From NCBI GenBank assembly GCA_963969365.1, contig OZ017763.1:682001-746000 (forward strand): a DNA stretch of 64,000 bases. Direction: 5' to 3'. Source of the DNA: Asterochloris sp. CNOR1. Lineage: Eukaryota > Chlorophyta > Trebouxiophyceae > Trebouxiales > Trebouxiaceae. Each line of letters opens with the position of its first letter. Position 1 is the first letter of the stretch. The notes under the pieces were generated by a model. That model saw nothing but the letters and a program-made list of their open reading frames with translations. It made no database searches and was not told the origin of the DNA. This document shows positions 1-64,000 of the stretch, piece after piece. Position numbers and translations under genes: made by a program.

Positions 1-720
1 AGAGCCCAATGCATGGTCAGGTCAGCGCCTGCATGAGATGGCTGTGTGGCGTCATCCCATGGGCAGCCACAGCTCAGCAGAGCTGCCTATCACCCAGACC
101 GGTCAGCTGTAGGCACAGATGTGGCAGAGAACCTGATGATGACAAGGCAGAGGTTGCCGTTAGTGTATTGATCAGTCTATGGAGGCACTTGTCATTTCAT
201 GTGCTGCATGGTGGTGCCGAGGTGCAGGGAATACCAGACTGCACAATTGGAGGTCATGTGTGATGGTGCCTTCTAGGCGAGGGCATTGTGGTCAGGTGGC
301 AACCAAGCAGGGGCTGGACCCAAGCTGAAGCTGTGCCATTGGGGCTTCCAGTACCCAGCAGCACGGCAGAGGGCTACCTGGACCCACATTGAGGCAGTCA
401 GACCGCGCACCAGGCAGCACCCCGCAAAAGCTCAGCAGTAGTCTACTGTATAGCCTGCCCAAACCATGCCATGCGCTGCTTCCCTTGACGTGACTCTCAG
501 GCTGCTGCCTTGAATTGTCAAATAAATGCAGGCCCAAAAATGCAAGCCCTGAACAGACAGGTAGCTGCTGTCCCCAGACAGAAGAGCGGTGCATCTTAGT
601 GACATTGCAAATTAAAGTTCAATTTGTTCAAAACTGACTGCTACACAAAACTTTGTCTGAGGCCAGAAGGTTCAACAGATGTTCAGAAGCATTACAAGAC
701 ATCAATGTGATGCCAGAAAA
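1..720. other. No recognised gene
   Basis: I see no convincing exon here. Short open frames exist on both strands but lack family motifs and paired splice signals. The stretch probably holds the 3' flank of the Mpv17-like gene that ends at 721 and intergenic DNA. Confidence 0.4.
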
Positions 721-2168
721 TCAGGCAATGGCACGTCGGCTGCTCACATTGCTAAGGTACGCAGACCAGCCAATTTGCACAGCGTTTATGTACAGGATGC
801 GTTGCTTGCTGGGGATCAGCCTGCACAGGTAGGAGGGTCAGGCTCAGGCTGCAGTGCAGGCTTAGTATGATCTGCATACATCTCAGGGCTGCCATGCACA
901 AGCTGCCTAACCATGGCAAGCTTACTTGAAGTTAATCAGGTGCGCCACTGGCCACAGAGCATAGTTGGCCATCAGCACAGGTATCAATTTCTGCTGGATG
1001 TCAGGAATGATGTTCTGAGGAGCCCCCTGCAGAGAGTGGCAGATGCATCAATCAATGAGCATGTCAGCAGGCAGGTCTGGCCAGTGTACCAATGCTGAAG
1101 TGGCACATGCCACGACAAATGCAGCCTAGCTCGATTGCAGAGCTCGCTCGTGCATGTGTGTGGACAGTCAAGCCAGCAGCATAACACATATGCACAAGAT
1201 TGCGCCTTTGGAACCTGAGCGCATAGCAACTAGCTTCGGCGACTTGCCTGTAGCACGTTGATGACCGTAAAAAATATGCAGCTGAAGAACGGTGCCCACA
1301 GGAACTGGTCTGCCATCATCTTGAGCACGACTGCCTTGTTCGACTTGGGGTTGTCTGGCATGACCTTGCTGTCTAGGAAAGTGTACCAGAGGTGCCCTGC
1401 AGCACAGGCACGGCAAGCATGGAAAGAGGGCCCGATGATGCAATGATAAAAATAACAATTAGGGCTGTCCTGCAGCCAGGTGATACCGCAGGCATGTAGA
1501 GGGTCTGTGAACTGTCTCTAAGGTTGCATAAGAGAAGAGGCCACATGCAAAGCAGGCAGGTGTAAAGCCTGAGCAGGCAACTGCGATGAGAAACGCTGCC
1601 GTGCTACATGTTGACAGCAGGGCTGACTCACCAATGGGCCCATCCATGAGCATGCCAAAAATCACCAGCCTGAGAGTCCGGAAAGCATCGTAGGACATGC
1701 CTGCAGCATGGGCTGGGGGCTTTACCGGGGTCAGACTGGAGTGCCCCTTTCATCAGGCTGCCCCCTGCGCACAGAGGTGTTGCAGCGCAGACTGAGCTGG
1801 ACAGCGACACAATGGATCCACCGAGTTTTAAGCTGGACAGCCAAGACAGGACAGCCTACGGTGTGTGGCCTGCCCATACATGACAAAATGAGGGAGAGTC
1901 TGCCACGCAGGCACTCTGCAGGTGTTGGGCGCCAGGCATGGAGAGGCAAGTCGTCTGCACCTCACACTGTGAAGAGATAGGACGGATACCTGTCAACTGC
2001 CAAGCCAACTGTGCTGTCTGCCTCACCTGTGCGGGCGCCAGTGATGGCTTGGGCAACTGCGTCCCCCAGCAGAAACCCGACAAAGGAAGTCGCACTCTTC
2101 ACCTGGATGGGGTGCGTGTCCAGAGCACGGCTGTAGGCCTGCCAGAAGCGCCTGCAGCGGAAAGACAT
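721..2168 (-). CDS. Mpv17/PMP22 family membrane protein
   Basis: Five exons (2027-2168, 1632-1700, 1248-1396, 926-1026, 721-820) join in phase to 187 codons, 186 residues, the usual family length. Family marks run in order: FWQAYSRALDTHP and the GDAVAQ helix near the N-terminus, then YDAFRTLRL, GMLMDGPIGHLWYTFLD, KMMADQFLWAP, IQQKLIPVLMANYALWP, and LYINAVQIGWSAYLSN at the end. Known members are four-helix proteins of the inner mitochondrial or peroxisomal membrane, some forming weak channels; which membrane applies here is not visible. Intron 3 uses a GC donor (CTACAG|GCAAGT). The start could lie further upstream, because TTTCCGCTGCAG just inside exon 1 resembles an acceptor. Start ATG 2168 and stop TGA at 721-723. 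Confidence 0.88.
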
Positions 2169-3400
2169 GCAGCTCAGCAGTAGGGCAAAAAGGGCAGGAG
2201 GTGTGCTTGTCTGTGCCTAAGAACCATCGCCAACTTCTGTGACATATCCCAGTGTGGGCCTGCCAGAAGCGCTGCATTGCAGAGGCATGCTCATCACGCT
2301 GGCTGTCATTGCTGCTGCTGGATGCAGGAAAATCCAAAGGGTTGCCAAAGGCCCCGCAAAAGAGGGTCAAGTGGGGTGGCCTTGAGCACATGTGTAGAGG
2401 CAGATGGGTTTGGTTGCTGCGCACAACTGCCGACATGCTGAAAGTGCCTACAGCATGAAGGTGCTGTCAGCATCATGGCAACAGAGCGGACAGTATACAC
2501 ATCTGTCCTGACAGCCCTGCACAGACTCTGTGACAGCTTCAAGCCAGGAGCGCTGCATGTCACTCAGCAATGTGTATAAGCCGAGGCTGGCTTGCATGAC
2601 AGACTCTTCCTGGAGCTCTCCACTACACTGTGCTGTTCATGTGGTGGCAGAGGCAGGTGCTTGAACACATTGCATGCCCAGCGCCCAGCCATAGAAAAAA
2701 AGTTATGACGCCTGCATCAGCCACCTGCAGCTCAGCAGTGTGAAGAGGCGGGACTGGTGCCACTTGCAAGCGAATGCCCTGCTGCAGCATCCCAGAGCAG
2801 CACTTCCAGCTGTGCAACAGTGCTGCCCTGAAGCATAATCAGCCCAGTGCCCAGTGCCTTGCTGGCTTGCAGGACCGCAGCACACGACCGTGCATTTAAT
2901 GCTGTTATTTACCTGCAGCACAAAATTCAACAGGTTGCCTGAGCAATGCTGGAGGGAGAAGCAGCCTCCTTTGCAGGGCGCCGAATAGTCTGCATTGGGC
3001 AATCTTGGCAGATGAAGGCTGACGCTCTATTGGTATGTGGATGCCCCGACAGACGCCTCTAGGAGCACCTGCAGTAGAGAGGTGAGACCACAAATCGGAG
3101 CATACGGAGGCATGAAGCACAGCTGTGCATGCTGCTGTGCTGGCTATAGCCACACCAGCTTACACCAACAATTTTGTGCCTCCTGGTGACGGGTGCAGCA
3201 GGCATGCGGCGGCTTGCTGGCAGGTTGATGCTTTTAACCGAAAAGGCATGTGCAGTGATGTGACTGCTTGCATGTGCCTGCCTTGCGGCCTGCCAAGTGT
3301 CTGTTACAAGCTTACCCAACCCCAAAAATGGATCATTTGTATGGCCCAGGCACTGCGTGAATAGCTTTGCTTGGTGAGACAGCCCTTGCGGGCTTCACAG
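2169..3400. other. Non-coding flank with one duplicated exon start
   Basis: No gene is recognised. A second, decayed copy of the Mpv17-like exon 1 start lies at about 2252-2290 (see repeat entry). Several minus-strand open frames (2703-3002, 3059-3325) have no recognisable motif. Confidence 0.35.
2252..2290 (-). repeat. Ghost copy of the Mpv17-like exon 1 start
   Basis: The motif read on the minus strand as CGCTTCTGGCAGGCC, preceded by a TGCAG, occurs both in exon 1 (about 2137-2160) and about 110 bp upstream here. The second copy encodes a similar QRFWQA peptide, but its frame does not continue into a family protein. Confidence 0.6.
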
Positions 3401-3401
3401 C

Positions 3402-3685
3402 TTACTTGAAAATGCCAGGCTGCTTTGCAGGTCTGCGTCCTGCAGGAGGGTCTGCAACAGGCTCCTCTCCATGCCCTGACGAGGGCAGGTCCTCACTGGG
3501 CTTCTGCTGCCCCACAAACTTGGATGCCACCTGGCTGCTGCCAAAGTCAGCCGCAGAGGGGGCAGCCCCCAGCTCCTCAATTATGGCAGAATCCGCGGTC
3601 AGCTCAGCACGAGGCTTTTTCACAGCCCGCCTGTGCAGCGGGGCGATAGGGCCAAGCAGCTGCCTGGCAGCGCTCTGCTGATGCC
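3402..3685 (-). CDS. Exon-like open frame, product unknown
   Basis: An acceptor-like TGCCAG precedes 3685. A good-composition frame then runs through KKPRAELTADSAIIEELG and GSSQVASKFVGQQKPSEDLP to PGIFK, where either TAA (3402-3404) or the donor-like AA|GTAAGC at 3406 ends it. The frame is rich in Ala, Pro, Ser and charged residues and looks soluble and partly disordered. It belongs to a longer 341-codon open frame starting near 4427 whose upstream part reads like intron. I do not recognise a family and cannot place other exons. Confidence 0.3.
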
Positions 3686-4763
3686 CTGGCAGTATGCATC
3701 GCCCCAGCCCGATTGGGCCCCCTGGCCGTTGAAGCATCATTGCTGCACAGATGCCCTGCAAACTGGCACAGGCAATGCTCAGTAGAACACAGAATGTCTC
3801 CCCTCCCGTTCTTGCTAAGTTGGCCTCACTGAGTTGTTGGCAGACAGCAGAAGGCAGACCGCACCCTGCAGCCCATCCATGCTGTGTGCCGCGCCTTGAA
3901 CACCAGACGGACTGCAGGACAAGACAGGCAGTGGGGGAGGCAAGCTCCATGCGAGCTTGTTGAAGCAGGGGACAGCGTAGCCTCTCATGTCGGTGGCAGC
4001 CCAGCGCACACCACACAAGAGGCACTGGGAGCCCAGCAACAGCGACTCGCCAGAGCACAGTTGCAGGGAGAGGTGAGAGCAAGCACTGGCCATTTGCATG
4101 GCTGCCCTGAGGACCCAGGGCCCAGGCGTGCATTGTTAGCAGTGACCCCATGCAAGGGAGGGGTTCGACTTCCCTGGGGCCTCTGTGCAGCGGCACGTGT
4201 GACAAGACAGGCAGGCACTCGAACTGCATCCCCATGCACTGCATGCACTCATGCTTTCTCTTTTGGTGTGAGGGTGGCTTGTCCTTGCCTTGTGCAGCAG
4301 TGTGAGACCATCCGGAGCTGCAGCTGTACAGCACTGTGCACGAGGTCTGCAGCCTGCGGCGGCAGGCCTCGCTTGCTGCCTTAGAGACTCCCCAGCGAGA
4401 CAGAAGCTGCACACACACACCTTCCACATGCTTGTCAGGTCACCTTATCTCGTCTCCCTGTGCAGGTCACTTCATGGCGCCTCATGGCAGCTGTAGCTCG
4501 CCAGGGATGGCCTGTGCCACCTGCTGTTGGCATGCACCCTCTTGGGATGCCGCCGCCACTGTGGGCGAGAAACAGACAACAGTGTCGTTTTGCTGCAGGG
4601 TGTTCAGCAAGCCAGCATGCAGCCGCAGGCAAAGCGTTGCTCAGCAGTAATAGACTCCTGACAGCACCTCACCTCCACAGACGGCCTCTCACCAGGCACA
4701 TCGAGCGCATGTGCCCTGCTGGTACCCCCGGAGTCCCTGATGCAGTGCACCTGCCTGCTGCAG

Positions 4764-6827
4764 GTCGGTCAGCGGGCCGGCCAAGCGCTACCGCCACACG
4801 GCCAGCGCGCGCAGCGCTGCACAGCAGCAGCAGGCCCAGCAGCCGCATGCTATCATACCCAACATTGTTGCCGTGTTGCACGGCCTGTTTCCAGAGATGG
4901 ATGACAAGGTGGGTCGCTGCAAGACCCTGAGCATCTTGCAGACCTGCATACCGGGCAGGCCTCACTTCAAGCTTAGACAAGCTGCTCCGAGGAGAAGGCA
5001 TTTTTACCCTTGGACAAGCCATGGCAGTGATGTGCATGACCATGGCCACCTGATGATGGGTGCAGCAATGGTGGCCTTGCTGTAACAGGCCGCCTTTGGG
5101 GTGTGGTGTTTTTGAGTTGTGCTGCTGAAACAGGAGTCCTCTCCTGATGCGCATGCTGACAAGCCAGTGCTCAGACGCAGCCACAGCTCTCACAGGCAAG
5201 CCCTTCTCTGACCTGGGGCTGACCTGGCTGCAGGTCATAGGAGACGTGCTTGACGAGTGCGGGTCCAACATCGATGCAGCCATCAAGCGCCTGGAGCAGC
5301 TGCGTCTCAGCGGCAACAATGCCCCAGAAGCAGCCCAAGACCCCACAGCAGCTGGAAGTGAAGGAGGTGTGCTGGGGTGGCTCATCGTTGTTCATCAGGC
5401 CACGTTATGGGCCCCACCTTTGTTTTGAGGGCACCAGGCTCGTGCCATCGTGCTGTGGACAAAAAGTCTTGTGGTGCTGCTCTGCTGAGCTGCGGCGGCT
5501 GTGGGGCAACTTACCTCAGTGAAACAGGATGCCCACCTCTGATCCTCTGCCCCACCTGCAGAAATAGTGACTCCATCGTGCACCTCCCCAAACTCCCACC
5601 TCAGCTGAACTTCCTGCTTGCTTGATGCGTCATGTCTCCAGCTTTAGTCGAAGCCCTTGCCCAGTTAGCAACTGTGAATTATGTGTCATGCCTGCAGCTT
5701 TAGCTGAAGCCCCTTGCCCAATTTGGCAACTCTAGTAGGTGTTGTGCCTGCAGCAGCCTCAGTGGCTACGCCCTCAAGCAGCCTGCTGAAGGAGGCGGGA
5801 CAGCAAGCCACGCAGCCAGGCAGACACCAGCAGCCCACCCCTGGTCCGCAGCAGGACGGGCGGCCCAAGAGCTCAGAGGAATGGGTCGAGGCTCTCGTGC
5901 AGCAGATGGCAGGGGCCAGCGACATCCAGGACGCCCGTGCGCGAGCTGCCCAAGTGCTGCACGCCTTCGAGCAGGCCCTGCTGGAGGGGGCAGGTGGACA
6001 GGTGGGGGCATGGGGGCATCACCTTTCCACAGCTGGGGTGGCTGTGGCGCCTGTGAATTAGCTCTTGTGCACATCTTCGGGGCACAGAGCCGTTCAAGTG
6101 CTGCTCGCTGGTGGGGAGGTCCTGCTGGGGAGCACAGGCATGCACTGCAGCCTTGACTGGATGGGCTTGTTGAGCCTGCTGGCAGAGCAAGCTTCTAGGT
6201 GGGTGCCAGGCCCAGGCACAGGTCGTTGACTGTTTCTGCAGGTTGAAACTGCTGCTCTTGGTTGTGCAGCTCTGACTTCCTTCACTTAGCCTGCACCCTA
6301 CTGCTGCAGGGGAGGCCAGGTGACACAGTGTGGGAGCTGCTGTACAACTCACTGCCTCCACAAGCCTGTCACTGCCTGCTGCAGGGCAACTCAGGCGGGG
6401 CAGTGAGGAAGCAGCTGCAGGACCTGCTGCAGCACTTGTGATGACCTTGCCTGGCTTGCCCTGCAACAGCAGCGTGAAGGTTGAGGGCAGGGCAGTGAAG
6501 ACACGGCCGGTGCTGACAATCACCCAATGCCGCATCCTGCAGACTTTGACCCTACTGCTGCAGGGCAGAGCTGGCGGTGCCGTGCAGAGGCAGCTGCAGG
6601 ATCTGCTCAAGGACAACCACATCCTGAAGCGTGCAGTAGCCATCCAGAACAATCGCATCCAGGAGGCCACTGCCAAGGAGGCCCAGCTCCAGCAGCTGCG
6701 CCAGCTGGTGTCCCAGTATGAGCAGAAAATCCACAGCCTGGAACTCAGCAACTACTCATTAGCCATGCACCTGCGCCAGGCCACTTCCACAATCTCTGGC
6801 TCCCAGCGCAGCCCTGATGTCTTTTGA
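4764..6827 (+). CDS. CUE-domain protein, plant type (5' end missing)
   Basis: Exons 4764-4908, 5234-5366, 5754-6001 and 6564-6827 join in phase. The first gives VLHGLFPEMDDK and the second VIGDVLDECGSNIDAAIKRL, together a CUE domain (ubiquitin binding). The third carries SSEEWVEALVQQMAGASD and an Ala/Arg-rich helix. The last is a coiled coil (QRQLQDLLKDNHILKRAV, then QLRQLVSQYEQKIHSLELSN) ending SPDVF-stop. The order and the PDVF terminus match the plant 'ubiquitin system component Cue' proteins I recall from Arabidopsis. The first coding exon, expected to end in phase 2 before 4764, was not found. Function is probably ubiquitin recognition; its partners are unknown. The intron before the last exon holds a decayed copy of that exon. 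Confidence 0.85.
5641..5753 (+). repeat. Tandem duplication of an intron 3' end
   Basis: Two units (5641-5696 and 5697-5753) both begin GCTTTAG, share CCTTGCCCA and GGCAACT-like blocks, and end CCTGCAG. Only the second abuts the exon at 5754, so the acceptor region itself was duplicated. Confidence 0.8.
6294..6440 (+). repeat. Two ghost acceptors, one with a ghost exon
   Basis: The true acceptor CTACTGCTGCAG|GGCAGAG at 6551-6570 has relatives at about 6299-6312 (CTACTGCTGCAGGGGAG) and 6375-6392 (TGCTGCAGGGCAACTC). The second copy keeps an open frame, GNSGGAVRKQLQDLLQHL then stop. It parallels the real exon start GRAGGAVQRQLQDLLKDN. Confidence 0.85.
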
Positions 6828-8731
6828 ATGCTGGACTGAGCAAGGTGCTGCCTGATTGGGAAGGCCTGTAGCATAGTTTCTGAAAAGTTCGAAGAGTGGT
6901 GTTGTATCACACAAGTTTCCAAGCTAAACATGTGTTATATCAGTGTAAGTCTAACCAAGCTATTCTTCTTCGCAGCATACTTGCCGCTCATCAGTACAAC
7001 GTCACTGCTTTGCCTTGCAGAGCACGATCCCACATGTCTGCGTCACTTGACTTTATGTGGCGGCCACCTTCAGCACGGGACCACGTAGCCTATGACAGTG
7101 CCATCTAGCAGGCTGGCTATGATGAAAATCACTTCCTGCGCAAGGGCTCTGAGGCAGCAGCATAGTTAGTCTGCAGCCCGTGAAGAGATCCAGTATGTGC
7201 AAACTGAGCCTCTGCTGAGTTGCATTGCCTCAAGCCTGAATGTTGCATCCCTGCTGAGGCTGCCAGTCTGCAACAAATTGTGAAGACGGTGTATGTGGTG
7301 GTCACAAGGTGCTGGCTCAGGCATGCACACACAGCAGAGCCATGTAGGCAACTTCTGTGCTCATTGCATTGCATCTGCAGTGCCCTGCACCCCGCAGGGA
7401 TCTGCAGGTAGCATGTGCAGACTGTAGTGCGCGCTGCACCCTGCGACAGCACGAGCTGCTGTATGGGATCAGACTGAGCTGCTGCAGGCATCAACTGCCC
7501 CCAAGACACCTGCAGCAGCAATGGAATGCATGTCGCAGACGCACAGAAGGGACTAGCAGCTGCTGGGCGCCACAGATATAGACGCTGTGCGGCGGCAGGA
7601 AGCTGTGCTGTGAAGCCAGGTATGGTGTTCCCACTGGGAAGGCACCCCTATGCATTCTAACCTGTCGGGGAGCTGTTTGAACGCTTGCGCAGCTGGACAC
7701 GGTGCCAGACTGCCTTCTAGAAGACCATGCAACCAAATGCAGCTTTCACAGCCCTATGGCATGTCAAATTGTATGTGCTCAGTGCATACTGTGGTCAACA
7801 AGGTTCCTCCTGCTGCACTGCTGGTGATGCAGTGCTCATTGCAGAGCCTCCAGCCTGGCCCTGCAAGGAGTACCCAGTGTTGAGGCCCAGCAGCCACCCC
7901 TGCACTGATGTAGATTACTTGCAGGATTGCAAACTTACGTTACAGGGAGACTCCTGCATGTTAGGGCTGCTTCTGCAGCAATCATCCCCCAGCAGTGCAG
8001 CTGTTGCACTGGTGTGGGTTCACAGTTGCAGCCTGCAGGATGACTGCTGGTGCAGGATAGCCTCAGCAGCAAGGATCTTTGGCTGCACAGGATAATTACT
8101 TATATAGCAAGGCAGCAGACGTCTGTGGGCAACTCTGCCTAGGCTGACACCTCAGTTACCCTGGTGCAGCTCTAGCAGCATGCTGCTCACCATTACTCAG
8201 CAAAGAAGCTGTAGTGGCACTGAGCAGTACGCTGCTGATTATAGTAGCCAGCAGAGCTTCTTGCCCACAGAGAGGCAAGCTCAGCCGCGGACCCCGGCGC
8301 AAGCCTTCAGGAGACAGCTCAGACACTGCAGCCGAGCAGGAAGAACTTCTTGGGCTGGCCCAATACCTCCAGCCCCTCTCTTGTAAATGTGCAATACATG
8401 CAGAGCTGGTGGACTTTTAACGCCACTCGCTGCAGTAGGCGGCGCTGAACCGACTTTTTGGATAAGGCCTGAGGCTGCAACACAGGCCAAAGTCTGTGCA
8501 CCCGGTGGACATAGAACCTGCCCCTCTGATGACAACTTACATCTGAAGAATTTGGGTCCTCAAGCAGGGCAAAGTCATGGCAGGTTGAAATGTGCTGTAC
8601 TGTCAGCTGCGTGCTCTGATCTGAGCAAGCGAGGGGAAGTGCTTATACACTTGAGGTTGAGGTGGAGTTGGAAGTGTCCTGCGACCCTGCGTCTGGGTTG
8701 ACAGGCTGCATGGTACAGTCAGGTCCTGCCG
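6828..8731. other. Intergenic, no recognised gene
   Basis: This 1.9 kb lies between two convergent genes. Open frames such as 8214-8420 (+) are short and have no recognised motif or consistent splice partner. I see nothing I can name. Confidence 0.4.
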
Positions 8732-11700
8732 TCACAATCTCTGACCGATGCCAAGAGCTGCGACAAGCTTGTCAATGTCGGTGTGGTCGTTGTAGTAATG
8801 TACGCTGGCCCTCAAGAGCTCCTTGTGGGGCAGCTGCCGCGCATCAAAGTCCAGGCGGGTGCTGGACGCTGGGGAGATGTGGATGTTGATGCGCTGCGCC
8901 GTAAGCTGGCGCTTGACCTTGGCAGCATCCCTGCCTGCCTGCACACACATCTCTAAAAGTCAGAGGACAGGCTGGAAAGCCAGGCAGGCGTCCAGCTGCT
9001 AGCCTGCACCTGACAGCAAACGAGGATCTGTCAAAGACTTCAGGCATGGTAGGAGATTTCAAGCTTGTGGCCCACATGCCACCAGCTATCGCATCCAGTG
9101 CTAAAGGATCCTAACGCCCCGCACTGAGCAAGCACATGTGTGCCTGAGGGCCTGCTGGGAAAGCCAGGTTCAGAAAGGCCGCTCAGTGCTGCCTGACCCA
9201 CAAAGCGTCTCTGCCTGCCTGCACAAGCTAGGCTTTGTGCAGCGCATCTTGCTCTTTGTGTTAGAGGCTGTAAGTTACCGCCAAGACCTGAGCTGCTGAG
9301 CATCCAGATGACAGCACGAATATAGTTCAAGGGATCTGAGTGCTTGAGCAGGCAGCGCGTAAAGGTTGACATTCTTGCCCTACATTAGTCAGGCTGACTT
9401 TGTCTGCAAGAAGATTCTTCACACGCTGCATTTGCACCGCAGGTAGGCATGCCTAGTTAAGCGAGACGGAAGTGGGACACCAAGCACAGGCAAGCCAGCA
9501 AGGAGCTGACAAGCACACACCTGTACAAAGCTGACAATTCCACAGAGGCGCCGCCCTTTATCTGTGACAGTCACGCCGGGCACCTGCTGCAGGCTCTGTC
9601 TGAGGTAGGCTGCCAGCCCCTGCACCCGCTCCCATATTTGGTGCAAGCCCACACTCAAAGCGTACTCCACTGCAACACCAAACCCAGCCTGCACCCAGGG
9701 TGCCTTCAGCGCCGAGCTGCAGATCTGAGAAGCTGGGCTCTGCCTGCTTTTGCCAGCTAGCATCTGGGGCACATCTTCAGGTGCGCAGCCACAGCCTTCA
9801 GCGCAGAGAGAGTGATGATGGGGCCCTGCAGCATGCAGACCTTTGAGCTGCCACAAGGCCAGCATTGACACTCCAATGCAGTAAGCACGGCGTTGTCTTG
9901 GGCAACCAGGAAGCAAGCGTTTGTGGCTACAGTTGAGCCCCGGTTCTCGAGATTGCGGGCAAGTAATGCACTGCTGGCCTCGCTAACAACTGCAGTTGTG
10001 CTCCACATGACAGAGTCATCCTGGGCTTCCCACTAATGTGTCCTGCAAGCACTGCAGAGTAATGAAGCAAGTATGTCCGCAACTTTGGCAGACTTGAACC
10101 CTGTTCACAGCATGTCTCTGCCTCACCTCGGCATGTCTGCAACACTCCTCACCTTGGCGGCATAGGTGATCTCATACTGCTCGTAGCGCCTGGCTGTGGA
10201 CGCCAGCTCATACTGGTGGTTGTAGTGCCTGGTGCCCTGGCCGCTGCTATGCCAGGTCGCCCCCCAGATGTCAATCATTGCAGGCTCTGACAGCTCCATG
10301 CCCCGTCTGCATGAAGAGAGAGTTGCGCATCACGTGGCTGCTGTTGTGCCAGGCGCAATGCAAGCTCTGCCAGCGGCAGTCCCTGCCTGCACAGCTTAGG
10401 TTGTGCTCTATGTGTGGCTGCTGCCAAGCGCAATGTACACATCATCGCTAGTGTGACGCGACGGCCCCATGGTGTTGGTCATTGCATGTTCCACAAACTC
10501 CACAGTGCAGGAGCCACTACAAGCCCTGCTCTTGCTGCAATCCGTCAGTCATGTCAGGCTGTACACGCTCCATGCCTAGCTGGCAGCATGGGTTCATGGT
10601 ATCATGTCATGCATGATGTCTGGCATACTGCAGTCAATCCCAATGTTCTGACAGTTTGACAGTGCTGCCAGCAAGCTTTGTCCCAGCACTGCCACGGCCA
10701 GATATGCCTCTTTGCTGCCAGGCTGCACACCACGCTGAGGGAGGGGAAGCAGACCACGCGGCAAGTGTCCTCGCTGCCGCCTGCAGGGCTTGTCTCCATG
10801 GAGCTGAGCGCATGCCCAGCTGGTTCCCTGTGCCTACTGCCCATGCGTGGCTGCCAGCGCCGGTGAAATCACAGCGCTTTGGCTGGCTCTGCAGTGGCGG
10901 GCTTTAGGGCTTGCACACCCAACAGGACGCAACGTCCCTGAGCCCACATATGATGGGCTGCCCATCTACCTGGACGCGAAGAGGAAGCCCACTCCCCGCG
11001 GCCCTCTCAGGTACTTCCGGCTGGTCCCTGTCAGCCAGGTGCACCGCAGCTCCTGCACGTCCAGGGGCATCTGCCCCACGCTCTGACAGGCATCCAGCAG
11101 GTAGGGCACCCCATAGCGCTCTGCCAGGCGGCCTACTGCAGCTGCATCATAAATGCGGCCTGCAGGCAGGGCGCTTCTTGATGGACGCTGCAGTGCACCT
11201 GGGTCCCGCTTTTCCCACTGCTGCTATATTTCATGCAAGGCCTGCAGGCGCCTGCAGGAAGGGATGTTCACTGAGTGTGCTGCAGCGCACCTGGTAGCGC
11301 ACTGCCTAGTGGGCCACAGCCGCTGTATTATAGACGCAGCCCGCAGGCAGAGCACCCCGTACCAGGTGGCGCTCATCAAGCGGCCCGGACACACACTGCC
11401 TTGATTGACATAGCAGGTGGGGCACCAGGCAAAGCCCTGGCACTCGGCCCTTGACTGCTGCATCGTAAGCACAAGCTGCAGGCAGGTGTTGGTCTCAAGG
11501 GCGTGAGTGTGTCTGGGAGCAATGTGTGCGGTCCCTCACATGGCTACATTGCAGATGTTCTGGCCTGCAGGCATAGAGGCGCACCCCCTGTCTGCCAGCG
11601 AGTCAGGGGCTGCTGCCTTGTAGGCGCAGCCTGCAAGCAGAGCGTCATGTTCTGTGTGGCAGATCCAATGCTGGTGCTGGGGGTCGGTACATAGCAGGTA

Positions 11701-13416
11701 CATTGTTTGGCCAGGCCTGCAGGCACAGCACTTTATGTTGCAGGGCAGGCTCTGAGCTGACGGTGCAGCCAGGAAGCGCCCCATGCATCCTACACGCAGA
11801 GGGCATTTGTTGTGCCAAAGTGCTCGCGGAGTGCAGCAGGTGGTGATTGCGCCATGGCTGCGCTGAGCACTTTACAGCTTCAACAACAGACATGCGCAAG
11901 CAGGCCGAGAGCAGCAGATGTACAGCAGCGGCTGACCCTGCTGCTGCAGCACCACATGCCTAGGTCTTTAGGAGGCGGTGACCTGCAGTTCTGCTCTGAT
12001 GCAGCAGACTCCAGGTGCTTGTGCCACAGCACTGCCATGAATGAGCAGCACAGTGACCTGGCTGGCGCCTGGGGGTGGCACTTGGCAGCTTTTGCTTAGG
12101 AAACATGCAGCCGGCCACTCAGCAGAGCAGCACCTGAGCTGGTCGGCACGTGGGAAATGGCAATCAATACTGGGCTCAGCTCCTGAATGAGGTTTTCAGC
12201 AGCTGACAGATCAATGTCCGCTTCATCATCCTCTGGGATGATCTCCACTCTCATACCAGTGCGCTTGCCCATCTGCAGACAGGGAGCTGTGACAGTGGGG
12301 CTCTGGTGGTTAGGCCAATGCGCTTGCCTGTCCAGAGGCACATGGCTGTGGGTGATGCTTGCGCTCACAAGCCAAAGCGCACGCACTCCGCAGACAGGTC
12401 ATGATCTCCAGCTTACCTTGGAGGCACACGCCATGGCAACCGGGACTTTGTACTTGCATATCTTGCAAGCCAAAGAGACCATCCGACGGTGTGCCAGCCA
12501 TGCATCAGCTCATGCTGTCATCTATCTGCTCTGTGCGAGCAACCGCCTCACAGCGTGTGCAGTGCATCCCTTGCCTGAAGGTACGCAAGCATGTTGCTGC
12601 CATACTCTGCCACGCTGGTGAGCACCACGTCGCCTGGGCTGAACAGGATCCCCTGAAACACCTGCAAGGCACATGTGTCTGGGCCTTAACAGTTCCTGGC
12701 TCATCTGGAAACTCCACCAAAGCCTCAAGCCACATTGAGGCCCCCCTGCCACCACTGCAGCACTTGGGCACCGCTGACAGAGCCAAGCTTTGTACACCTG
12801 AGCAGCGTAGCATCATATTGCAATTGGAAACAATCAAGCGTGCCATCCTTAGGAGAAGGCTCCTTGCTCACTAGTTCAGCAGCACAGCACATGCATGCAT
12901 GCATTTTTGCACTGCCACCATGCAGGCAGCACAGGAGCGCCAGCACTTGACAAGCTGCACAGGAGCGCCAGCACTTGACAAGCTGCACAGCACCCTGCTC
13001 ACCTGCCCCCAGGCCGAGGTGGCACTGACCAGCACAGCAATGTTGTCTGGGGAGCAGTTCAGCATCCGTGCCAGGGCATCGTACGGCCTCTGCAAGGCCT
13101 GCTGCTGCTCTGCTGCTGCCTCATACCTGGACAGCGCGAGAGTGAGAGGCTTCAAGAGTTGGCAGCAGAGCAGGGCTGTCATGCTGCAGCCTTACCCTCC
13201 AAGCTCGTCCTCAACATCAAGGAATTGATGAACTGCCGCCACAACAGGTTGTGGCTGCAAGGCCGCTCCTGAAGGCAGGAAAGACAAAAATCTTTGCCAG
13301 CAGGCTGTAATGTTTCAACTGCTGCAGGTCTATTCACCTGCATTGTTCAGGTGCACCAGCCCTTTGCCGACGGCAGGAGTCTCCAGCCGAAGTTTTTCAA
13401 TGTTGAGAGCAGCCAT
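8732..13416 (-). CDS. Class V PLP-dependent aminotransferase-like enzyme
   Basis: Nine exons (13338-13416, 13196-13268, 13003-13126, 12575-12661, 12134-12272, 10970-11141, 10153-10306, 9521-9688, 8732-8938) keep phase throughout and give about 400 residues. It starts MAALNIEKLRLETPAVGKG, followed by HLNNAGAAL. Family landmarks are SPGDVVLTSVAEYGSN, HVPTSSG, LLDACQSVGQMPLDV (Asp for the pyridine nitrogen), TGTSRKYLRGPRGVGF (the Lys should form the Schiff base), and RASVHYYNDHTDIDKLVAAL at the C-terminus. This is the isopenicillin-N-epimerase/cysteine-desulfurase-like fold type I group; the substrate cannot be told from sequence. A short microexon supplying about six residues may be missing between HVPTSSG and AVGRLAERYG. 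Intron 4 has a GC donor. No targeting peptide is evident. Confidence 0.9.
11131..11790 (-). repeat. Array of ghost copies of an aminotransferase exon boundary
   Basis: The start of the exon at 10970-11141 and its preceding intron end recur as decayed copies at about 11315-11365, 11450-11490 and 11605-11650 (plus strand). Each has a GCTGC-TNGTA/TNATA-GC(A/G)GCCTGCAGGCAG-like core. The intron holding them is about 990 bp. Confidence 0.75.
12931..12986. repeat. Exact 28-bp tandem duplication
   Basis: The 28-bp unit beginning ACAGGAGCGCCAGCACTTGA is repeated twice without mismatch at 12931-12958 and 12959-12986. It lies in an intron of the aminotransferase-like gene, just after a donor. The perfect identity implies a recent event. 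Confidence 0.95.
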
Positions 13417-13604
13417 GGAAGGGCTTGTAATCAGTTTGGATGTCTGAGCACCACGATCAGTATTCCCCTAGACAGAGAGACTGCTCAAATAGGCTGTGCA
13501 GGCCATCCCGTGACAGTTGTGACGAGCGACATAGGCAAAGTTGGGGGACAAAACATGACAGTGCTCAAACAGCAAAATCCATTGCGATCACAACATTGCA
13601 TGTA

Positions 13605-16600
13605 CTAAAGGCTCTGCCGCTGAGTCTCAGGGCTGACAGTGGCCTCAAGGTCACCCAAGCTCAGCACTGAAATGTAGCTATTCATCAAGGAGCCAAAGAC
13701 AAGGACGCCGTTGCTCTCTGTGACAGCTGAAATGGAACTGATGTGCCTGCCAGATGTGTCACTGTACAGAGCAATAGGCTTGCCATCTGAGGTCACCTGA
13801 AAGCAGTGCATGGGCATTCGTAGGGCATGGCAGTGAGATAGCAGAGCAGCTTGATGTCCTGGATGTCGCATTCAGGCTGACCTTTAACAGTAAGCCAACC
13901 TTAGCTGGCTTTGGTTTGAGTCGGTCTGGTAGGTACCCAATGACAAACCTCAGCCACCTACAGTGCAGTGCAATCAGTGCTGAGATAGCCTCTCCCATTG
14001 CCAAACCATGCTATATCTGCTGCTTGTGCCTCTGTTGCGTGAGACAGTACAGAGGGGCTGCAGGGTGGATCTGGCTGAAAGGGATGCCAGCAGCAGCCAT
14101 GCTGTTCCCAGACCTAAAGCCATTGGGGGGCCCCACTCAGCTGCACTGCTCTCTCACCTACAGCTAGTGCTCTAAAATACGCTATGCTGCTTGCTTGCCT
14201 CACCTGCTGGACAGCAGTTTCACCACGGGCACCGTTGGAGACGGCATCGACACCCAGAAGTTGCCATCAGAGGCCAGCGACACGCCATCTGGGAAGCCTG
14301 GCAAGCCCCTCAGCAGCACCTCAGTCTTCCCTGCCTGCACATGCGACATGCACTGCTGTCCTGTCAGCAGGAAGCGCCCACAAAACCTGGCCGGCCAGCG
14401 TGACGCCACGCAAGACATCAGCATCGAAGCTGCTGGCATGCCACTGACCTTGGGGCCCCTCAGCCAGTGCCTGTGGAGGGTCATGCTGCACGTCTCTGCT
14501 ACCACCAGGGAACCCCCGTCCTGTGACAGTGCCACGCCGTTGGAATACCACAGGCCCTGTGCCAGAACATTAGTTTCCCCGGTCTGTGGGCTGAACGCGA
14601 GAAGTCGACCTGTAGGGCTGCCCTGCAGGCACCATGTAGAAGTGTTTGTGATAGTGGTAAAGCTGAACTTCAGCAGGCAGCACTGACGTCCCTGTGGCAG
14701 TGGAGCTGCCCTCACTGCGCTAGCTTGGCATGGTGACATCTGCCTCAAGCTTCAGAGCCAGAGACAGTGTTGTTGCTTACCTGCAGCATGTAGCTGCCGC
14801 AGTGCATTTCACAGCAGCAGGCAGCTGCATGTCTTCAGTTGCAAAATGCCCTCGTATGGGCGAGTAAGCTGCCTCATCGCCACTAGCTCAGGTGTGGCAC
14901 AGCAGCGTGTGAGTCCATCACACGTGAAGTCCACAGAGCAACAGACCCTTTCACACGCACAAAACCCTCAGAATATCCAGCATGATCAGCAGACGTGCTG
15001 TTTCTTGAGAGCATGATCAGCTGTGCCATAGAGTCCCTGTTGCATGACCACCGTTGAGCGCCCCTGCAACAGGAGCGACACCACCCAACACCTTCAAACA
15101 GCCTGATATGCTGGCTGGCCTGCTGATGCCTCACCCCAGCTGCAAACTCGCCTGCAGTGTGGTCAGCCTGCACCTGCCACAGCACAGCAGGCGGCCTTTG
15201 TCTCAAGCTGCACCCAACGCACCCAATCTCATGGAGGCCTTCTATGCAATGCTGCCCGGCTTGCTTACAGCCGCCCAGCTTGCAGCCTTGTCAGCAAGCA
15301 ACTGCCACAATGCAGCAGCAGGCAGTTTGTCATGCCTGGAAGGTACAGCCACTATGCTTCCCTTTGTACCTGCAGCATTGTCAGGAAGTAGCTGTTGTAG
15401 GTGTCCCAGTAGCCCTGCTCATGGCGCTTGACGTGGATGGCACTGGAGTCTGTGAAATAGATGGTCCCGTCTGCTGCAATGGTGAGATCGTTTGCGTAGT
15501 TGATGAGCGTGGAAGGGGCCAGCGGGGATGTGCTGCTCACACGGCTGGTCAGCAGAGTGACCTGCTGGCTGTCAGCATTCCATTTGACCAGGCCCTGCAT
15601 GCACACGTGGCGCTCAGGTGCTGCTTGGGTGGACGGGTGCTGAGCTGGCACCACCTCCTGCATGAACAGACATGTTTGATGGGCCATGAAGGGACCAGCA
15701 GGGAGCTGCTGCTCACGTGACGGGTCAGCTGAGGGGCTCAGTGGCAGGGCCATCCATGCAGGGGACTCACCTGCAGGCTGTTGCAGATGGTAAGCTGCAT
15801 TAACATATTGTGCGTTGCGCATGGCGCGCCGCAGGGGCTGCATCTACACACCACATCAATCTCCTGCTGCACTGCCTCACCTGCAGACTGTTGCAGATGA
15901 TGAGATCCCCCTGAGCATCAAAGTGGTGTCCCAGGGGGCGGCCAGGACCCAGGTAAGCCAGGGCTCGCAGCTCGCCAAACCCGGCGCTGCTGCCAGCTGT
16001 GCTGTTATGAGCAGGCTGTGCTTGCCAGAGCGTGTTGAATTTGTCCAGCATGTAAAGACTGCCATCCTTGCCCACCTGCACGCTCTCTGCACAGGCAACA
16101 GCATGTGGGCTATGAAATGCTCCTCAGAGGACTGTGTGATTGATGCGATTGCTGTGCAAGTTGCCGGCCATCCAGGACACTTTCTGCACAGGCAGGTAGT
16201 GGGCCTTTTAAACTGCACTGCAGCAAGAGAGTGCTGTGCTTTGCAGACTGCCATCCCCTGTCTCCTAAGGACTCCAAGGAGGAAAGCACATGCAACTGTG
16301 TGTCATGCAGTGCAGGCTGCTCAGGGTCCCCAAGCTGGCCACACAGCGCCTGGGCTGACGTTTCAGTGCAGGGGCCTGTGCCCGCCAGCATCGTGCACAG
16401 AGCCAAGAAGTTGCTGGCAAGACAGGCGCTTGGCCCTCTTCTGCATTAGCAGCACGTGATGCTGGAAGCTGCTGCTGGAAGCTGCTGACCTGAGCCAAGC
16501 ACCTGGTGTTCAAAGAGGCGTGTCACCTTGTGCAGCCTCTCAATGGGCTGGTACTGCCCCTGCAGGCACAGACATTGCATGTTGGTCAGGGTGCCCAGCA

Positions 16601-16893
16601 GCAGCTAGCCTATAGAGGCTTGCAGCAGCCTGCCAGCTGGAAGGCCAACTTCAAGTGGTGATGGCTTGGGAAGCATGGACGCTGAGATCCTGGCCACAGG
16701 GTCCTGGCTTGGATAAGGCAGGTGCAGGGGCAACCGCGTCAGCAGGGCAGCTGCAACCAGACACAGGGGCATGGACTGAGGATGATGATGTTTGCCATTC
16801 ATGTCTTGCCCTCAGCAGATACAACTGCTCACCAAGGACAATGACCCCAACCCATGAGGTGAAGCCAATGAGCAGATTGAGACTACCCCCCAT
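13605..16893 (-). CDS. Strictosidine synthase-like / APMAP-type six-bladed propeller protein
   Basis: Nine exons (16833-16893, 16650-16750, 16490-16559, 15881-16086, 15370-15594, 14449-14622, 14204-14334, 13882-13957, 13605-13796) join in phase to 411 residues. The N-terminus, MGGSLNLLIGFTSWVGVIVL then AALL, is a single membrane anchor. Propeller motifs follow: RLFEHQVLGSES, GRPLGHHFDAQGDLIICN, YANDLTIAADGTIYFTDSS, GRLLAFSPQTGETNVLAQGL, YSNGVALSQDGGSLVVAET, LPGFPDGVSLASDGNFWV, and RFVIGYLPDRLKPKP. Animal APMAP is an arylesterase-like membrane protein and plant SSL proteins are mostly of unknown substrate; no strictosidine synthesis is implied. Exon 2 ends at an unusual GTTGGC donor, chosen because phase and family length agree. 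Stop TAG 13605-13607. Its 3' end is about 190 bp from the next gene's start on the same strand. Confidence 0.9.
15766..15794 (-). repeat. Ghost donor junction
   Basis: The end of APMAP-like exon 4 (minus strand ATCTGCAACAGTCTGCAG|GTGAGG at 15875-15899) recurs inside the next intron at about 15768-15792 as ATCTGCAACAGCCTGCAG|GTGAGT. The copy even retains a good donor. Confidence 0.85.
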
Positions 16894-16953
16894 CAGGTCT
16901 CCTGTTGTGATGAGAGACCTGGTCTGGCAGCTTCAGATTTCATCCTTCAGACC

Positions 16954-18734
16954 CTAAGCCAGAATCCCCTCAGCTGCTTCGTTTGCACTCAGTCTGATGT
17001 TGACCATCAAGGTGCAGGCATTGCTGGCAGCCTTACTCAGGATTACACATTCTTCAAGTGAACACAAGCAAGGCCCTTTCTTCCTCAGAGTGTCTGCCAA
17101 GGGTACACTGTGTGCAGAGCAACCTGCATGTCATTAAAGGCCTTTGAAAGCTTGACCCTGCTCCCAAGCCGACAACTGCATAGCAGCAGACATAGGAGTC
17201 AGCTGGCCATGATGATGACCAGCACTGCCGCACACTAAGTAGGTCACAGATTCATGCAGGTGACAGAAGCTGCTGCTGCTGACTGGAAGGCAGCAGAGTA
17301 AGCCCACCTGTGCAGGCGGGGCTGACAATTGGTGCCCCAGCAGGCTTCGTGAACTGCACATGCAAACATGCAACCAGCACAGGTTGCTCACTTGCTGGTG
17401 ATGTTGGGCGCTATCTGCTCTAGCTGTGACTGGCAGTCTGGGGTGTGAGGGATCCTGTCTATATACTCATTGGGCACGCTGACGACGCATTCCATCTCGC
17501 CGCGCCCCTCAGGGCTCTCTGTGATCTCTGCAGAGCAGTGGGTCCCTTTGGGTTTTGCTTAGGATCTTGCAGGGGCTTCCTGTGATCTCTGCAGACCAGC
17601 AAGCCACTTGCTGCCGAGATCGGCTCAAACACCTCTGCATGCAAAAAGCATGTCATTGCTCTCTATCTTGCCGCTGAGTAAAGGTCCAAGTGCAGTATGA
17701 GCTCTCAGTGATCTTTGCAGAGCAGCAGGCAAGTATGTCCAAGGGTTGAGGCAGTGGCACAAGGCTGACAAAGGCTGTGCCAAGCTCGCATTAGCTCTTC
17801 AGCAACCCTGCAGAGCAGTACATTGCCAGATGTTGCCTCAACAGGGAGTGGCATAGAAGACACACAATGTGATCCTTGCTCATTGCATACTTTTGCAGCA
17901 TGACCCAATGCCCATGCTTTGACGTGTCCACCACTGCCAAGCCAGCAGGTGCCTGGAAGATAGGCAATGACGATCTCCACAGTACCCCGCTGAAGCATCA
18001 AGGAGCTTTGCCGCCTCTAACAGAGCACAAACCCTTCCCAGGTCACATGCCTGGTAGACTGCTCAGGCACCCTTGTTAGTCCGCAGAGACCCTGTGGCAA
18101 GGCTGCTGGGCTGACTCAGTCTGTCAGAGCGGCAACCCAGGACTCGAGCTCGCTGCTGACTGTTGCTTGCCACAGCAGCTCCTTGAAGCAGTTGCACAGC
18201 AGGCCCAGATGTGAGCCACAGCGAATAGACACATGACAAAGGTGTGCAGCGCCTTCAAAGCTCGCAGAGCAGGTAACAAGCAATATGTTACCTACTGGTC
18301 AGTGTTCACCACAGCAGCCCCATCACGGCACATGCCACAGCAATGCTGCAAGAGCAGCACAGCCATAGACTCACCATCGCTGCCAAGCAGCTCGTCATGC
18401 TCCTGCAGGACCTGCACCAGTGTCTGGCCCTCCAGAGCTGTGAGCTGATGCCGCCGGCCTGCCACATCCACCACTGTGATCTGCACCCTGCAGCAGAATT
18501 GCACAGAGAATCGATTGCACAATCTGCTCTGACGTGATGGCAGTCTGGGTGCAGGGCATGAGATGCTTCAGCATGAGAATCCAGGAATGCAATGCACTGC
18601 ATACCAGACAGGCAGCCTGAGGCACTCAGGACTTACATTCTGTCAAACACACTGGGAGCAGATGATGCACAGCGGCCTGCTCCCGCCTGCCGGAGCAGGC
18701 TCCCAAATTGCCTGGCCACACCCGCAAGCGCCAT
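16954..18734 (-). CDS. Mitochondrial ferredoxin-like subunit of complex I (C1-FDX type)
   Basis: Exons 18637-18734, 18375-18487, 17392-17527 and 16954-17023 join in phase to 138 residues. The N-terminus MALAGVARQFGSLLRQAG looks like a mitochondrial presequence. A ferredoxin beta-grasp core follows (VQITVVDVAGRRHQLTALEG, then QTLVQVLQEHDEL), then EMECVVSVPNEYIDRIPHTP and a final segment with MVNIRLSANEAAEGILA. The order matches plant C1-FDX (Arabidopsis At3g07480 type), a bridge protein of complex I, as I recall it. The classical CX4CX2C iron-sulfur motif is absent; only scattered Cys remain. That agrees with an altered metal site in this family. The frame at 17388 reads AAG TGA, but the GTGAGC donor there lets the last exon be joined. 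The stop at 16954 is only about 60 bp from the start of the next gene, so promoter overlap is likely. Confidence 0.72.
17505..17815 (-). repeat. Array of ghost acceptors in the ferredoxin-like gene
   Basis: The junction at 17527 (plus-strand text CTCTCTGTGATCTCTGCAG) recurs at about 17575-17600, 17699-17725 and 17788-17815, each as a GAGCTC/GGGCTT-type block, a GTGATCT-like block and a TGCAGAGCAG/CAGACCAG tail. All copies lie upstream of the real junction, within the intron. Confidence 0.85.
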
Positions 18735-19751
18735 GCAACGAGGATTTGGAAAGGGCACAGCTCTAGGGCAACATGAGGGGTATCTGTTGGTCTCATTGCC
18801 AGCAGTTTTTGTGGCCATTTTCTCAGTTTCAATCCGGCTGAGTTCAGGATGCCAGCATTGGGAACAGGGACCACAGATCATGTCAGAACGAGTCCAGCAG
18901 GCAGGCAGCAGCATAGCTGATCACAGTTGTCATGGACTGTACTGTTGGGAATTGGGACCACGACACCAGGACGTGGGTTTCATGACACGGCAGCTGTAGG
19001 GGTTGCAGAAACGAGCATGGGCAGAATGGCTGCCATCAGAATTTACATCACATCGTACACCTCTCTGGCACACACTGTAGCAAAATGGCCTCTGAGTGTC
19101 CCCAATCACTGAGCTGCGTCAGCCCATCTGCTGTCTTCTCTGCAGCTGCGGCAGAGGGTTCGCGCTCAATGTCCCTGATTCATGCCTGTTTGCCTGTGTG
19201 ACGGACATCCCCAGCCACAGCAGTCACCTCCTGCTCTTGTAGACCTTGCCAGGGTCCAGGTAAAGACTGGGATCCTTGATGCAGAGATAGCCCTCCCTAG
19301 ACTCAAGCCTGCAGGGCAATGCTGCATCAATGGTGCCCACAGCAGTTGCTGCCCCTCTCATGCATGGAATTCAGTGTCAAGCATGCAGTGTGAAGCTGGG
19401 ACCACAGCTCACAGGATGTGGGCTCACCCAATCTCTGACTTAAGGCAGATCCTGATATTGCGCCAGGCTGGGCGCACCTTGCCACTGAAGTCCAGGGTGT
19501 ATAGAGCCTGCAGAGTGATACTTGTGACTGCAGGCAAGTCACCTTTGCAGGCCATCATCCAAACATGAGCCTGACCTGGATGAAGTCTTCCACTCTATCA
19601 TTACATCTGTGGGGCTGGAGCTTCTTCTGGGACTGCGCTGCGGGGGGTCCGGGCTGTGACATGCTGTGCTAGGGGGAAGGCTGCACTTTCCTTCTAGGCA
19701 CTAGCCTAACAATGCTACATGTTCAGTGGCCCTTCTGCACTGGCAGCCAGC
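18735..19751. promoter_or_regulatory. Divergent intergenic region between the ferredoxin-like and LRR genes
   Basis: About 1 kb separates the start codons of two divergently read genes (18734 minus, 19752 plus), so both promoters should be here. I see no TATA box or known element that I can assign. A GGGACCACAG-like string recurs near 18868 and 19398. Confidence 0.35.
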
Positions 19752-22700
19752 ATGCCTTCCAACAAGCTGACGCCTAAGTTGGTTCAGGAGCTGTACCCTG
19801 AGCAGGTTCCAGCAGATGTAGAGAAGCTGATTGTCAACAGCAAGGGGCTGCAGAAGGTCTGCAGTGCTGTTCTGAGGGGGGCTCAAAGCCACTCCCAGCT
19901 TTGATGTGATGCTCAGTACGGAGGTCTTCCTTGCTGTAGATTGTCAGGCTGAGCGCCTGCTCGAGTCTCAAGCGTCTGGATGTGAGCAACAACTCCCTGA
20001 CCAGCCTGGAGGGCCTGCATGAGAGCAGGACGCTCAAGTGGGTGTCAGCCGCCAACAACCAAGTCACCAGCCTGCGGGGCGTGGAGGGGCTCACACAGCT
20101 GCAGGCAAGGTCAATGGCTTCCAGTCCTGGCTGGATTGAGCACATAGAGGCCGCACATCAATTACAGAGCTGTGTTGAAATGACTGTGCATAGCATCCAG
20201 CGTCAAGCAGCCTGGGCTGTGGGGAGGCAGGACCTTTCAAGGGCGGGGATGCAGGCGCCTTCGGTGCTGCAGGAGGTTGCTGTCAGAGATGCTTATGCAG
20301 CATAGCCCACAGTCAGCCTCTGTGACGCTTCTGCTGGGTTCCCCTCACTGGACCCATTTGCTTCTGCCTGCAGGTGCTGAACCTGTCGCACAACAAGTTG
20401 AATGGTGTGGTAACAATCACTGAGCTTCCAGCGCTGCGGGCGCTGATTCTCAATGACAATCAGATCGAGTCGGTTCAGGGTGAGACTGCCACGCATAGAC
20501 TGGTGCACCAGTCCTGCACTGCGCTGACCACAGCTGGCTGCGCCAGTAGAGAGCACTGGGCATGGCGCCTCAGGGGTGGCACCAGGCCCTGCCTTTATAC
20601 AGCAGGAATCCATGCAGACAGCATGGCATTTGAGCCCCTGTCAGATCACTGACATGTCTGCAGCTTCAGCCGTTCCAGACAAGGCTTGTCACCCTGCTTC
20701 CCATTCAACCCTCGCTTGCTTCATATGCAGGTCTGAGGGAGCTCCCAGACCTGAACACGGTCATTCTGAAGAGCAACCTGATCACAGAGCTACAGGGCAT
20801 CATCCGTGGGTGCACCCGCCTAGAGAAGCTGTCAATGGCCCACAATGAGATCACTGAACTTGGGGACGAGCTGGTGAGCTTGCCATAAGGGCAGCAAGCA
20901 TGCCTCAAAGCTGATGAGCAGGCAGGGTGATGACCTTGTGAGCACCATACAACCCTCAGGCCTGCAGCTGCTGGCTGCACCTGTTCAAACAAAGCTTCTT
21001 GGCCCACCATGAGATCAGCGATCTTTCCCTGAGGGACACGTCAGTGAGCTTGCCCTGGGGTCAGCAAGCTTGCCTTGACCCGCTCAGTGACTGCAATGGT
21101 ATTGCAAGGCTGCCCTTGGCCCAAACGCATATGGCCCACCTGGCCTGATGAACACAACTTTTTGGCCCAAGCAAACCCATCAGGCTGGGTGGTAATGTGG
21201 TGAAGACATGCAGAAGCCTCAGCCCTGCAGCATGGGCGTCCAAGCAGCGTGCACCTTCCTCTGCAGAGCCCCTCTGGAGCCCCTGCAGACTGGCTTGTCA
21301 ATGTTCTGTTGCTCCCTGCTGCAGGCCGACTGTAGCAGCCTGGCCGAGCTGCGGGTGGGGCACAATGAGCTGGAAGGGCTGCCCCAGGAGCTGAGCAGCA
21401 ACACCCGCCTGAGGATGCTGGACGCTGGCGCCAACAGAATGTCCAGTGAAACTGCTGTCATGGTGAGCAGGACAATGTGGGAGCTCTGATTGGGCAAAGT
21501 GTGTGCTGTGATGATCTTGAGAGCAGTACGCGGAGCGCATCAGGAATTCAATATATTCAGAAGGGCTCTGCATGGGGCAGACCCTGCTTCGTACAGGTGA
21601 GATGCTGAGGCTTGCAGGTGCTTCAACATGTGCCTCTGCTGTGCCAGCTTCTGCTTTGCTTCTCAGGTCCTGTATGAGCTGTCATGGTTGCACCACCTGT
21701 CAGCTGCAGGGCTGCAGCAGCTGCAGCACCTGCTGGAGCACCTGCACGTCACCAGCTTATGCTGCAGAGCAGCCTGTCGACGCGTAGCCTGGCTACTCCT
21801 ACTAGCTGCTCAAAACAGGCCAGCCTCTGTCTCAGCAAGAGCAATCCCTGCTGGCAGCTGCAGGGCGGCAGCAGCTTCCACAATAGACTGGGTGTCAGAG
21901 TCTGAGAGGTGCAGTGGTGTGCAGGTGCTGAAGCAGCTGCCTCTGTTAAGGCAGCTCACGCTACAGGGCAACCCTGTCACCCAACAGCCTGGCTACCCGC
22001 ATCAGCTGCTGACCACTCTGCCTCAGCTGGCCATTCTTGACACCAAGAAGGTCAAGATGCTGCTAGACGTTGCCAGCAACATCAGTTCAGGCAAGGCAGC
22101 GGAGGGGTTGCCCGGAAGCGGTGCCAAGCTCAAGGCTGGCATAGCTGAGGAGGGCGAGGCACATGCCCATTCAGCACCAAAGGCCAAGAAGAGGAAGCGC
22201 GCTGAGCAGGGCCCCAGCAGGGACTCTGGCGGGGAGCACCCTGCTACTGTTGCGGCAGAGCAGGCCAAAAGCCTGATCCCTGGCAGGCAGCAGCCCTCTG
22301 CTGCAGGAGGTGAGCGGCAGGGGAAGCGGAAAGGCAAGCAGCATGCGCTGAATGCGGGAAGCGGTGCTCCTGTGGGCATGTCAAGAAAAGCAGGCGCTGC
22401 TGCAAAAGCTGGCCCTGCTGAGACAGACATGCCTAGCAACTCAGCTGGCAGAGAACCTGGACCCAGCAGCGCCACAGAAGCCAGCAGGAGGGCAAAGGCA
22501 AAGTCTGAGCAGCAGCCAGAGGCTGTAAGTGAGCTACCAAAGCCTGCCAAGGCAAAGCACAAGAAGAAGGATGCTGGCAGCAAGGAGAAAGCGTCGGCAG
22601 CCATGCGCCAGTCCCTTACCAGTCATCCCGGTAACCCACCTGGGGTACAGCCCAGCAAGCCCAACAGAAGACAGGCTGGCAACGGTGGCTCTGACAAGAC

Positions 22701-22896
22701 ACTGCAGCAGGGGAAATCCGTAGACTCAGGCACAAGTGGGCTGCTGCGAGTAACAGCTGTCAAGGCCCCTGCTAAAAGAAAGAAGCACAAACCTGGTGTT
22801 TCCACCCAGCCTGCTGGTTTGGCTGCTGCTCAACTCCTGAAACAGGGCCTGCTTGAAGTGGACATTGGCGCTGGGACAGGCAGCACATGGTGCTAA
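19752..22896 (+). CDS. Leucine-rich-repeat protein (SDS22-like) with basic nuclear-type tail
   Basis: Exons 19752-19856, 19940-20104, 20374-20479, 20731-20873, 21325-21462 and 21925-22896 join in phase to about 542 residues. Six or more SDS22-type repeats are visible: LKRLDVSNNSLTSLEGL, VLNLSHNKLNGVVTI, LRALILNDNQIESV, LNTVILKSNLITELQGI, LEKLSMAHNEITELGDEL and LAELRVGHNELEGLP. A cap LRQLTLQGNPVTQQPGYP and LAILDTKKV follows. The remaining roughly 280 residues are low-complexity, rich in Ala, Lys, Ser and Gly. They contain KAKKRKRAEQGP, a likely nuclear localisation signal, and several KAKHKKKD-like clusters. A protein-binding scaffold is inferred; the partner is unknown. An upstream in-frame ATG at 19719 would add 11 residues. 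Intron 2 has a GC donor. Stop TAA. Confidence 0.85.
21000..21060 (+). repeat. Ghost donor junction in the LRR gene
   Basis: GGCCCACAATGAGATCACTG at 20838-20857, which leads to the donor GTGAGCTTGCC, recurs in the following intron at about 21001-21020 as GGCCCACCATGAGATCAGCG. Further on it keeps GTCAGTGAGCTTGCC and the same downstream CAGCAAGC block. Confidence 0.85.
21667..21720 (+). repeat. Probable unused exon copy in the LRR gene
   Basis: After TTGCTTCTCAG, the frame VLYELSWLHHLSAAG parallels the start of the last exon, VLKQLPLLRQLTLQG, in length and spacing. The exon at 21325-21462 joins either in phase. Only the second continues as a good LRR cap, so this segment looks like an older or alternative copy. 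Confidence 0.55.
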
Positions 22897-24637
22897 ATTG
22901 AACCTGGCTTGAGGGCCAGAGCTGGGTGGTTCCCCCACCTCCATGTTGCTAGCTCCGTTGCTTGCCTGTGGTGAGATGTAATTGCACTGGCTTGTTTGCT
23001 GCATGAAGTTTTACCATAACCATTGAATACTTCGGAAGGCATTGTCACACAGCAGATGGTGATCACGGTTCAGCTGCAAACCAGTGCTCCCCTGCAATGG
23101 CAGGACACCATGAAGTGATCTTTTCCCGATCGTCTTGCTCATGCTTTGTGGGGATGCAGGTAAGGCTCGGCCATGCCCCTGATGGTGGCCCTGCATGTCC
23201 ACAGGTCATTGCTCTGCATCAGAGGCTGGCAGGCTGCAAAATATGGGGAGCAGACTGCAAGGCTGCCTTGAAGGTCTGTTAGGTGATAGGCAAGCCTGCA
23301 AATGCAACCTTGACCATCCCAAAGCGCAATGCTGCCACTGAAGCTGCACAGCTTTCACACAGTGAGGTCAGCTGCTGTTCCCCTCGCTGTTTGGCCCACG
23401 CATCTGGGCTGCGCTGTCCCTGCATGTGCTGAAGCCTGTGCTTCATGAAGCATTTCTGCAGCAGTAATTGTGTATGTCGGTCCTGTCTTGGGGAGAACCA
23501 GAGCTGTGGATGCTTCAAAGCTGTACATCATGTCGGGGCAGTGCTTCAGGGGCAGCATCAAAATTCAAGTGCGGGTGGACCCTCAGCCGAGCATCAAGTC
23601 CCCCACTTCTGTCACCTGCCTGCAAGTGGCAGTGTCGCTCTGCCCAGCGGCCGCCAGTCACAGGCAGAGACATCTTTCATCCACAGCCTTGTCCCCTGGG
23701 CCCAGCCTCAGCCAATGGAGCCGCAGAGACCATCACTGACATTGGATGCCTCCAACCATTCACCGCTTTACAATTTATTCTTGCCTGCGGCTGGTGGGTG
23801 CTACATGTGGCGGGTGCCATATCTGGTGCTGTATAGGCAAGCTCACGTCTTGGCAGAGATGGTGCCTTGGAGGGCACCATGCAAGCAATTGTCGATCAGT
23901 CAGGAAGGAAAATCAACAGCTTGTTGCCTGGCAGCACTCTGCTCTCTCATGCGCAAGTTGTGCTGCAGATACAGAGGCCCTGTCCATGGTCAAGATGTTG
24001 AGACTGAATATAGGTCGTATTATCACAGGCCATGTGACACCCTGTAACTTGTCATATTATCACAGGCTATGTGACACCTCGCAACATGTATGAGAAACAT
24101 CTATCGCGCTTAGACTGCAGCTCAGCGCTTGTATGGGGTGTGCTCTGACCCCAGGCTTCGCTGCTGCTGTGCTATGAGGGACGCCAACTAATGCGCAGCT
24201 CTGCTGGCCATGCTTGCGTTCAATCATACGCCAGCTGGGGGAGAGTACGCAGCGCCTCTTGTCCTGCAAGATGTGCTGCTAACATCACCCTCGCTCTTGC
24301 ACCGCTGGTCTGCAGGGTGGGAGCCTGGAGGGTTGTTGAGGCAGGCTTGATCTTTAGCAGTGCTTGCTACATGTTGTTAGTAAGAGAATTAAGAGAAGGA
24401 GACAGAGCCATGGTGCAAATTCACAGTTGGGGGCAACATGTTTGCATGGCTTGCAAGCAAGCAAGAAGAAATGGGTGCTTGTACGTTGGGCTGCTCATAG
24501 GCAGCACAAGGCCTACGGACTGGTGGCATCGGTGGTAAGTGGCCAGGTGCAACTCTAGAAGGTGCAGGCTGTGCGAGTTCTGCTGTAAAGACGAAGCTGA
24601 CAACACTTGGAATGAGGTCATGTAGCAGGAAATGCTA
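22897..24637. other. Intergenic, no recognised gene
   Basis: About 1.7 kb between the LRR gene and the kinase-like gene. Overlapping open frames at 23445-24093 (+) and 23279-23561 (-) have no family motif I know and no clear splice plan. It contains the short direct repeat at 24018-24078. Confidence 0.35.
24018..24078. repeat. Short direct repeat, 37-bp period
   Basis: TATTATCACAGGCCATGTGA at 24018-24037 recurs at 24055-24074 with one change (CTATG for CCATG). Both copies are followed by CACC. Confidence 0.9.
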
Positions 24638-27553
24638 CTAGATTACCAGTTCGAACCAGGCATCTTTCAATGCGCAACTGGCTGACAACTTCTTGTCCAT
24701 TAGCTGTTGCACAAAGTCCAAGGCCTCTTTAGAGGGATGATGCACAAGTTCGCGCAGCAGCTCATTTATCAGCAAGCCTATCTGGTGCATGTCTGAATAA
24801 CCGTTGTACCTCCTGGACTTGGTCAAGGTCTTGGTGTCCCAGCCGTTCATAAAAAAGCCTTCCTTTAGGGGTTCTGGCTTCCGTTGGCCTTCTGCCCTCC
24901 GCCGGCCAACTGTCTCCAGGTCTATGACCATGTAAGCAAGAGGGCCCAACTGCACAATGTTGGCCATGCGAAGGTCGCGGTGAACAAAGCCGGCTCTATG
25001 CAGGACCTGTGTAGCTTTGCAGCAGGCACATGCCAATGCCCGTACATCCTGCAGACAGACACAGCATCACTTCAGAGCTAAGTCAACTGTGGATGTCTAA
25101 ATGCAGCCGATGAACAAAAGTAGGGCACATAGTCAGCCCGCCAACAGGCAGGCAAGCCTGGACAGCAGCAACGTCGGTAGCAAGGAGTGCCTGCTAGCCT
25201 TCATGCTTACCTGCTCATTTGTGCATGACGCCTCGTAGCCCAGGGGCTTGATCTCCACCTCATATTGGCCACCCCTCAGCTTGGGCGGCCTGGATGTTGC
25301 TACCAGGAAAGGTGGGCTGGAGTGCTGTGCGGCCAGATCGGCAGCAGCATAGGCGGCCTTGATGTTTTCAAAGTCTGCCTGGAACTCCTCTGCAAATGTG
25401 GCGAAGTTACGAATGACCTTCCGCATGCTGTTGGGCTGTACCACCAGATGTCTGCAACCACAAGGAGCACTGCCTGGAGGCACTGTGCTGTACATCATGC
25501 CCACCACAGAACTTACTTGAACCACAGCGCCATGCTTGGACCTTGCATGTATGCGTATACACAGCAAGTCATTTCCTCAAGCAAGATCAGCATTGCAGGT
25601 CAGCACCAGCACAGCGTGTCAGCAAGCTATTGCAACATACCTGGACTCCTCACGGCCCCAGGACCCTCTGTTGATCATGCCATACAGGGGTAGACGCCCA
25701 ATGACTTCAGGCACACTCCTGGCCATGACGACCATCAGGTAGTACGCGTGCACGAGGGACAGCACAAGCTCTAGACGGTCCAGCTCTTGGCTCAGGTCAA
25801 AGAGCCTGCCAAGCTGTTTCACCTGCACCTCCAGCATACCACAGATCAGTGCAGCTGATGGCATTGCTAACACAACACAACACAGTATGCCAGGGATTGA
25901 GAAACTCCTGGCAGCTTCTGCAGTCAGCAGATAGATAGGATGCTGGTACAAGTGGCTGCTTGAGGGGCTTGAAAAATGCCAGCAGCTTCTGCACACTGAA
26001 GACATCCAGAAGTCAAATGTCTGTCAGCCTGATCACTGTGACTGACATGTGCTTGGAGCCAGGGCACAAGGTGCTCACCAATCTGCCATCTGAGGACATC
26101 CAGAGCCACTGAAATTCTGTTCCAGCTGCAGCATACGCCAGCAGGAAGCGCACATCTCCAAAATGCAGCGCATGCAGCGGTTGACGCTTGCGCTCCAAGT
26201 CCTTCATGGCCAGCTTGATGTCTCCCACCTTGTCCTCACCAAGCAGGAGAGTGCATTGATTCATGACTACAATGGTGTCAGGCCTGAGTCTGTCTTGCAC
26301 TGCCTTGCTGCTTGTGGAGCGCTGTGGCTCTGTAGTGTTTTGAAAAATGCTGTGCTTGATTCTGCCAGCAGTTCTGCTGAACTTGCTGAGGCACTTGAAT
26401 ACCTTGCTGATGATTTCCACTACGAGATGATGGGTGGCCTCCTCGCTTAAGTGCTCCTCTGTCTCAGTTTGCAGCAACTCTGTGAGGGTCACCACCAGGG
26501 ACGATGGGTCTGCGGGCTCCAAGTGCTGGGCAACTAACTCTGTGTAATGCATCACTACCCCAGCGTGATACAACTCTGTAACAGGAAGCCGGATGTTGGA
26601 CTGGTCAGGGAACAGCGTCGCTTCCACCTCCTTCGGTGTGCTGGGCAGCTGCGGCAGGGGGCCCTCCAGGAAGGTGACCCAGTGCAATGACCGATCTTGA
26701 TGCCCTGCAGAAAGGATGCGAAGTCGTGCGGCTCCTCAGCATCTGGACCATGCGGCATGTTGCGCTGTACAAGCAACACGCCAATGCTGCCCCACATGAC
26801 CTCCTCTCACACAAGAAGTCTGACCCCATGCAAGACATACCGCAAAAAGTGCCTTGATGGCAATGTTGAGCAGAGCAACAAGAGGGCACTGGCAAACCTG
26901 CACGTGGCCTCTTGCTGGCGCCAGCTTCATCGTCACTCTCGTTGCCAGCCTCACGGCCCCGCTTGCCTGCACAAATAGGACCTTGCCAGTCAGACAGCAC
27001 TGCCAAAGGGGATGCAATGTGTGGCAAAGGCAAACGTGCGTCATGTTGCCTGCCTCAGCCACTGGACATTTGGCAGCTGCGGGCCTCCCTGCAGCCTCAA
27101 GGCGCAGTCCATCACGAAGTAGCATGCCTTCAACCTGTGGCGCCTCAAGCATACCACCCATGCTGTGTCAGTTGGAACATGATCTCACCTGAGAGGCTCA
27201 GGCCACGGTGGCTTTGGTGAACAGAGCAAATGCAGATATCACCTGCATACCCAGGCTTGAGGGCCTGCGCCACCCTGGTTGCAGGGCCCTGGACAGAGCC
27301 TCCCGCCAGGTGCACCACCTGCTGCCGCACGCCATGCAGGCCCGACCTTGCAGCCCTGCTTGGGATCCGCACCTCCAGCCACCTGTTGCCGTCGGAAGCT
27401 GTCCAGCCTCTCCTCTGCTTGCTTCCACATCATCCTGAGCTCTTCTCTGTTGGCTGGATCCTTCTCAGCCAGCAATGCTTTGCTGGCCGCTGTGACATCT
27501 CCCTCCAGTTTATCCTCCAGTTGCTGAGCATTCATGCCTGCAGCCACCAGCAT
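24638..27553 (-). CDS. Kinase-like protein, possibly Crinkler-type family
   Basis: Exons 27384-27553, (one unresolved), 26898-26966, 26037-26704, 25641-25822, 25211-25451 and 24638-25048 join in phase except at the gap. The N-terminal exon is a charged helix (EELRMMWKQAEERLDSFRRQ). A basic linker KRGREAGNESDDEAGASKRP looks like a nuclear signal. A long middle domain contains VVMNQCTLLLGEDKVGDIK and FLLAYAAAGTEFQWLWM. The C-terminal lobe has the catalytic-loop motif HRAGFVHRDLRMANI and YMVIDLETVG, where IDLE stands in place of DFG. The end, SDMHQIGLLINELL and LKDAWFELVI, fits a kinase C-lobe. The catalytic-loop Asp and Asn are present, so activity is possible. I recall similar large families in algae and fungi, but no substrate is known. 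It starts about 310 bp from, and divergent to, the recombinase gene. Stop TAG. Confidence 0.7.
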
Positions 27554-27863
27554 TGCAGATGGTAGGCTAAGCCTCTAAGGTCTCAGGCGCAGTTCATGCA
27601 GCACAAGGCAGGATATCTGCACCTGCACAGTTGGTGTGGATGTTGTCTCTTGCTGCTGACGCAGTGCTTGCTGACAGCGATCAAAATGTGCTTAGTGTCC
27701 CGATGATCCAGTTGGTAGAGGTCTGCAAGGTGCAGAGTTTGAAATCAGCAGCAGCATTTTGCTGCCTGCCAAAGCCTCCAAACCCCCAGAATGCCTTTTG
27801 CCTTCCGACCTAAGTACTAGGTCAATAAACCCTAGCGCGCCAAAGTGTCCTAGATCGACCTTC
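27554..27863. promoter_or_regulatory. Shared 310-bp region between kinase-like and recombinase genes
   Basis: The two genes start on opposite strands at 27553 and 27864. Near the recombinase start the sequence is rich in CTAG: TACTAGGTCAATAAACCCTA and GTCCTAGATCGACC. It may carry recombinase sites, but no inverted pair is clear to me. A CCAGTTGGTAGAGG string near 27707 resembles a tRNA A box, but no tRNA folds around it. Confidence 0.4.
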
Positions 27864-30862
27864 ATGCAGCACTACCAGGTGCCATCTGTCGAGTACAGCA
27901 GCTACATCAACCATGTCATCAGCCTGGGGCTGGCTGAGGACTACACAGCACAACTGCGTGCCAGCTGCTCCTCAAACGGCCCCCCTTCCCTCAGAGCGGC
28001 CATTGATCAAGCCTGCAGACACCTATCTGGAGTGGTGGATGATCTCCAGCCAGTGCTGGTCTCTGCCCCTGGTGTGCACAGTTTAGAGGCTTTGGGCCAG
28101 CAGAATGGAGCACCAGTCTCAGATGCAGCAGTTGGCTTGGCAGCAGCAATGCCTAACACTCCTGAGGAGGAAGCTCGTATCCTACAGCTCACCCAGCTCA
28201 TCAATGCCCGTCATGGTGCGGCTAAGCCACAGAACACAATCCAGGCTGAAAAATCAGCTGCCAAGCTCTGGAGGGTAGGCGCTGCATGGCCTTTACTCCT
28301 GTTCTTATGGCCCCCTTGAGGCTTCCAAGGCCATGTCACTCACACACATGTGGTCCTGCAGAGATACTGTGAGCAGGAGGCGCACCGTTACCCTGATGGC
28401 GACCTCATGTCTCAGGCCAAGATTCTTGAGTTCTCGATGTGGCTTGTGGATGTGGCAGTGCAGCAGAATGGTGCTCGCTACTCATTCAGCAGCGTGGTGT
28501 GAGAGGCCCCTCCACTGCTGTGTCTGAGCTGCGCTCATGTCCCACCCTTCTCAACCCTTGGCCTGCTGCATGCAGTGATTATCTATGCCACCTCAAGGAA
28601 GTCCGCAGAGAGCAGTACTCAGAGGGCCGCATCACCTCAGATGTACCTGCACCCCTGGAGATTCAAGCAGTCAGGGACTTGCTCCGTGCACGTGGCAGGG
28701 AGATGCAGGCTGAGAACCTCAATGCGCAAGTGGCAGCTCAGGTGGGTACCGGCCTGGTCAGAGCGTCTTGTGCAAACAGAATGATGGCATGTCTGACCCC
28801 AGCTTGTTGCTTGCATCTGCAGGTGGATGCCGCACTGAGTGCAGAGCAGCTTTGCCAGTCCCTGCAAGCAGCTTTCCAGCAGAAGCAATGGCAGTGGACC
28901 TATCTGCTGAGGATGGCAATGACGTTCATGCCAGCCACACTGGGCCGCTCTGATGACCTGCGCAAACTTCCCTGGAGCTGCCTGGCACTGAGGACGCAGG
29001 ATAATGTGGGCCCAGTGCCCTCTGTGGCAATCTTGTTTGGTAGCATGCAGGGGAAGACTGTGAAGCCTGGGCAGGTGGATATTCCTGGTGTTGTCAGGTA
29101 TGCGCATTCAAGCTGTCAGACATAGTTGAGCTGTGTGCTGCAGTGTGTTTTCACTTGTTATGCCTCCTCTGCCACAGGTACAGAGACCATCGCATCTGTC
29201 CTCAGGCAGCGCTTGCCGACCTGGCTGTCGCCACCTTCCACAGGGGCATCAAACTTGAGGATCTGGCCAAGTTCATTGTTGCCGCCCCTAGCATGCAGGG
29301 GAACCAGCCCATGAGTGGGGAGACTCTCAACGTTCACCTTCGGCAGGCTTTTGAACTTGCTGGTGAGCCAGTGCATCAATGCTGCAGCTTTTGGACACGG
29401 CTGTCGGTAACATCTGTGGCTTATTACACCGCAGGCGTGCCCTGTGGCAGGCTTGATGGGTACTCAGCGAAAGGGGAGGTCAGCCACAAATCTAAGAAGC
29501 ATGGTGTGGAGGCGGCTAAGAGCGTGGGCATCAACAAAGCGGAGATCAAGATGGCGGCGAGGTAGGCAACTCAGGCCATGCTGTGCATCCTGAACAGTAT
29601 TGTCTCCAGCTGGTTGACCATTGTTATGCCTTTGCAGGCATGAGTCCGACACCACAGACCTGTATTGCATCTTTGACCCGGACACAGCCCACAGGCTGGC
29701 TGGTTGGGGACGGGACTGGCATGAGAATCATCGCTTGGGCCAGGCTGATTACAAGGTAGGGTCACTGTAGTGCCAGTGCTTCTCACAGAAGTCACCAAAA
29801 TCTTGGGAGGGGGGGACTGATCCGATTGTGTTCTGCAGGCTGAGCAGGACGTGCTGGACCGCACAATCCCAGGCTTGACAGTGCTCCTGCGCCAAGCTGG
29901 CATGCGATGCCACCCTGCACATCCTTTGCTGGCGCCCTTGAGGGCCATCGACCACCTGCGGCAAGTGTTCGTGCAGAATGCCAGCTTGAGAATTGATTCA
30001 TATGGGGACCAGTGGCTCCGCACCATCCCGCCAGCCGCCAGTCGCCTTCTGCAGAGCGCTGTAGGCAAGCAGCTGCGGCAGGAGACATGGGACAAACACG
30101 TTGCTGCTGAGGCAGTTCTCAGCGACAGGAATTTGTTGTTCACCAACCCAACGGTGAGCGCTGCGGCCCCTAGGTGGTGCAGTCAAACATGCATTGCTCT
30201 GACCCTTTGCCCTTCCATGTCGCAGGCTTTCTTCTTCAAGACGCTGGGTGAAATGGAGGCCATGCCTATGCCTCTTGCCCCGGTTGTGATGCTGCCTCAG
30301 GTGCCTCTTTCCCGTGTTCAGCCCCCAGCATCAGCCAAACCCATCCCATGGGTGCCTCTGCCTTCAAAGGCCAGCTAGGGCGTTACTCTGCCGCCTCAGT
30401 CCCTCAGTGCGCTGAGCGCCTTGGATGAGAGGGACTCCTTTTTGTTCGAGAAGCAGGTGTGTAGTCAATCGCCTTCCAGCTTGAGCGCCTGTCTACTGGT
30501 CAGACTGTACTTCCCCTTGTCAGCTGCAGGTCTGGAAGCTCTTAGAATTTCAAACAGTCCCAGAAGCATTTGAGGCGTTCTCCAAGATCTCAGCGGTGCC
30601 CTCAGACCTCCGCAGGTGGCATGGCAGCAAGAAGGATGCAAGGGCCAGCAGCACGGCCTTCTCGGGATTCAAGAACGGCCTTGCTGCTGAGGTCAGGAAC
30701 CGCATGGCTGCCTTGGGAAGCACCATGGCTGTTGTTGTCGGGGCTTTAGAAATGGAATGTCGGCGCCTCCCCGCCACCAGGACAGTCAGCTCACTGCAGC
30801 AGCTATGCAGCAGGTACAGCAATGATTGCAAGCTACTTGGCAAGCGTAAGCAGAGCGGCTGA
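27864..30862 (+). CDS. Crypton/GCR1_C-type tyrosine recombinase (one in-frame stop)
   Basis: Ten exons (27864-28274, 28362-28498, 28576-28741, 28823-29097, 29178-29362, 29435-29561, 29638-29755, 29839-30153, 30226-30456, 30530-30862) join in phase to about 765 residues. After an N-terminal Gln/Ala-rich region, an arm-like domain contains YCEQEAHRYPDGDL. The catalytic domain shows RMAMTFMPATLGRSDDLRKL (catalytic Arg), then GEVSHKSKKHGVEAAKSVGI and TDLYCIFDP (candidate Tyr), and LAGWGRDW. The C-terminal part, ending MECRRLPATRTVSSLQ, resembles the GCR1_C domain seen in fungal Crypton relatives. The usual HxxR appears as HKSK, so Lys replaces Arg. An in-frame TAG at 30376-30378 interrupts a frame that stays coding on both sides. 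This copy is probably a pseudogene or makes a shortened protein. Family placement rests on remembered motifs. Confidence 0.72.
30376..30378 (+). other. In-frame TAG inside the recombinase
   Basis: The codon lies between SKAS and GVTLPPQ. The following 110-plus codons include a spliced exon and remain family-like. CAG to TAG is the simplest origin. Confidence 0.75.
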
Positions 30863-30926
30863 GCAAGCCTTTGATTGTTTGCTGATCTGCATTCACAATT
30901 GCTACCGCCATCTACCTGCACAGGTC

Positions 30927-31015
30927 ACATTTCTGTGTTGAAAGTCATATTTTACTGAGTGGTATAACATTTTACTCGTAAAGTGACATTTCACTCCACA
31001 AAATCACATGTCATC
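30927..31015. repeat. Cluster of short ACATTTTACT-like repeats
   Basis: Degenerate units follow one another: TCACATTTCTGTG, TCATATTTTACTGAGTG, TAACATTTTACTCGTAAAG, TGACATTTCACTC and TCACATGTCAT. Spacing is about 19-22 bp. They are much more AT-rich than the surrounding sequence. Confidence 0.7.
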
Positions 31016-31018
31016 TTG

Positions 31019-31044
31019 GGGGGCAAGCCTGCAGGCTTGCCCCC
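31019..31044. other. Perfect 26-bp palindrome
   Basis: The sequence is GGGGGCAAGCC-TGCA-GGCTTGCCCCC, with 11-bp arms around a self-complementary TGCA. It could extrude a GC-rich hairpin. It lies about 380 bp past the stop of the Rep-like gene. A terminal hairpin of an HUH-type element would be expected near such a 3' end; that role is inference. Confidence 0.95.
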
Positions 31045-31051
31045 TGACAGA

Positions 31052-31259
31052 CTACACTTGAAACACTCTTGGTCTACATGAATCGAAGATCTGCATTCCC
31101 GCGTAACCCTTTTCTCTGGGCCAATCAACCACTTCTGGCTAGCCATTGCACAACAAAGTTCCACTACACTTGAACTACACTTGAAGATATCAACCTGAGG
31201 GAGCTGGCCTCACCAACACATGTGGTGGCTTTTTGGACCTGGCATTGGCTACACTTGAA
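31052..31259. repeat. Four copies of CTACACTTGAA (iteron-like)
   Basis: Exact copies lie at 31052-31062, 31164-31174, 31175-31185 and 31249-31259; the middle two are in direct tandem. All are on the plus strand between the palindrome and the Rep-like stop codon at 31427. Clustered 11-bp repeats resemble replication-initiator binding sites, though binding is not shown. Confidence 0.9.
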
Positions 31260-31426
31260 TCCCTGGTGGCGAAAGATGACCTCCTGGGGGCTTGAAAAGG
31301 GCTGCACTTGCGCAATCTGTGCATCTGTTACAAAGTCATCTGGTGTGGGTACTTGGGTGCGCTTCCCACACCTGTGCTGTGGCATGGTGATTCAAACACT
31401 TTCACAATCTTGTAACCAAGCTTGCA

Positions 31427-32503
31427 TCATCTGGCCTTCATCACATCAGCAATGACAGCTGCCGGGAGGTTGTAACTGACACATGCCCATGCTGGGGCGC
31501 GGCCAGCCGTCCATCCAGGAGGTGGGTACTTCCCAAACAGATTGATGAATCCCTCCTCATAGTGCTGCCTCAGCTTGGCGATGGAAAGGTTGCCACCTCC
31601 AGATTGTAACTTCCTGACAGGCTCAAGCAGCCTGAATCGATGAAAGTCAGGAGGGTGCGCCTCTAAAAATTCATGACGAACCACCAGTTCCTCTCGCAGG
31701 CATCCGTTGGGCCCTTGCAGGTACTTCATGGAGCGCTTCCGCTGGATAGTCTGCTGCTCCTTTGGGAGGGCCTTGAACTCGTCCTCATCATAGGCAGGGT
31801 TGCGAATCAGGTCGCCTTCCTTACGCATTGGCACAGTACCAAAAGAGCTCTCGGCCAACACACTCGGCAAGGCGCTCCCTGTGCAACCCACACTCTCTGC
31901 GGCAGCTTTCAGCAGACTTTGGCATTCCTCATACGTCTTGCATTCAAATTCTGGAGTTCCTGCCTTGATGGCTGCTGTGGCCACCTGCACTGGGCCTTGC
32001 CGCCCAGAACCAGTTCTGGCGCCTCCATGCGAGATCTCCCACTCTCCACTGCACATGAACTCCACTGTCCTGTGCTCAGCATCCTTTGGGTGGTGATTTG
32101 GATGGTCATTGTTGTTCACGTACAGCGATCTGTTATCGCCAAGCCCCTTCAAGCCGTGAGCCGGTCCAGCCTCTGCTTTCAACTCATTGAACATTTTGAC
32201 CTCCACCAGCCCACTCTCTGTGCCAAATATGAGTGCCATGGAGTCAACAATACGAGCTTTGACAGCGCTGTTGGTCTTGAGAGCCTCAGACATCACCAGG
32301 AAATGTACATGCTTGTTGCCTGGCTTGTGGTGAAGAGTGCCTGAGCACTTCTTGATGTTGTGTTCAAAGACGTCGTTCAGAGCCGCCATGCTCTGCCGCG
32401 AGACCTGAGGCAGCTGGTCTTCATTGATGGTGATGTGGTTGACAACAATCTCAAAGTTGCGGTCTTGCCTCTTGCCGCTGCCTGGCTTAGACTTCATCAT
32501 AGC
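31427..32503 (-). CDS. Rep-like protein main exon, possible HUH endonuclease
   Basis: One open exon of about 359 codons follows the acceptor GAAAGCAG at 32504. It starts AMMKSKPGSGKRQDRNFEIV; the frame is also open a little further upstream (to 32542). A beta-strand-like NFEIVVNHITI is followed by a helix, then LHHKPGNKHVHFLVMSEALK, whose HVH is a candidate HUH metal motif. Next come a helix (AVKARIVDSMALIFG) and a strand (LVEVKMFNEL). This order fits the HUH/Rep fold, and replitrons in green algae encode such proteins. A clear YxxK motif is missing; Tyr in RSLYVNN is the nearest candidate. The second half (RNPAYDEDEFKALPKEQQTI and onward) is charged and unfamiliar. The CDS joins in phase to the decayed exon ending at 33233. 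Confidence 0.45.
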   Translation of the reverse strand, partial: AMMKSKPGSGKRQDRNFEIVVNHITINEDQLPQVSRQSMAALNDVFEHNIKKCSGTLHHKPGNKHVHFLVMSEALKTNSAVKARIVDSMALIFGTESGLVEVKMFNELKAEAGPAHGLKGLGDNRSLYVNNNDHPNHHPKDAEHRTVEFMCSGEWEISHGGARTGSGRQGPVQVATAAIKAGTPEFECKTYEECQSLLKAAAESVGCTGSALPSVLAESSFGTVPMRKEGDLIRNPAYDEDEFKALPKEQQTIQRKRSMKYLQGPNGCLREELVVRHEFLEAHPPDFHRFRLLEPVRKLQSGGGNLSIAKLRQHYEEGFINLFGKYPPPGWTAGRAPAWACVSYNLPAAVIADVMKAR

Positions 32504-32550
32504 CTGCTTTCCTATGGAGTGAGATTGAAAAGCTCTACGCAAGAGTTCAA

Positions 32551-32598
32551 TGTTGCCATTGATCCTCTCGCTGCTGCTTGCTTAGACTTCATCGTAGC
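32551..32598 (-). repeat. Ghost acceptor of the Rep-like exon
   Basis: The exon start GCTATGATGAAGTCTAAGCC at 32503 recurs 95 bp upstream as GCTACGATGAAGTCTAAGCA, again after an AG (TAGAGCAG). The two copies stay similar for about 45 bp. Confidence 0.9.
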
Positions 32599-32640
32599 CT
32601 GCTCTAAGAAAGCAGCCAGCTCTGTCTGCCTCACAGGCTA

Positions 32641-33200
32641 ATGCTGAGCAGAAAGGACTGGCACGCCCATGCAAGCCCCTCCCCCCTTGACTTTTGGTGA
32701 ATTTGGTGGTGCTCACCTGTCAAGACCAGCTGTATTTGCCAGGAAGATGGGTAGCACAGATTCATGTCAAGCAGAAGGGATGGACAGGAGCACATGACAA
32801 GGGCATACGAGCCCCCACCCCTCCTGACATGAGGTCCCCCTCCCCTGACTTTTGGTGAGTGTGGTGGTGCTTGCAGAGTTCAGCTCTGTCTGCTTCAGCA
32901 CAGACTGAAGTCAGTCAAGAAGGATTGGCGCGCCCGCATGAGCCCTCCTCTTCTGTTTCTTGGTGTTCATGGTAACAATTGCCTGCCCAGACCAGCTTTG
33001 TTCGTCCTAGCACAACTTGATGTTGAGCAAAAGGGATGGACATGAGCACATGAGCCCCCATCCCCTACATTTTGGAGATTTTGGTGATGCTCAGCCACTG
33101 AAGCTTCATCTACTTCAGCACAGACTGTGTTGAGCAGGACAATCACTGGAAGACATGAGCCCCTCCTCCCCTGGAATTTGGTGATTTTGGAGCACTCACC
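32641..33200 (-). repeat. Degenerate tandem array of about five 105-145 bp units
   Basis: Units share AGCCCC(T/A)CC-CC, CTTTTGGTGA or AATTTGGTGAT, a GCTCACCTG-like block, a CTTCAGCACAGACT block and GAGCA-AAGGGATGGA. Unit starts are near 32645, 32767, 32905, 33010 and 33125. Read on the minus strand, several units contain CAGGTGAGC, a donor-like string. The array fills the intron between the zinc-finger exon and the Rep-like exon. Confidence 0.8.
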
Positions 33201-33232
33201 TGCCCATATAACAAGTCACATCCTCTGCTCAC

Positions 33233-33591
33233 CTCAATGTCCTTGAAGCGAATGCGTGATGGCTGTGACACAGCTGCTTGACGCCTGAGCACTCTGCTTG
33301 GCCTGGACTTCCTCCTCCCGCTTTCTCTGCAGGGCAGTGAGAGCTGTGGGCCTGCTGGAGCCAAGGCCCTCCGTGAGCGGAATGCCAGCTTCCACAACAC
33401 ACCTTCTGCGCCTTTGCTGCAGCCAGTGCCTCCTCCTATTCTTGCTTCGTGATGTAGTTGCTGTCTGGGTCTTTCTCAGCGTCTGTCAGGAGGTCCCACC
33501 CCTTGCAGTTGAATTTGCGGGGCTTCATGTGCGCCACGAAGTGTCCCCGCTGGTCACTGAAGTGGTGGCAGGCAGGGCAGCGGAATGGCAT
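33233..33591 (-). pseudogene. Decayed zinc-finger 5' exon of the Rep-like gene
   Basis: From ATG at 33591, with a good context (GCCACCATGC), the frame reads MPFRCPACHHFSDQRGHFVA then HMKPRKFNC. This is a Cys/His cluster resembling a zinc finger. The text continues TDAEKDPDSNYITKQE, then TAG, then EEALAAAKAQ, a charged helix that the stop interrupts. Further coding-like text appears in a second frame (VVEAGIPLTEGLGSSRP and ALQRKREEEVQAKQSAQ) and then a third (SRVLRRQAAVSQPSRIRF, then KDIE). The last frame ends at a GTGAGC donor in phase 0 with the main Rep-like exon. One stop and two frame changes imply decay, unless short introns explain the shifts. Confidence 0.6.
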
Positions 33592-33860
33592 GGTGGCCAG
33601 TGCACCCGGGGTGCCGGTCAGGAGGGAAGCTCATTGACTTTCTTTTTGCATACTTCAAATCTATCATCACTCAAGAGGTCTAGGTGGGGCATGAGCACCA
33701 TGAGTGAGCTCTGCCGCCAAGCAGGCCTTTAAGCGTCACGCCTTGTCGTAGGGTGTTACATGGCTTACTTTAGGTCAGTGTCATCTGACACTTTTGACTT
33801 CATAGCAGCCTTTGCATCGGCCAGCCTGGTGGCCTTGAGATAGACGATCTGGCAAGCAAC

Positions 33861-36800
33861 ATGAGTGCCTATGCTGCCCCTGGCGGCTATGGGGATCCTG
33901 TGCCCGAGCATGTTCAACAATTCGTGGTATACCTGTACAGACACATCAGGCAAGGGCACCAGAGGGCAGGGAGCTGTCAAAGACTGCAATGTCATTCTGC
34001 TGCGCACTGGCAATCTGATGTATGTGCAGCATAAGCCTGTTGCAAACAGGTCTTTGTGTAAATGGGAGTGCAATCTTCCCTCCGCGTCTCTGTTCAGCTT
34101 GCAGCTGCAGCTCTCCAACACAGCGGCTATCACCTGCCTTGCATAGCTTCTGCAGGGAGCGCAACATCCGTGAGGTGTTCTCCATGTACGAGGTGACCTT
34201 TGCCAAGCTGAGCGAGCGCTTCTTCAAGGGCAGCACCTGGCCCCCAGTGGAGATGGTGGCTGACCTGGTGGACAAGGACCATGTGTTCTGCCTGCTCTAC
34301 AAGGTGAGGTTGTGGCCATGCTGTCATTGCTGGCCAGATGCACTTCTGCTGCCAGTGACAGGGTGGGCAGTGCGTCAGGGCAGCCCTTGTCAGTCTAGTT
34401 CCCAACATGAACTTAGGAAGATAGGCCATGCCTCGACCTTTTGCAGGGGCTGCACTGAAGCAGAGACGGCCAGATCTCTTCAACAGGTGGCCTTTACTGG
34501 GGGCCTTGCTTCTGAGCCCCAAGAGATGCCTTCCCTGTGGGCGCACAGATAGATCATGGCAGTGCGCTCAGAGATGGTGGCAGACCTGGTGGATCAGGAC
34601 CACCATACGCTGCCTCCTTTCAAGTGTATCTGCCGGTGCCCTACAGCAGGTTGTGCTTGCTTCATATAGAGTCTCGGCGCATCACAAGCTGGCCCTGCAG
34701 GTCAACCTCCCACCCCATTGGCTCCCTGCACCACCCAGCACACAGGCATGACTTCAGGCCGGCCAACTAAGGCCAACGTGGATTCTGGTGCCCTGCAGGA
34801 GGTATCCTTGAATTGGGAGGTGCCCTGCGGGAGGTATCCTACCACTGGCAGTGCACATACATACATGTAGCTTGACCTTAATTGCTGAAGGCTGCATCTC
34901 CCTGGCCTGCAGGAAATTACCTTCAGGCACCTGTATGCCACGCAGCAGCCCAGTTTGGAGCAGAGACGGGCCTCCTGGGAGAACTATGTCGCCCTCTTCA
35001 AGGTCATCCTGGAGAGCAAAGTCAACATGCAGGTGAGGCTGCATGCAGCCAGTCCTGTTTGCGTGTGCAAGCCCGGGTGGGGGACGCGGACAGCTTGGCC
35101 TCTCTTGAAACCAGCCAGGGAAGCAAGTCGGTATGCAGCTCACCCATGCTGCTGACTGCGGCCAGTGCTGTGCACAGCCACGTTAATAGCTGCGGCAAAA
35201 TGTGCCATGGTCTTCGGACGGCCATTATGTTGGCTTGACAGACTCTTGCCTGCCCTTCAGCTCCCCAATGGATGGCTCTGGGACATGATCGACGAGTTCA
35301 TCTACCAGGCAAGCACTTGCTGATTGTGCCTGCTTTGGCTTGTGCTGGCCTGCCTGCTTTTGTACATCATCTGTGACCCACTGCAAGCTGAGGAGGTGTG
35401 CCATCCAGGGCTTAGCTACCAGACTGGGCTGAGCTGCTGCGCTCTGCATGGCAAGTCTGCACACAGCCATGGCTGGTACTGTCCTGGTGCCATCATGTCA
35501 CTGGCAGCGACAGACATGCTCTTGCATCAGGCATGCACAGCATGCTACCACAGAAACAACAAAGGGTGAGGCAGCTAGCAATGGGTTGTAAGTTGCGCAC
35601 CAGCTGCTTACACTACTCCTGGCAGGCCAGTCTGGACCTGTCAACCTGAGTCCGCCTGCTGCTGCCACTGCTGCCACTGCTGCAGCATCTGTCGCTCTTC
35701 CTGGTGAGACGGTGCCTGGGCACTGCTGCTCTGACATGTTGTCACACCAGCTTACTCTGAGATTTTGTGTGTGCCACTGCTGCAGTTCCAGTCCTTTTCC
35801 CAGTACCGAGGCAAGATGGCACACAAAACAGCCCATGAGGTCGAGCTGCTGAGAGACTGCGTGGGGGTGTGGGACGTCAATACAGTGCTGCAGATTCTGC
35901 AGTCGCTCATCGACAAGTCCCAAGTGGCGCAGAAGTTGGGGAATGAGGGTGAGCAGTCTGTCTTATAGGCCCCAGTCATGTCAGGCTGAATGTGTGGGCT
36001 ATGACTGCGACCTTGGGCTCGTAGCTGCCTGCGTAAGATCCCAGAATCCCTCTCTGTGCTGGGGGTGAATCTTCCATCTCCTCACACAGCTTCTTCTGCT
36101 GTGACAACTGATGGTATTGAGCCAGCAACTCGTCCTGTATCAGCTTGTCTGTGCTACAGCAGCTGCTTCAGGCTATGACTTGACTTTGTGTAAGGGGGCC
36201 CTGGGAACTAAGCAGCCGCACAAGCCCATGATCATCCCATCAAACTGCCTGACCTCTTACCCATGGTGCCCTGCCTGCTTCCCGCTATCTGTTCTGGTTG
36301 AATAGCGCGAAGAGGCTGAGTCATGCCCAGCGCTGCACTGCAAAGACTAATGAGTACAAGGCTAAGAGCAGCCCCAAGCTACGCATACATTGCGGCTTGC
36401 CCCGCTCTGCAGACACACTAGCTAGCCTGAAAAAACACTTATTCCTCGTTCAAGTCTCTATCCTGTGTATGACAACCAATCTGTCTGCGCTGCAGATGCC
36501 CAGCGACGCTTCGCGGAGACTGAGGGTTACGAGGCCCAGAGCAGCAACGTGCTGCGCACGCTGGGCTACTTCTCCCTCATTGGCCTGCTCAGGATGCACA
36601 CCCTGCTGGGCGACTATGAGGCAGCCCTCAAGGCCTTGTCACCCATCCACCCCTTCCGCAATGCCCACTCGCTGACCAGCAGCATTGCAGGTGGGGTGCT
36701 GGCTGATAGCCGATTGCTGTACAACATGGCAGCTGAGGTCCAGCCTTGGACTGTTGGCTGGCCCTGGCAGTTCAATCTTGGCCCGACAGTGTTTCACTGC

Positions 36801-39800
36801 CCAGCAGCATGGCAGGTGGGCTGCTGGCTGGTTGCTGCTGGCTGGTTGCTGCTGGCTGGTGGCTGATTGCTGTGCAAATGGGGTGCAGTATGGGGCCACC
36901 CAGCCCTCCTGCATGTTCGGCCCACAATATAACAGGCTGATAGCGGGACCTTGTGCCAATTGCAATTGGCGGCAGGCAGCGTGTGCAGGTAGGCTTGCTT
37001 TCATGACTGCATTGCCCTGCCCTTCTGTCCTGGCTGGGCGCCATGACTGGGCACAGTCTCACATATCAGACCAAGTTGCTGAGCCTGGTGCACCATTGCA
37101 TTGCTGTGCACTTCCACCATGCACATCCTCATCAAGTCCTTCTCCTGTGTGCTGCAGGGTGCCACATCACTCTGTACTACTACGCCGGGTTCAGCTACCT
37201 CATGGTGCGGCGCTGGCTGGACGCCGCCCGGGCCTTCAACATCGTGCTGTCCTACATTGCCAGGTGACCATTGACTGAAGATTGAGCTTTGGGTGCCCTT
37301 GGAGACAAAAGCATGCCCTGCCAGAACAGGGCAGGTGCCTTGAGACATTACCTGAGTTGTACAGGTTCACCCTGCTTTGTGCGCTGTGTGTTGTTCCCAG
37401 GTGAGTGCAGGAGGCGATTTCTGCATGCGCTGTGTCCTGTGCTTTGCATTTGTTGGAAGGGCACGGCCTGACAGAGACACTGTTTGCATGAAGTTTGGTT
37501 GCCACCATGGTGCTACGCCAGACTGTCAAGCCCACTGTCCACAGGTCTCCTGATGTTGTGAACACTGAAGGGTCAGAGAGCTCTGCAGAATGCACTGTTC
37601 TTCTTGCGTCGCTGCAGAGAGCAGCAACACCTTTCCTGCAGCTCCCAGTCCAGTTGCAGAGTGCCAGGGAGCATGATTCTTTGCCACCGCTCTTCTGTCC
37701 CCTGCCTGTAGGATGGATCGGCACCACCTCTGCAGCTCCCAGTACAATCACAAACTTCCACAGCCAGCTTCATGAGCCTGCTCCCCTCTGTTCCTTGCCG
37801 TGAGTGCTTGTCTCTTCCCTGCCTGCAGGGTGAAGCAGCACCTCTCCCACAGCCAGCCTTGCAAGTTTGTCACTGGATGCAGCATTCTGACCTCACAGTG
37901 CCTCTGCAGGAGCAAGCACTAGCTGACCCCTGGATTGTAAAAATGTCTCACCACACGTTGTATGTCTCAGTCTTCATCAGCTCCTTTCTGTACCTGCAGG
38001 TGAAGCAGCCTCCTGCAGCCTGCAGTATAGATCACCCCTGCAGCTCCCAGTGTAGACGACAAACTTCCTGCCTTTGCATAATCAAGGCCCTCCAAGCCCC
38101 GCTCGATTGAGCTCAACACCTCCACCACACAGCTGCCTCTGCCACATCTGTCCCTGCATGCAGCGTTCCAGGTCTTGCCGTAAGCCTAGACTGTAACGTC
38201 TATGGACTGAGGAATGTGGTCCAGGTTCTTGGTGGTCCTGCGCCTGCAGGGTGAAGCAGTACCACTCCCGGAGCTCGCAGTATGACCAAATACTGAAGAA
38301 GAATGAGCAGATGCATGCGCTGACGGCCATCACTCTGGCCATGTGCCCCGCCGCGGAGCAGCTTCTGGAGGAGGGAGTGAGCAACCTGCTGAAGGAGAAG
38401 TGAGTCCTTTGAGCCCGTTGCGTGGCTGGCCTGCTGCAGAGCCTTCAGGAAAGTGAGGGGTGCTGAGGGGTGCTTGGCCAGCGCACAAGGTGACGCGAGT
38501 GCTGGTTCTCGCCTCTTGACAGGACCTTGCAGAGTCCCAGAGATGAGCTTCTGGTGGGGAAATCCTGACAACCTGCTCAAGGTGAACTCAGCACTTGCAT
38601 GAGAAGTGTGCACATGCTTGTGCCACACACATGTCTGGCAGCGCCTGGGCACAGGGGTGCTCATCGTCAGCTGAGTCCCCGTCAGCTGCATGGCATACCT
38701 GATGCAGCCCCTGCTGCAGACCCTTCAGGAGGCGACTGGTTGCCTCCCAGCTGGTTGAGGCCAAGCAAGTGCTGCTACGATGCCCGCTGATCCCTGCAGC
38801 ATACAAGGCCTGCTGGTCGCCCAGACATAACCTTCTAATTCACAGTCCAGCAACTACGCAAGGAGCAAGCAGACACTCACCGAGGGACACACTCTGCTGC
38901 AATGATGCACTGCACAGCCGCCAGTCCTACACAGGCTTCCATTGCATCAGCAGCTATGCCAGTCAGCCTGCTGCTGGGCTGTCTCGCATGCAGCACTGCC
39001 CCTCTGTCAGCTGCAGCTTCTGTTGACGGCAAGGCTGACCCAGTCCCCACAGTCTGTCTCATGGTGAACGCTGCCTTCTGACAGCCCGGCTGGTGTGCAG
39101 GTATAGGGTCGACAGTCAGCGTGTCCTGCAGCAGCTCCTGTGTCACCATGCATGCCGCCATCTGACAGCCCGGCCTGGCTGCAGGTATGGCGACAAGATC
39201 CAGCGCATGCACCGCGGGGAGCAGGGCACCTTTGAGGAGCTGTTCACCTACTCCTGCCCCAAGTTCGTGACGGCTGCGCCCCACAGCCTGGACGCCCCTG
39301 CGGTGACCACATGCTTCTGTTGGCATGCTGAGAGGCAGCGTAGCGTCCCATGCTGTTCACCTGCCACTGCCCCTATCTCTTAACCACTGCCGCTCCCAGC
39401 CTGGATGTCCCTGCTGTGATGGCCTGCTGCCTTTCCTAGCTGCCTGTGACTACAGGTGGGCTTCACCCTGATGCCTCTTAATATGGACAAGGCGCGGCGT
39501 CTGTCGACAGCCATGGACCCAACTAGCCGTGGACCCAATCTCAAATTCAGCCCCTACTGCTGCAGGTCAACACCAACCAGGAGGCCTACCGCCAGCAGCT
39601 GCGCATCTTCCTGGCGTTCGTGGACCAGACGCGGCACCTCCCTGCGCTGAAGCAGTTCCTGAAGCTCTACACCAGCATCTCGCTGACCAAGCTGGCTGGG
39701 CTGATGGACATGGACAGCGACAACCTGTCTGGGCAGCTACAAGTGCTCAAAGTGGGTTAGGGCTTAGTCAAGGACTTGCCATTCTGATATGGACCTTTGC

Positions 39801-40403
39801 TGGACCTCAACTTGAGCCTGTGGGGCTCTGCTGCTTCCGCTGGGTGGGCAAGATGCTTAGGGCTGACTCAGCTGGATGTATGGACCCTGACAGTCTTCTG
39901 AGCAGCTGCAAGTAATTGTTGTTGGTCTTAAGAGATCCTGAAGGGAGGTGGAGGCACCTTGCTTTTGTGCACACTTCATTCACTACCTTTGCAAGTTTGC
40001 AAGCTGCAACACTCCATCAGCTAGGATCTGGCTTTCCCAGTCCCTCACATGTCCAAGGCTCTGCAGCAACCCAAGATCTCCTTCAAGCCTCTGAAAGCAC
40101 AGGGCTGAGCAGACACATGCAAGAGAAAGCACTCCATGCCTGCAGAGCACCAGCGCCTGCAAGACTTGGGACGGCAGAGGAGATGCACTCGATGGCACCC
40201 TACAATCCTGTGCAGACGTGGAGTTCAAGTTGACTACGGATGCCAATGGGAAGGATGTCATCAGCATGCTGCCTGTGAAGGCACCGCGCAACAGGAACAC
40301 CGAGTTCCTGATAAAGCACATTGCCAAGTTCCAAAAAATTGTGCAGGACTTCTCTGACATGGCGCCCGCTGGCGCTGCACCCCCCAAGGTGGCTGCTTAC
40401 TAA
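33861..40403 (+). CDS. EIF3L: Translation initiation factor eIF3 subunit L
   Basis: Eleven exons (33861-33949, 34147-34303, 34913-35032, 35261-35308, 35786-35948, 36496-36690, 37158-37263, 38250-38399, 39185-39302, 39566-39751, 40146-40403) keep phase and give 529 residues, normal for eIF3L. Diagnostic stretches are [89 protein letters not shown] and [20 protein letters not shown]. The protein is a PCI-domain subunit of the cytoplasmic eIF3 complex that binds 40S ribosomes. Introns 1 and 4 have GC donors (CATCAG|GCAAGG and TACCAG|GCAAGC). Many introns carry ghost junctions, the longest set in intron 7. It is a housekeeping gene and marks the right border of the accessory block. Confidence 0.96.
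34545..34850 (+). repeat. Ghost exon 2 end and ghost exon 3 acceptors in eIF3L intron 2
   Basis: Exon 2 text GAGATGGTGGCTGACCTGGT (34250-34269) recurs at about 34572-34591 as GAGATGGTGGCAGACCTGGT and drifts after GACCACCA. Before exon 3 (CCTGCAG|GAAATTACCTT), two relics read CCTGCAGGAGGTATCCTTGA (34793) and CCTGCGGGAGGTATCCTA (34826). Confidence 0.85.
36679..36862 (+). repeat. Ghost donor plus 14-bp microsatellite in eIF3L intron 6
   Basis: Exon 6 end AGCAGCATTGCAGGTGGGGT (36679-36698) recurs at 36803-36822 as AGCAGCATGGCAGGTGGGCT. It is followed at once by three 14-bp units of CTGCTGGCTGGTTG (36821-36862). Confidence 0.85.
37610..38290 (+). repeat. Five-member acceptor array in eIF3L intron 7
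   Basis: The real exon 8 starts CCTGCAG|GGTGAAGCAGTACC at 38250. Relics precede it at about 37611 (GCTGCAGAGAGCAGCAACACC), 37706 (CCTGTAGGATGGATCGGCACC), 37824 (CCTGCAGGGTGAAGCAGCACC) and 37995 (CCTGCAGGTGAAGCAGCC). Several keep the downstream CTCCCAGT block that matches the exon's GCTCGCAGTATG. Confidence 0.9.
39072..39420 (+). repeat. Ghost acceptor and ghost donor around eIF3L exon 9
   Basis: CTTCTGACAGCCCGGCTGGT followed by GTGCAGGTATAG at about 39074-39105 mirrors the real CATCTGACAGCCCGGCCTGG followed by CTGCAGGTATGG at 39159-39190. After exon 9 (CCACAGCCTGGACGCCCCTG at 39281-39300, donor GTGACC), a copy CCCAGCCTGGATGTCCCTGC leading to TGTGATGG lies near 39397-39420. Confidence 0.85.
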
Positions 40404-40515
40404 CATGCGCCTCCTTACTGACATGCGCCTCCTGGCTGACAGCTTTGCTGAAATCATGATAGGTATGAAGGATTTTTGGCCCTGTGTTGGCTGCCCTTCA
40501 TTGCAGTCAGACATT

Positions 40516-42201
40516 TCACATATATGAAGGCCTGTTATTCTGCTTTGAGGCTTGATATTCCAAGTAGAAAGTGTAAAAGGTGCCAACAATGAGGTCAGGG
40601 TGCACCTGATAGTCATTGCATGTGCTGAATATGTCCAGTGTGCCTCCATTGAACACTGCTAGCTCTGTCTTGTCTACTACATGGTACATGGTCCACCTGC
40701 AGGATGGAGCAGCCAGCCTGGCTTCAGTCCAGTATGAAGTTTGCATGCTGAAGTGTGCGCCCACCTGGTCTGTAATTCACCTGGGATGCCTCCCAAAGGC
40801 TGAATGTGAGTACCAGATCTAGGACCTACCTCCTGCCCCACGCAGACTTGGCCCTCCAGCGAAATGCGTGGCCGCTCAGATTGAACTCTCTCTTCATGTA
40901 GGCCCAGCTCCTGCATACATCCAGTGGTCTGAGCTTCTGCAACTAGCGGCTGGTGTAGTGGCCAGGCTGGCATGAAAACAGTGAGCCACTGCGGCGCCTG
41001 GACCGGAGTTCTGTCTGTCAGAGCCAAGGCAAACATGGGTGAATGCATCTTGTTGGCCTGACGGGCTGACTGGTCAAATTGAACCATTGCAGCATTGGTT
41101 GGTGAACAGCTGTTGGCGTGATGAGTTGCTGCTGGCTGGGCTGGTGTGCAGGGTCATGGGGAGGCACTGCTGTGCTAAGAGACGACAAATTGCTGTGAAA
41201 TGGAATGAAACTGACACATAGGCCATCAAGCAGGCTGCTGCTCTGCTGCCTGCAGACGGCTTTGGGTGGCGGGTGCAAAGTCGAAGGCCACAGCGCGCAC
41301 CGAAATGTGAAGACCTTGTTCTCCACACAGGTGAGGTACTCCTGTGCGGGGCCCTGGATGATCGGTGTCTGCCCCCTGCATGTCAGAAGCAGCTGGGCCC
41401 TGGGACGACCTGTGCAGCGCTGTAGGTGCCAGGGGAAGTGACCAAGCCTTCCTGTCAGATCAGCACTAGCGAGACTTACCATGCCTGGTGGATGGTCAGC
41501 ACCAGTGGGTCCAGTTTGGTGCCTCCCCGCATGAGGGAGATAGTGGGCAAGATGCCAAACATGGGCACGTCCAAAAAATATGCTGGGATCAGGCCCTGCA
41601 GGTCGTAGACATTGACGGGATGTTTGAGACTGGAAGGACACCGGCAGTAATTGAGGTTGTCAGGCACGCAACGGTGTCTTGAGGTCCTGCACAGACGGGA
41701 TGCATCCTGCTGCAGGCAGCAGCACATGTAATTTGCAATGGCTGATGAGCGCTGGTCCGATAGTTTGGCCGCTCTGTGCTGAGCCTCTTTGGCAGTTTCT
41801 GAAGTTCATGGCAGAGCGTGTTGACTGGAAGCCCCAGAGAGTGAAGTTCAGTTATCACTGCAGGGGCCCACCTCCAGATCCCAGCAGAGGCACAGGTCTT
41901 GAAACCCCGCCTGCACAAGGTGCAGCGTGGCAATGATCTGCAGTACTCCTCCCGGGACCTGCTGGGCCATGGAAGCACTGCTGGCTGCAATGGCATAGCC
42001 AGAATTTGCAGAAGCGGGTGCTGGCTGCATGGGCTGCTGCTGCACTGGCTGCTGCAGTGAGCCGTTGGTCAGCTGCTGCTGAGCCTGCCAAGACCCCTGT
42101 GCAGCATCTGGTGCCTGCCAGGCGCTTTGAGCAGGGACCTCACTGGTCTGCTGCGCATAGGTTGGCATGGGTACTGCCCAGTGGTCCTGCATCGGCTGCA
42201 T
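40516..42201 (-). CDS. Unknown 217-residue protein with Gln-rich N-terminus
   Basis: Exons 41959-42201, 41872-41910, 41480-41595, 41301-41375 and 40516-40696 join in phase to 218 codons. The first exon is Gln/Pro/Ala-rich (MQPMQDHWAVPMPTYAQQTS, LQQPVQQQPMQPAPAS) and probably disordered. The rest has strand-like segments: GLIPAYFLDVPMFGILPT, LMRGGTKLDPLVLTIHQAW, EYLTCVENKVFTFRWTMYHV, KTELAVFNGGTLDIFST and HPDLIVGTFYTFYLEYQASK. I do not recognise the family. The gene converges on eIF3L with only 112 bp between stops. The phase agreement at every junction supports the model, but an exon could be missing in the 600-bp last intron. Stop TGA. Confidence 0.5.
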
Positions 42202-42469
42202 AGTTTTAGTTGAACACGGCGTGCTGAAGAGGGGAATTAAGCTGGTGTGGTGGGCACTCGAGCACAAATGAAGAAATGCAATATATATTGCAATCTGCTG
42301 GGCAGAAGAGTGGGATCAGTCCATGAGGATCCCGACATCAGGATGTGCTGCCAGAGCAGAGGCAGGCTACACACAGCAGATCTGTGAACTCAGCAGGCGC
42401 CAGGTGGGCACCTGCAGTGGCTGCACCAGTTTAAGATGCTGAATGCAGGCGCTGCGTTTGTGCTGACCT

Positions 42470-44919
42470 ATGTGGCACCAACAGGTGCTGCAGGCCGGGA
42501 TCAGTGCAGGAGTGGCACACAGTGGCCTGCAGTCTGCAGCCTGTGCATCACAGAGCAGGCTGCTGCCGCCAACAGAGGCACCTTTCGTCCAGCAGGTTGC
42601 AGTGACTCCCTCATGCGCTGCTGTGGAGGACGCTGCGTCGGCCTCCCAGCCACTAGCCTTTGCTTTCCTCCCTCATTTCGACTTTGATGGCGCACAGGCA
42701 CCGCTGGCCTCGCTGAGCCAGCCTCAGCAGGTGCAGGAGGCATACGACAGCTTTGCAGGTTGGCTCCTGCCTGCTGCCAGATCTTCATGCTGGCCTGCTG
42801 ATTCAAGCAGGGGCGTTTCTGACATGACGCTTGCGCAGCAGCACGGCAGCACGGCAGGGGGTTTGCTCTGTGCACTGATGAGTTGCCCAGACAGGCATTG
42901 ACTGGGTCGCACTGTCTGCCTGAGCAAGCCTGCCTTGGTCGCACTGCTCCCCCTTGGGTATGTCAGCAGAAGTGCAGCATGTGTCGCCAGCAGCCTTCCT
43001 GTCTGAGAAGACCGCCATTGCTCAGAGTGCCATAACGCAGTGATGTGCCATTGGGCAGGCAGCTGAAAGGTGCAAGCCGGGGCCAATCTGGCTGCAGCCT
43101 GCATCCATGCAGCAAGACTCACTGGTGCTGCACGTTGTGCCTGTAGGCACCTATGATACGCTAGACGCAGGCCCAGCAGCCTCCCTGTTCAGGATCCCCG
43201 ACCTGAGGAGCCAGCTGTTGGCCATGGCTCAAGGTCGAGTGCTTGAGGCAGGAATCGGGACAGGCATCAACCTGCCGCTGTACAACAGGCAGAAGGTGGG
43301 CGCTGGGCTGCGGCGTACAGGTCTTTGACGGCACAGGGGCACTCTGCGACAGCAGGCAGATTTGCTCAGCCAGAGGTCTGAAGGTGGCACTATTGCCTGG
43401 CACAACATGCACGGGCCAATCTGTGTGGCCTCCCGGCATACCACCTCGCTCATACCCTTCGGACACGCCACAGTGCAATATCCAGCAGGGTCTCCGCCAC
43501 TGCGTTCAACAGCTCCGCTTTGCCACTTGCTGCATGTCACGCCAGGTCGTGGCAGGCACCATGTGCTGCTGCGCTGTGGCATGCAGGCACTGCAGCACAC
43601 TGCAGGAGGAAAACGCGCCCTTGCAGGGAGTTCAGCCAGCCTCACCTGCTGCTGCGCCTTGCCCTGCAGGTGCAACACATAACCGGGGTTGATCTCTCGC
43701 CTGGCATGCTGAACGAGGCAGCTGCCAAGGTCAAAGCTCTGAGCCTGCAGGACTTTGTTGATCTGCAGCGAGGTACGCCACTCCTGCAGCAGCCCGCAGT
43801 ACATCTGTGCTCCATGTCCCTGAACCTGGAGGACTCTGTTGCTCCACGCCCTGCATCAGCTACAGCAGATGAGATGCAGGCTGCTGCAAGAGTGGCCTAC
43901 ATTGTTGTGGGCCAACAGTGTCCTGCAGGCTCCAAGCTGTACGATGAGGTGCTTCTGCAGCAGTCTGCGAGTGCCTCACCCTGCTGGCCATGCAGAAAGT
44001 CACACAGCACAGTCACACTACTGTCACATGCTGCAGCCTTGTGCAGCACTCTCTGGCCCTGCTCGGCGTCATCAAGCTGCATCAGATCACCCACATCTAC
44101 TAGATGGTGATGCCATCGTCCTGGGCTGCTTGCTGCTGCCTTATTGAGCCCCAACCAGTCTTGCCAGGCTGTTGAGGGGCTGTCCCACAGACAGTATGTT
44201 GCCTCCCTTTCCTATACTATGCTGGTCACAGTAAATGCACTCACACCTGGCGCCACATCTCCATGCATGGGAGAGCCTCATGCCGTTCTGCAGGCTCTGT
44301 GGAGGCCCTCGACCAGCCCTCCTCCAGCTTTGACTGCATAGTGGACACCTTCAGCCTGTGCGTCTACCCCGACCCAGTGCAGGCCCTGCGGGAGATGGCC
44401 AGAGTGGTCAAGCCGGGGGGCAGGGTCCTGCTGCTGGAACACTCGCGCAGCGCTTTTGAGCCTCTGGGGAGGTACCAGGTGCAGAGAGGGTGCCTGTACG
44501 GCAGGTGGTGTGCACTTGCATGCACAGCAGGGAAGCTGTCAGGCACAGCACTGGGGCCTGCTGCAAGAGCAAGCCCCAAACCCGTCTTATGCTTTTGAGC
44601 CTCCGGGGTATTCCCAGTCAAGCACAATGTCTGCTCAACAGGGTGCCCGGCAAGATGCTGAGGACTGAGTGTACATGTGTGCGCCATGCAAGCAGAAAGC
44701 CTGAGGAAAGAGCACTGGCCAAGCTTGCTGTCCAATGCCCTGCAGGACGCAACGGCACCTGCTGTTGCTGCCACTGGAAAGGGCTGCAAGTGGAATCAGG
44801 ACATTCCTGCGCTGCTCCGGGTTGCTGGACTGCAGGCTCAGCGCATGCAGCCATCTTTGGGTGGACTGATTACACTGGTGGTCGCAAGCAAAGCAGACAG
44901 CAATGACAGAACAGCATGA
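42470..44919 (+). CDS. SAM-dependent methyltransferase (Methyltransf_11 type), probably plastid
   Basis: Exons 42470-42758, 43147-43295, 43670-43772, 44294-44478 and 44746-44919 join in phase to 299 residues. The first 80 residues are Ser/Ala/Gln-rich and could be a transit peptide. Motif I reads [20 protein letters not shown]. Next come [56 protein letters not shown] and [18 protein letters not shown]. The layout fits small class I methyltransferases of the OMS1/UbiE-like type; the acceptor is unknown. Intron 1 uses the rare donor GTTGGC. The start is the ATG at 42470, whose exon length fits the phase. Stop TGA. Confidence 0.85.
43811..43846 (+). repeat. Ghost exon end in the methyltransferase gene
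   Basis: Exon 3 text CTCTGAGCCTGCAGGACTTT (43738-43757) recurs just after the donor as TCCCTGAACCTGGAGGACTC (about 43817-43836), with TGTTG-TC(T/C) kept after both. Confidence 0.75.
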
Positions 44920-45149
44920 GAGAGACAGAGCACGGGAGCTGACGCAGCACCAATGCGGTGCTATAAATTTGCAAAAACAGAGTCAAAAGTCGTTGAAGCC
45001 ATCCGCGAAGCTGCACTGGCAGCATGACAAAATCTGGAGAGCACAACCTGCTCAAACCATAGTGCTCAACGAGTTCATTACTGCTGTTTGTCCTTGTTGT
45101 TGCTCAATGACCTCCCTCAATTTGGCACCCAGGATTGCAGTTTGCCGCC

Positions 45150-47589
45150 TTATTCATCCATGTTGGCAACCTCCAGCGCAAAGTCATCGCGTTCCACAAA
45201 CTCTCTGTTGTTGGGGTCCACAGCCTGCTTTTGGAAGGAGTTTCCAAATTGGAGATCATACAACTCATCTTCTCGCACTGCAAAGATCACAGTCATCTGT
45301 CGGCATGAAGCACAGCACCAGGGGACACAAAGTGCATGCTGAGCATTGACCTGGCAGCAGACAGGCGGCGAGCAAAGCAATGCAAGCACAACAAACTCTG
45401 TGACTGCGACATTTGCTTGCACCTGGGGCAAAGCAATGCAAAGCCATGCAAGTCAAATGGAAGCGATGCATGCACTTCGGCTCATCAAAGCTGCTCGCGC
45501 ACCTGTCTCCAGCACCAGGTCTGTCTCAGGGTAGCCAACGCACATGAGGGCAAAGCCGCGGTCTCGCAGCTCCTGAGACACCCCCAGAGCCTGGGGCTGG
45601 TGCATGCGCCCCTCCTTGACCCGCACTGCGCAGGCCGTGCAGCACCCCATGCGGCAGGCGTAGGGCAGCAGCAGACCCTGATCCTCTGCTTCCCAGAGGA
45701 CATACCTGCACAGAGTACAGAGATCTGAGTGAAGCGCATCCAGTTGCCGTTGCCCTCAGCATCCCACAGTGCTTAGACTGCCACGCTTGGAGAGACAAAG
45801 GCCATTCCCAAGCAGGCGAAAGAAATCAGTGTTGCGGTATATTGACAAGCATTGCACCCTTCATCCCCAGGACATGGCACCCTTCTCCCCCAGTCATCAA
45901 CAGCCCAGAAGAGAGTCGCTGTTTCCAGGTAACTGCTTCTACTGCTTGACTCGCACCTGTCCTGGGGAACCTCGACTTCCAGCTCCTGGTCCGCAAAATG
46001 ATTGTAGATCGTGACCTTGTGGCGTGGCACCGCGCCCTGGGAGGGCCCCTCTCCTGAGCCAACCCCTGCCTCGCCCCCCCTGTGCGCCGTGCGCCCGCCC
46101 TGCAGCACAGCAGGCTGCTGTTGAGAGCTCTGTGGTGCAGCAGCAGGCCAAGACTGCCTCGCCTCTGACATGCGCCGAGCTCCTGCCCTGCAGCACCACA
46201 GCCTATCTTGCCCAACACCTGATAGTGATCAACTGTGGCTGCAGGCCCTCCTCTGAGCACTACCACCCCGCAGCACCAGAAGTGGGGCCTGTGGCATGTG
46301 TTTGGACTGGAGTGCCTGCATTGCTAAGCCATTGCTTGGGTGGGCTGTGCAGGAACCCTGCAGCAACGGTCATATCAGGCGTGGAGCAGTGCAGTATGAG
46401 CCTCTGGGCAAGAGCCTTGCCGCCCAGGTGTACTGTGTGCAGCCCCTGCAGCACAGCAGTGTTGCTGCCCAAGAAGGTGGTGCTGCAAGTGCTGCTGCTC
46501 AATGACATCGTCTGCTGCCGCAAGAGGAGGCCTGAGCTCCCATTGTACACCCAGTGACTGCTGCTCTACACATCGAGTCATCAGGCAAGCAAAGCAGGGT
46601 ATGTTCTTGTCATTTTGCGTTTACGCTCATGGCTGCAAGTGGCTTGCAGCTGTTCCCCTTCTGTCTTGGCATGCGGCTGTAGGGGAGCTAGCACATGCAC
46701 ATCACATGCTTTGATGCCCATGTGGCTGATGCAATGCTGCCTACCACTAGTCGTGAGCCTGCATTGAACTCTTCCTCCACCCAAAGATCCACGCAGCCAC
46801 CGCGCTCGTACTTTGCCCGCCACTCAGCAGTTGACATGTTGCTGATGCTCTGCTGGGCAGTGCTGGGCGAGGCGGCGCCATTCTGCCTGGAGTCTGATGC
46901 ACCATTTTGGCTGGGATCTGGGGCGAAATTGGAGGTGTCTGCCTGCATGGCAAGCAGGCTGACATTGACAGAGAAGCTGCTCCATTTGGCTGGGTGTGCA
47001 GCGCCTGCGTGGCTGCGCCTTCAGGCAGGCCAACATTAATGCCAATGCTGCATTTGTGTTGGTAGCCGGCAGCCCTGGCAAGGCTGGCACGCAGGACGCC
47101 CTTAAAAATGTCTGCCTATAGGGAAAGTGACAACAGAGATTTGCAAGCCAGGCATGAGGCAGGAACACTCTCCCTCATACGCCATGGGCACTGCTCAACA
47201 TTACAACCTCTGTTGAGGATGCCTGCTGCACGTGACAGGCCACATCCAGCCTGACACAGCTTGAAACGGCAACACATGCTGTGCACAAGCCAAATGTCAT
47301 GCACTTGTGCTGAACCCCACAGAAGGCACTCTTACAATGCACAGGCCAGCAAAGCCGCTCCTCAGGCATTCACCTCTGACTTTAGCTCGCCACCAAGTGT
47401 CAGGCCAATGGGACCCAGAATATCTCCCAGTCCTGATCCCTTGCCTTTGTGCTTGCCATTCTGCCTCTGTTCCTGCGGCTTCTGCTGCTGCCGGGCCTGC
47501 ACAACACTAGTGCTGCGTGACTGCCGCAGTTTGCCTGCCAGAGGTAGTAAGTAAGGGCAGCTGCACGTGAACCTGACTGGCGCCTGCAT
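45150..47589 (-). CDS. FdC2: Chloroplast ferredoxin C2 (FdC2)
   Basis: Exons 47374-47589, 46745-46942, 45957-46099, 45503-45705 and 45150-45277 join in phase to 295 residues. The N-terminus (MQAPVRFTCSCPYLLPLAG and basic text) fits a chloroplast transit peptide. A middle segment EWRAKYERGGCVDLWVEEEF, then SRLVGGRTAHRGG, precedes the ferredoxin domain HKVTIYNHFADQELEVEVPQ. Cluster ligands are seen in YACRMGCCTACAVRV (CX4CX2C) and ALMCVGYP (fourth Cys). The C-terminal extension after EDELYDLQFG ends NREFVERDDFALEVANMDE, as in plant FdC2. Plant FdC2 is an electron carrier needed for normal photosynthesis and chlorophyll metabolism. Stop TAA. Its start codon overlaps a plus-strand ATG at 47588. 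Confidence 0.93.
46411..46460 (-). repeat. Ghost acceptor in FdC2 intron 2
   Basis: The exon start after CTGTGCTGCAG|GGCGGGCGCA (46099) is echoed upstream as CTGTGCTGCAGGGGCTGCAC, then CACCTGGGCGGCAAGGC (46411-46460, minus strand). The copy keeps the acceptor but not the frame. Confidence 0.7.
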
Positions 47590-47676
47590 GGCTTTGTCTG
47601 TAGATAGATTCTCAGTTTGCTTTCTGGTTGAAGTTGTTTTCTATTTCTGTGCAGTGGCCAACCTCATGCTCTGCAG

Positions 47677-50600
47677 GCGCCTGCAGACAGCCCTGCGTGG
47701 GCATGGTCAGGGGCAGATCTGGACACTGCACAGAGCACTTGCCACAGATCAGCCCAGCGGTGACATCCCAGTCAGCAAGGCTGAAGAGTTTGAGCCCTCT
47801 GGCCTCCCTCTAGCACAAAGATGTAAAGTGAGCATGTCCTGGGCTGTTCTGTGCAGCATCTGTGCCTGCATGTGATCACGTACAAGCTAGCAATGTTTGC
47901 CGCGTCAATGGCTGCGCTGATGCAGAACATCCTGGCAGCCAACTGGCGCCTGCAGCTGAGCACCATTGTGCCAGACGCACGCAAAGCAGATGCCTCCGCC
48001 GTGCACACCTCTGTGGTGCCCTACCTCGCTTGCAGGGGCAGCGATCTCATTATTCTGCTAGACACAGACCAGCAGAGACATGTCAGGGCGAGTAGCCTGC
48101 ATGCTGCTGAGCGCTCAGTCACAGCATGCATCACGGGCACAAGACAGCTGGTCAAGGCAGCCATCTCATGATTTGGCTGTGCTGCGACCAGCGAAAGAGT
48201 TGTCTGAGCCAGCATACTGCTTGCTGCTGAGCTGCTTTACTTTTGACGTGCCCAGCAACGGCAGAGCCTGACATGCTTGCCCATGCAGTAAATCACAACT
48301 CACTTTGACAGGGGCACAGCTGGGCTCACATGCTGCCTGCTGCAGACAGCCCGATCAGCCCTTGGCTGCCTCCTGGTTTGAAGGCTGTGCACATGCATCT
48401 CCAGCACGTCACTGCACCCTGCTCTGCTCATAGGCTTATGCGTCATCCGCAAAGCCTCACTGGTCATCGTACACGCAATGGGAATATAGCCTGACTGCGT
48501 GCTTGCAGAATCTTTCCAGAAACAAGAAGGCTTCCTTGACAGTTGGCGCCACAGATGCACAGGTCAGATCATAACTGGGGCCCTCCTTGACTGCCGCAGC
48601 TGGCAACCATGCATGGACTCAGCTGGGTCCTGGGGGCACTCAAGGCTGCAAGCTGTGGCTGTACACCTGTATGTGGCATGCCAATGCCTGCAGCTGCCCC
48701 TTTAGTTGCACTGCCACTGACATGCACAGATGAGGCTGTGGTCCAAAGGGCGCTCACAACTGCCTGCACTGCTGTGATCCCTGCTCGACCAGATGGCTCA
48801 GCGGCTTCTTGACACTAAGGGCATGCAGTACCCCCCCTCGTGCGTGTCTGCGCAGACTGCCACTTTGCCCTGCGTACATCCCTTTGCACAGCTTCTCAGC
48901 TGCTGACCTGGAGTCCCTCCTAGTGCCTCTCTTTGGACGCCGCAGCCACTGGCAAGCAGGCACAATGTCTGCATCACAATCTGTGCAGAGGTGGCACTGC
49001 AGTCCTGCTGCAGTAATGCACTGCACTCTGCGCTTGTGCACATGCAGGCATGCTGAAGCACCAATGCTGCCGCTGGGCTCAGCTTGTGGCACACATGGGC
49101 AATGCAGGTGATGCACAGCTCTATGGAGCAGTATCTTGGAGTTTACTGCCTCTGTTCCCACAGTGCAGGAACATCCTCAGGCTTGCTCCACTCCCCGAGA
49201 ATTCACTGAAAGCTGCCTTCTCATGTCCAACTGACTGCAGTGTCCATGCTGCAGTCCATCCTGGCGGTGTATCAGGTGGCCTCCCGAGCACCACCTCGAG
49301 CCAGCCTACTGGTGGAGTTGGAGCCGGTGACATCAGCTGAGGTGAGGTGACGACCAGCATGGGCCTCAACGGCTGAGTCCTGTGGCAGCAAGACATGCTG
49401 ACGGTGCATGGAAACGCTTCACTGACGGGCTGTGTCTGGCAACATTCCATGGCTGCCTTGTGCCATGTGGCCTCTGGTACATTGAGGACCTTCTCATGCC
49501 TTACGGGCTGGGTGGCAATTAGGCTGGAACCACGGGTGCTGGCAGCACAAGTCAAGCCGTTCAAACTGCAGCCGGGAGTGCCTGGCAATGTGCAGATGTG
49601 GCCTGCAGCCCCAGCAGCAACGGTAGGAGGCAAACAATGGGATTTTTGGGGCGCGCACAAGACTCCCCCCATGCTGGCTTGACACATGCAACTGGCAACC
49701 TGCTGCCATGTGTGGCTCATGTGAGGCCCCTGAGTTGTGCAGGGGTGAGCTGCAGCATGCGATCTTGCTGGGCACCTTGTCATGCCAGATCACAGCATTG
49801 ACAGCGCCTGGTGTGCCCGCCTGCTGCTCTTGCATGCACAAGGAGCAGGGCCGGCAGAGCACTGGTGGCCGCTGACACAGCTTGTTCATGTTGCGTGCAG
49901 ACTAACCCTGCACATGCAGCTGCTCTGCAAATTCAGACCCACTTTGGCGGCTGTAACAGCCACCTCTGCGGGTGGCAAGTAAAGATTGCAAAAATGACTC
50001 ATCCAGGAGTGGCCTGACACTGCCTGCAAGTGAGAGCTGTTGTTGACAGAGCTTGCAAAATTTTGTCCACGACTGGAAGAGCCACCTCTGTAGGCGACAT
50101 TGACCTGGCGAGTGAGCTGCCTGCAGGTGACATTTGCGACCGAAAGGGCCCACAAAGCGCTGCCGCCGGCTGACAGGAAGGTCAGGCTACCGCTGAGGCC
50201 GGATGCTGCAGCCGGTTCTGAGCAGCACCAGGCAGCCCTGCAGTTTGCTGCTGGGGCAGGGGCAAGCCTTGACGAGGACATGCAGGTGAGAGAGTCTTCA
50301 GACAACTTCCATACCTGGGCCGGCAGGTGGGCAATGCCTGTCGACGCGCACTACCGATGTGTCGCAGATGTGCAGTGGTTTGCTGCTGGCGCAAGGGAAG
50401 CCAGGATCCCCATGCAGACGGGGAAACAACCTGTTGCTTTTTGTCAGGGTAGAAGCACCCTTCTCTTGCCGTGCTGCGTGTGCCAGATGAGCAGAGCAGA
50501 GAGTTGTCTGTCTGGGAAAAGCCCGTCATGTGACCCTGCCATCAGGAACGGGGGCTCCTGCAGCCTCCTGGCCCTGCAGCAGGTGCACAGCATCCCTTGG

Positions 50601-52351
50601 TATTCCTGCAGTCTGCCAGAGTGCATAGCAAGCTATGGGCACGTCCACAAGGAGAGCACCAGTCTGTGACAGACATGTCAGCAGCAGTTTTGATCCAGCT
50701 TGTCTGTGTCCTCCTGACAGCACAGCATTCCAGCCCAGCAAGCAGACTACAGATTCACCCTTAGCAGCATTTCCATGCCGCTCACACCAGCCATGCTTAC
50801 CCTGCAGCATTGATGTGCAGGCATGCAAGCAGCCAACCCTGCCCTGCAGCCCCAGACTCATGCGGGCACTGATCAAGATGGTGGGAGGAGTCCCCAGATG
50901 CGGGTGCTCAACTATCTCTGCAAGCAAGCAACTTGTTGGCTTCTGCATTTGCTCACACCACCCTCACCAGCCACCCGTGCCCTGCAGCCCCCGATACAGG
51001 CAGAGCTGCTGAAGAATTTCTCCCGGTGATTTTCTTTTGAACACATCTGCCATTGGTTCACGCTGCTCACACCAGCCACCGCTGCACTGCAGCCTCAGAC
51101 GCGGGCAGAGATGCTGGACAGACTTAGTGAGCAGGAGCTTGCAGGCTTCGCAGCCGATGTGCTGAGTGCCCGCTACGTGGACACAGCTGGGGCACGACAT
51201 GAGATCCCACCTCCAGACATTGATGGCGCCCTGCAGGACCCTCTAGGTTAGTCTGCCTGTACACGATTGGTGAGCTCCTGGCCTTTCGGCAAGGATTGCA
51301 GGCAGGTCTTTGTTTCTGTGTTGGGTGGGGCCATGTACTTGCCGAGCAACTGCTGTGACATGACTGGTGCGACCTGCTGTGCCGCTTAAGGTGCAAAGCA
51401 TCTGCAATGTCACGCCCCTTTTTATTGGTGCTGCTGCAGAGGGGCATGTTGCTGGAAACAAATTTGCAGCTTCCTGTGCTGCTGAATGTACCAGAGCTGC
51501 TCTACTGTTCCTCTTGGGCATGTCAAGCCACTGTCCTGCACTCCCTGCCAGCGTTCCGTGCTGGAGCGCCTGAGCTCTAGAATAAGAAGGGGTTAAGGGG
51601 TGCTGCAACTGGCTCTGCAACTGGCTCTGCGCTAATGACGGTGCTCAGTCTCTCTGATGCCCCTGGCTGGCCCTGCGTGCTGGGAAAGATCAATATGTAA
51701 GAGCTCATCTGGCCTGAGAACCCAGTGCTGCTTGTGCCAACCCTTCTGCCCCTGCAGCTCCCAACCAGCTGTCCATGTTGGAGCGTTTAAATTTTGAGGA
51801 TGAGCAAGAGGGCAGCTTTGCCGCCTTCTGCGAGGCCTACATGGGGACTCCTGTGCAGCATGCCATGATGGTGCAGGCGGACTGTGCAGGGTTCACTCTG
51901 CTGGGGCAGAGCTGGTCGATGGAAGGTTAGCAACTTCATGAAGCTGGGGGCGTTAGTCGAGCATTTCAGTGTTGGAGGGCACACTTTGCCACAGACTGTG
52001 TTTGTGTCTGTGTGTGTCCAAGATGGCTGCCATTTGTTGACGGCATCGACTGGGACTTGGCAGCTGCACTGCTCCCAAGCCGATGCTTTGCCTGCTTGAG
52101 CAGCATCAGCTCGGCATGAATCCAGGCTGTCGTCCATGAGTGGCTAAGGTGTGCTCATTCACCTGTGCTATACTGGTCTCATCGCGGCTGGAGTGCAGGC
52201 TGTCGCCTGATGCACTGCTGTTCCTGCTGCAGTTGCTTCAGCATGGCGTGAGTTTAGATTGTCGTTCATGAGGGAGGTCAAGGATGAAGCTGGCCTGAGA
52301 GCTATCCTGCACCAGATGCGAGAGGAGGTGGCAAGCACAGCAGAACACTAG
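47677..52351 (+). CDS. Unknown multi-exon protein, 3' half resolved
   Basis: Firm exons are 50127-50285 (VTFATERAHKALPPADRKVR), 51093-51246 (RAEMLDRLSEQELAGFAADV), 51758-51925 (PNQLSMLERLNFEDEQEGSF, then FCEAYMGTPVQHAMM) and 52233-52351 (ASAWREFRLSFMREVKDEAG, stop TAG). The last three join in phase. Likely earlier exons are 47677-47827 (HRALATDQPSGDIPVSKAEE), about 47891-48080 (NWRLQLSTIVPDARKADA, YLACRGSDLIILLDTDQQRH) and about 49252-49341 (SILAVYQVASRAPPRASLLV). I do not recognise the family. The helical, charged C-terminus suggests a soluble protein. It may be two genes. The ATG at 47588 is a possible start, but its link to 47677 is unproven. Confidence 0.45.
50770..51120 (+). repeat. Three-unit tandem array of an acceptor and exon start
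   Basis: Real exon start TGCAG|CCTCAGACGCGGGCAGAGAT (51093) is preceded by relics at 50850 (CCCCAGACTCATGCGGGCAC) and 50988 (CCCCCGATACAGGCAGAGCT). All three units share an upstream GCTCACACCA block and CCTGCAG or ACTGCAG. Unit spacing is about 105-138 bp. Confidence 0.9.
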
Positions 52352-54083
52352 GCATCACCAAGCACTTAGGCATGCTGCTGTGGCCAGCCATGCAAAATCA
52401 AATTCCTAATGTGCCACGTTGTACAACAGCCAAACAATGTGTGCTCAATATTGCTTGAGGAGTCATCTCAGCTGAAGCATGTTCTTAACCCTATCCGAAC
52501 TGAAGAGATGCTGTATAAAGGAAGTCTGTTAGTCTTGCCACCCTGAATGCTGAGACTTGCTATTGGGCAGGTCCTCCTGTGTGGCTGCAGCAGCATGCCT
52601 CAAGACAACAATGCCATCAGCCCTGCCGCATGCATGCTCCTTGCTGCATGCACTGTCACTTGGCCACTGCCTTCAGTAACAGTAAGGAGAGGGTAAAAGG
52701 TCTCAGGTCACCATGCAACAGTGCATGAATGTTGTGCTGGTATCGCATAAATCTAGGTGCAAAGTGTGGGTTGCAGCATCTGAGAACTGTCTACATCCAC
52801 TGTGCTGTCTATCCAGGCAGAGGTGATCTCCCATGCTGTCGTCAACCCTGCTGCATGTGCAATGCTGCACAGAATGCCAAATGCGCGGTCTCAAAGCAAT
52901 TGATGCTCTCTTCCCTGCAGAGCACAGTGGGACGGGCAGTCCTTGAGTCTGGGTCGAGGAGGTAAGGCTGCAAATGGAGATGCTGCAATGGGACCTTTAC
53001 ATCATCAGAGAGGAGGGAACTGAATAAGTTAGTCCCTCGTCATTGTGACCGGCAAGGCCAATGCCCAAAGCATGTCTGTGACCAAGCTGATCCTTGTGAT
53101 CTCAGATGTAGTGGCAGCTGGATATACCAGGGCATCTGTGTTTGTGCTAGAGGCTGTTTGAGAGCTGCCACCATCATGAGGATTTCCTGGCACGAAAGGC
53201 ACAGCCCGAGCTTGTGGCATGCCTGCTTTTGTAAGACATCCCACTGCTCACCTTGGGCACTGCCGCTGCCACCAAACAATACCAAAGCTGCAGAGGCTGG
53301 CAGTGCAGGATGAGCACCAGTGTGGGCTCACACAACCTCCGCTCGGGGCCTGCCATGCCTCAAGTGCTTTGCCCAAGGTGGCACAGTATTACCGACATCA
53401 ATGTGCCTAGCAGTGGCAGCCTGGGGCCCCCGTTGGCTACAAAAATGTCTGCAGATGTGGCCAGGCAGATGCTTGAGGACTGCGCTGTACACACTTAACG
53501 GCAGCCTATGCTCTAATTTCAGAGTAGCGCAGAGAATTTGATTGCTTTTGTACAGAGCATGTGCAGACACAGATTTGCTACTGTCGCATGGGGTGCTCTG
53601 AAAATTAAGGATATATACATTGCATGCAGGAAGGCCGAGGTTGATCACGCTGCCATGCTTCCCATTGAAGACCATCATGTCAGACAACAACTGCTTGGGA
53701 CCCATTCAACTGTCCTTTCTGGCAGTCATAAGTGAGCAGCAGCATTGCATTAGAGCCAGAGCCTGCTTCAGGCGGCCCTCCTCAGTGTGCACATGGCAGC
53801 AGTGTATGTTCTTAGCTTTCCCTGCAGGTGGGGCTGCAGCCAAGTCATTGGCATGGCTGCCAGTTCATCCAGGAGGAGGACCTGCTGGTGGTCTGGCTGG
53901 CAGCCAAGCTGGAGATCCGGGCAGCACTGCCCTGGAGTCAGGCAAGCTCAACAGCACAAAGATGGCTCACACGAAAGGGCACTGTACCCAGCCTGTTTGG
54001 CAGCCGACTGCCTGCCTGTGCTCCCATGCAGCAGCCTCCAAGAGGAGTATCTGCCCTGCCTGACATCCACTTTGCCCTCACAG
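52352..54083 (+). other. Intergenic plus unresolved 5' exons
   Basis: After the TAG at 52351 the DNA is AT-richer until about 52,750. Coding-like pieces then appear at 53290-53498 (plus: MSADVARQMLEDCAV frame) and 53828-53940 (QEEDLLVVWLAAKLEIRAA frame), the second after a CCTGCAG acceptor. They may belong to the gene whose long exon starts at 54084, but I could not link them in phase. Confidence 0.35.
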
Positions 54084-54672
54084 GTGCTCAAGCTCTGGCA
54101 GCCCTGGCACTGAAGACTTCAGGAGTTTCGTGCAGCGCATTGCAGCTGAAAAGGAAGGCGATTTTGAGGCGGTCTTTCGCACAGTCCAGGCAGAAAGGTT
54201 CAGGCAGGCACTGGTGGCCGCTCTGCCAGATCCCCTGGCAAAGCTTGAGGAGGTCGTGTTCATCGATGACGGCTCTGTCACCAAGACAAGCTATCGCCTG
54301 GTCATCAAGGATCACAGAACTGATGTGGTGATGGGCAGGCGGCAGCTCAATGTTTCAGCAGGCAAAGTCCTGTTGGAGAGGGTGGACATCTCGGTCAATG
54401 GATTCTCCTTTTCTTGCTGGGAGCCTGATGCTGGCTCCCACAGCAAGCCCCACCTGGCAAACATCGACTCCCTTGGGGAAGCTCTGGACAGTGTGCGTGG
54501 CTGGGCCACAGGCAACATCAGTGTTGAGAGCTTCCTTGAGTGGCTGCTAAGCCCGTTTGAGGACGTCCCTCGCAAAGTGTATGATGCCATTGGTGATGAA
54601 AGGCAAAGATTTCTGCTTGAGCTCAATCGCAACAGGAACTCAAATGACATGCAGGTCAAGGAGGGTGAATGA
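54084..54672 (+). CDS. Unknown protein, long exon
   Basis: After CTCACAG, a phase-2 entry gives the frame GSPGTEDFRSFVQRIAAEKE, GDFEAVFRTVQAERFRQALV, LEEVVFIDDGSVTKTSYRLV, SVNGFSFSCWEPDAGSHSKP, WATGNISVESFLEWLLSPFE and YDAIGDERQRFLLELNRNRN. It ends either at TGA 54672 or at the donor-like ATGCAG|GTCAAG near 54654. In the second case a continuation at about 55043-55132 (INRNLSRIVKCQGHPG) and 55237-55372 (GPELPVKDLDRESEVDVASS, stop TGA) is possible. Composition is that of a real soluble protein. The family is not recognised. Confidence 0.5.
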
Positions 54673-55956
54673 AAATGGCCCACAATTCTGCTGTATCTTC
54701 TGAGTCCAAGCTGTTACCGACGTTTGCAGATGTGTTGGCCCACATAGTGTTGGGGGTCAGAATGCCAGCAGGGTACGTAGATACTTGTCGTGCCGCCAGT
54801 GTTGCTCTGGAATGCATGGCTGCAATGGCGAGCTACTCACTCCTTTGATGGGTTGCAATGCGGGTCAGCGTCATTGGCGCCATGCATGTTGGGGCATCTG
54901 CCATTGGAGCGTCCTAGTGTCTGATTCTCACGAGCCTGAAATGACAAGAACTGCACAAAATCCTGCGCTGCTCAGGTCTGACATATTCATGCCTCCCGTC
55001 AGTGTCTGCGGCTTTCCTGGCGCAATGATATTCTGAACGATTTGACAGACAGGCTAGAGCTGCTGCAGCCAGCAGGCCTGCATATTAATCGCAATCTCAG
55101 CAGAATTGTCAAGTGCCAGGGACACCCAGGTAAATATCAAACTCCTGTGTATTGCTCTGCCCACATGCGATCCAGATGTAATCTGCCTGAATCGTTCCCA
55201 GAGAAAAGCTTTTCTTTGCCTTACTCTGTGCAAGTCAGGACCAGAGCTGCCAGTCAAAGACCTTGACAGAGAAAGCGAAGTGGACGTGGCCTCGTCAGCC
55301 AGCCCGAAACTTGAATCAAGCACCCACGATCTGGGAAGCAACGGACTCAAGAGCAGCAAAGCACGTCCTTGACAGCTCCCCCTCCTGTCAAGATTTTACC
55401 CGTGTACTGCAACTTGCAACACGGCGTGCGGCAGCTGACATGATGACGAATGGTATTCCCAGATCAGGAAGGAATGGCCAGCTGCAGGTGCTGACAAAAC
55501 ATCAGGCAGCAGGCCAGGGTCTGTACCCATGCTATCTCAAGCAGGTGAGATCCTGTGGTGATCATGACAGGGGTATGTGGCTGCCTGCCCTCTGAGACAG
55601 ATAACTGCAGCAAGGAGCAGCTGACATAGAAGGCGAGGTCGCCGTTTACGTCTGGTGTTCTCTAAGCGCAACAGGGCATAAATGAGGGATGCAGTCTGCT
55701 CGACGCAGAACACCATAAGGCTGTGATGCAGCATCGAGGCGAGAGCTTGCTGCCTGTGGTCATAACTGGGCGATGCAGTCTGCTCAATGCAAAACAGCAC
55801 AAGGCTGTGATGCAGAATCGAGGCGAGAGCTTGCTGCCTGTGGCCTGCAATGAGCTGCAGGCAGGCAGGCAACCAGACATTCCTGTGGCCTCTGCAGGCC
55901 ATCCCTCACAGCACCAGGCACCCCTGTGGCAGGGCATCCCTGCCACTTTCTTGCAG
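54673..55956. other. Unresolved stretch with possible exons and an 84-bp repeat
   Basis: It contains the possible 3' exons of the preceding gene (see that entry), the duplicated 84-bp segment at 55689-55850, and presumably the transit-peptide exon of the Rieske gene. I could not identify that exon. Confidence 0.35.
55689..55850. repeat. Duplicated 84-bp segment
   Basis: Copies start with ATGCAGTCTGCTC at 55689 and 55773. They share ATAAGGCTGTGATGCAGCAT (ACAAGGCTGTGATGCAGAAT in copy 2) and CGAGGCGAGAGCTTGCTGCC exactly. Confidence 0.9.
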
Positions 55957-58900
55957 AGTGCGGCCTTTCGACACAGCAGCCAGGGCGGTGGCAGCTCCGC
56001 CGGACCGGGCAACATGTCAGCAGCAGTACCAAGTGCCTGAACAGCCAGCCGCTGATGCACAGCAGGTGAGCCTGCCAGCACACTGATCACAGTGCTGGTG
56101 CAATGATGAGCTGGGGCCTGCAGTGTGCTATGACAGCCCTTGAAGCTTTAAGTTGCCTGTAAGCAACTGCACACAGCGAGTGATCACAGCAAGCACGCCC
56201 GCTGGCCTGACAGTGGTCAAGCAGGATGCTGCGGTGTGCCTCTCCCCCGCCTCCTCCGCCTCCTGCCCCGTCCCCAGCAAGGCACACATAGTTTCAAGCA
56301 AGTCAAGTCTTGGAGGCCTGCCGCCTGATTGTGTGCAGTCCTCAAAGACAGGCTTTCTGCTGGCATGCATGGAACGGGCCCAGCACAGTGAGCTGGGCAG
56401 ACCGGCCAGCCTGCACTCTGCTCACACAGCAGTTGTCTGTTGGTCTGCAGGAGCCAGCCCAGGCTCAGTTCGACTGGGCCAAGCAGTGGTACCCGCTTGC
56501 TTCAACATACGACCTGGATCCTGAGAGGCCTCATGCTGCAATGCTGCTGGGTGAGGGCAGGTGCTCGAGAAGATGTCCGTGGGTTTGCTTTGTTGTTGAG
56601 CTCCTGGTAAACGACGTCGCCACTTTGGCCTGGTAGTCACTCAAAATGCGCACACACTTGGCTGGGCCACCTCCACCTGACATGCATAGGCTGTCTGCCT
56701 CAGCAGTGGCACCAGCGTCACTCAGCAGTGCACAAGAGAATTTGATTGGGGCTTGCACCAGGCTCAGCCGTTCTGCGTTGCATGTGGGGTCTACCCACAG
56801 AACAGGAGCAATCCTGTGTGGGCAGAGCTGAGCTTGCCATACCGTGCAGTACACTTAGTGCTGATTGACACATCAGGTAATGCTCCCGGGCATGCAGGCA
56901 GGGAGCTGGTGCTCTGGCGAGATAATGAGGGCGAGTGGAGGTGCTTCCAAGACCTCTGCCCCCACAGGTGGGCCTCTCAGGCTATATGTTATGGTTTGCA
57001 CGGATGTTGTTGGGGGATATGCAGCTGATGCTGCCACATGTTGCCAAGCATCTGTCATGCTGAGGCCCTGCATTCCTTTACAGAGGTCTACCATGAGATG
57101 CAGGCTGCTGGCATGGGTCTGCGCAGACTGAGGACTGCTGCTCTGCCCAGGCCTGACAGCCTACCTTTCGCAGTGATTGCTGCCACATCTGAGGAGTATG
57201 CTGCGCTTTGATTTAAGCAATCGCCTACTGGGAAGGACTTGTTATCTGAGGCTAACATGGAGCCGTCTTGTGAAGATTTGCCTGCTGCATGCTCTTGCTG
57301 GCACCTGCTGCCTTTGGCTGCCTACCTGCCTTACAAAGCTAGGGTGCAGGGCCTATGTGAGCCAGGGCCAACAAGCGCATGCTGTCTCTACTGCTGTCTG
57401 TACTACCACTACAAGGAGGTGCTCCCCACGAAGGGAGATGAGCTGTGGTCAAACAGGGCACTGCTGCGCTGCCGGCCTTCTGCTGCAATGTGTTGGTCCT
57501 CTCAGGGAATCTGAGCCACAGCTTGAACAGGTGCTGACAGGCTGCCGTGGCTGCTGCTGCAGGAAGGTGCTGCTCTCTGAGGGGCGCGTCCACAGGGAGG
57601 CCAACACCCTCGAGTGTGCATACCACGGTGAGCAGGCGGCTGCATCGACGGTCTAGATTCCTGTGCCTGGCATCAGCTGATGTGGTCAGCGTGGCGCTCC
57701 TTTCCTGCAGCTGCCCGCATGAGCTTGCTGTACCTGACACACTGACTTACATGAAAGCTGATGCTTGCCGCACCAGGGCTGTTTGGCCTGCAGCTCGGTG
57801 CATGGCTGGCCTCACCCTGGCCGGCCAGTCTGCTTTCGAACACTCTGCCTTCAATGTGCAGGCTGGCAGTTTGGACCTGATGGCCATGCAAAGGTCATCC
57901 CGCAGGTGTGTTCTGAGGACCCTGCTTGCTGCACCCGATGCTGCCTGCACGTGACTTACTCCAAAGATGCCAGAGCGCTGCACAGGAACAAGCAGCCATC
58001 CAGGGCAGGTAGCCAGCTGTATGCCTCTGCAGCACACAAAGGCAGCGTGGTTGGAGTGAAGGGGGCCCGGTCTCGCCTTGCTCGACTGCTGTTCTCATGT
58101 GTGCTCCGTGGTCTCAATGCAGATTGGGTACGAGGACAAGAACGTGGAGGCGATGGCTTGCAAGAATAAGCGTGCCTGTGCCAAGTCCTTCCCCTGCAAG
58201 GTCCTGCAGGTGAGGACAGCACAAGTGTCATGCCACTCGCCCTGCCAGGCTGCCCCGCTGCATCCGGCTGCTGGCTGTGGACAGGTGCCAACAGCCCTGA
58301 ACACCAGGTCACAACAAGCGTCTATGCCGACGCAATCACCCTGCTGCCAGCCTGGCCCCACTGTTCTCAGGTGGCAGCCATTGTGATACTCAGTGTTATG
58401 TTTCTATCTATGGTATGTTGTCAGCCTGACCTTGTTTCCAAAAGTACGGCTGCAGGTTTATGTGTTTGTGGCCGCCTGCTTCATCCCCTCACACCTCTTT
58501 AAATGCTGCACAGACCGCCTTGCTACCTTATACCTGCGTATGGCTGCAGGACCTTGTGTTTGTATGGCCAGATGACAGCCCTACTGCCTTCATTGACAGC
58601 GCTGCGAGCCCACCAGCGATAAGCCCTTTTCTGGAGGAGCTTGCACGTGAGTGGCACTGCTCAGGCTGCTGATGCTGTACTGCCCCACCTTGGCATAAAA
58701 AGTACATTGCTGCAGCATTGCTGCACCTGATCTGACATGGCACCCCTCTCACACACAGCAAGCCCCATCTTCAAGGAGCTTGCACATGAGCACTGTTTCG
58801 GCACCTGCACATGTCCACATTGCGCCACACCATCCTGCAGCACGCACCACTCCACGCTGTCGCTGCACAATATGCAGTTGTGCTGCAGCTACTCAAGCAT

Positions 58901-61900
58901 ATGATGCACGCCTTCTTGTGCACTTTCTGCAATGCTGGCTTGCATGAGCTTCCCCGCTGCCACCAACACAAATCTGCTTACATGCAGCTTCTGGGAACTT
59001 TGCCTTCACCTTTGAGCACTTCGTCAGGTGAGAGTGCTGCTTCAACTATTGCGGCCAACCTGCCCCACATTGCTGAAGCTTGCCACAATGATGGCTACAG
59101 CTGTTCTCAAGTTTGACGTATTTCATTCCTGCACCTGTTCCTTGCTGCAGGGACGTCCCTGGCAGCTTTGATGTATGGGTAAGGTTGTCTGCCCTTGCAC
59201 TCTCCAGGCCCCTGATCCATGATGCTTGTTACATGAGCATTGCCAGCAAAGAAGAGGCCACAGGGCAGCTATGAGGCCACAGTAACAAAGAATGTTGCAC
59301 TGGCTGTTGTTAGGCTGGCATCGCTGCCATCTTCAGTCATCACCGTATCATCTGTCCTGCTGCTGCAGTTGGAAAATATGACTGACCAGTCTCACACCAA
59401 TTATGCGCATCACAATGTGGCTGGAGACAGGTGCGGCTATGTCGCTGATGAGTCACAGTAAAGCAGACTCGGAAGCTTCACATAGCAGCACCTCAACGGC
59501 TTCTTCCTGAGCACAAATGCAGCATTTGGGCGGATTTCAAAGTATAGCACATATGCAAACGGCCATTAGCCTGAGAGTGCCTCATTTTGCACTGCAGGTT
59601 TGTGGACCATGCTGGAGTCTTCAGGTGTGTTTGATGGCACATTGATGTCAAAGCCATAACATGTTTCGTGAAAGCAAGTCTGGAGTCACATGTTCTGCTT
59701 ACGCCTCACAGCCGACCTGAGATGTTTAACTTTTCTGGACATGTTCGGCACCTGGTGGACAGACAGACACCCCTTTGTCTTTCTGTGGCATGGCAGCACA
59801 AGGTTATGCTGCTATGCCATGGTGGTCGTCTGCCTCTCTCAGCCAGGCTGCTGGCCTCTACTGCACCTGACACTGTTCCTCCAGGCATCTGGCGGGTGAA
59901 GGCGACATTGCCTCCCCTCAAGGCAGTTGTCTGGGTTTGCTGTAATGGCGTGACTTCCTGCCATTCCCCTGCACATATGTGGAGCTGCCATGAGGCAGCG
60001 CCCTGCCATGTCAGATGCTGCTACACATGCAGCTGCTGAGCAGCATAGGTTGTTCATGCACTGCCTGCCCTCATCGTCTTGGACTTCATGCCCTGCAGTG
60101 CCCAGTGGTCAGGTCATGCTGTGTTGCGCTGCGCTTTATAACCTCTCATTCCCTGCAGGTACTTGGAGGGTGCCATTGGGGAGCGTCCAGAGGACGGCTT
60201 CTCCTTCAAGTTTGAAGGCAGCGCAGGCATGGCTGTCAATGGCAACACCTACGTGTTCAAGCCCCCTGTCTTCACCTGGCGAGTTCAGCAATTTCCCTGC
60301 TGGCATCAACACCTTTTTGGTGTGCTGGGCTGTCCCTGTGTGCTGGTCCGTCCCTATGTGCTGGGGCCTGGCCTGCACATGCTCAAGGTCCCATCCTCAC
60401 CTGCTATGCTCAGCAGTCTCTGCATCCAGCATTGTTGGCGTTCACACCTCGTCAGGCTTGCTGGGCCAGGCCCCAGTCTTCTACGATTTCACCTGGTAAG
60501 TCCAGCAGGGGCACTGATTCTACATCTCGCCAGAGGTGACGACAGCAGCAGTCTGACATGACGGGGCAGATCAAACCTTCTGGCTCACCTGCAGCCATTG
60601 GGGCCAACCATGCTGAGCTGTGGCAGTTGCACCTGCAGGATCGTGAATGAGCCGGCACGCCTTTTCTCCATCTGGATCTGGGCAGGTGTGGTTCATGCTG
60701 CCTCTGCAGTGCCTATTGACAGTGGCAGCCAAGGCTGCTTGATGCAAGGTCCTGGACTGTCTTGCTGCTCCTGCAAGGCTCATGCTGCTTCAGGCACTGC
60801 CACCTGTCTTTCGGCCTGGGCATGCCACCATGTTTGTATGTGGTGGCATGCCTTGGCGCAGGCAAAATGCCAGGGCCATGTCACAGCTTTCTCCTTGACA
60901 GAAGTATGTTGCCTCCCAGTGCACATGAAAGCAGCTTTGTGCAGGCATCTTGTGTGTAGTGCACGCACTGTATAGCAGGAGTGTGGTGGCCTACTGGCAG
61001 CAAGGCGCATTGCTGCTGTAATCGGCCGGCCTCATCCCACCTTCTCTCTGCAGTGCCCACCTCTCCCACCACCACCCGCCAGATCATCTGCGCAGGCGTC
61101 AATACCAGCGTGTTCAAGCTGAAGGGCTTTGCCGCCTGGAAGTCAGACGTGATGCGCAAGCTGGGCATCAACAGGTGAGGCACCTCTGCAAGCCAACCGT
61201 GGCATCGCTGCTGTGTGAACAGCACAGGAGGCACCTTCCCACGGCTGCCGTCGCAGCCCCTGCTGTGTGCAAGCTTCTGGTACAGCCAAGTCTGGCTATG
61301 CCGGCACAAGGTCTGGGTGTAGCAGGTGGCTTCCCATGCATGCCATTCGCTTGGGTGTGGGTTCTTGTCTGAGCGTCAGGTTTGACTTCACTTATCCAAC
61401 CTTGCTGCTGTGCAAGCCCACTGCCTGCTGGTGACAGCCTCCTGCTGTCACCAGCCAACATGTACCTCACCAAGCTCACTGCCATTGCAGAGTGCTGGGA
61501 CACTTACGCTTGCACAAGGTCACAGAAGGTGAGTGCGCTGTTCCTGGTGCAAAGCCTCTGTCACTGCAAAGTTGGCTTCCTCCACTGCCCAAAGCAGATG
61601 TGGCAACACAGCTCCCTGCGCTCAGCTTGCAACCTGAGTTGCCACTTACTGCATGCGCTACCCTTGGGCCCATGCCGACCTGCCTTTTGGTGCCGCCTGA
61701 AGCCTGCGCAGCATGTGGTCAAGCAGGACAGCAGGCTATTGCATATGAACATGTGCTAAGATATGCCCAAGCAGATACATGTCTGCAGGTGACATAGTGT
61801 TCATGCACCGCCAGAGCAGCTACAACAAGGAGGCAGGTGTGGAGGGCAGCAATCGCTGGAGCAAGCATTACTACATGCCAGCGCAGTCTGACAGGTCAGC

Positions 61901-63512
61901 AGTGCGTGGCAAGCTGCACTGCAGCTGCAGCTCCTGCATCCCCGATACATGCTGGTGTTGTCAAAGGGTTCAAGGAAAACTGGCTGGGTCCGCGACTGGC
62001 TGGGAAATTACAGACCTGGGAGCGAATCACAACACAGAGTCCAGGGTCCCGTCAATGGTCTGCAGATGCACACATCTCTCTTGGTCTGGCCTCTGGTGCC
62101 TGCAGGGCACTTGGCATGCTGCGTAAGTGGCATGGATGAACCTCTCATGACATTATCCCTGGTATCACCTTAGCCAGTGCCCCCCCTGGTCCCGCAGGGG
62201 AGTTGCCATGCTGCGCAAGTGGCTGGATGGGCCTGGTGGCGGCGGCCCCACCTACTACGGCCCAGGCAGGCCAGGGGCAGGGCAGATGAGGGATGCACTC
62301 GGTCATCTGGACAGGCGCCTCATGCTGGACAGGACGGACCATACTCAGAACTGTTCTGCCTGCCGCCAGGTGAGCACCACACTGCTCAGCGACTTGGGGA
62401 GGCACTTGATGCTGGACAAGCGCTTGAACACGCAGGACTATCAGCTGCCGCCAGGTGGGCGCTGTTGTGGCTTGGTTGTCTGCAGCAAGTGTAGTGGACA
62501 TGCAGCGTTGCACAGCTTGGCAACTGGTGGTCAGTGCAGGCCAGTCTTGATCTTCGCCACTTGGCATGCGACTGATGCTGCACAGGCGGGCCCATACCCA
62601 GAGTACGGTGCAGCCTGCCGTCAGGTGGGCGCTGTCTTGGGTTGGTAGTTTGGGGCAGGTGCAGCAGCTGCACAGCTCGAAGGCCTCTTCATATTGCCAG
62701 ACCACTCACCCTGTGAGTCGCCAGGTAGGTAGGAAGGCAAGCAATCATTACGGACGTGTTGCTCTGCCAGGCATAGTGTGATGGGATAAGGCCCTGCGCT
62801 TTCAATCAGGGTTGCACAAGGCAAGTGGTTGCTTGTTCATGTTCTCAGCTGGGCTGCTGATCAGCACAACAACAGCTACACAGCATTGTTGTCAGATAAC
62901 TAGGTCCTCGATACAGGCAATTCAGGGAAGTCTCATGTTCAGAGCTGTGCAGATTGCTGCCAGGGGACCAATGCTCCCGCAGACCTGCTTTGTGGACTGC
63001 CTCTCCCACCTTCAGCTCTCTGGAATCACCTGTGCCCTGGCAGGTGATCAGCAGGAAGGTCAGGTTGCTCCCAGAGAGTCAGGTTGCGCAGCACAGGCTC
63101 CATCAAGTGCTGTCCTGCCGACCAACCTCACCTCTGTTTCTGAGGTAGTCTGTGACTCCAGCAAGTACGAGCCATTCTAGGTCAGCTCCAACATGCTCCA
63201 CCATCCCCCATCTGCTATTGCGAGCTCAATGATCCCAGGATTCCAGCATGTAGTCTGTCCCCTGCAGACTTGCAATCCTCTGCGCTGCAGGCTGAGAGGA
63301 CGCTTCAGACCCTGAAGAGCCTTGGGGAGGCCACCTGTCTGGCAGCATTGCTGGGGACCTTTGCCACCCTCGGGCAGGGTAAAGGACTCTTGGACCCAGC
63401 TCCGTTGGCGCTGCTGGCCCTGGCTGTGGGAGCAGAGCTGGCTGCCCAGAAGTGCGTTGTGCTCAAGCAGCAGTTTGAGTTCACCGACTGGCACCACCAT
63501 GAGCAGAACTGA
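55957..63512 (+). CDS. PAO/PTC52-like Rieske non-heme iron oxygenase (5' end missing)
   Basis: Exons 55957-56065, 56451-56550, 56898-56967, 57563-57627, 57862-57905, 58123-58209, 58550-58646, 58988-59027, 59151-59178, 59369-59430, 60159-about 60280, 61054-61174, 61491-61528, 61789-61894, 62198-62369 and 63291-63512 join in phase, except one unresolved piece between 60280 and 61054. Rieske ligands appear in ECRC-free text as FQDLCPHR and LECAYHGWQFGPDG. The mononuclear iron motif is ENMTDQSHTNYAHH. The start of the oxygenase reads FDWAKQWYPLASTYDLDPER. Late motifs are GDIVFMHRQ, SKHYYMPAQSDRGVAMLRKW, GGGGPTYYG and the CxxC in TQNCSACRQ. Two C-terminal membrane helices follow (LAALLGTFATLG, APLALLALAVGAELAA). 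This marks the chloroplast PAO/PTC52/TIC55 group. Chlorophyll breakdown or protochlorophyllide oxidation is possible; which one is not decided. The transit peptide exon was not found. Stop TGA. Confidence 0.87.
58755..58795 (+). repeat. Ghost donor in the Rieske gene
   Basis: Exon end GGAGGAGCTTGCAC|GTGAGT (58633-58652) recurs as CAAGGAGCTTGCACATGAGC at about 58773-58792. The preceding text AGCCC-TTTCT versus AGCCCCATCTT also matches. Confidence 0.8.
62370..62640 (+). repeat. Two ghost copies of the CxxC exon end
   Basis: The exon end CGCCTCATGCTGGACAGGAC, leading to CTGCCTGCCGCCAG|GTGAGC (62315-62375), recurs twice. Copy A at about 62398-62457 has GGCACTTGATGCTGGACAAG and CAGCTGCCGCCAGGTGGGC. 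Copy B at about 62568-62630 has GCGACTGATGCTGCACAGGC and CAGCCTGCCGTCAGGTGGGC. Both have lost the Cys codons of CSAC. Confidence 0.9.
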
Positions 63513-64000
63513 TGCGATGTGAAGCTTCCCTGAGTGTACCACCTGGCAGAATCCTGAGCAATATTGATGTGACGGCCTGGTCTTGAGGACAGGCAGTCGC
63601 CTTCTTGATGTGACTGGTAAGTAGCCTGGCACAACGAAAGTGGATGATGGCGTGCCCGCCTCCAGGGAGCAGGCTGGTGATGATCTACTATCTGCTCTGG
63701 CATTGAACAAACATGTGTTCTGAGGAGGTTGCAGAAACTTGACCCAGCACTGTTGTACAAATAGAAGGTACCCTTTTGTGTGTCTGTTTGCTTTTTGTTG
63801 TACAGCAGGTTTTTGAGGTTGCTGTCACAGAGATGTGATGAAGTGTGAGGAAGAATGCATGTGAGGAAAACAACATCAAGTCTCTCCATGCACAGAGGCA
63901 GCCGTGCCATGGCTCCCTCTTAGGCAAGCTTGCACAGCTGGTCTCTACTTGTTCCTATCCAATGGAGATGCATAGTATTGGTGGTGTCAAGGCAGGAACA
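63513..64000. other. 3' flank, no recognised gene
   Basis: The last 488 bases follow the Rieske stop codon. Open frames on the minus strand here overlap the last Rieske exon and show no motif. I see no polyadenylation signal I can assign with confidence; TGTAA, the usual green-algal signal, is not obvious near the stop. Confidence 0.4.

What the first reader, a model, noticed from the sequence alone, without database searches (positions are those of the whole stretch)
2252..62640. Introns across the window are built from decayed tandem copies of their own splice junctions
In at least ten genes an intron contains repeated, drifting copies of the adjoining acceptor plus exon start, or exon end plus donor. 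Cases: Mpv17-like, CUE, aminotransferase, APMAP-like, C1-FDX, LRR, Rep-like, eIF3L, methyltransferase, FdC2, an unknown gene and the Rieske gene. Copies differ in age within one array. Tandem duplication of AGGT-bearing segments is a proposed way of making introns; here it looks like an ongoing way of enlarging them, at a density I have not seen described.
Basis: partly seen in the sequence, partly recalled or inferred. Interest (0 to 1): 0.85.

Follow-up and report, generated by a model that had tools for sequence, protein, structure and literature searches.

The report
Decayed splice-junction copies inside algal introns
Introns of this lichen alga hold many worn-down local copies of the exon edges beside them, left by small tandem duplications that splicing can apparently ignore; the copies are real, but they are one part of a general, mostly old local duplication process rather than something special to splice junctions.

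Summary
The genome is Asterochloris (eIF3L matches the JGI Astpho2 protein). Wrong-side matches are fewer (1 and 2), reverse-complement ones 0-2.

In eIF3L 8 of 10 introns carry a copy at p<0.03; in 30 other supported introns 3 do at p<0.01, so the showcase genes overstate the average. Pair density in the window is near that of the other loci.

The copies look dead: mismatches are even over codon positions, 20/22 have a frameshift or stop. They include both sides of the junction and mostly keep AG or GT.

Not supported: junctions as a special source (intron interiors hold copies about as often) and a steady ongoing rate (2/134 pairs >=90% identical, 17.7% expected), though young cases exist. 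Proposed mechanism: small tandem duplication, tolerated in introns and across junctions.

The parts
38225..38309 (+). eIF3L: genuine acceptor and start of exon 8 (38250), the parent of the array in intron 7
   Evidence: exon boundary from the hand model, recovered with the Myrmecia protein
37597..37649 (+). ghost 1 of eIF3L acceptor + exon 8 start, 40/53 identical
   Evidence: none of 1000 null targets as high
37697..37756 (+). ghost 2, 41/60 identical, acceptor reads CTGTAG
   Evidence: none of 1000 null targets as high
37821..37853 (+). ghost 3, 29/33 identical, acceptor CTGCAG intact; the JGI protein P0001 carries this copy as coding sequence (37829-37897, read by eye)
37988..38034 (+). ghost 4, 39/46 identical with gaps
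   Evidence: none of 1000 null targets as high
34571..34624 (+). ghost of eIF3L exon 2 end (34250-34303) in intron 2
   Evidence: p=0.00025
36323..36385 (+). ghost of eIF3L exon 6 start (36496-36558) in intron 5
   Evidence: p=0.00025; pair
38546..38586 (+). ghost of eIF3L exon 8 end in intron 8
   Evidence: p=0.00025
39352..39414 (+). ghost of eIF3L exon 9 end in intron 9; the longer pair reaches 39428
   Evidence: p=0.00025; pair
39862..39913 (+). ghost of eIF3L exon 10 end in intron 10
   Evidence: p=0.00025
6376..6435 (+). CUE gene: ghost of acceptor + exon start at 6555-6614
   Evidence: score 34; p=0.001
20992..21075 (+). LRR gene: ghost of exon end + donor at 20826-20905
   Evidence: score 36; p=0.001
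11284..11353 (-). aminotransferase gene: ghost of acceptor + exon start (partner 11103-11172)
   Evidence: score 33; p=0.001
15766..15835 (-). APMAP-like gene: ghost of exon end + donor (partner 15876-15946)
   Evidence: score 27; intron 15658-15880 p=0.001
15677..15757 (-). APMAP-like gene: intronic copy of exon-internal sequence 15501-15583
   Evidence: score 33
32632..33206 (-). Rep-like gene: multi-copy decayed array in the intron region
   Evidence: introns 32571-32828 and 32890-33232 p=0.001
50942..51018 (+). unknown gene: ghost of acceptor + exon start (predicted exon 51093; partner 51046-51125)
   Evidence: score 37; p=0.001
62395..62460 (+). Rieske gene: ghost of exon end + donor (donor at 62370), 51/63 identical
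62560..62630 (+). Rieske gene: second ghost of the same exon end + donor, 54/69 identical
2253..2290 (-). Mpv17-like gene: copy of acceptor + exon start 2132-2170, itself called an exon by the gene finder; not significant in the per-gene test
   Evidence: score 24

Best explanation
Small direct tandem duplications (88 of 134 catalogued pairs at offsets of 60-200 bp) arise more or less at random in this genome. Those inside exons are mostly removed by selection. Those inside introns, or across an exon-intron junction, are tolerated: the gene keeps splicing at the copy that is part of a complete exon, and the other copy becomes part of the intron. The exon copy is then kept by selection while the intronic copy collects substitutions, indels and further duplications. 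Repeated events lengthen introns and leave arrays of ghost acceptors or donors. Shown: direct orientation, locality, expected side, both sides of the junction included, neutral-looking decay, depletion within exons, head-to-tail structure in the youngest pairs. Inferred: the duplication chemistry (for example fill-in and end joining at staggered breaks), and that exon definition (ghosts lack the partner splice site across the exon) is why intact decoy sites are ignored.
For: Direct but not inverted excess. Side-specific copies. eIF3L 8/10 introns at p<0.03 with exon-only queries. Exon-side and intron-side match rates equal, 0.80/0.82 for acceptors and 0.80/0.79 for donors. In 22 copies of score >=18: codon-position mismatch rates 0.206/0.204/0.219, 66/71 indels not multiples of three, 20 with frameshift or stop. 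134 pairs against 8 in block-shuffled sequence; exon-exon 7 v 16.4 expected. Young junction-spanning examples: biotin carboxylase L023 (295 bp unit, 93%), L010 (119 bp, 88%), L005 (65 bp, 87%). In L023 Pfam Biotin_carb_N aligns colinearly (109 v 109 positions) when the upstream copy is left out and breaks into two stretches when it is kept.
Against: Only 8 of 25 pairs with >=80% identity fill >=95% of their offset, while simulated tandem duplications have a 5th percentile of 0.81: many better-preserved pairs are short blocks spaced apart, which needs later insertions or deletions or another origin. Acceptors exceed intron interior slightly and labelled intergenic DNA has fewer copies than introns (both p=0.02), which a uniform process does not predict. 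Exon starts also match the downstream intron somewhat too often (at >=16, 6/285 v 0.7), a side the simple model does not favour. Interior copies are rare in introns of 700 nt and more. No RNA evidence was available.
Confidence: 0.8

Rival explanations
1. Splice junctions are themselves the preferred source or target of duplication (for example through AGGT or CTGCAG-GT microhomology or transcription-coupled breaks), so introns grow chiefly from junction copies.
For: Acceptor windows 29/277 v intron interior 53/870 (p=0.02); exon-intron pairs 56 v 42.3 expected (P=0.006); of the five highest-identity pairs that fill >=95% of their offset (L015, L023, L010, L005, L021) four cross a predicted exon-intron boundary.
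Against: Donor windows equal intron interior (17/277 v 53/870); intron-intron pairs (65) are at expectation (60.1) and are the largest class; purifying selection on the exon copy should make junction copies easier to recognise (inference).
Confidence: 0.15
2. The copies are functional alternative or mutually exclusive exons.
For: The JGI eIF3L model P0001 includes one copy in frame (23 aa); ghost splice dinucleotides are largely intact (26/37 and 14/18).
Against: No codon-position bias, frameshifts or stops in 20/22 copies; the relatives P0002 and P0004 lack the eIF3L extra segment; Pfam colinearity in biotin carboxylase excludes the copy.
Confidence: 0.04
3. The copies mark introns newly created by tandem duplication of AGGT-bearing exon segments (Rogers model).
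For: One candidate: L015 545-744, three copies of a 68-bp unit (96% identity) with AG|GT at the unit end, whose removal restores the frame; in 4 of the 6 homologue alignments that cover the site the reading is continuous there, though these may be translations of genomic ORFs.
Against: No general signature: exon end v intron 3' end >=14 in 3/250 (null 0.7), exon start v intron 5' start 1/250 (null 0.8); ghosts lie mainly on the enlargement side.
Confidence: 0.05
4. Chance similarity from biased composition (CTGCAG-rich sequence, repeated splice motifs).
For: Acceptors are near-uniform (CTGCAG 154 of 290); weak-score excess is as large in intergenic DNA.
Against: Matched nulls use the same class of site from other loci (donor 0.25%, acceptor 0.32% at >=20) and inverted controls give 0.4% for both, against 6.1% and 10.5% observed.
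Confidence: 0.02

Closest known systems
[quoted passage not shown] review PMC3443670 and potato RdRp case PMC4974935, passages seen of both)
   Same: tandem duplication of a segment bearing exon and splice-site sequence; the potato paper also mentions an 83-bp tandem duplication inside an existing intron
   Different: here the copies lie within existing introns as enlargement and decay; no creation signature in bulk
Tandem exon duplication, including intronic and inter-boundary exon copies (PMC9013439: passages and results section; Exonize PMC12343006: passages and the short results section, table not held)
   Same: exon copies in neighbouring introns, some degenerate, some spanning the exon-intron boundary
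   Different: here partial copies near junctions, mostly dead, in short introns; PMC9013439 gives about 2% human, 0.08% fly, 0.06% worm exonic bases with a >=80% copy, and mine is 2.35% direct v 0.87% reverse-complement control of 63918 bases by a different method, so not strictly comparable
Small tandem duplications from end joining at staggered breaks (PMC8355091: start of abstract and passages; it cites Vaughn and Bennetzen 2014 for rice, not read)
   Same: short head-to-tail direct duplications
   Different: mechanism not tested here; the youngest junction-spanning units are 65-295 bp
Introner elements (PMC9860276, two passages seen)
   Same: a source of intron sequence found mainly in fast-evolving lineages such as green algae
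   Different: random cross-locus comparisons are at a low null level, so no sign of dispersed families; the whole-genome search did not complete

Membership tests
Small tandem duplication | direct orientation only | tested here: met
   at >=20 inverted copies 0.4-0.5% v direct 6.1-10.5% at junctions and intron interior
Small tandem duplication | copies adjacent head to tail | tested here: inconclusive
   met in young pairs L015, L023, L010, L005; only 8 of 25 pairs >=80% identical fill >=95% of their offset
Small tandem duplication | breakpoint microhomology typical of the repair route | not tested
   breakpoints of old copies are lost; the few young ones were not examined for it
AGGT tandem-duplication intron gain | intron 3' end resembles upstream exon end, or intron 5' start resembles downstream exon start | tested here: not met
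   3/250 v 0.7 and 1/250 v 0.8 at >=14; one candidate in L015
Alternative or mutually exclusive exons | reading frame kept, mismatches biased to third positions | tested here: not met
   22 copies
Alternative or mutually exclusive exons | copies present in transcripts | not testable with these tools
   no RNA-seq at hand; one JGI model includes a copy
Introner elements | near-identical intron sequences dispersed through the genome | tested here: inconclusive
   random cross-locus comparisons at 0.1-0.4%, no all-against-all; whole-genome search unanswered

The most novel reading that the evidence does not exclude
In Asterochloris a large part of intron length is the sum of small tandem duplications, many across splice junctions, made tolerable by exon definition: intact ghost acceptors and donors with near-parental context are passed over because they lack a partner across the exon. 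Introns in such a lineage grow by copying their own borders, with an old peak of activity and a continuing trickle.
Probability: 0.3. Interest if true: 0.7.

Novelty: new variant of a known kind. Interest (0 to 1): 0.5.

Why it matters
Where intron length comes from in genomes with few transposons is poorly known. Here part of the source can be read from the sequence and ranked by identity. The ghosts are natural near-duplicates of splice sites that are presumably not used, which makes splice-site choice (exon against intron definition) testable in one genome. They also mislead annotation: a public eIF3L model carries a ghost as coding sequence, and my own gene finder called ghosts exons in the Mpv17-like and biotin carboxylase genes.

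Tried and rejected
A stricter exon filter kept 144 introns and gave the same picture with less power. Self-BLASTN listed no pair of score >=26 with an offset under 80, apparently because such pairs lie inside the self-hit, and was replaced by banded alignment. A flank-extension test showed no further similarity beyond the aligned blocks, but the ends of local alignments are non-matching by construction, so I give it no weight. An Rfam scan of the window and six loci found nothing. Ghosts as pure composition artefacts were rejected by matched nulls and inverted controls. E. coli K-12 as an intron-free control shows almost no local excess (>=18: 0.37%, >=20: none of 816). The intron v intergenic contrast is weak evidence because the gene finder labels only 9% of the sample intergenic while the genome paper states about 26%.

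Filters to bear in mind: 290 of 758 predicted introns kept (exons >=30 nt, coding score >2, length 80-3000), 285 usable per test; windows without 500 nt flanks dropped; codon test on eIF3L and complete predicted genes only; window per-gene test ignored predicted exons <25 nt.

Full report
What the sequence is. The window is G000:C18:682001-746000 of a 56.4 Mb, 21-contig genome. A hand model of eIF3L from window exons is identical to EukProt jgi/Astpho2/8661 over the exons both share (2, 3, 5-10 and the end of 11; the JGI model lacks exon 1 and replaces exon 4). The genome is therefore Asterochloris, a Trebouxiophyceae alga. I take it to be the lichen photobiont A. glomerata, whose published genome is 56 Mb with 9 introns per gene on average, mean gene 4240 and mRNA 1400 bases (PMC6652019, passages seen), hence introns of about 315 bases.

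Gene structures. No annotation was at hand. I trained a small coding and splice-site HMM on eIF3L and then on its own predictions. It returns 11 of 11 eIF3L exons exactly, but eIF3L was also its seed, and it predicts 19 exons there, eight too many. An independent spliced alignment of the Myrmecia protein gives the hand-model boundaries from the first donor (33949) to the start of the last exon (40146), with errors at both gene ends. Pfam matches of nearly equal length in protein and profile support the UTP11, HAD, SDR and ABC-transporter predictions used later, and Pfam confirms CUE, LRR, methyltransferase, Mpv17, aminotransferase, Fer2 and Rieske names in the window; the Rep-like protein has no Pfam match.
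Noticed in passing
whole sample; eIF3L donors at 33950 and 35309: GC-AG introns look unusually frequent: 43 of 290 predicted and 7 of 40 homology-supported introns begin with GC.
   Followed up: partly
whole sample: Acceptors are nearly uniform: CTGCAG at 154 of 290 predicted introns.
   Followed up: partly
window 28823-40403: The public Astpho2 eIF3L model P0001 begins with sequence of the upstream predicted gene (window 28823-29561) and includes a ghost copy as coding sequence.
   Followed up: partly
L015 545-744: Three 68-bp copies (96% identity) ending in AG|GT: a possible newborn intron in an ATPase-like gene family.
   Followed up: partly
whole sample: Labelled intergenic DNA holds fewer local copies than introns (7/274 v 53/870), although both should tolerate duplication.
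   Followed up: no
window 55677-55843: An 84-bp unit repeated twice at 89% in the unknown gene; the intron 55655-55815 there gives an acceptor match of score 44.
   Followed up: partly
predicted introns of 700 nt and more: Interior local copies are rare in the longest introns (1 of 106 windows), so something else may fill them.
   Followed up: no
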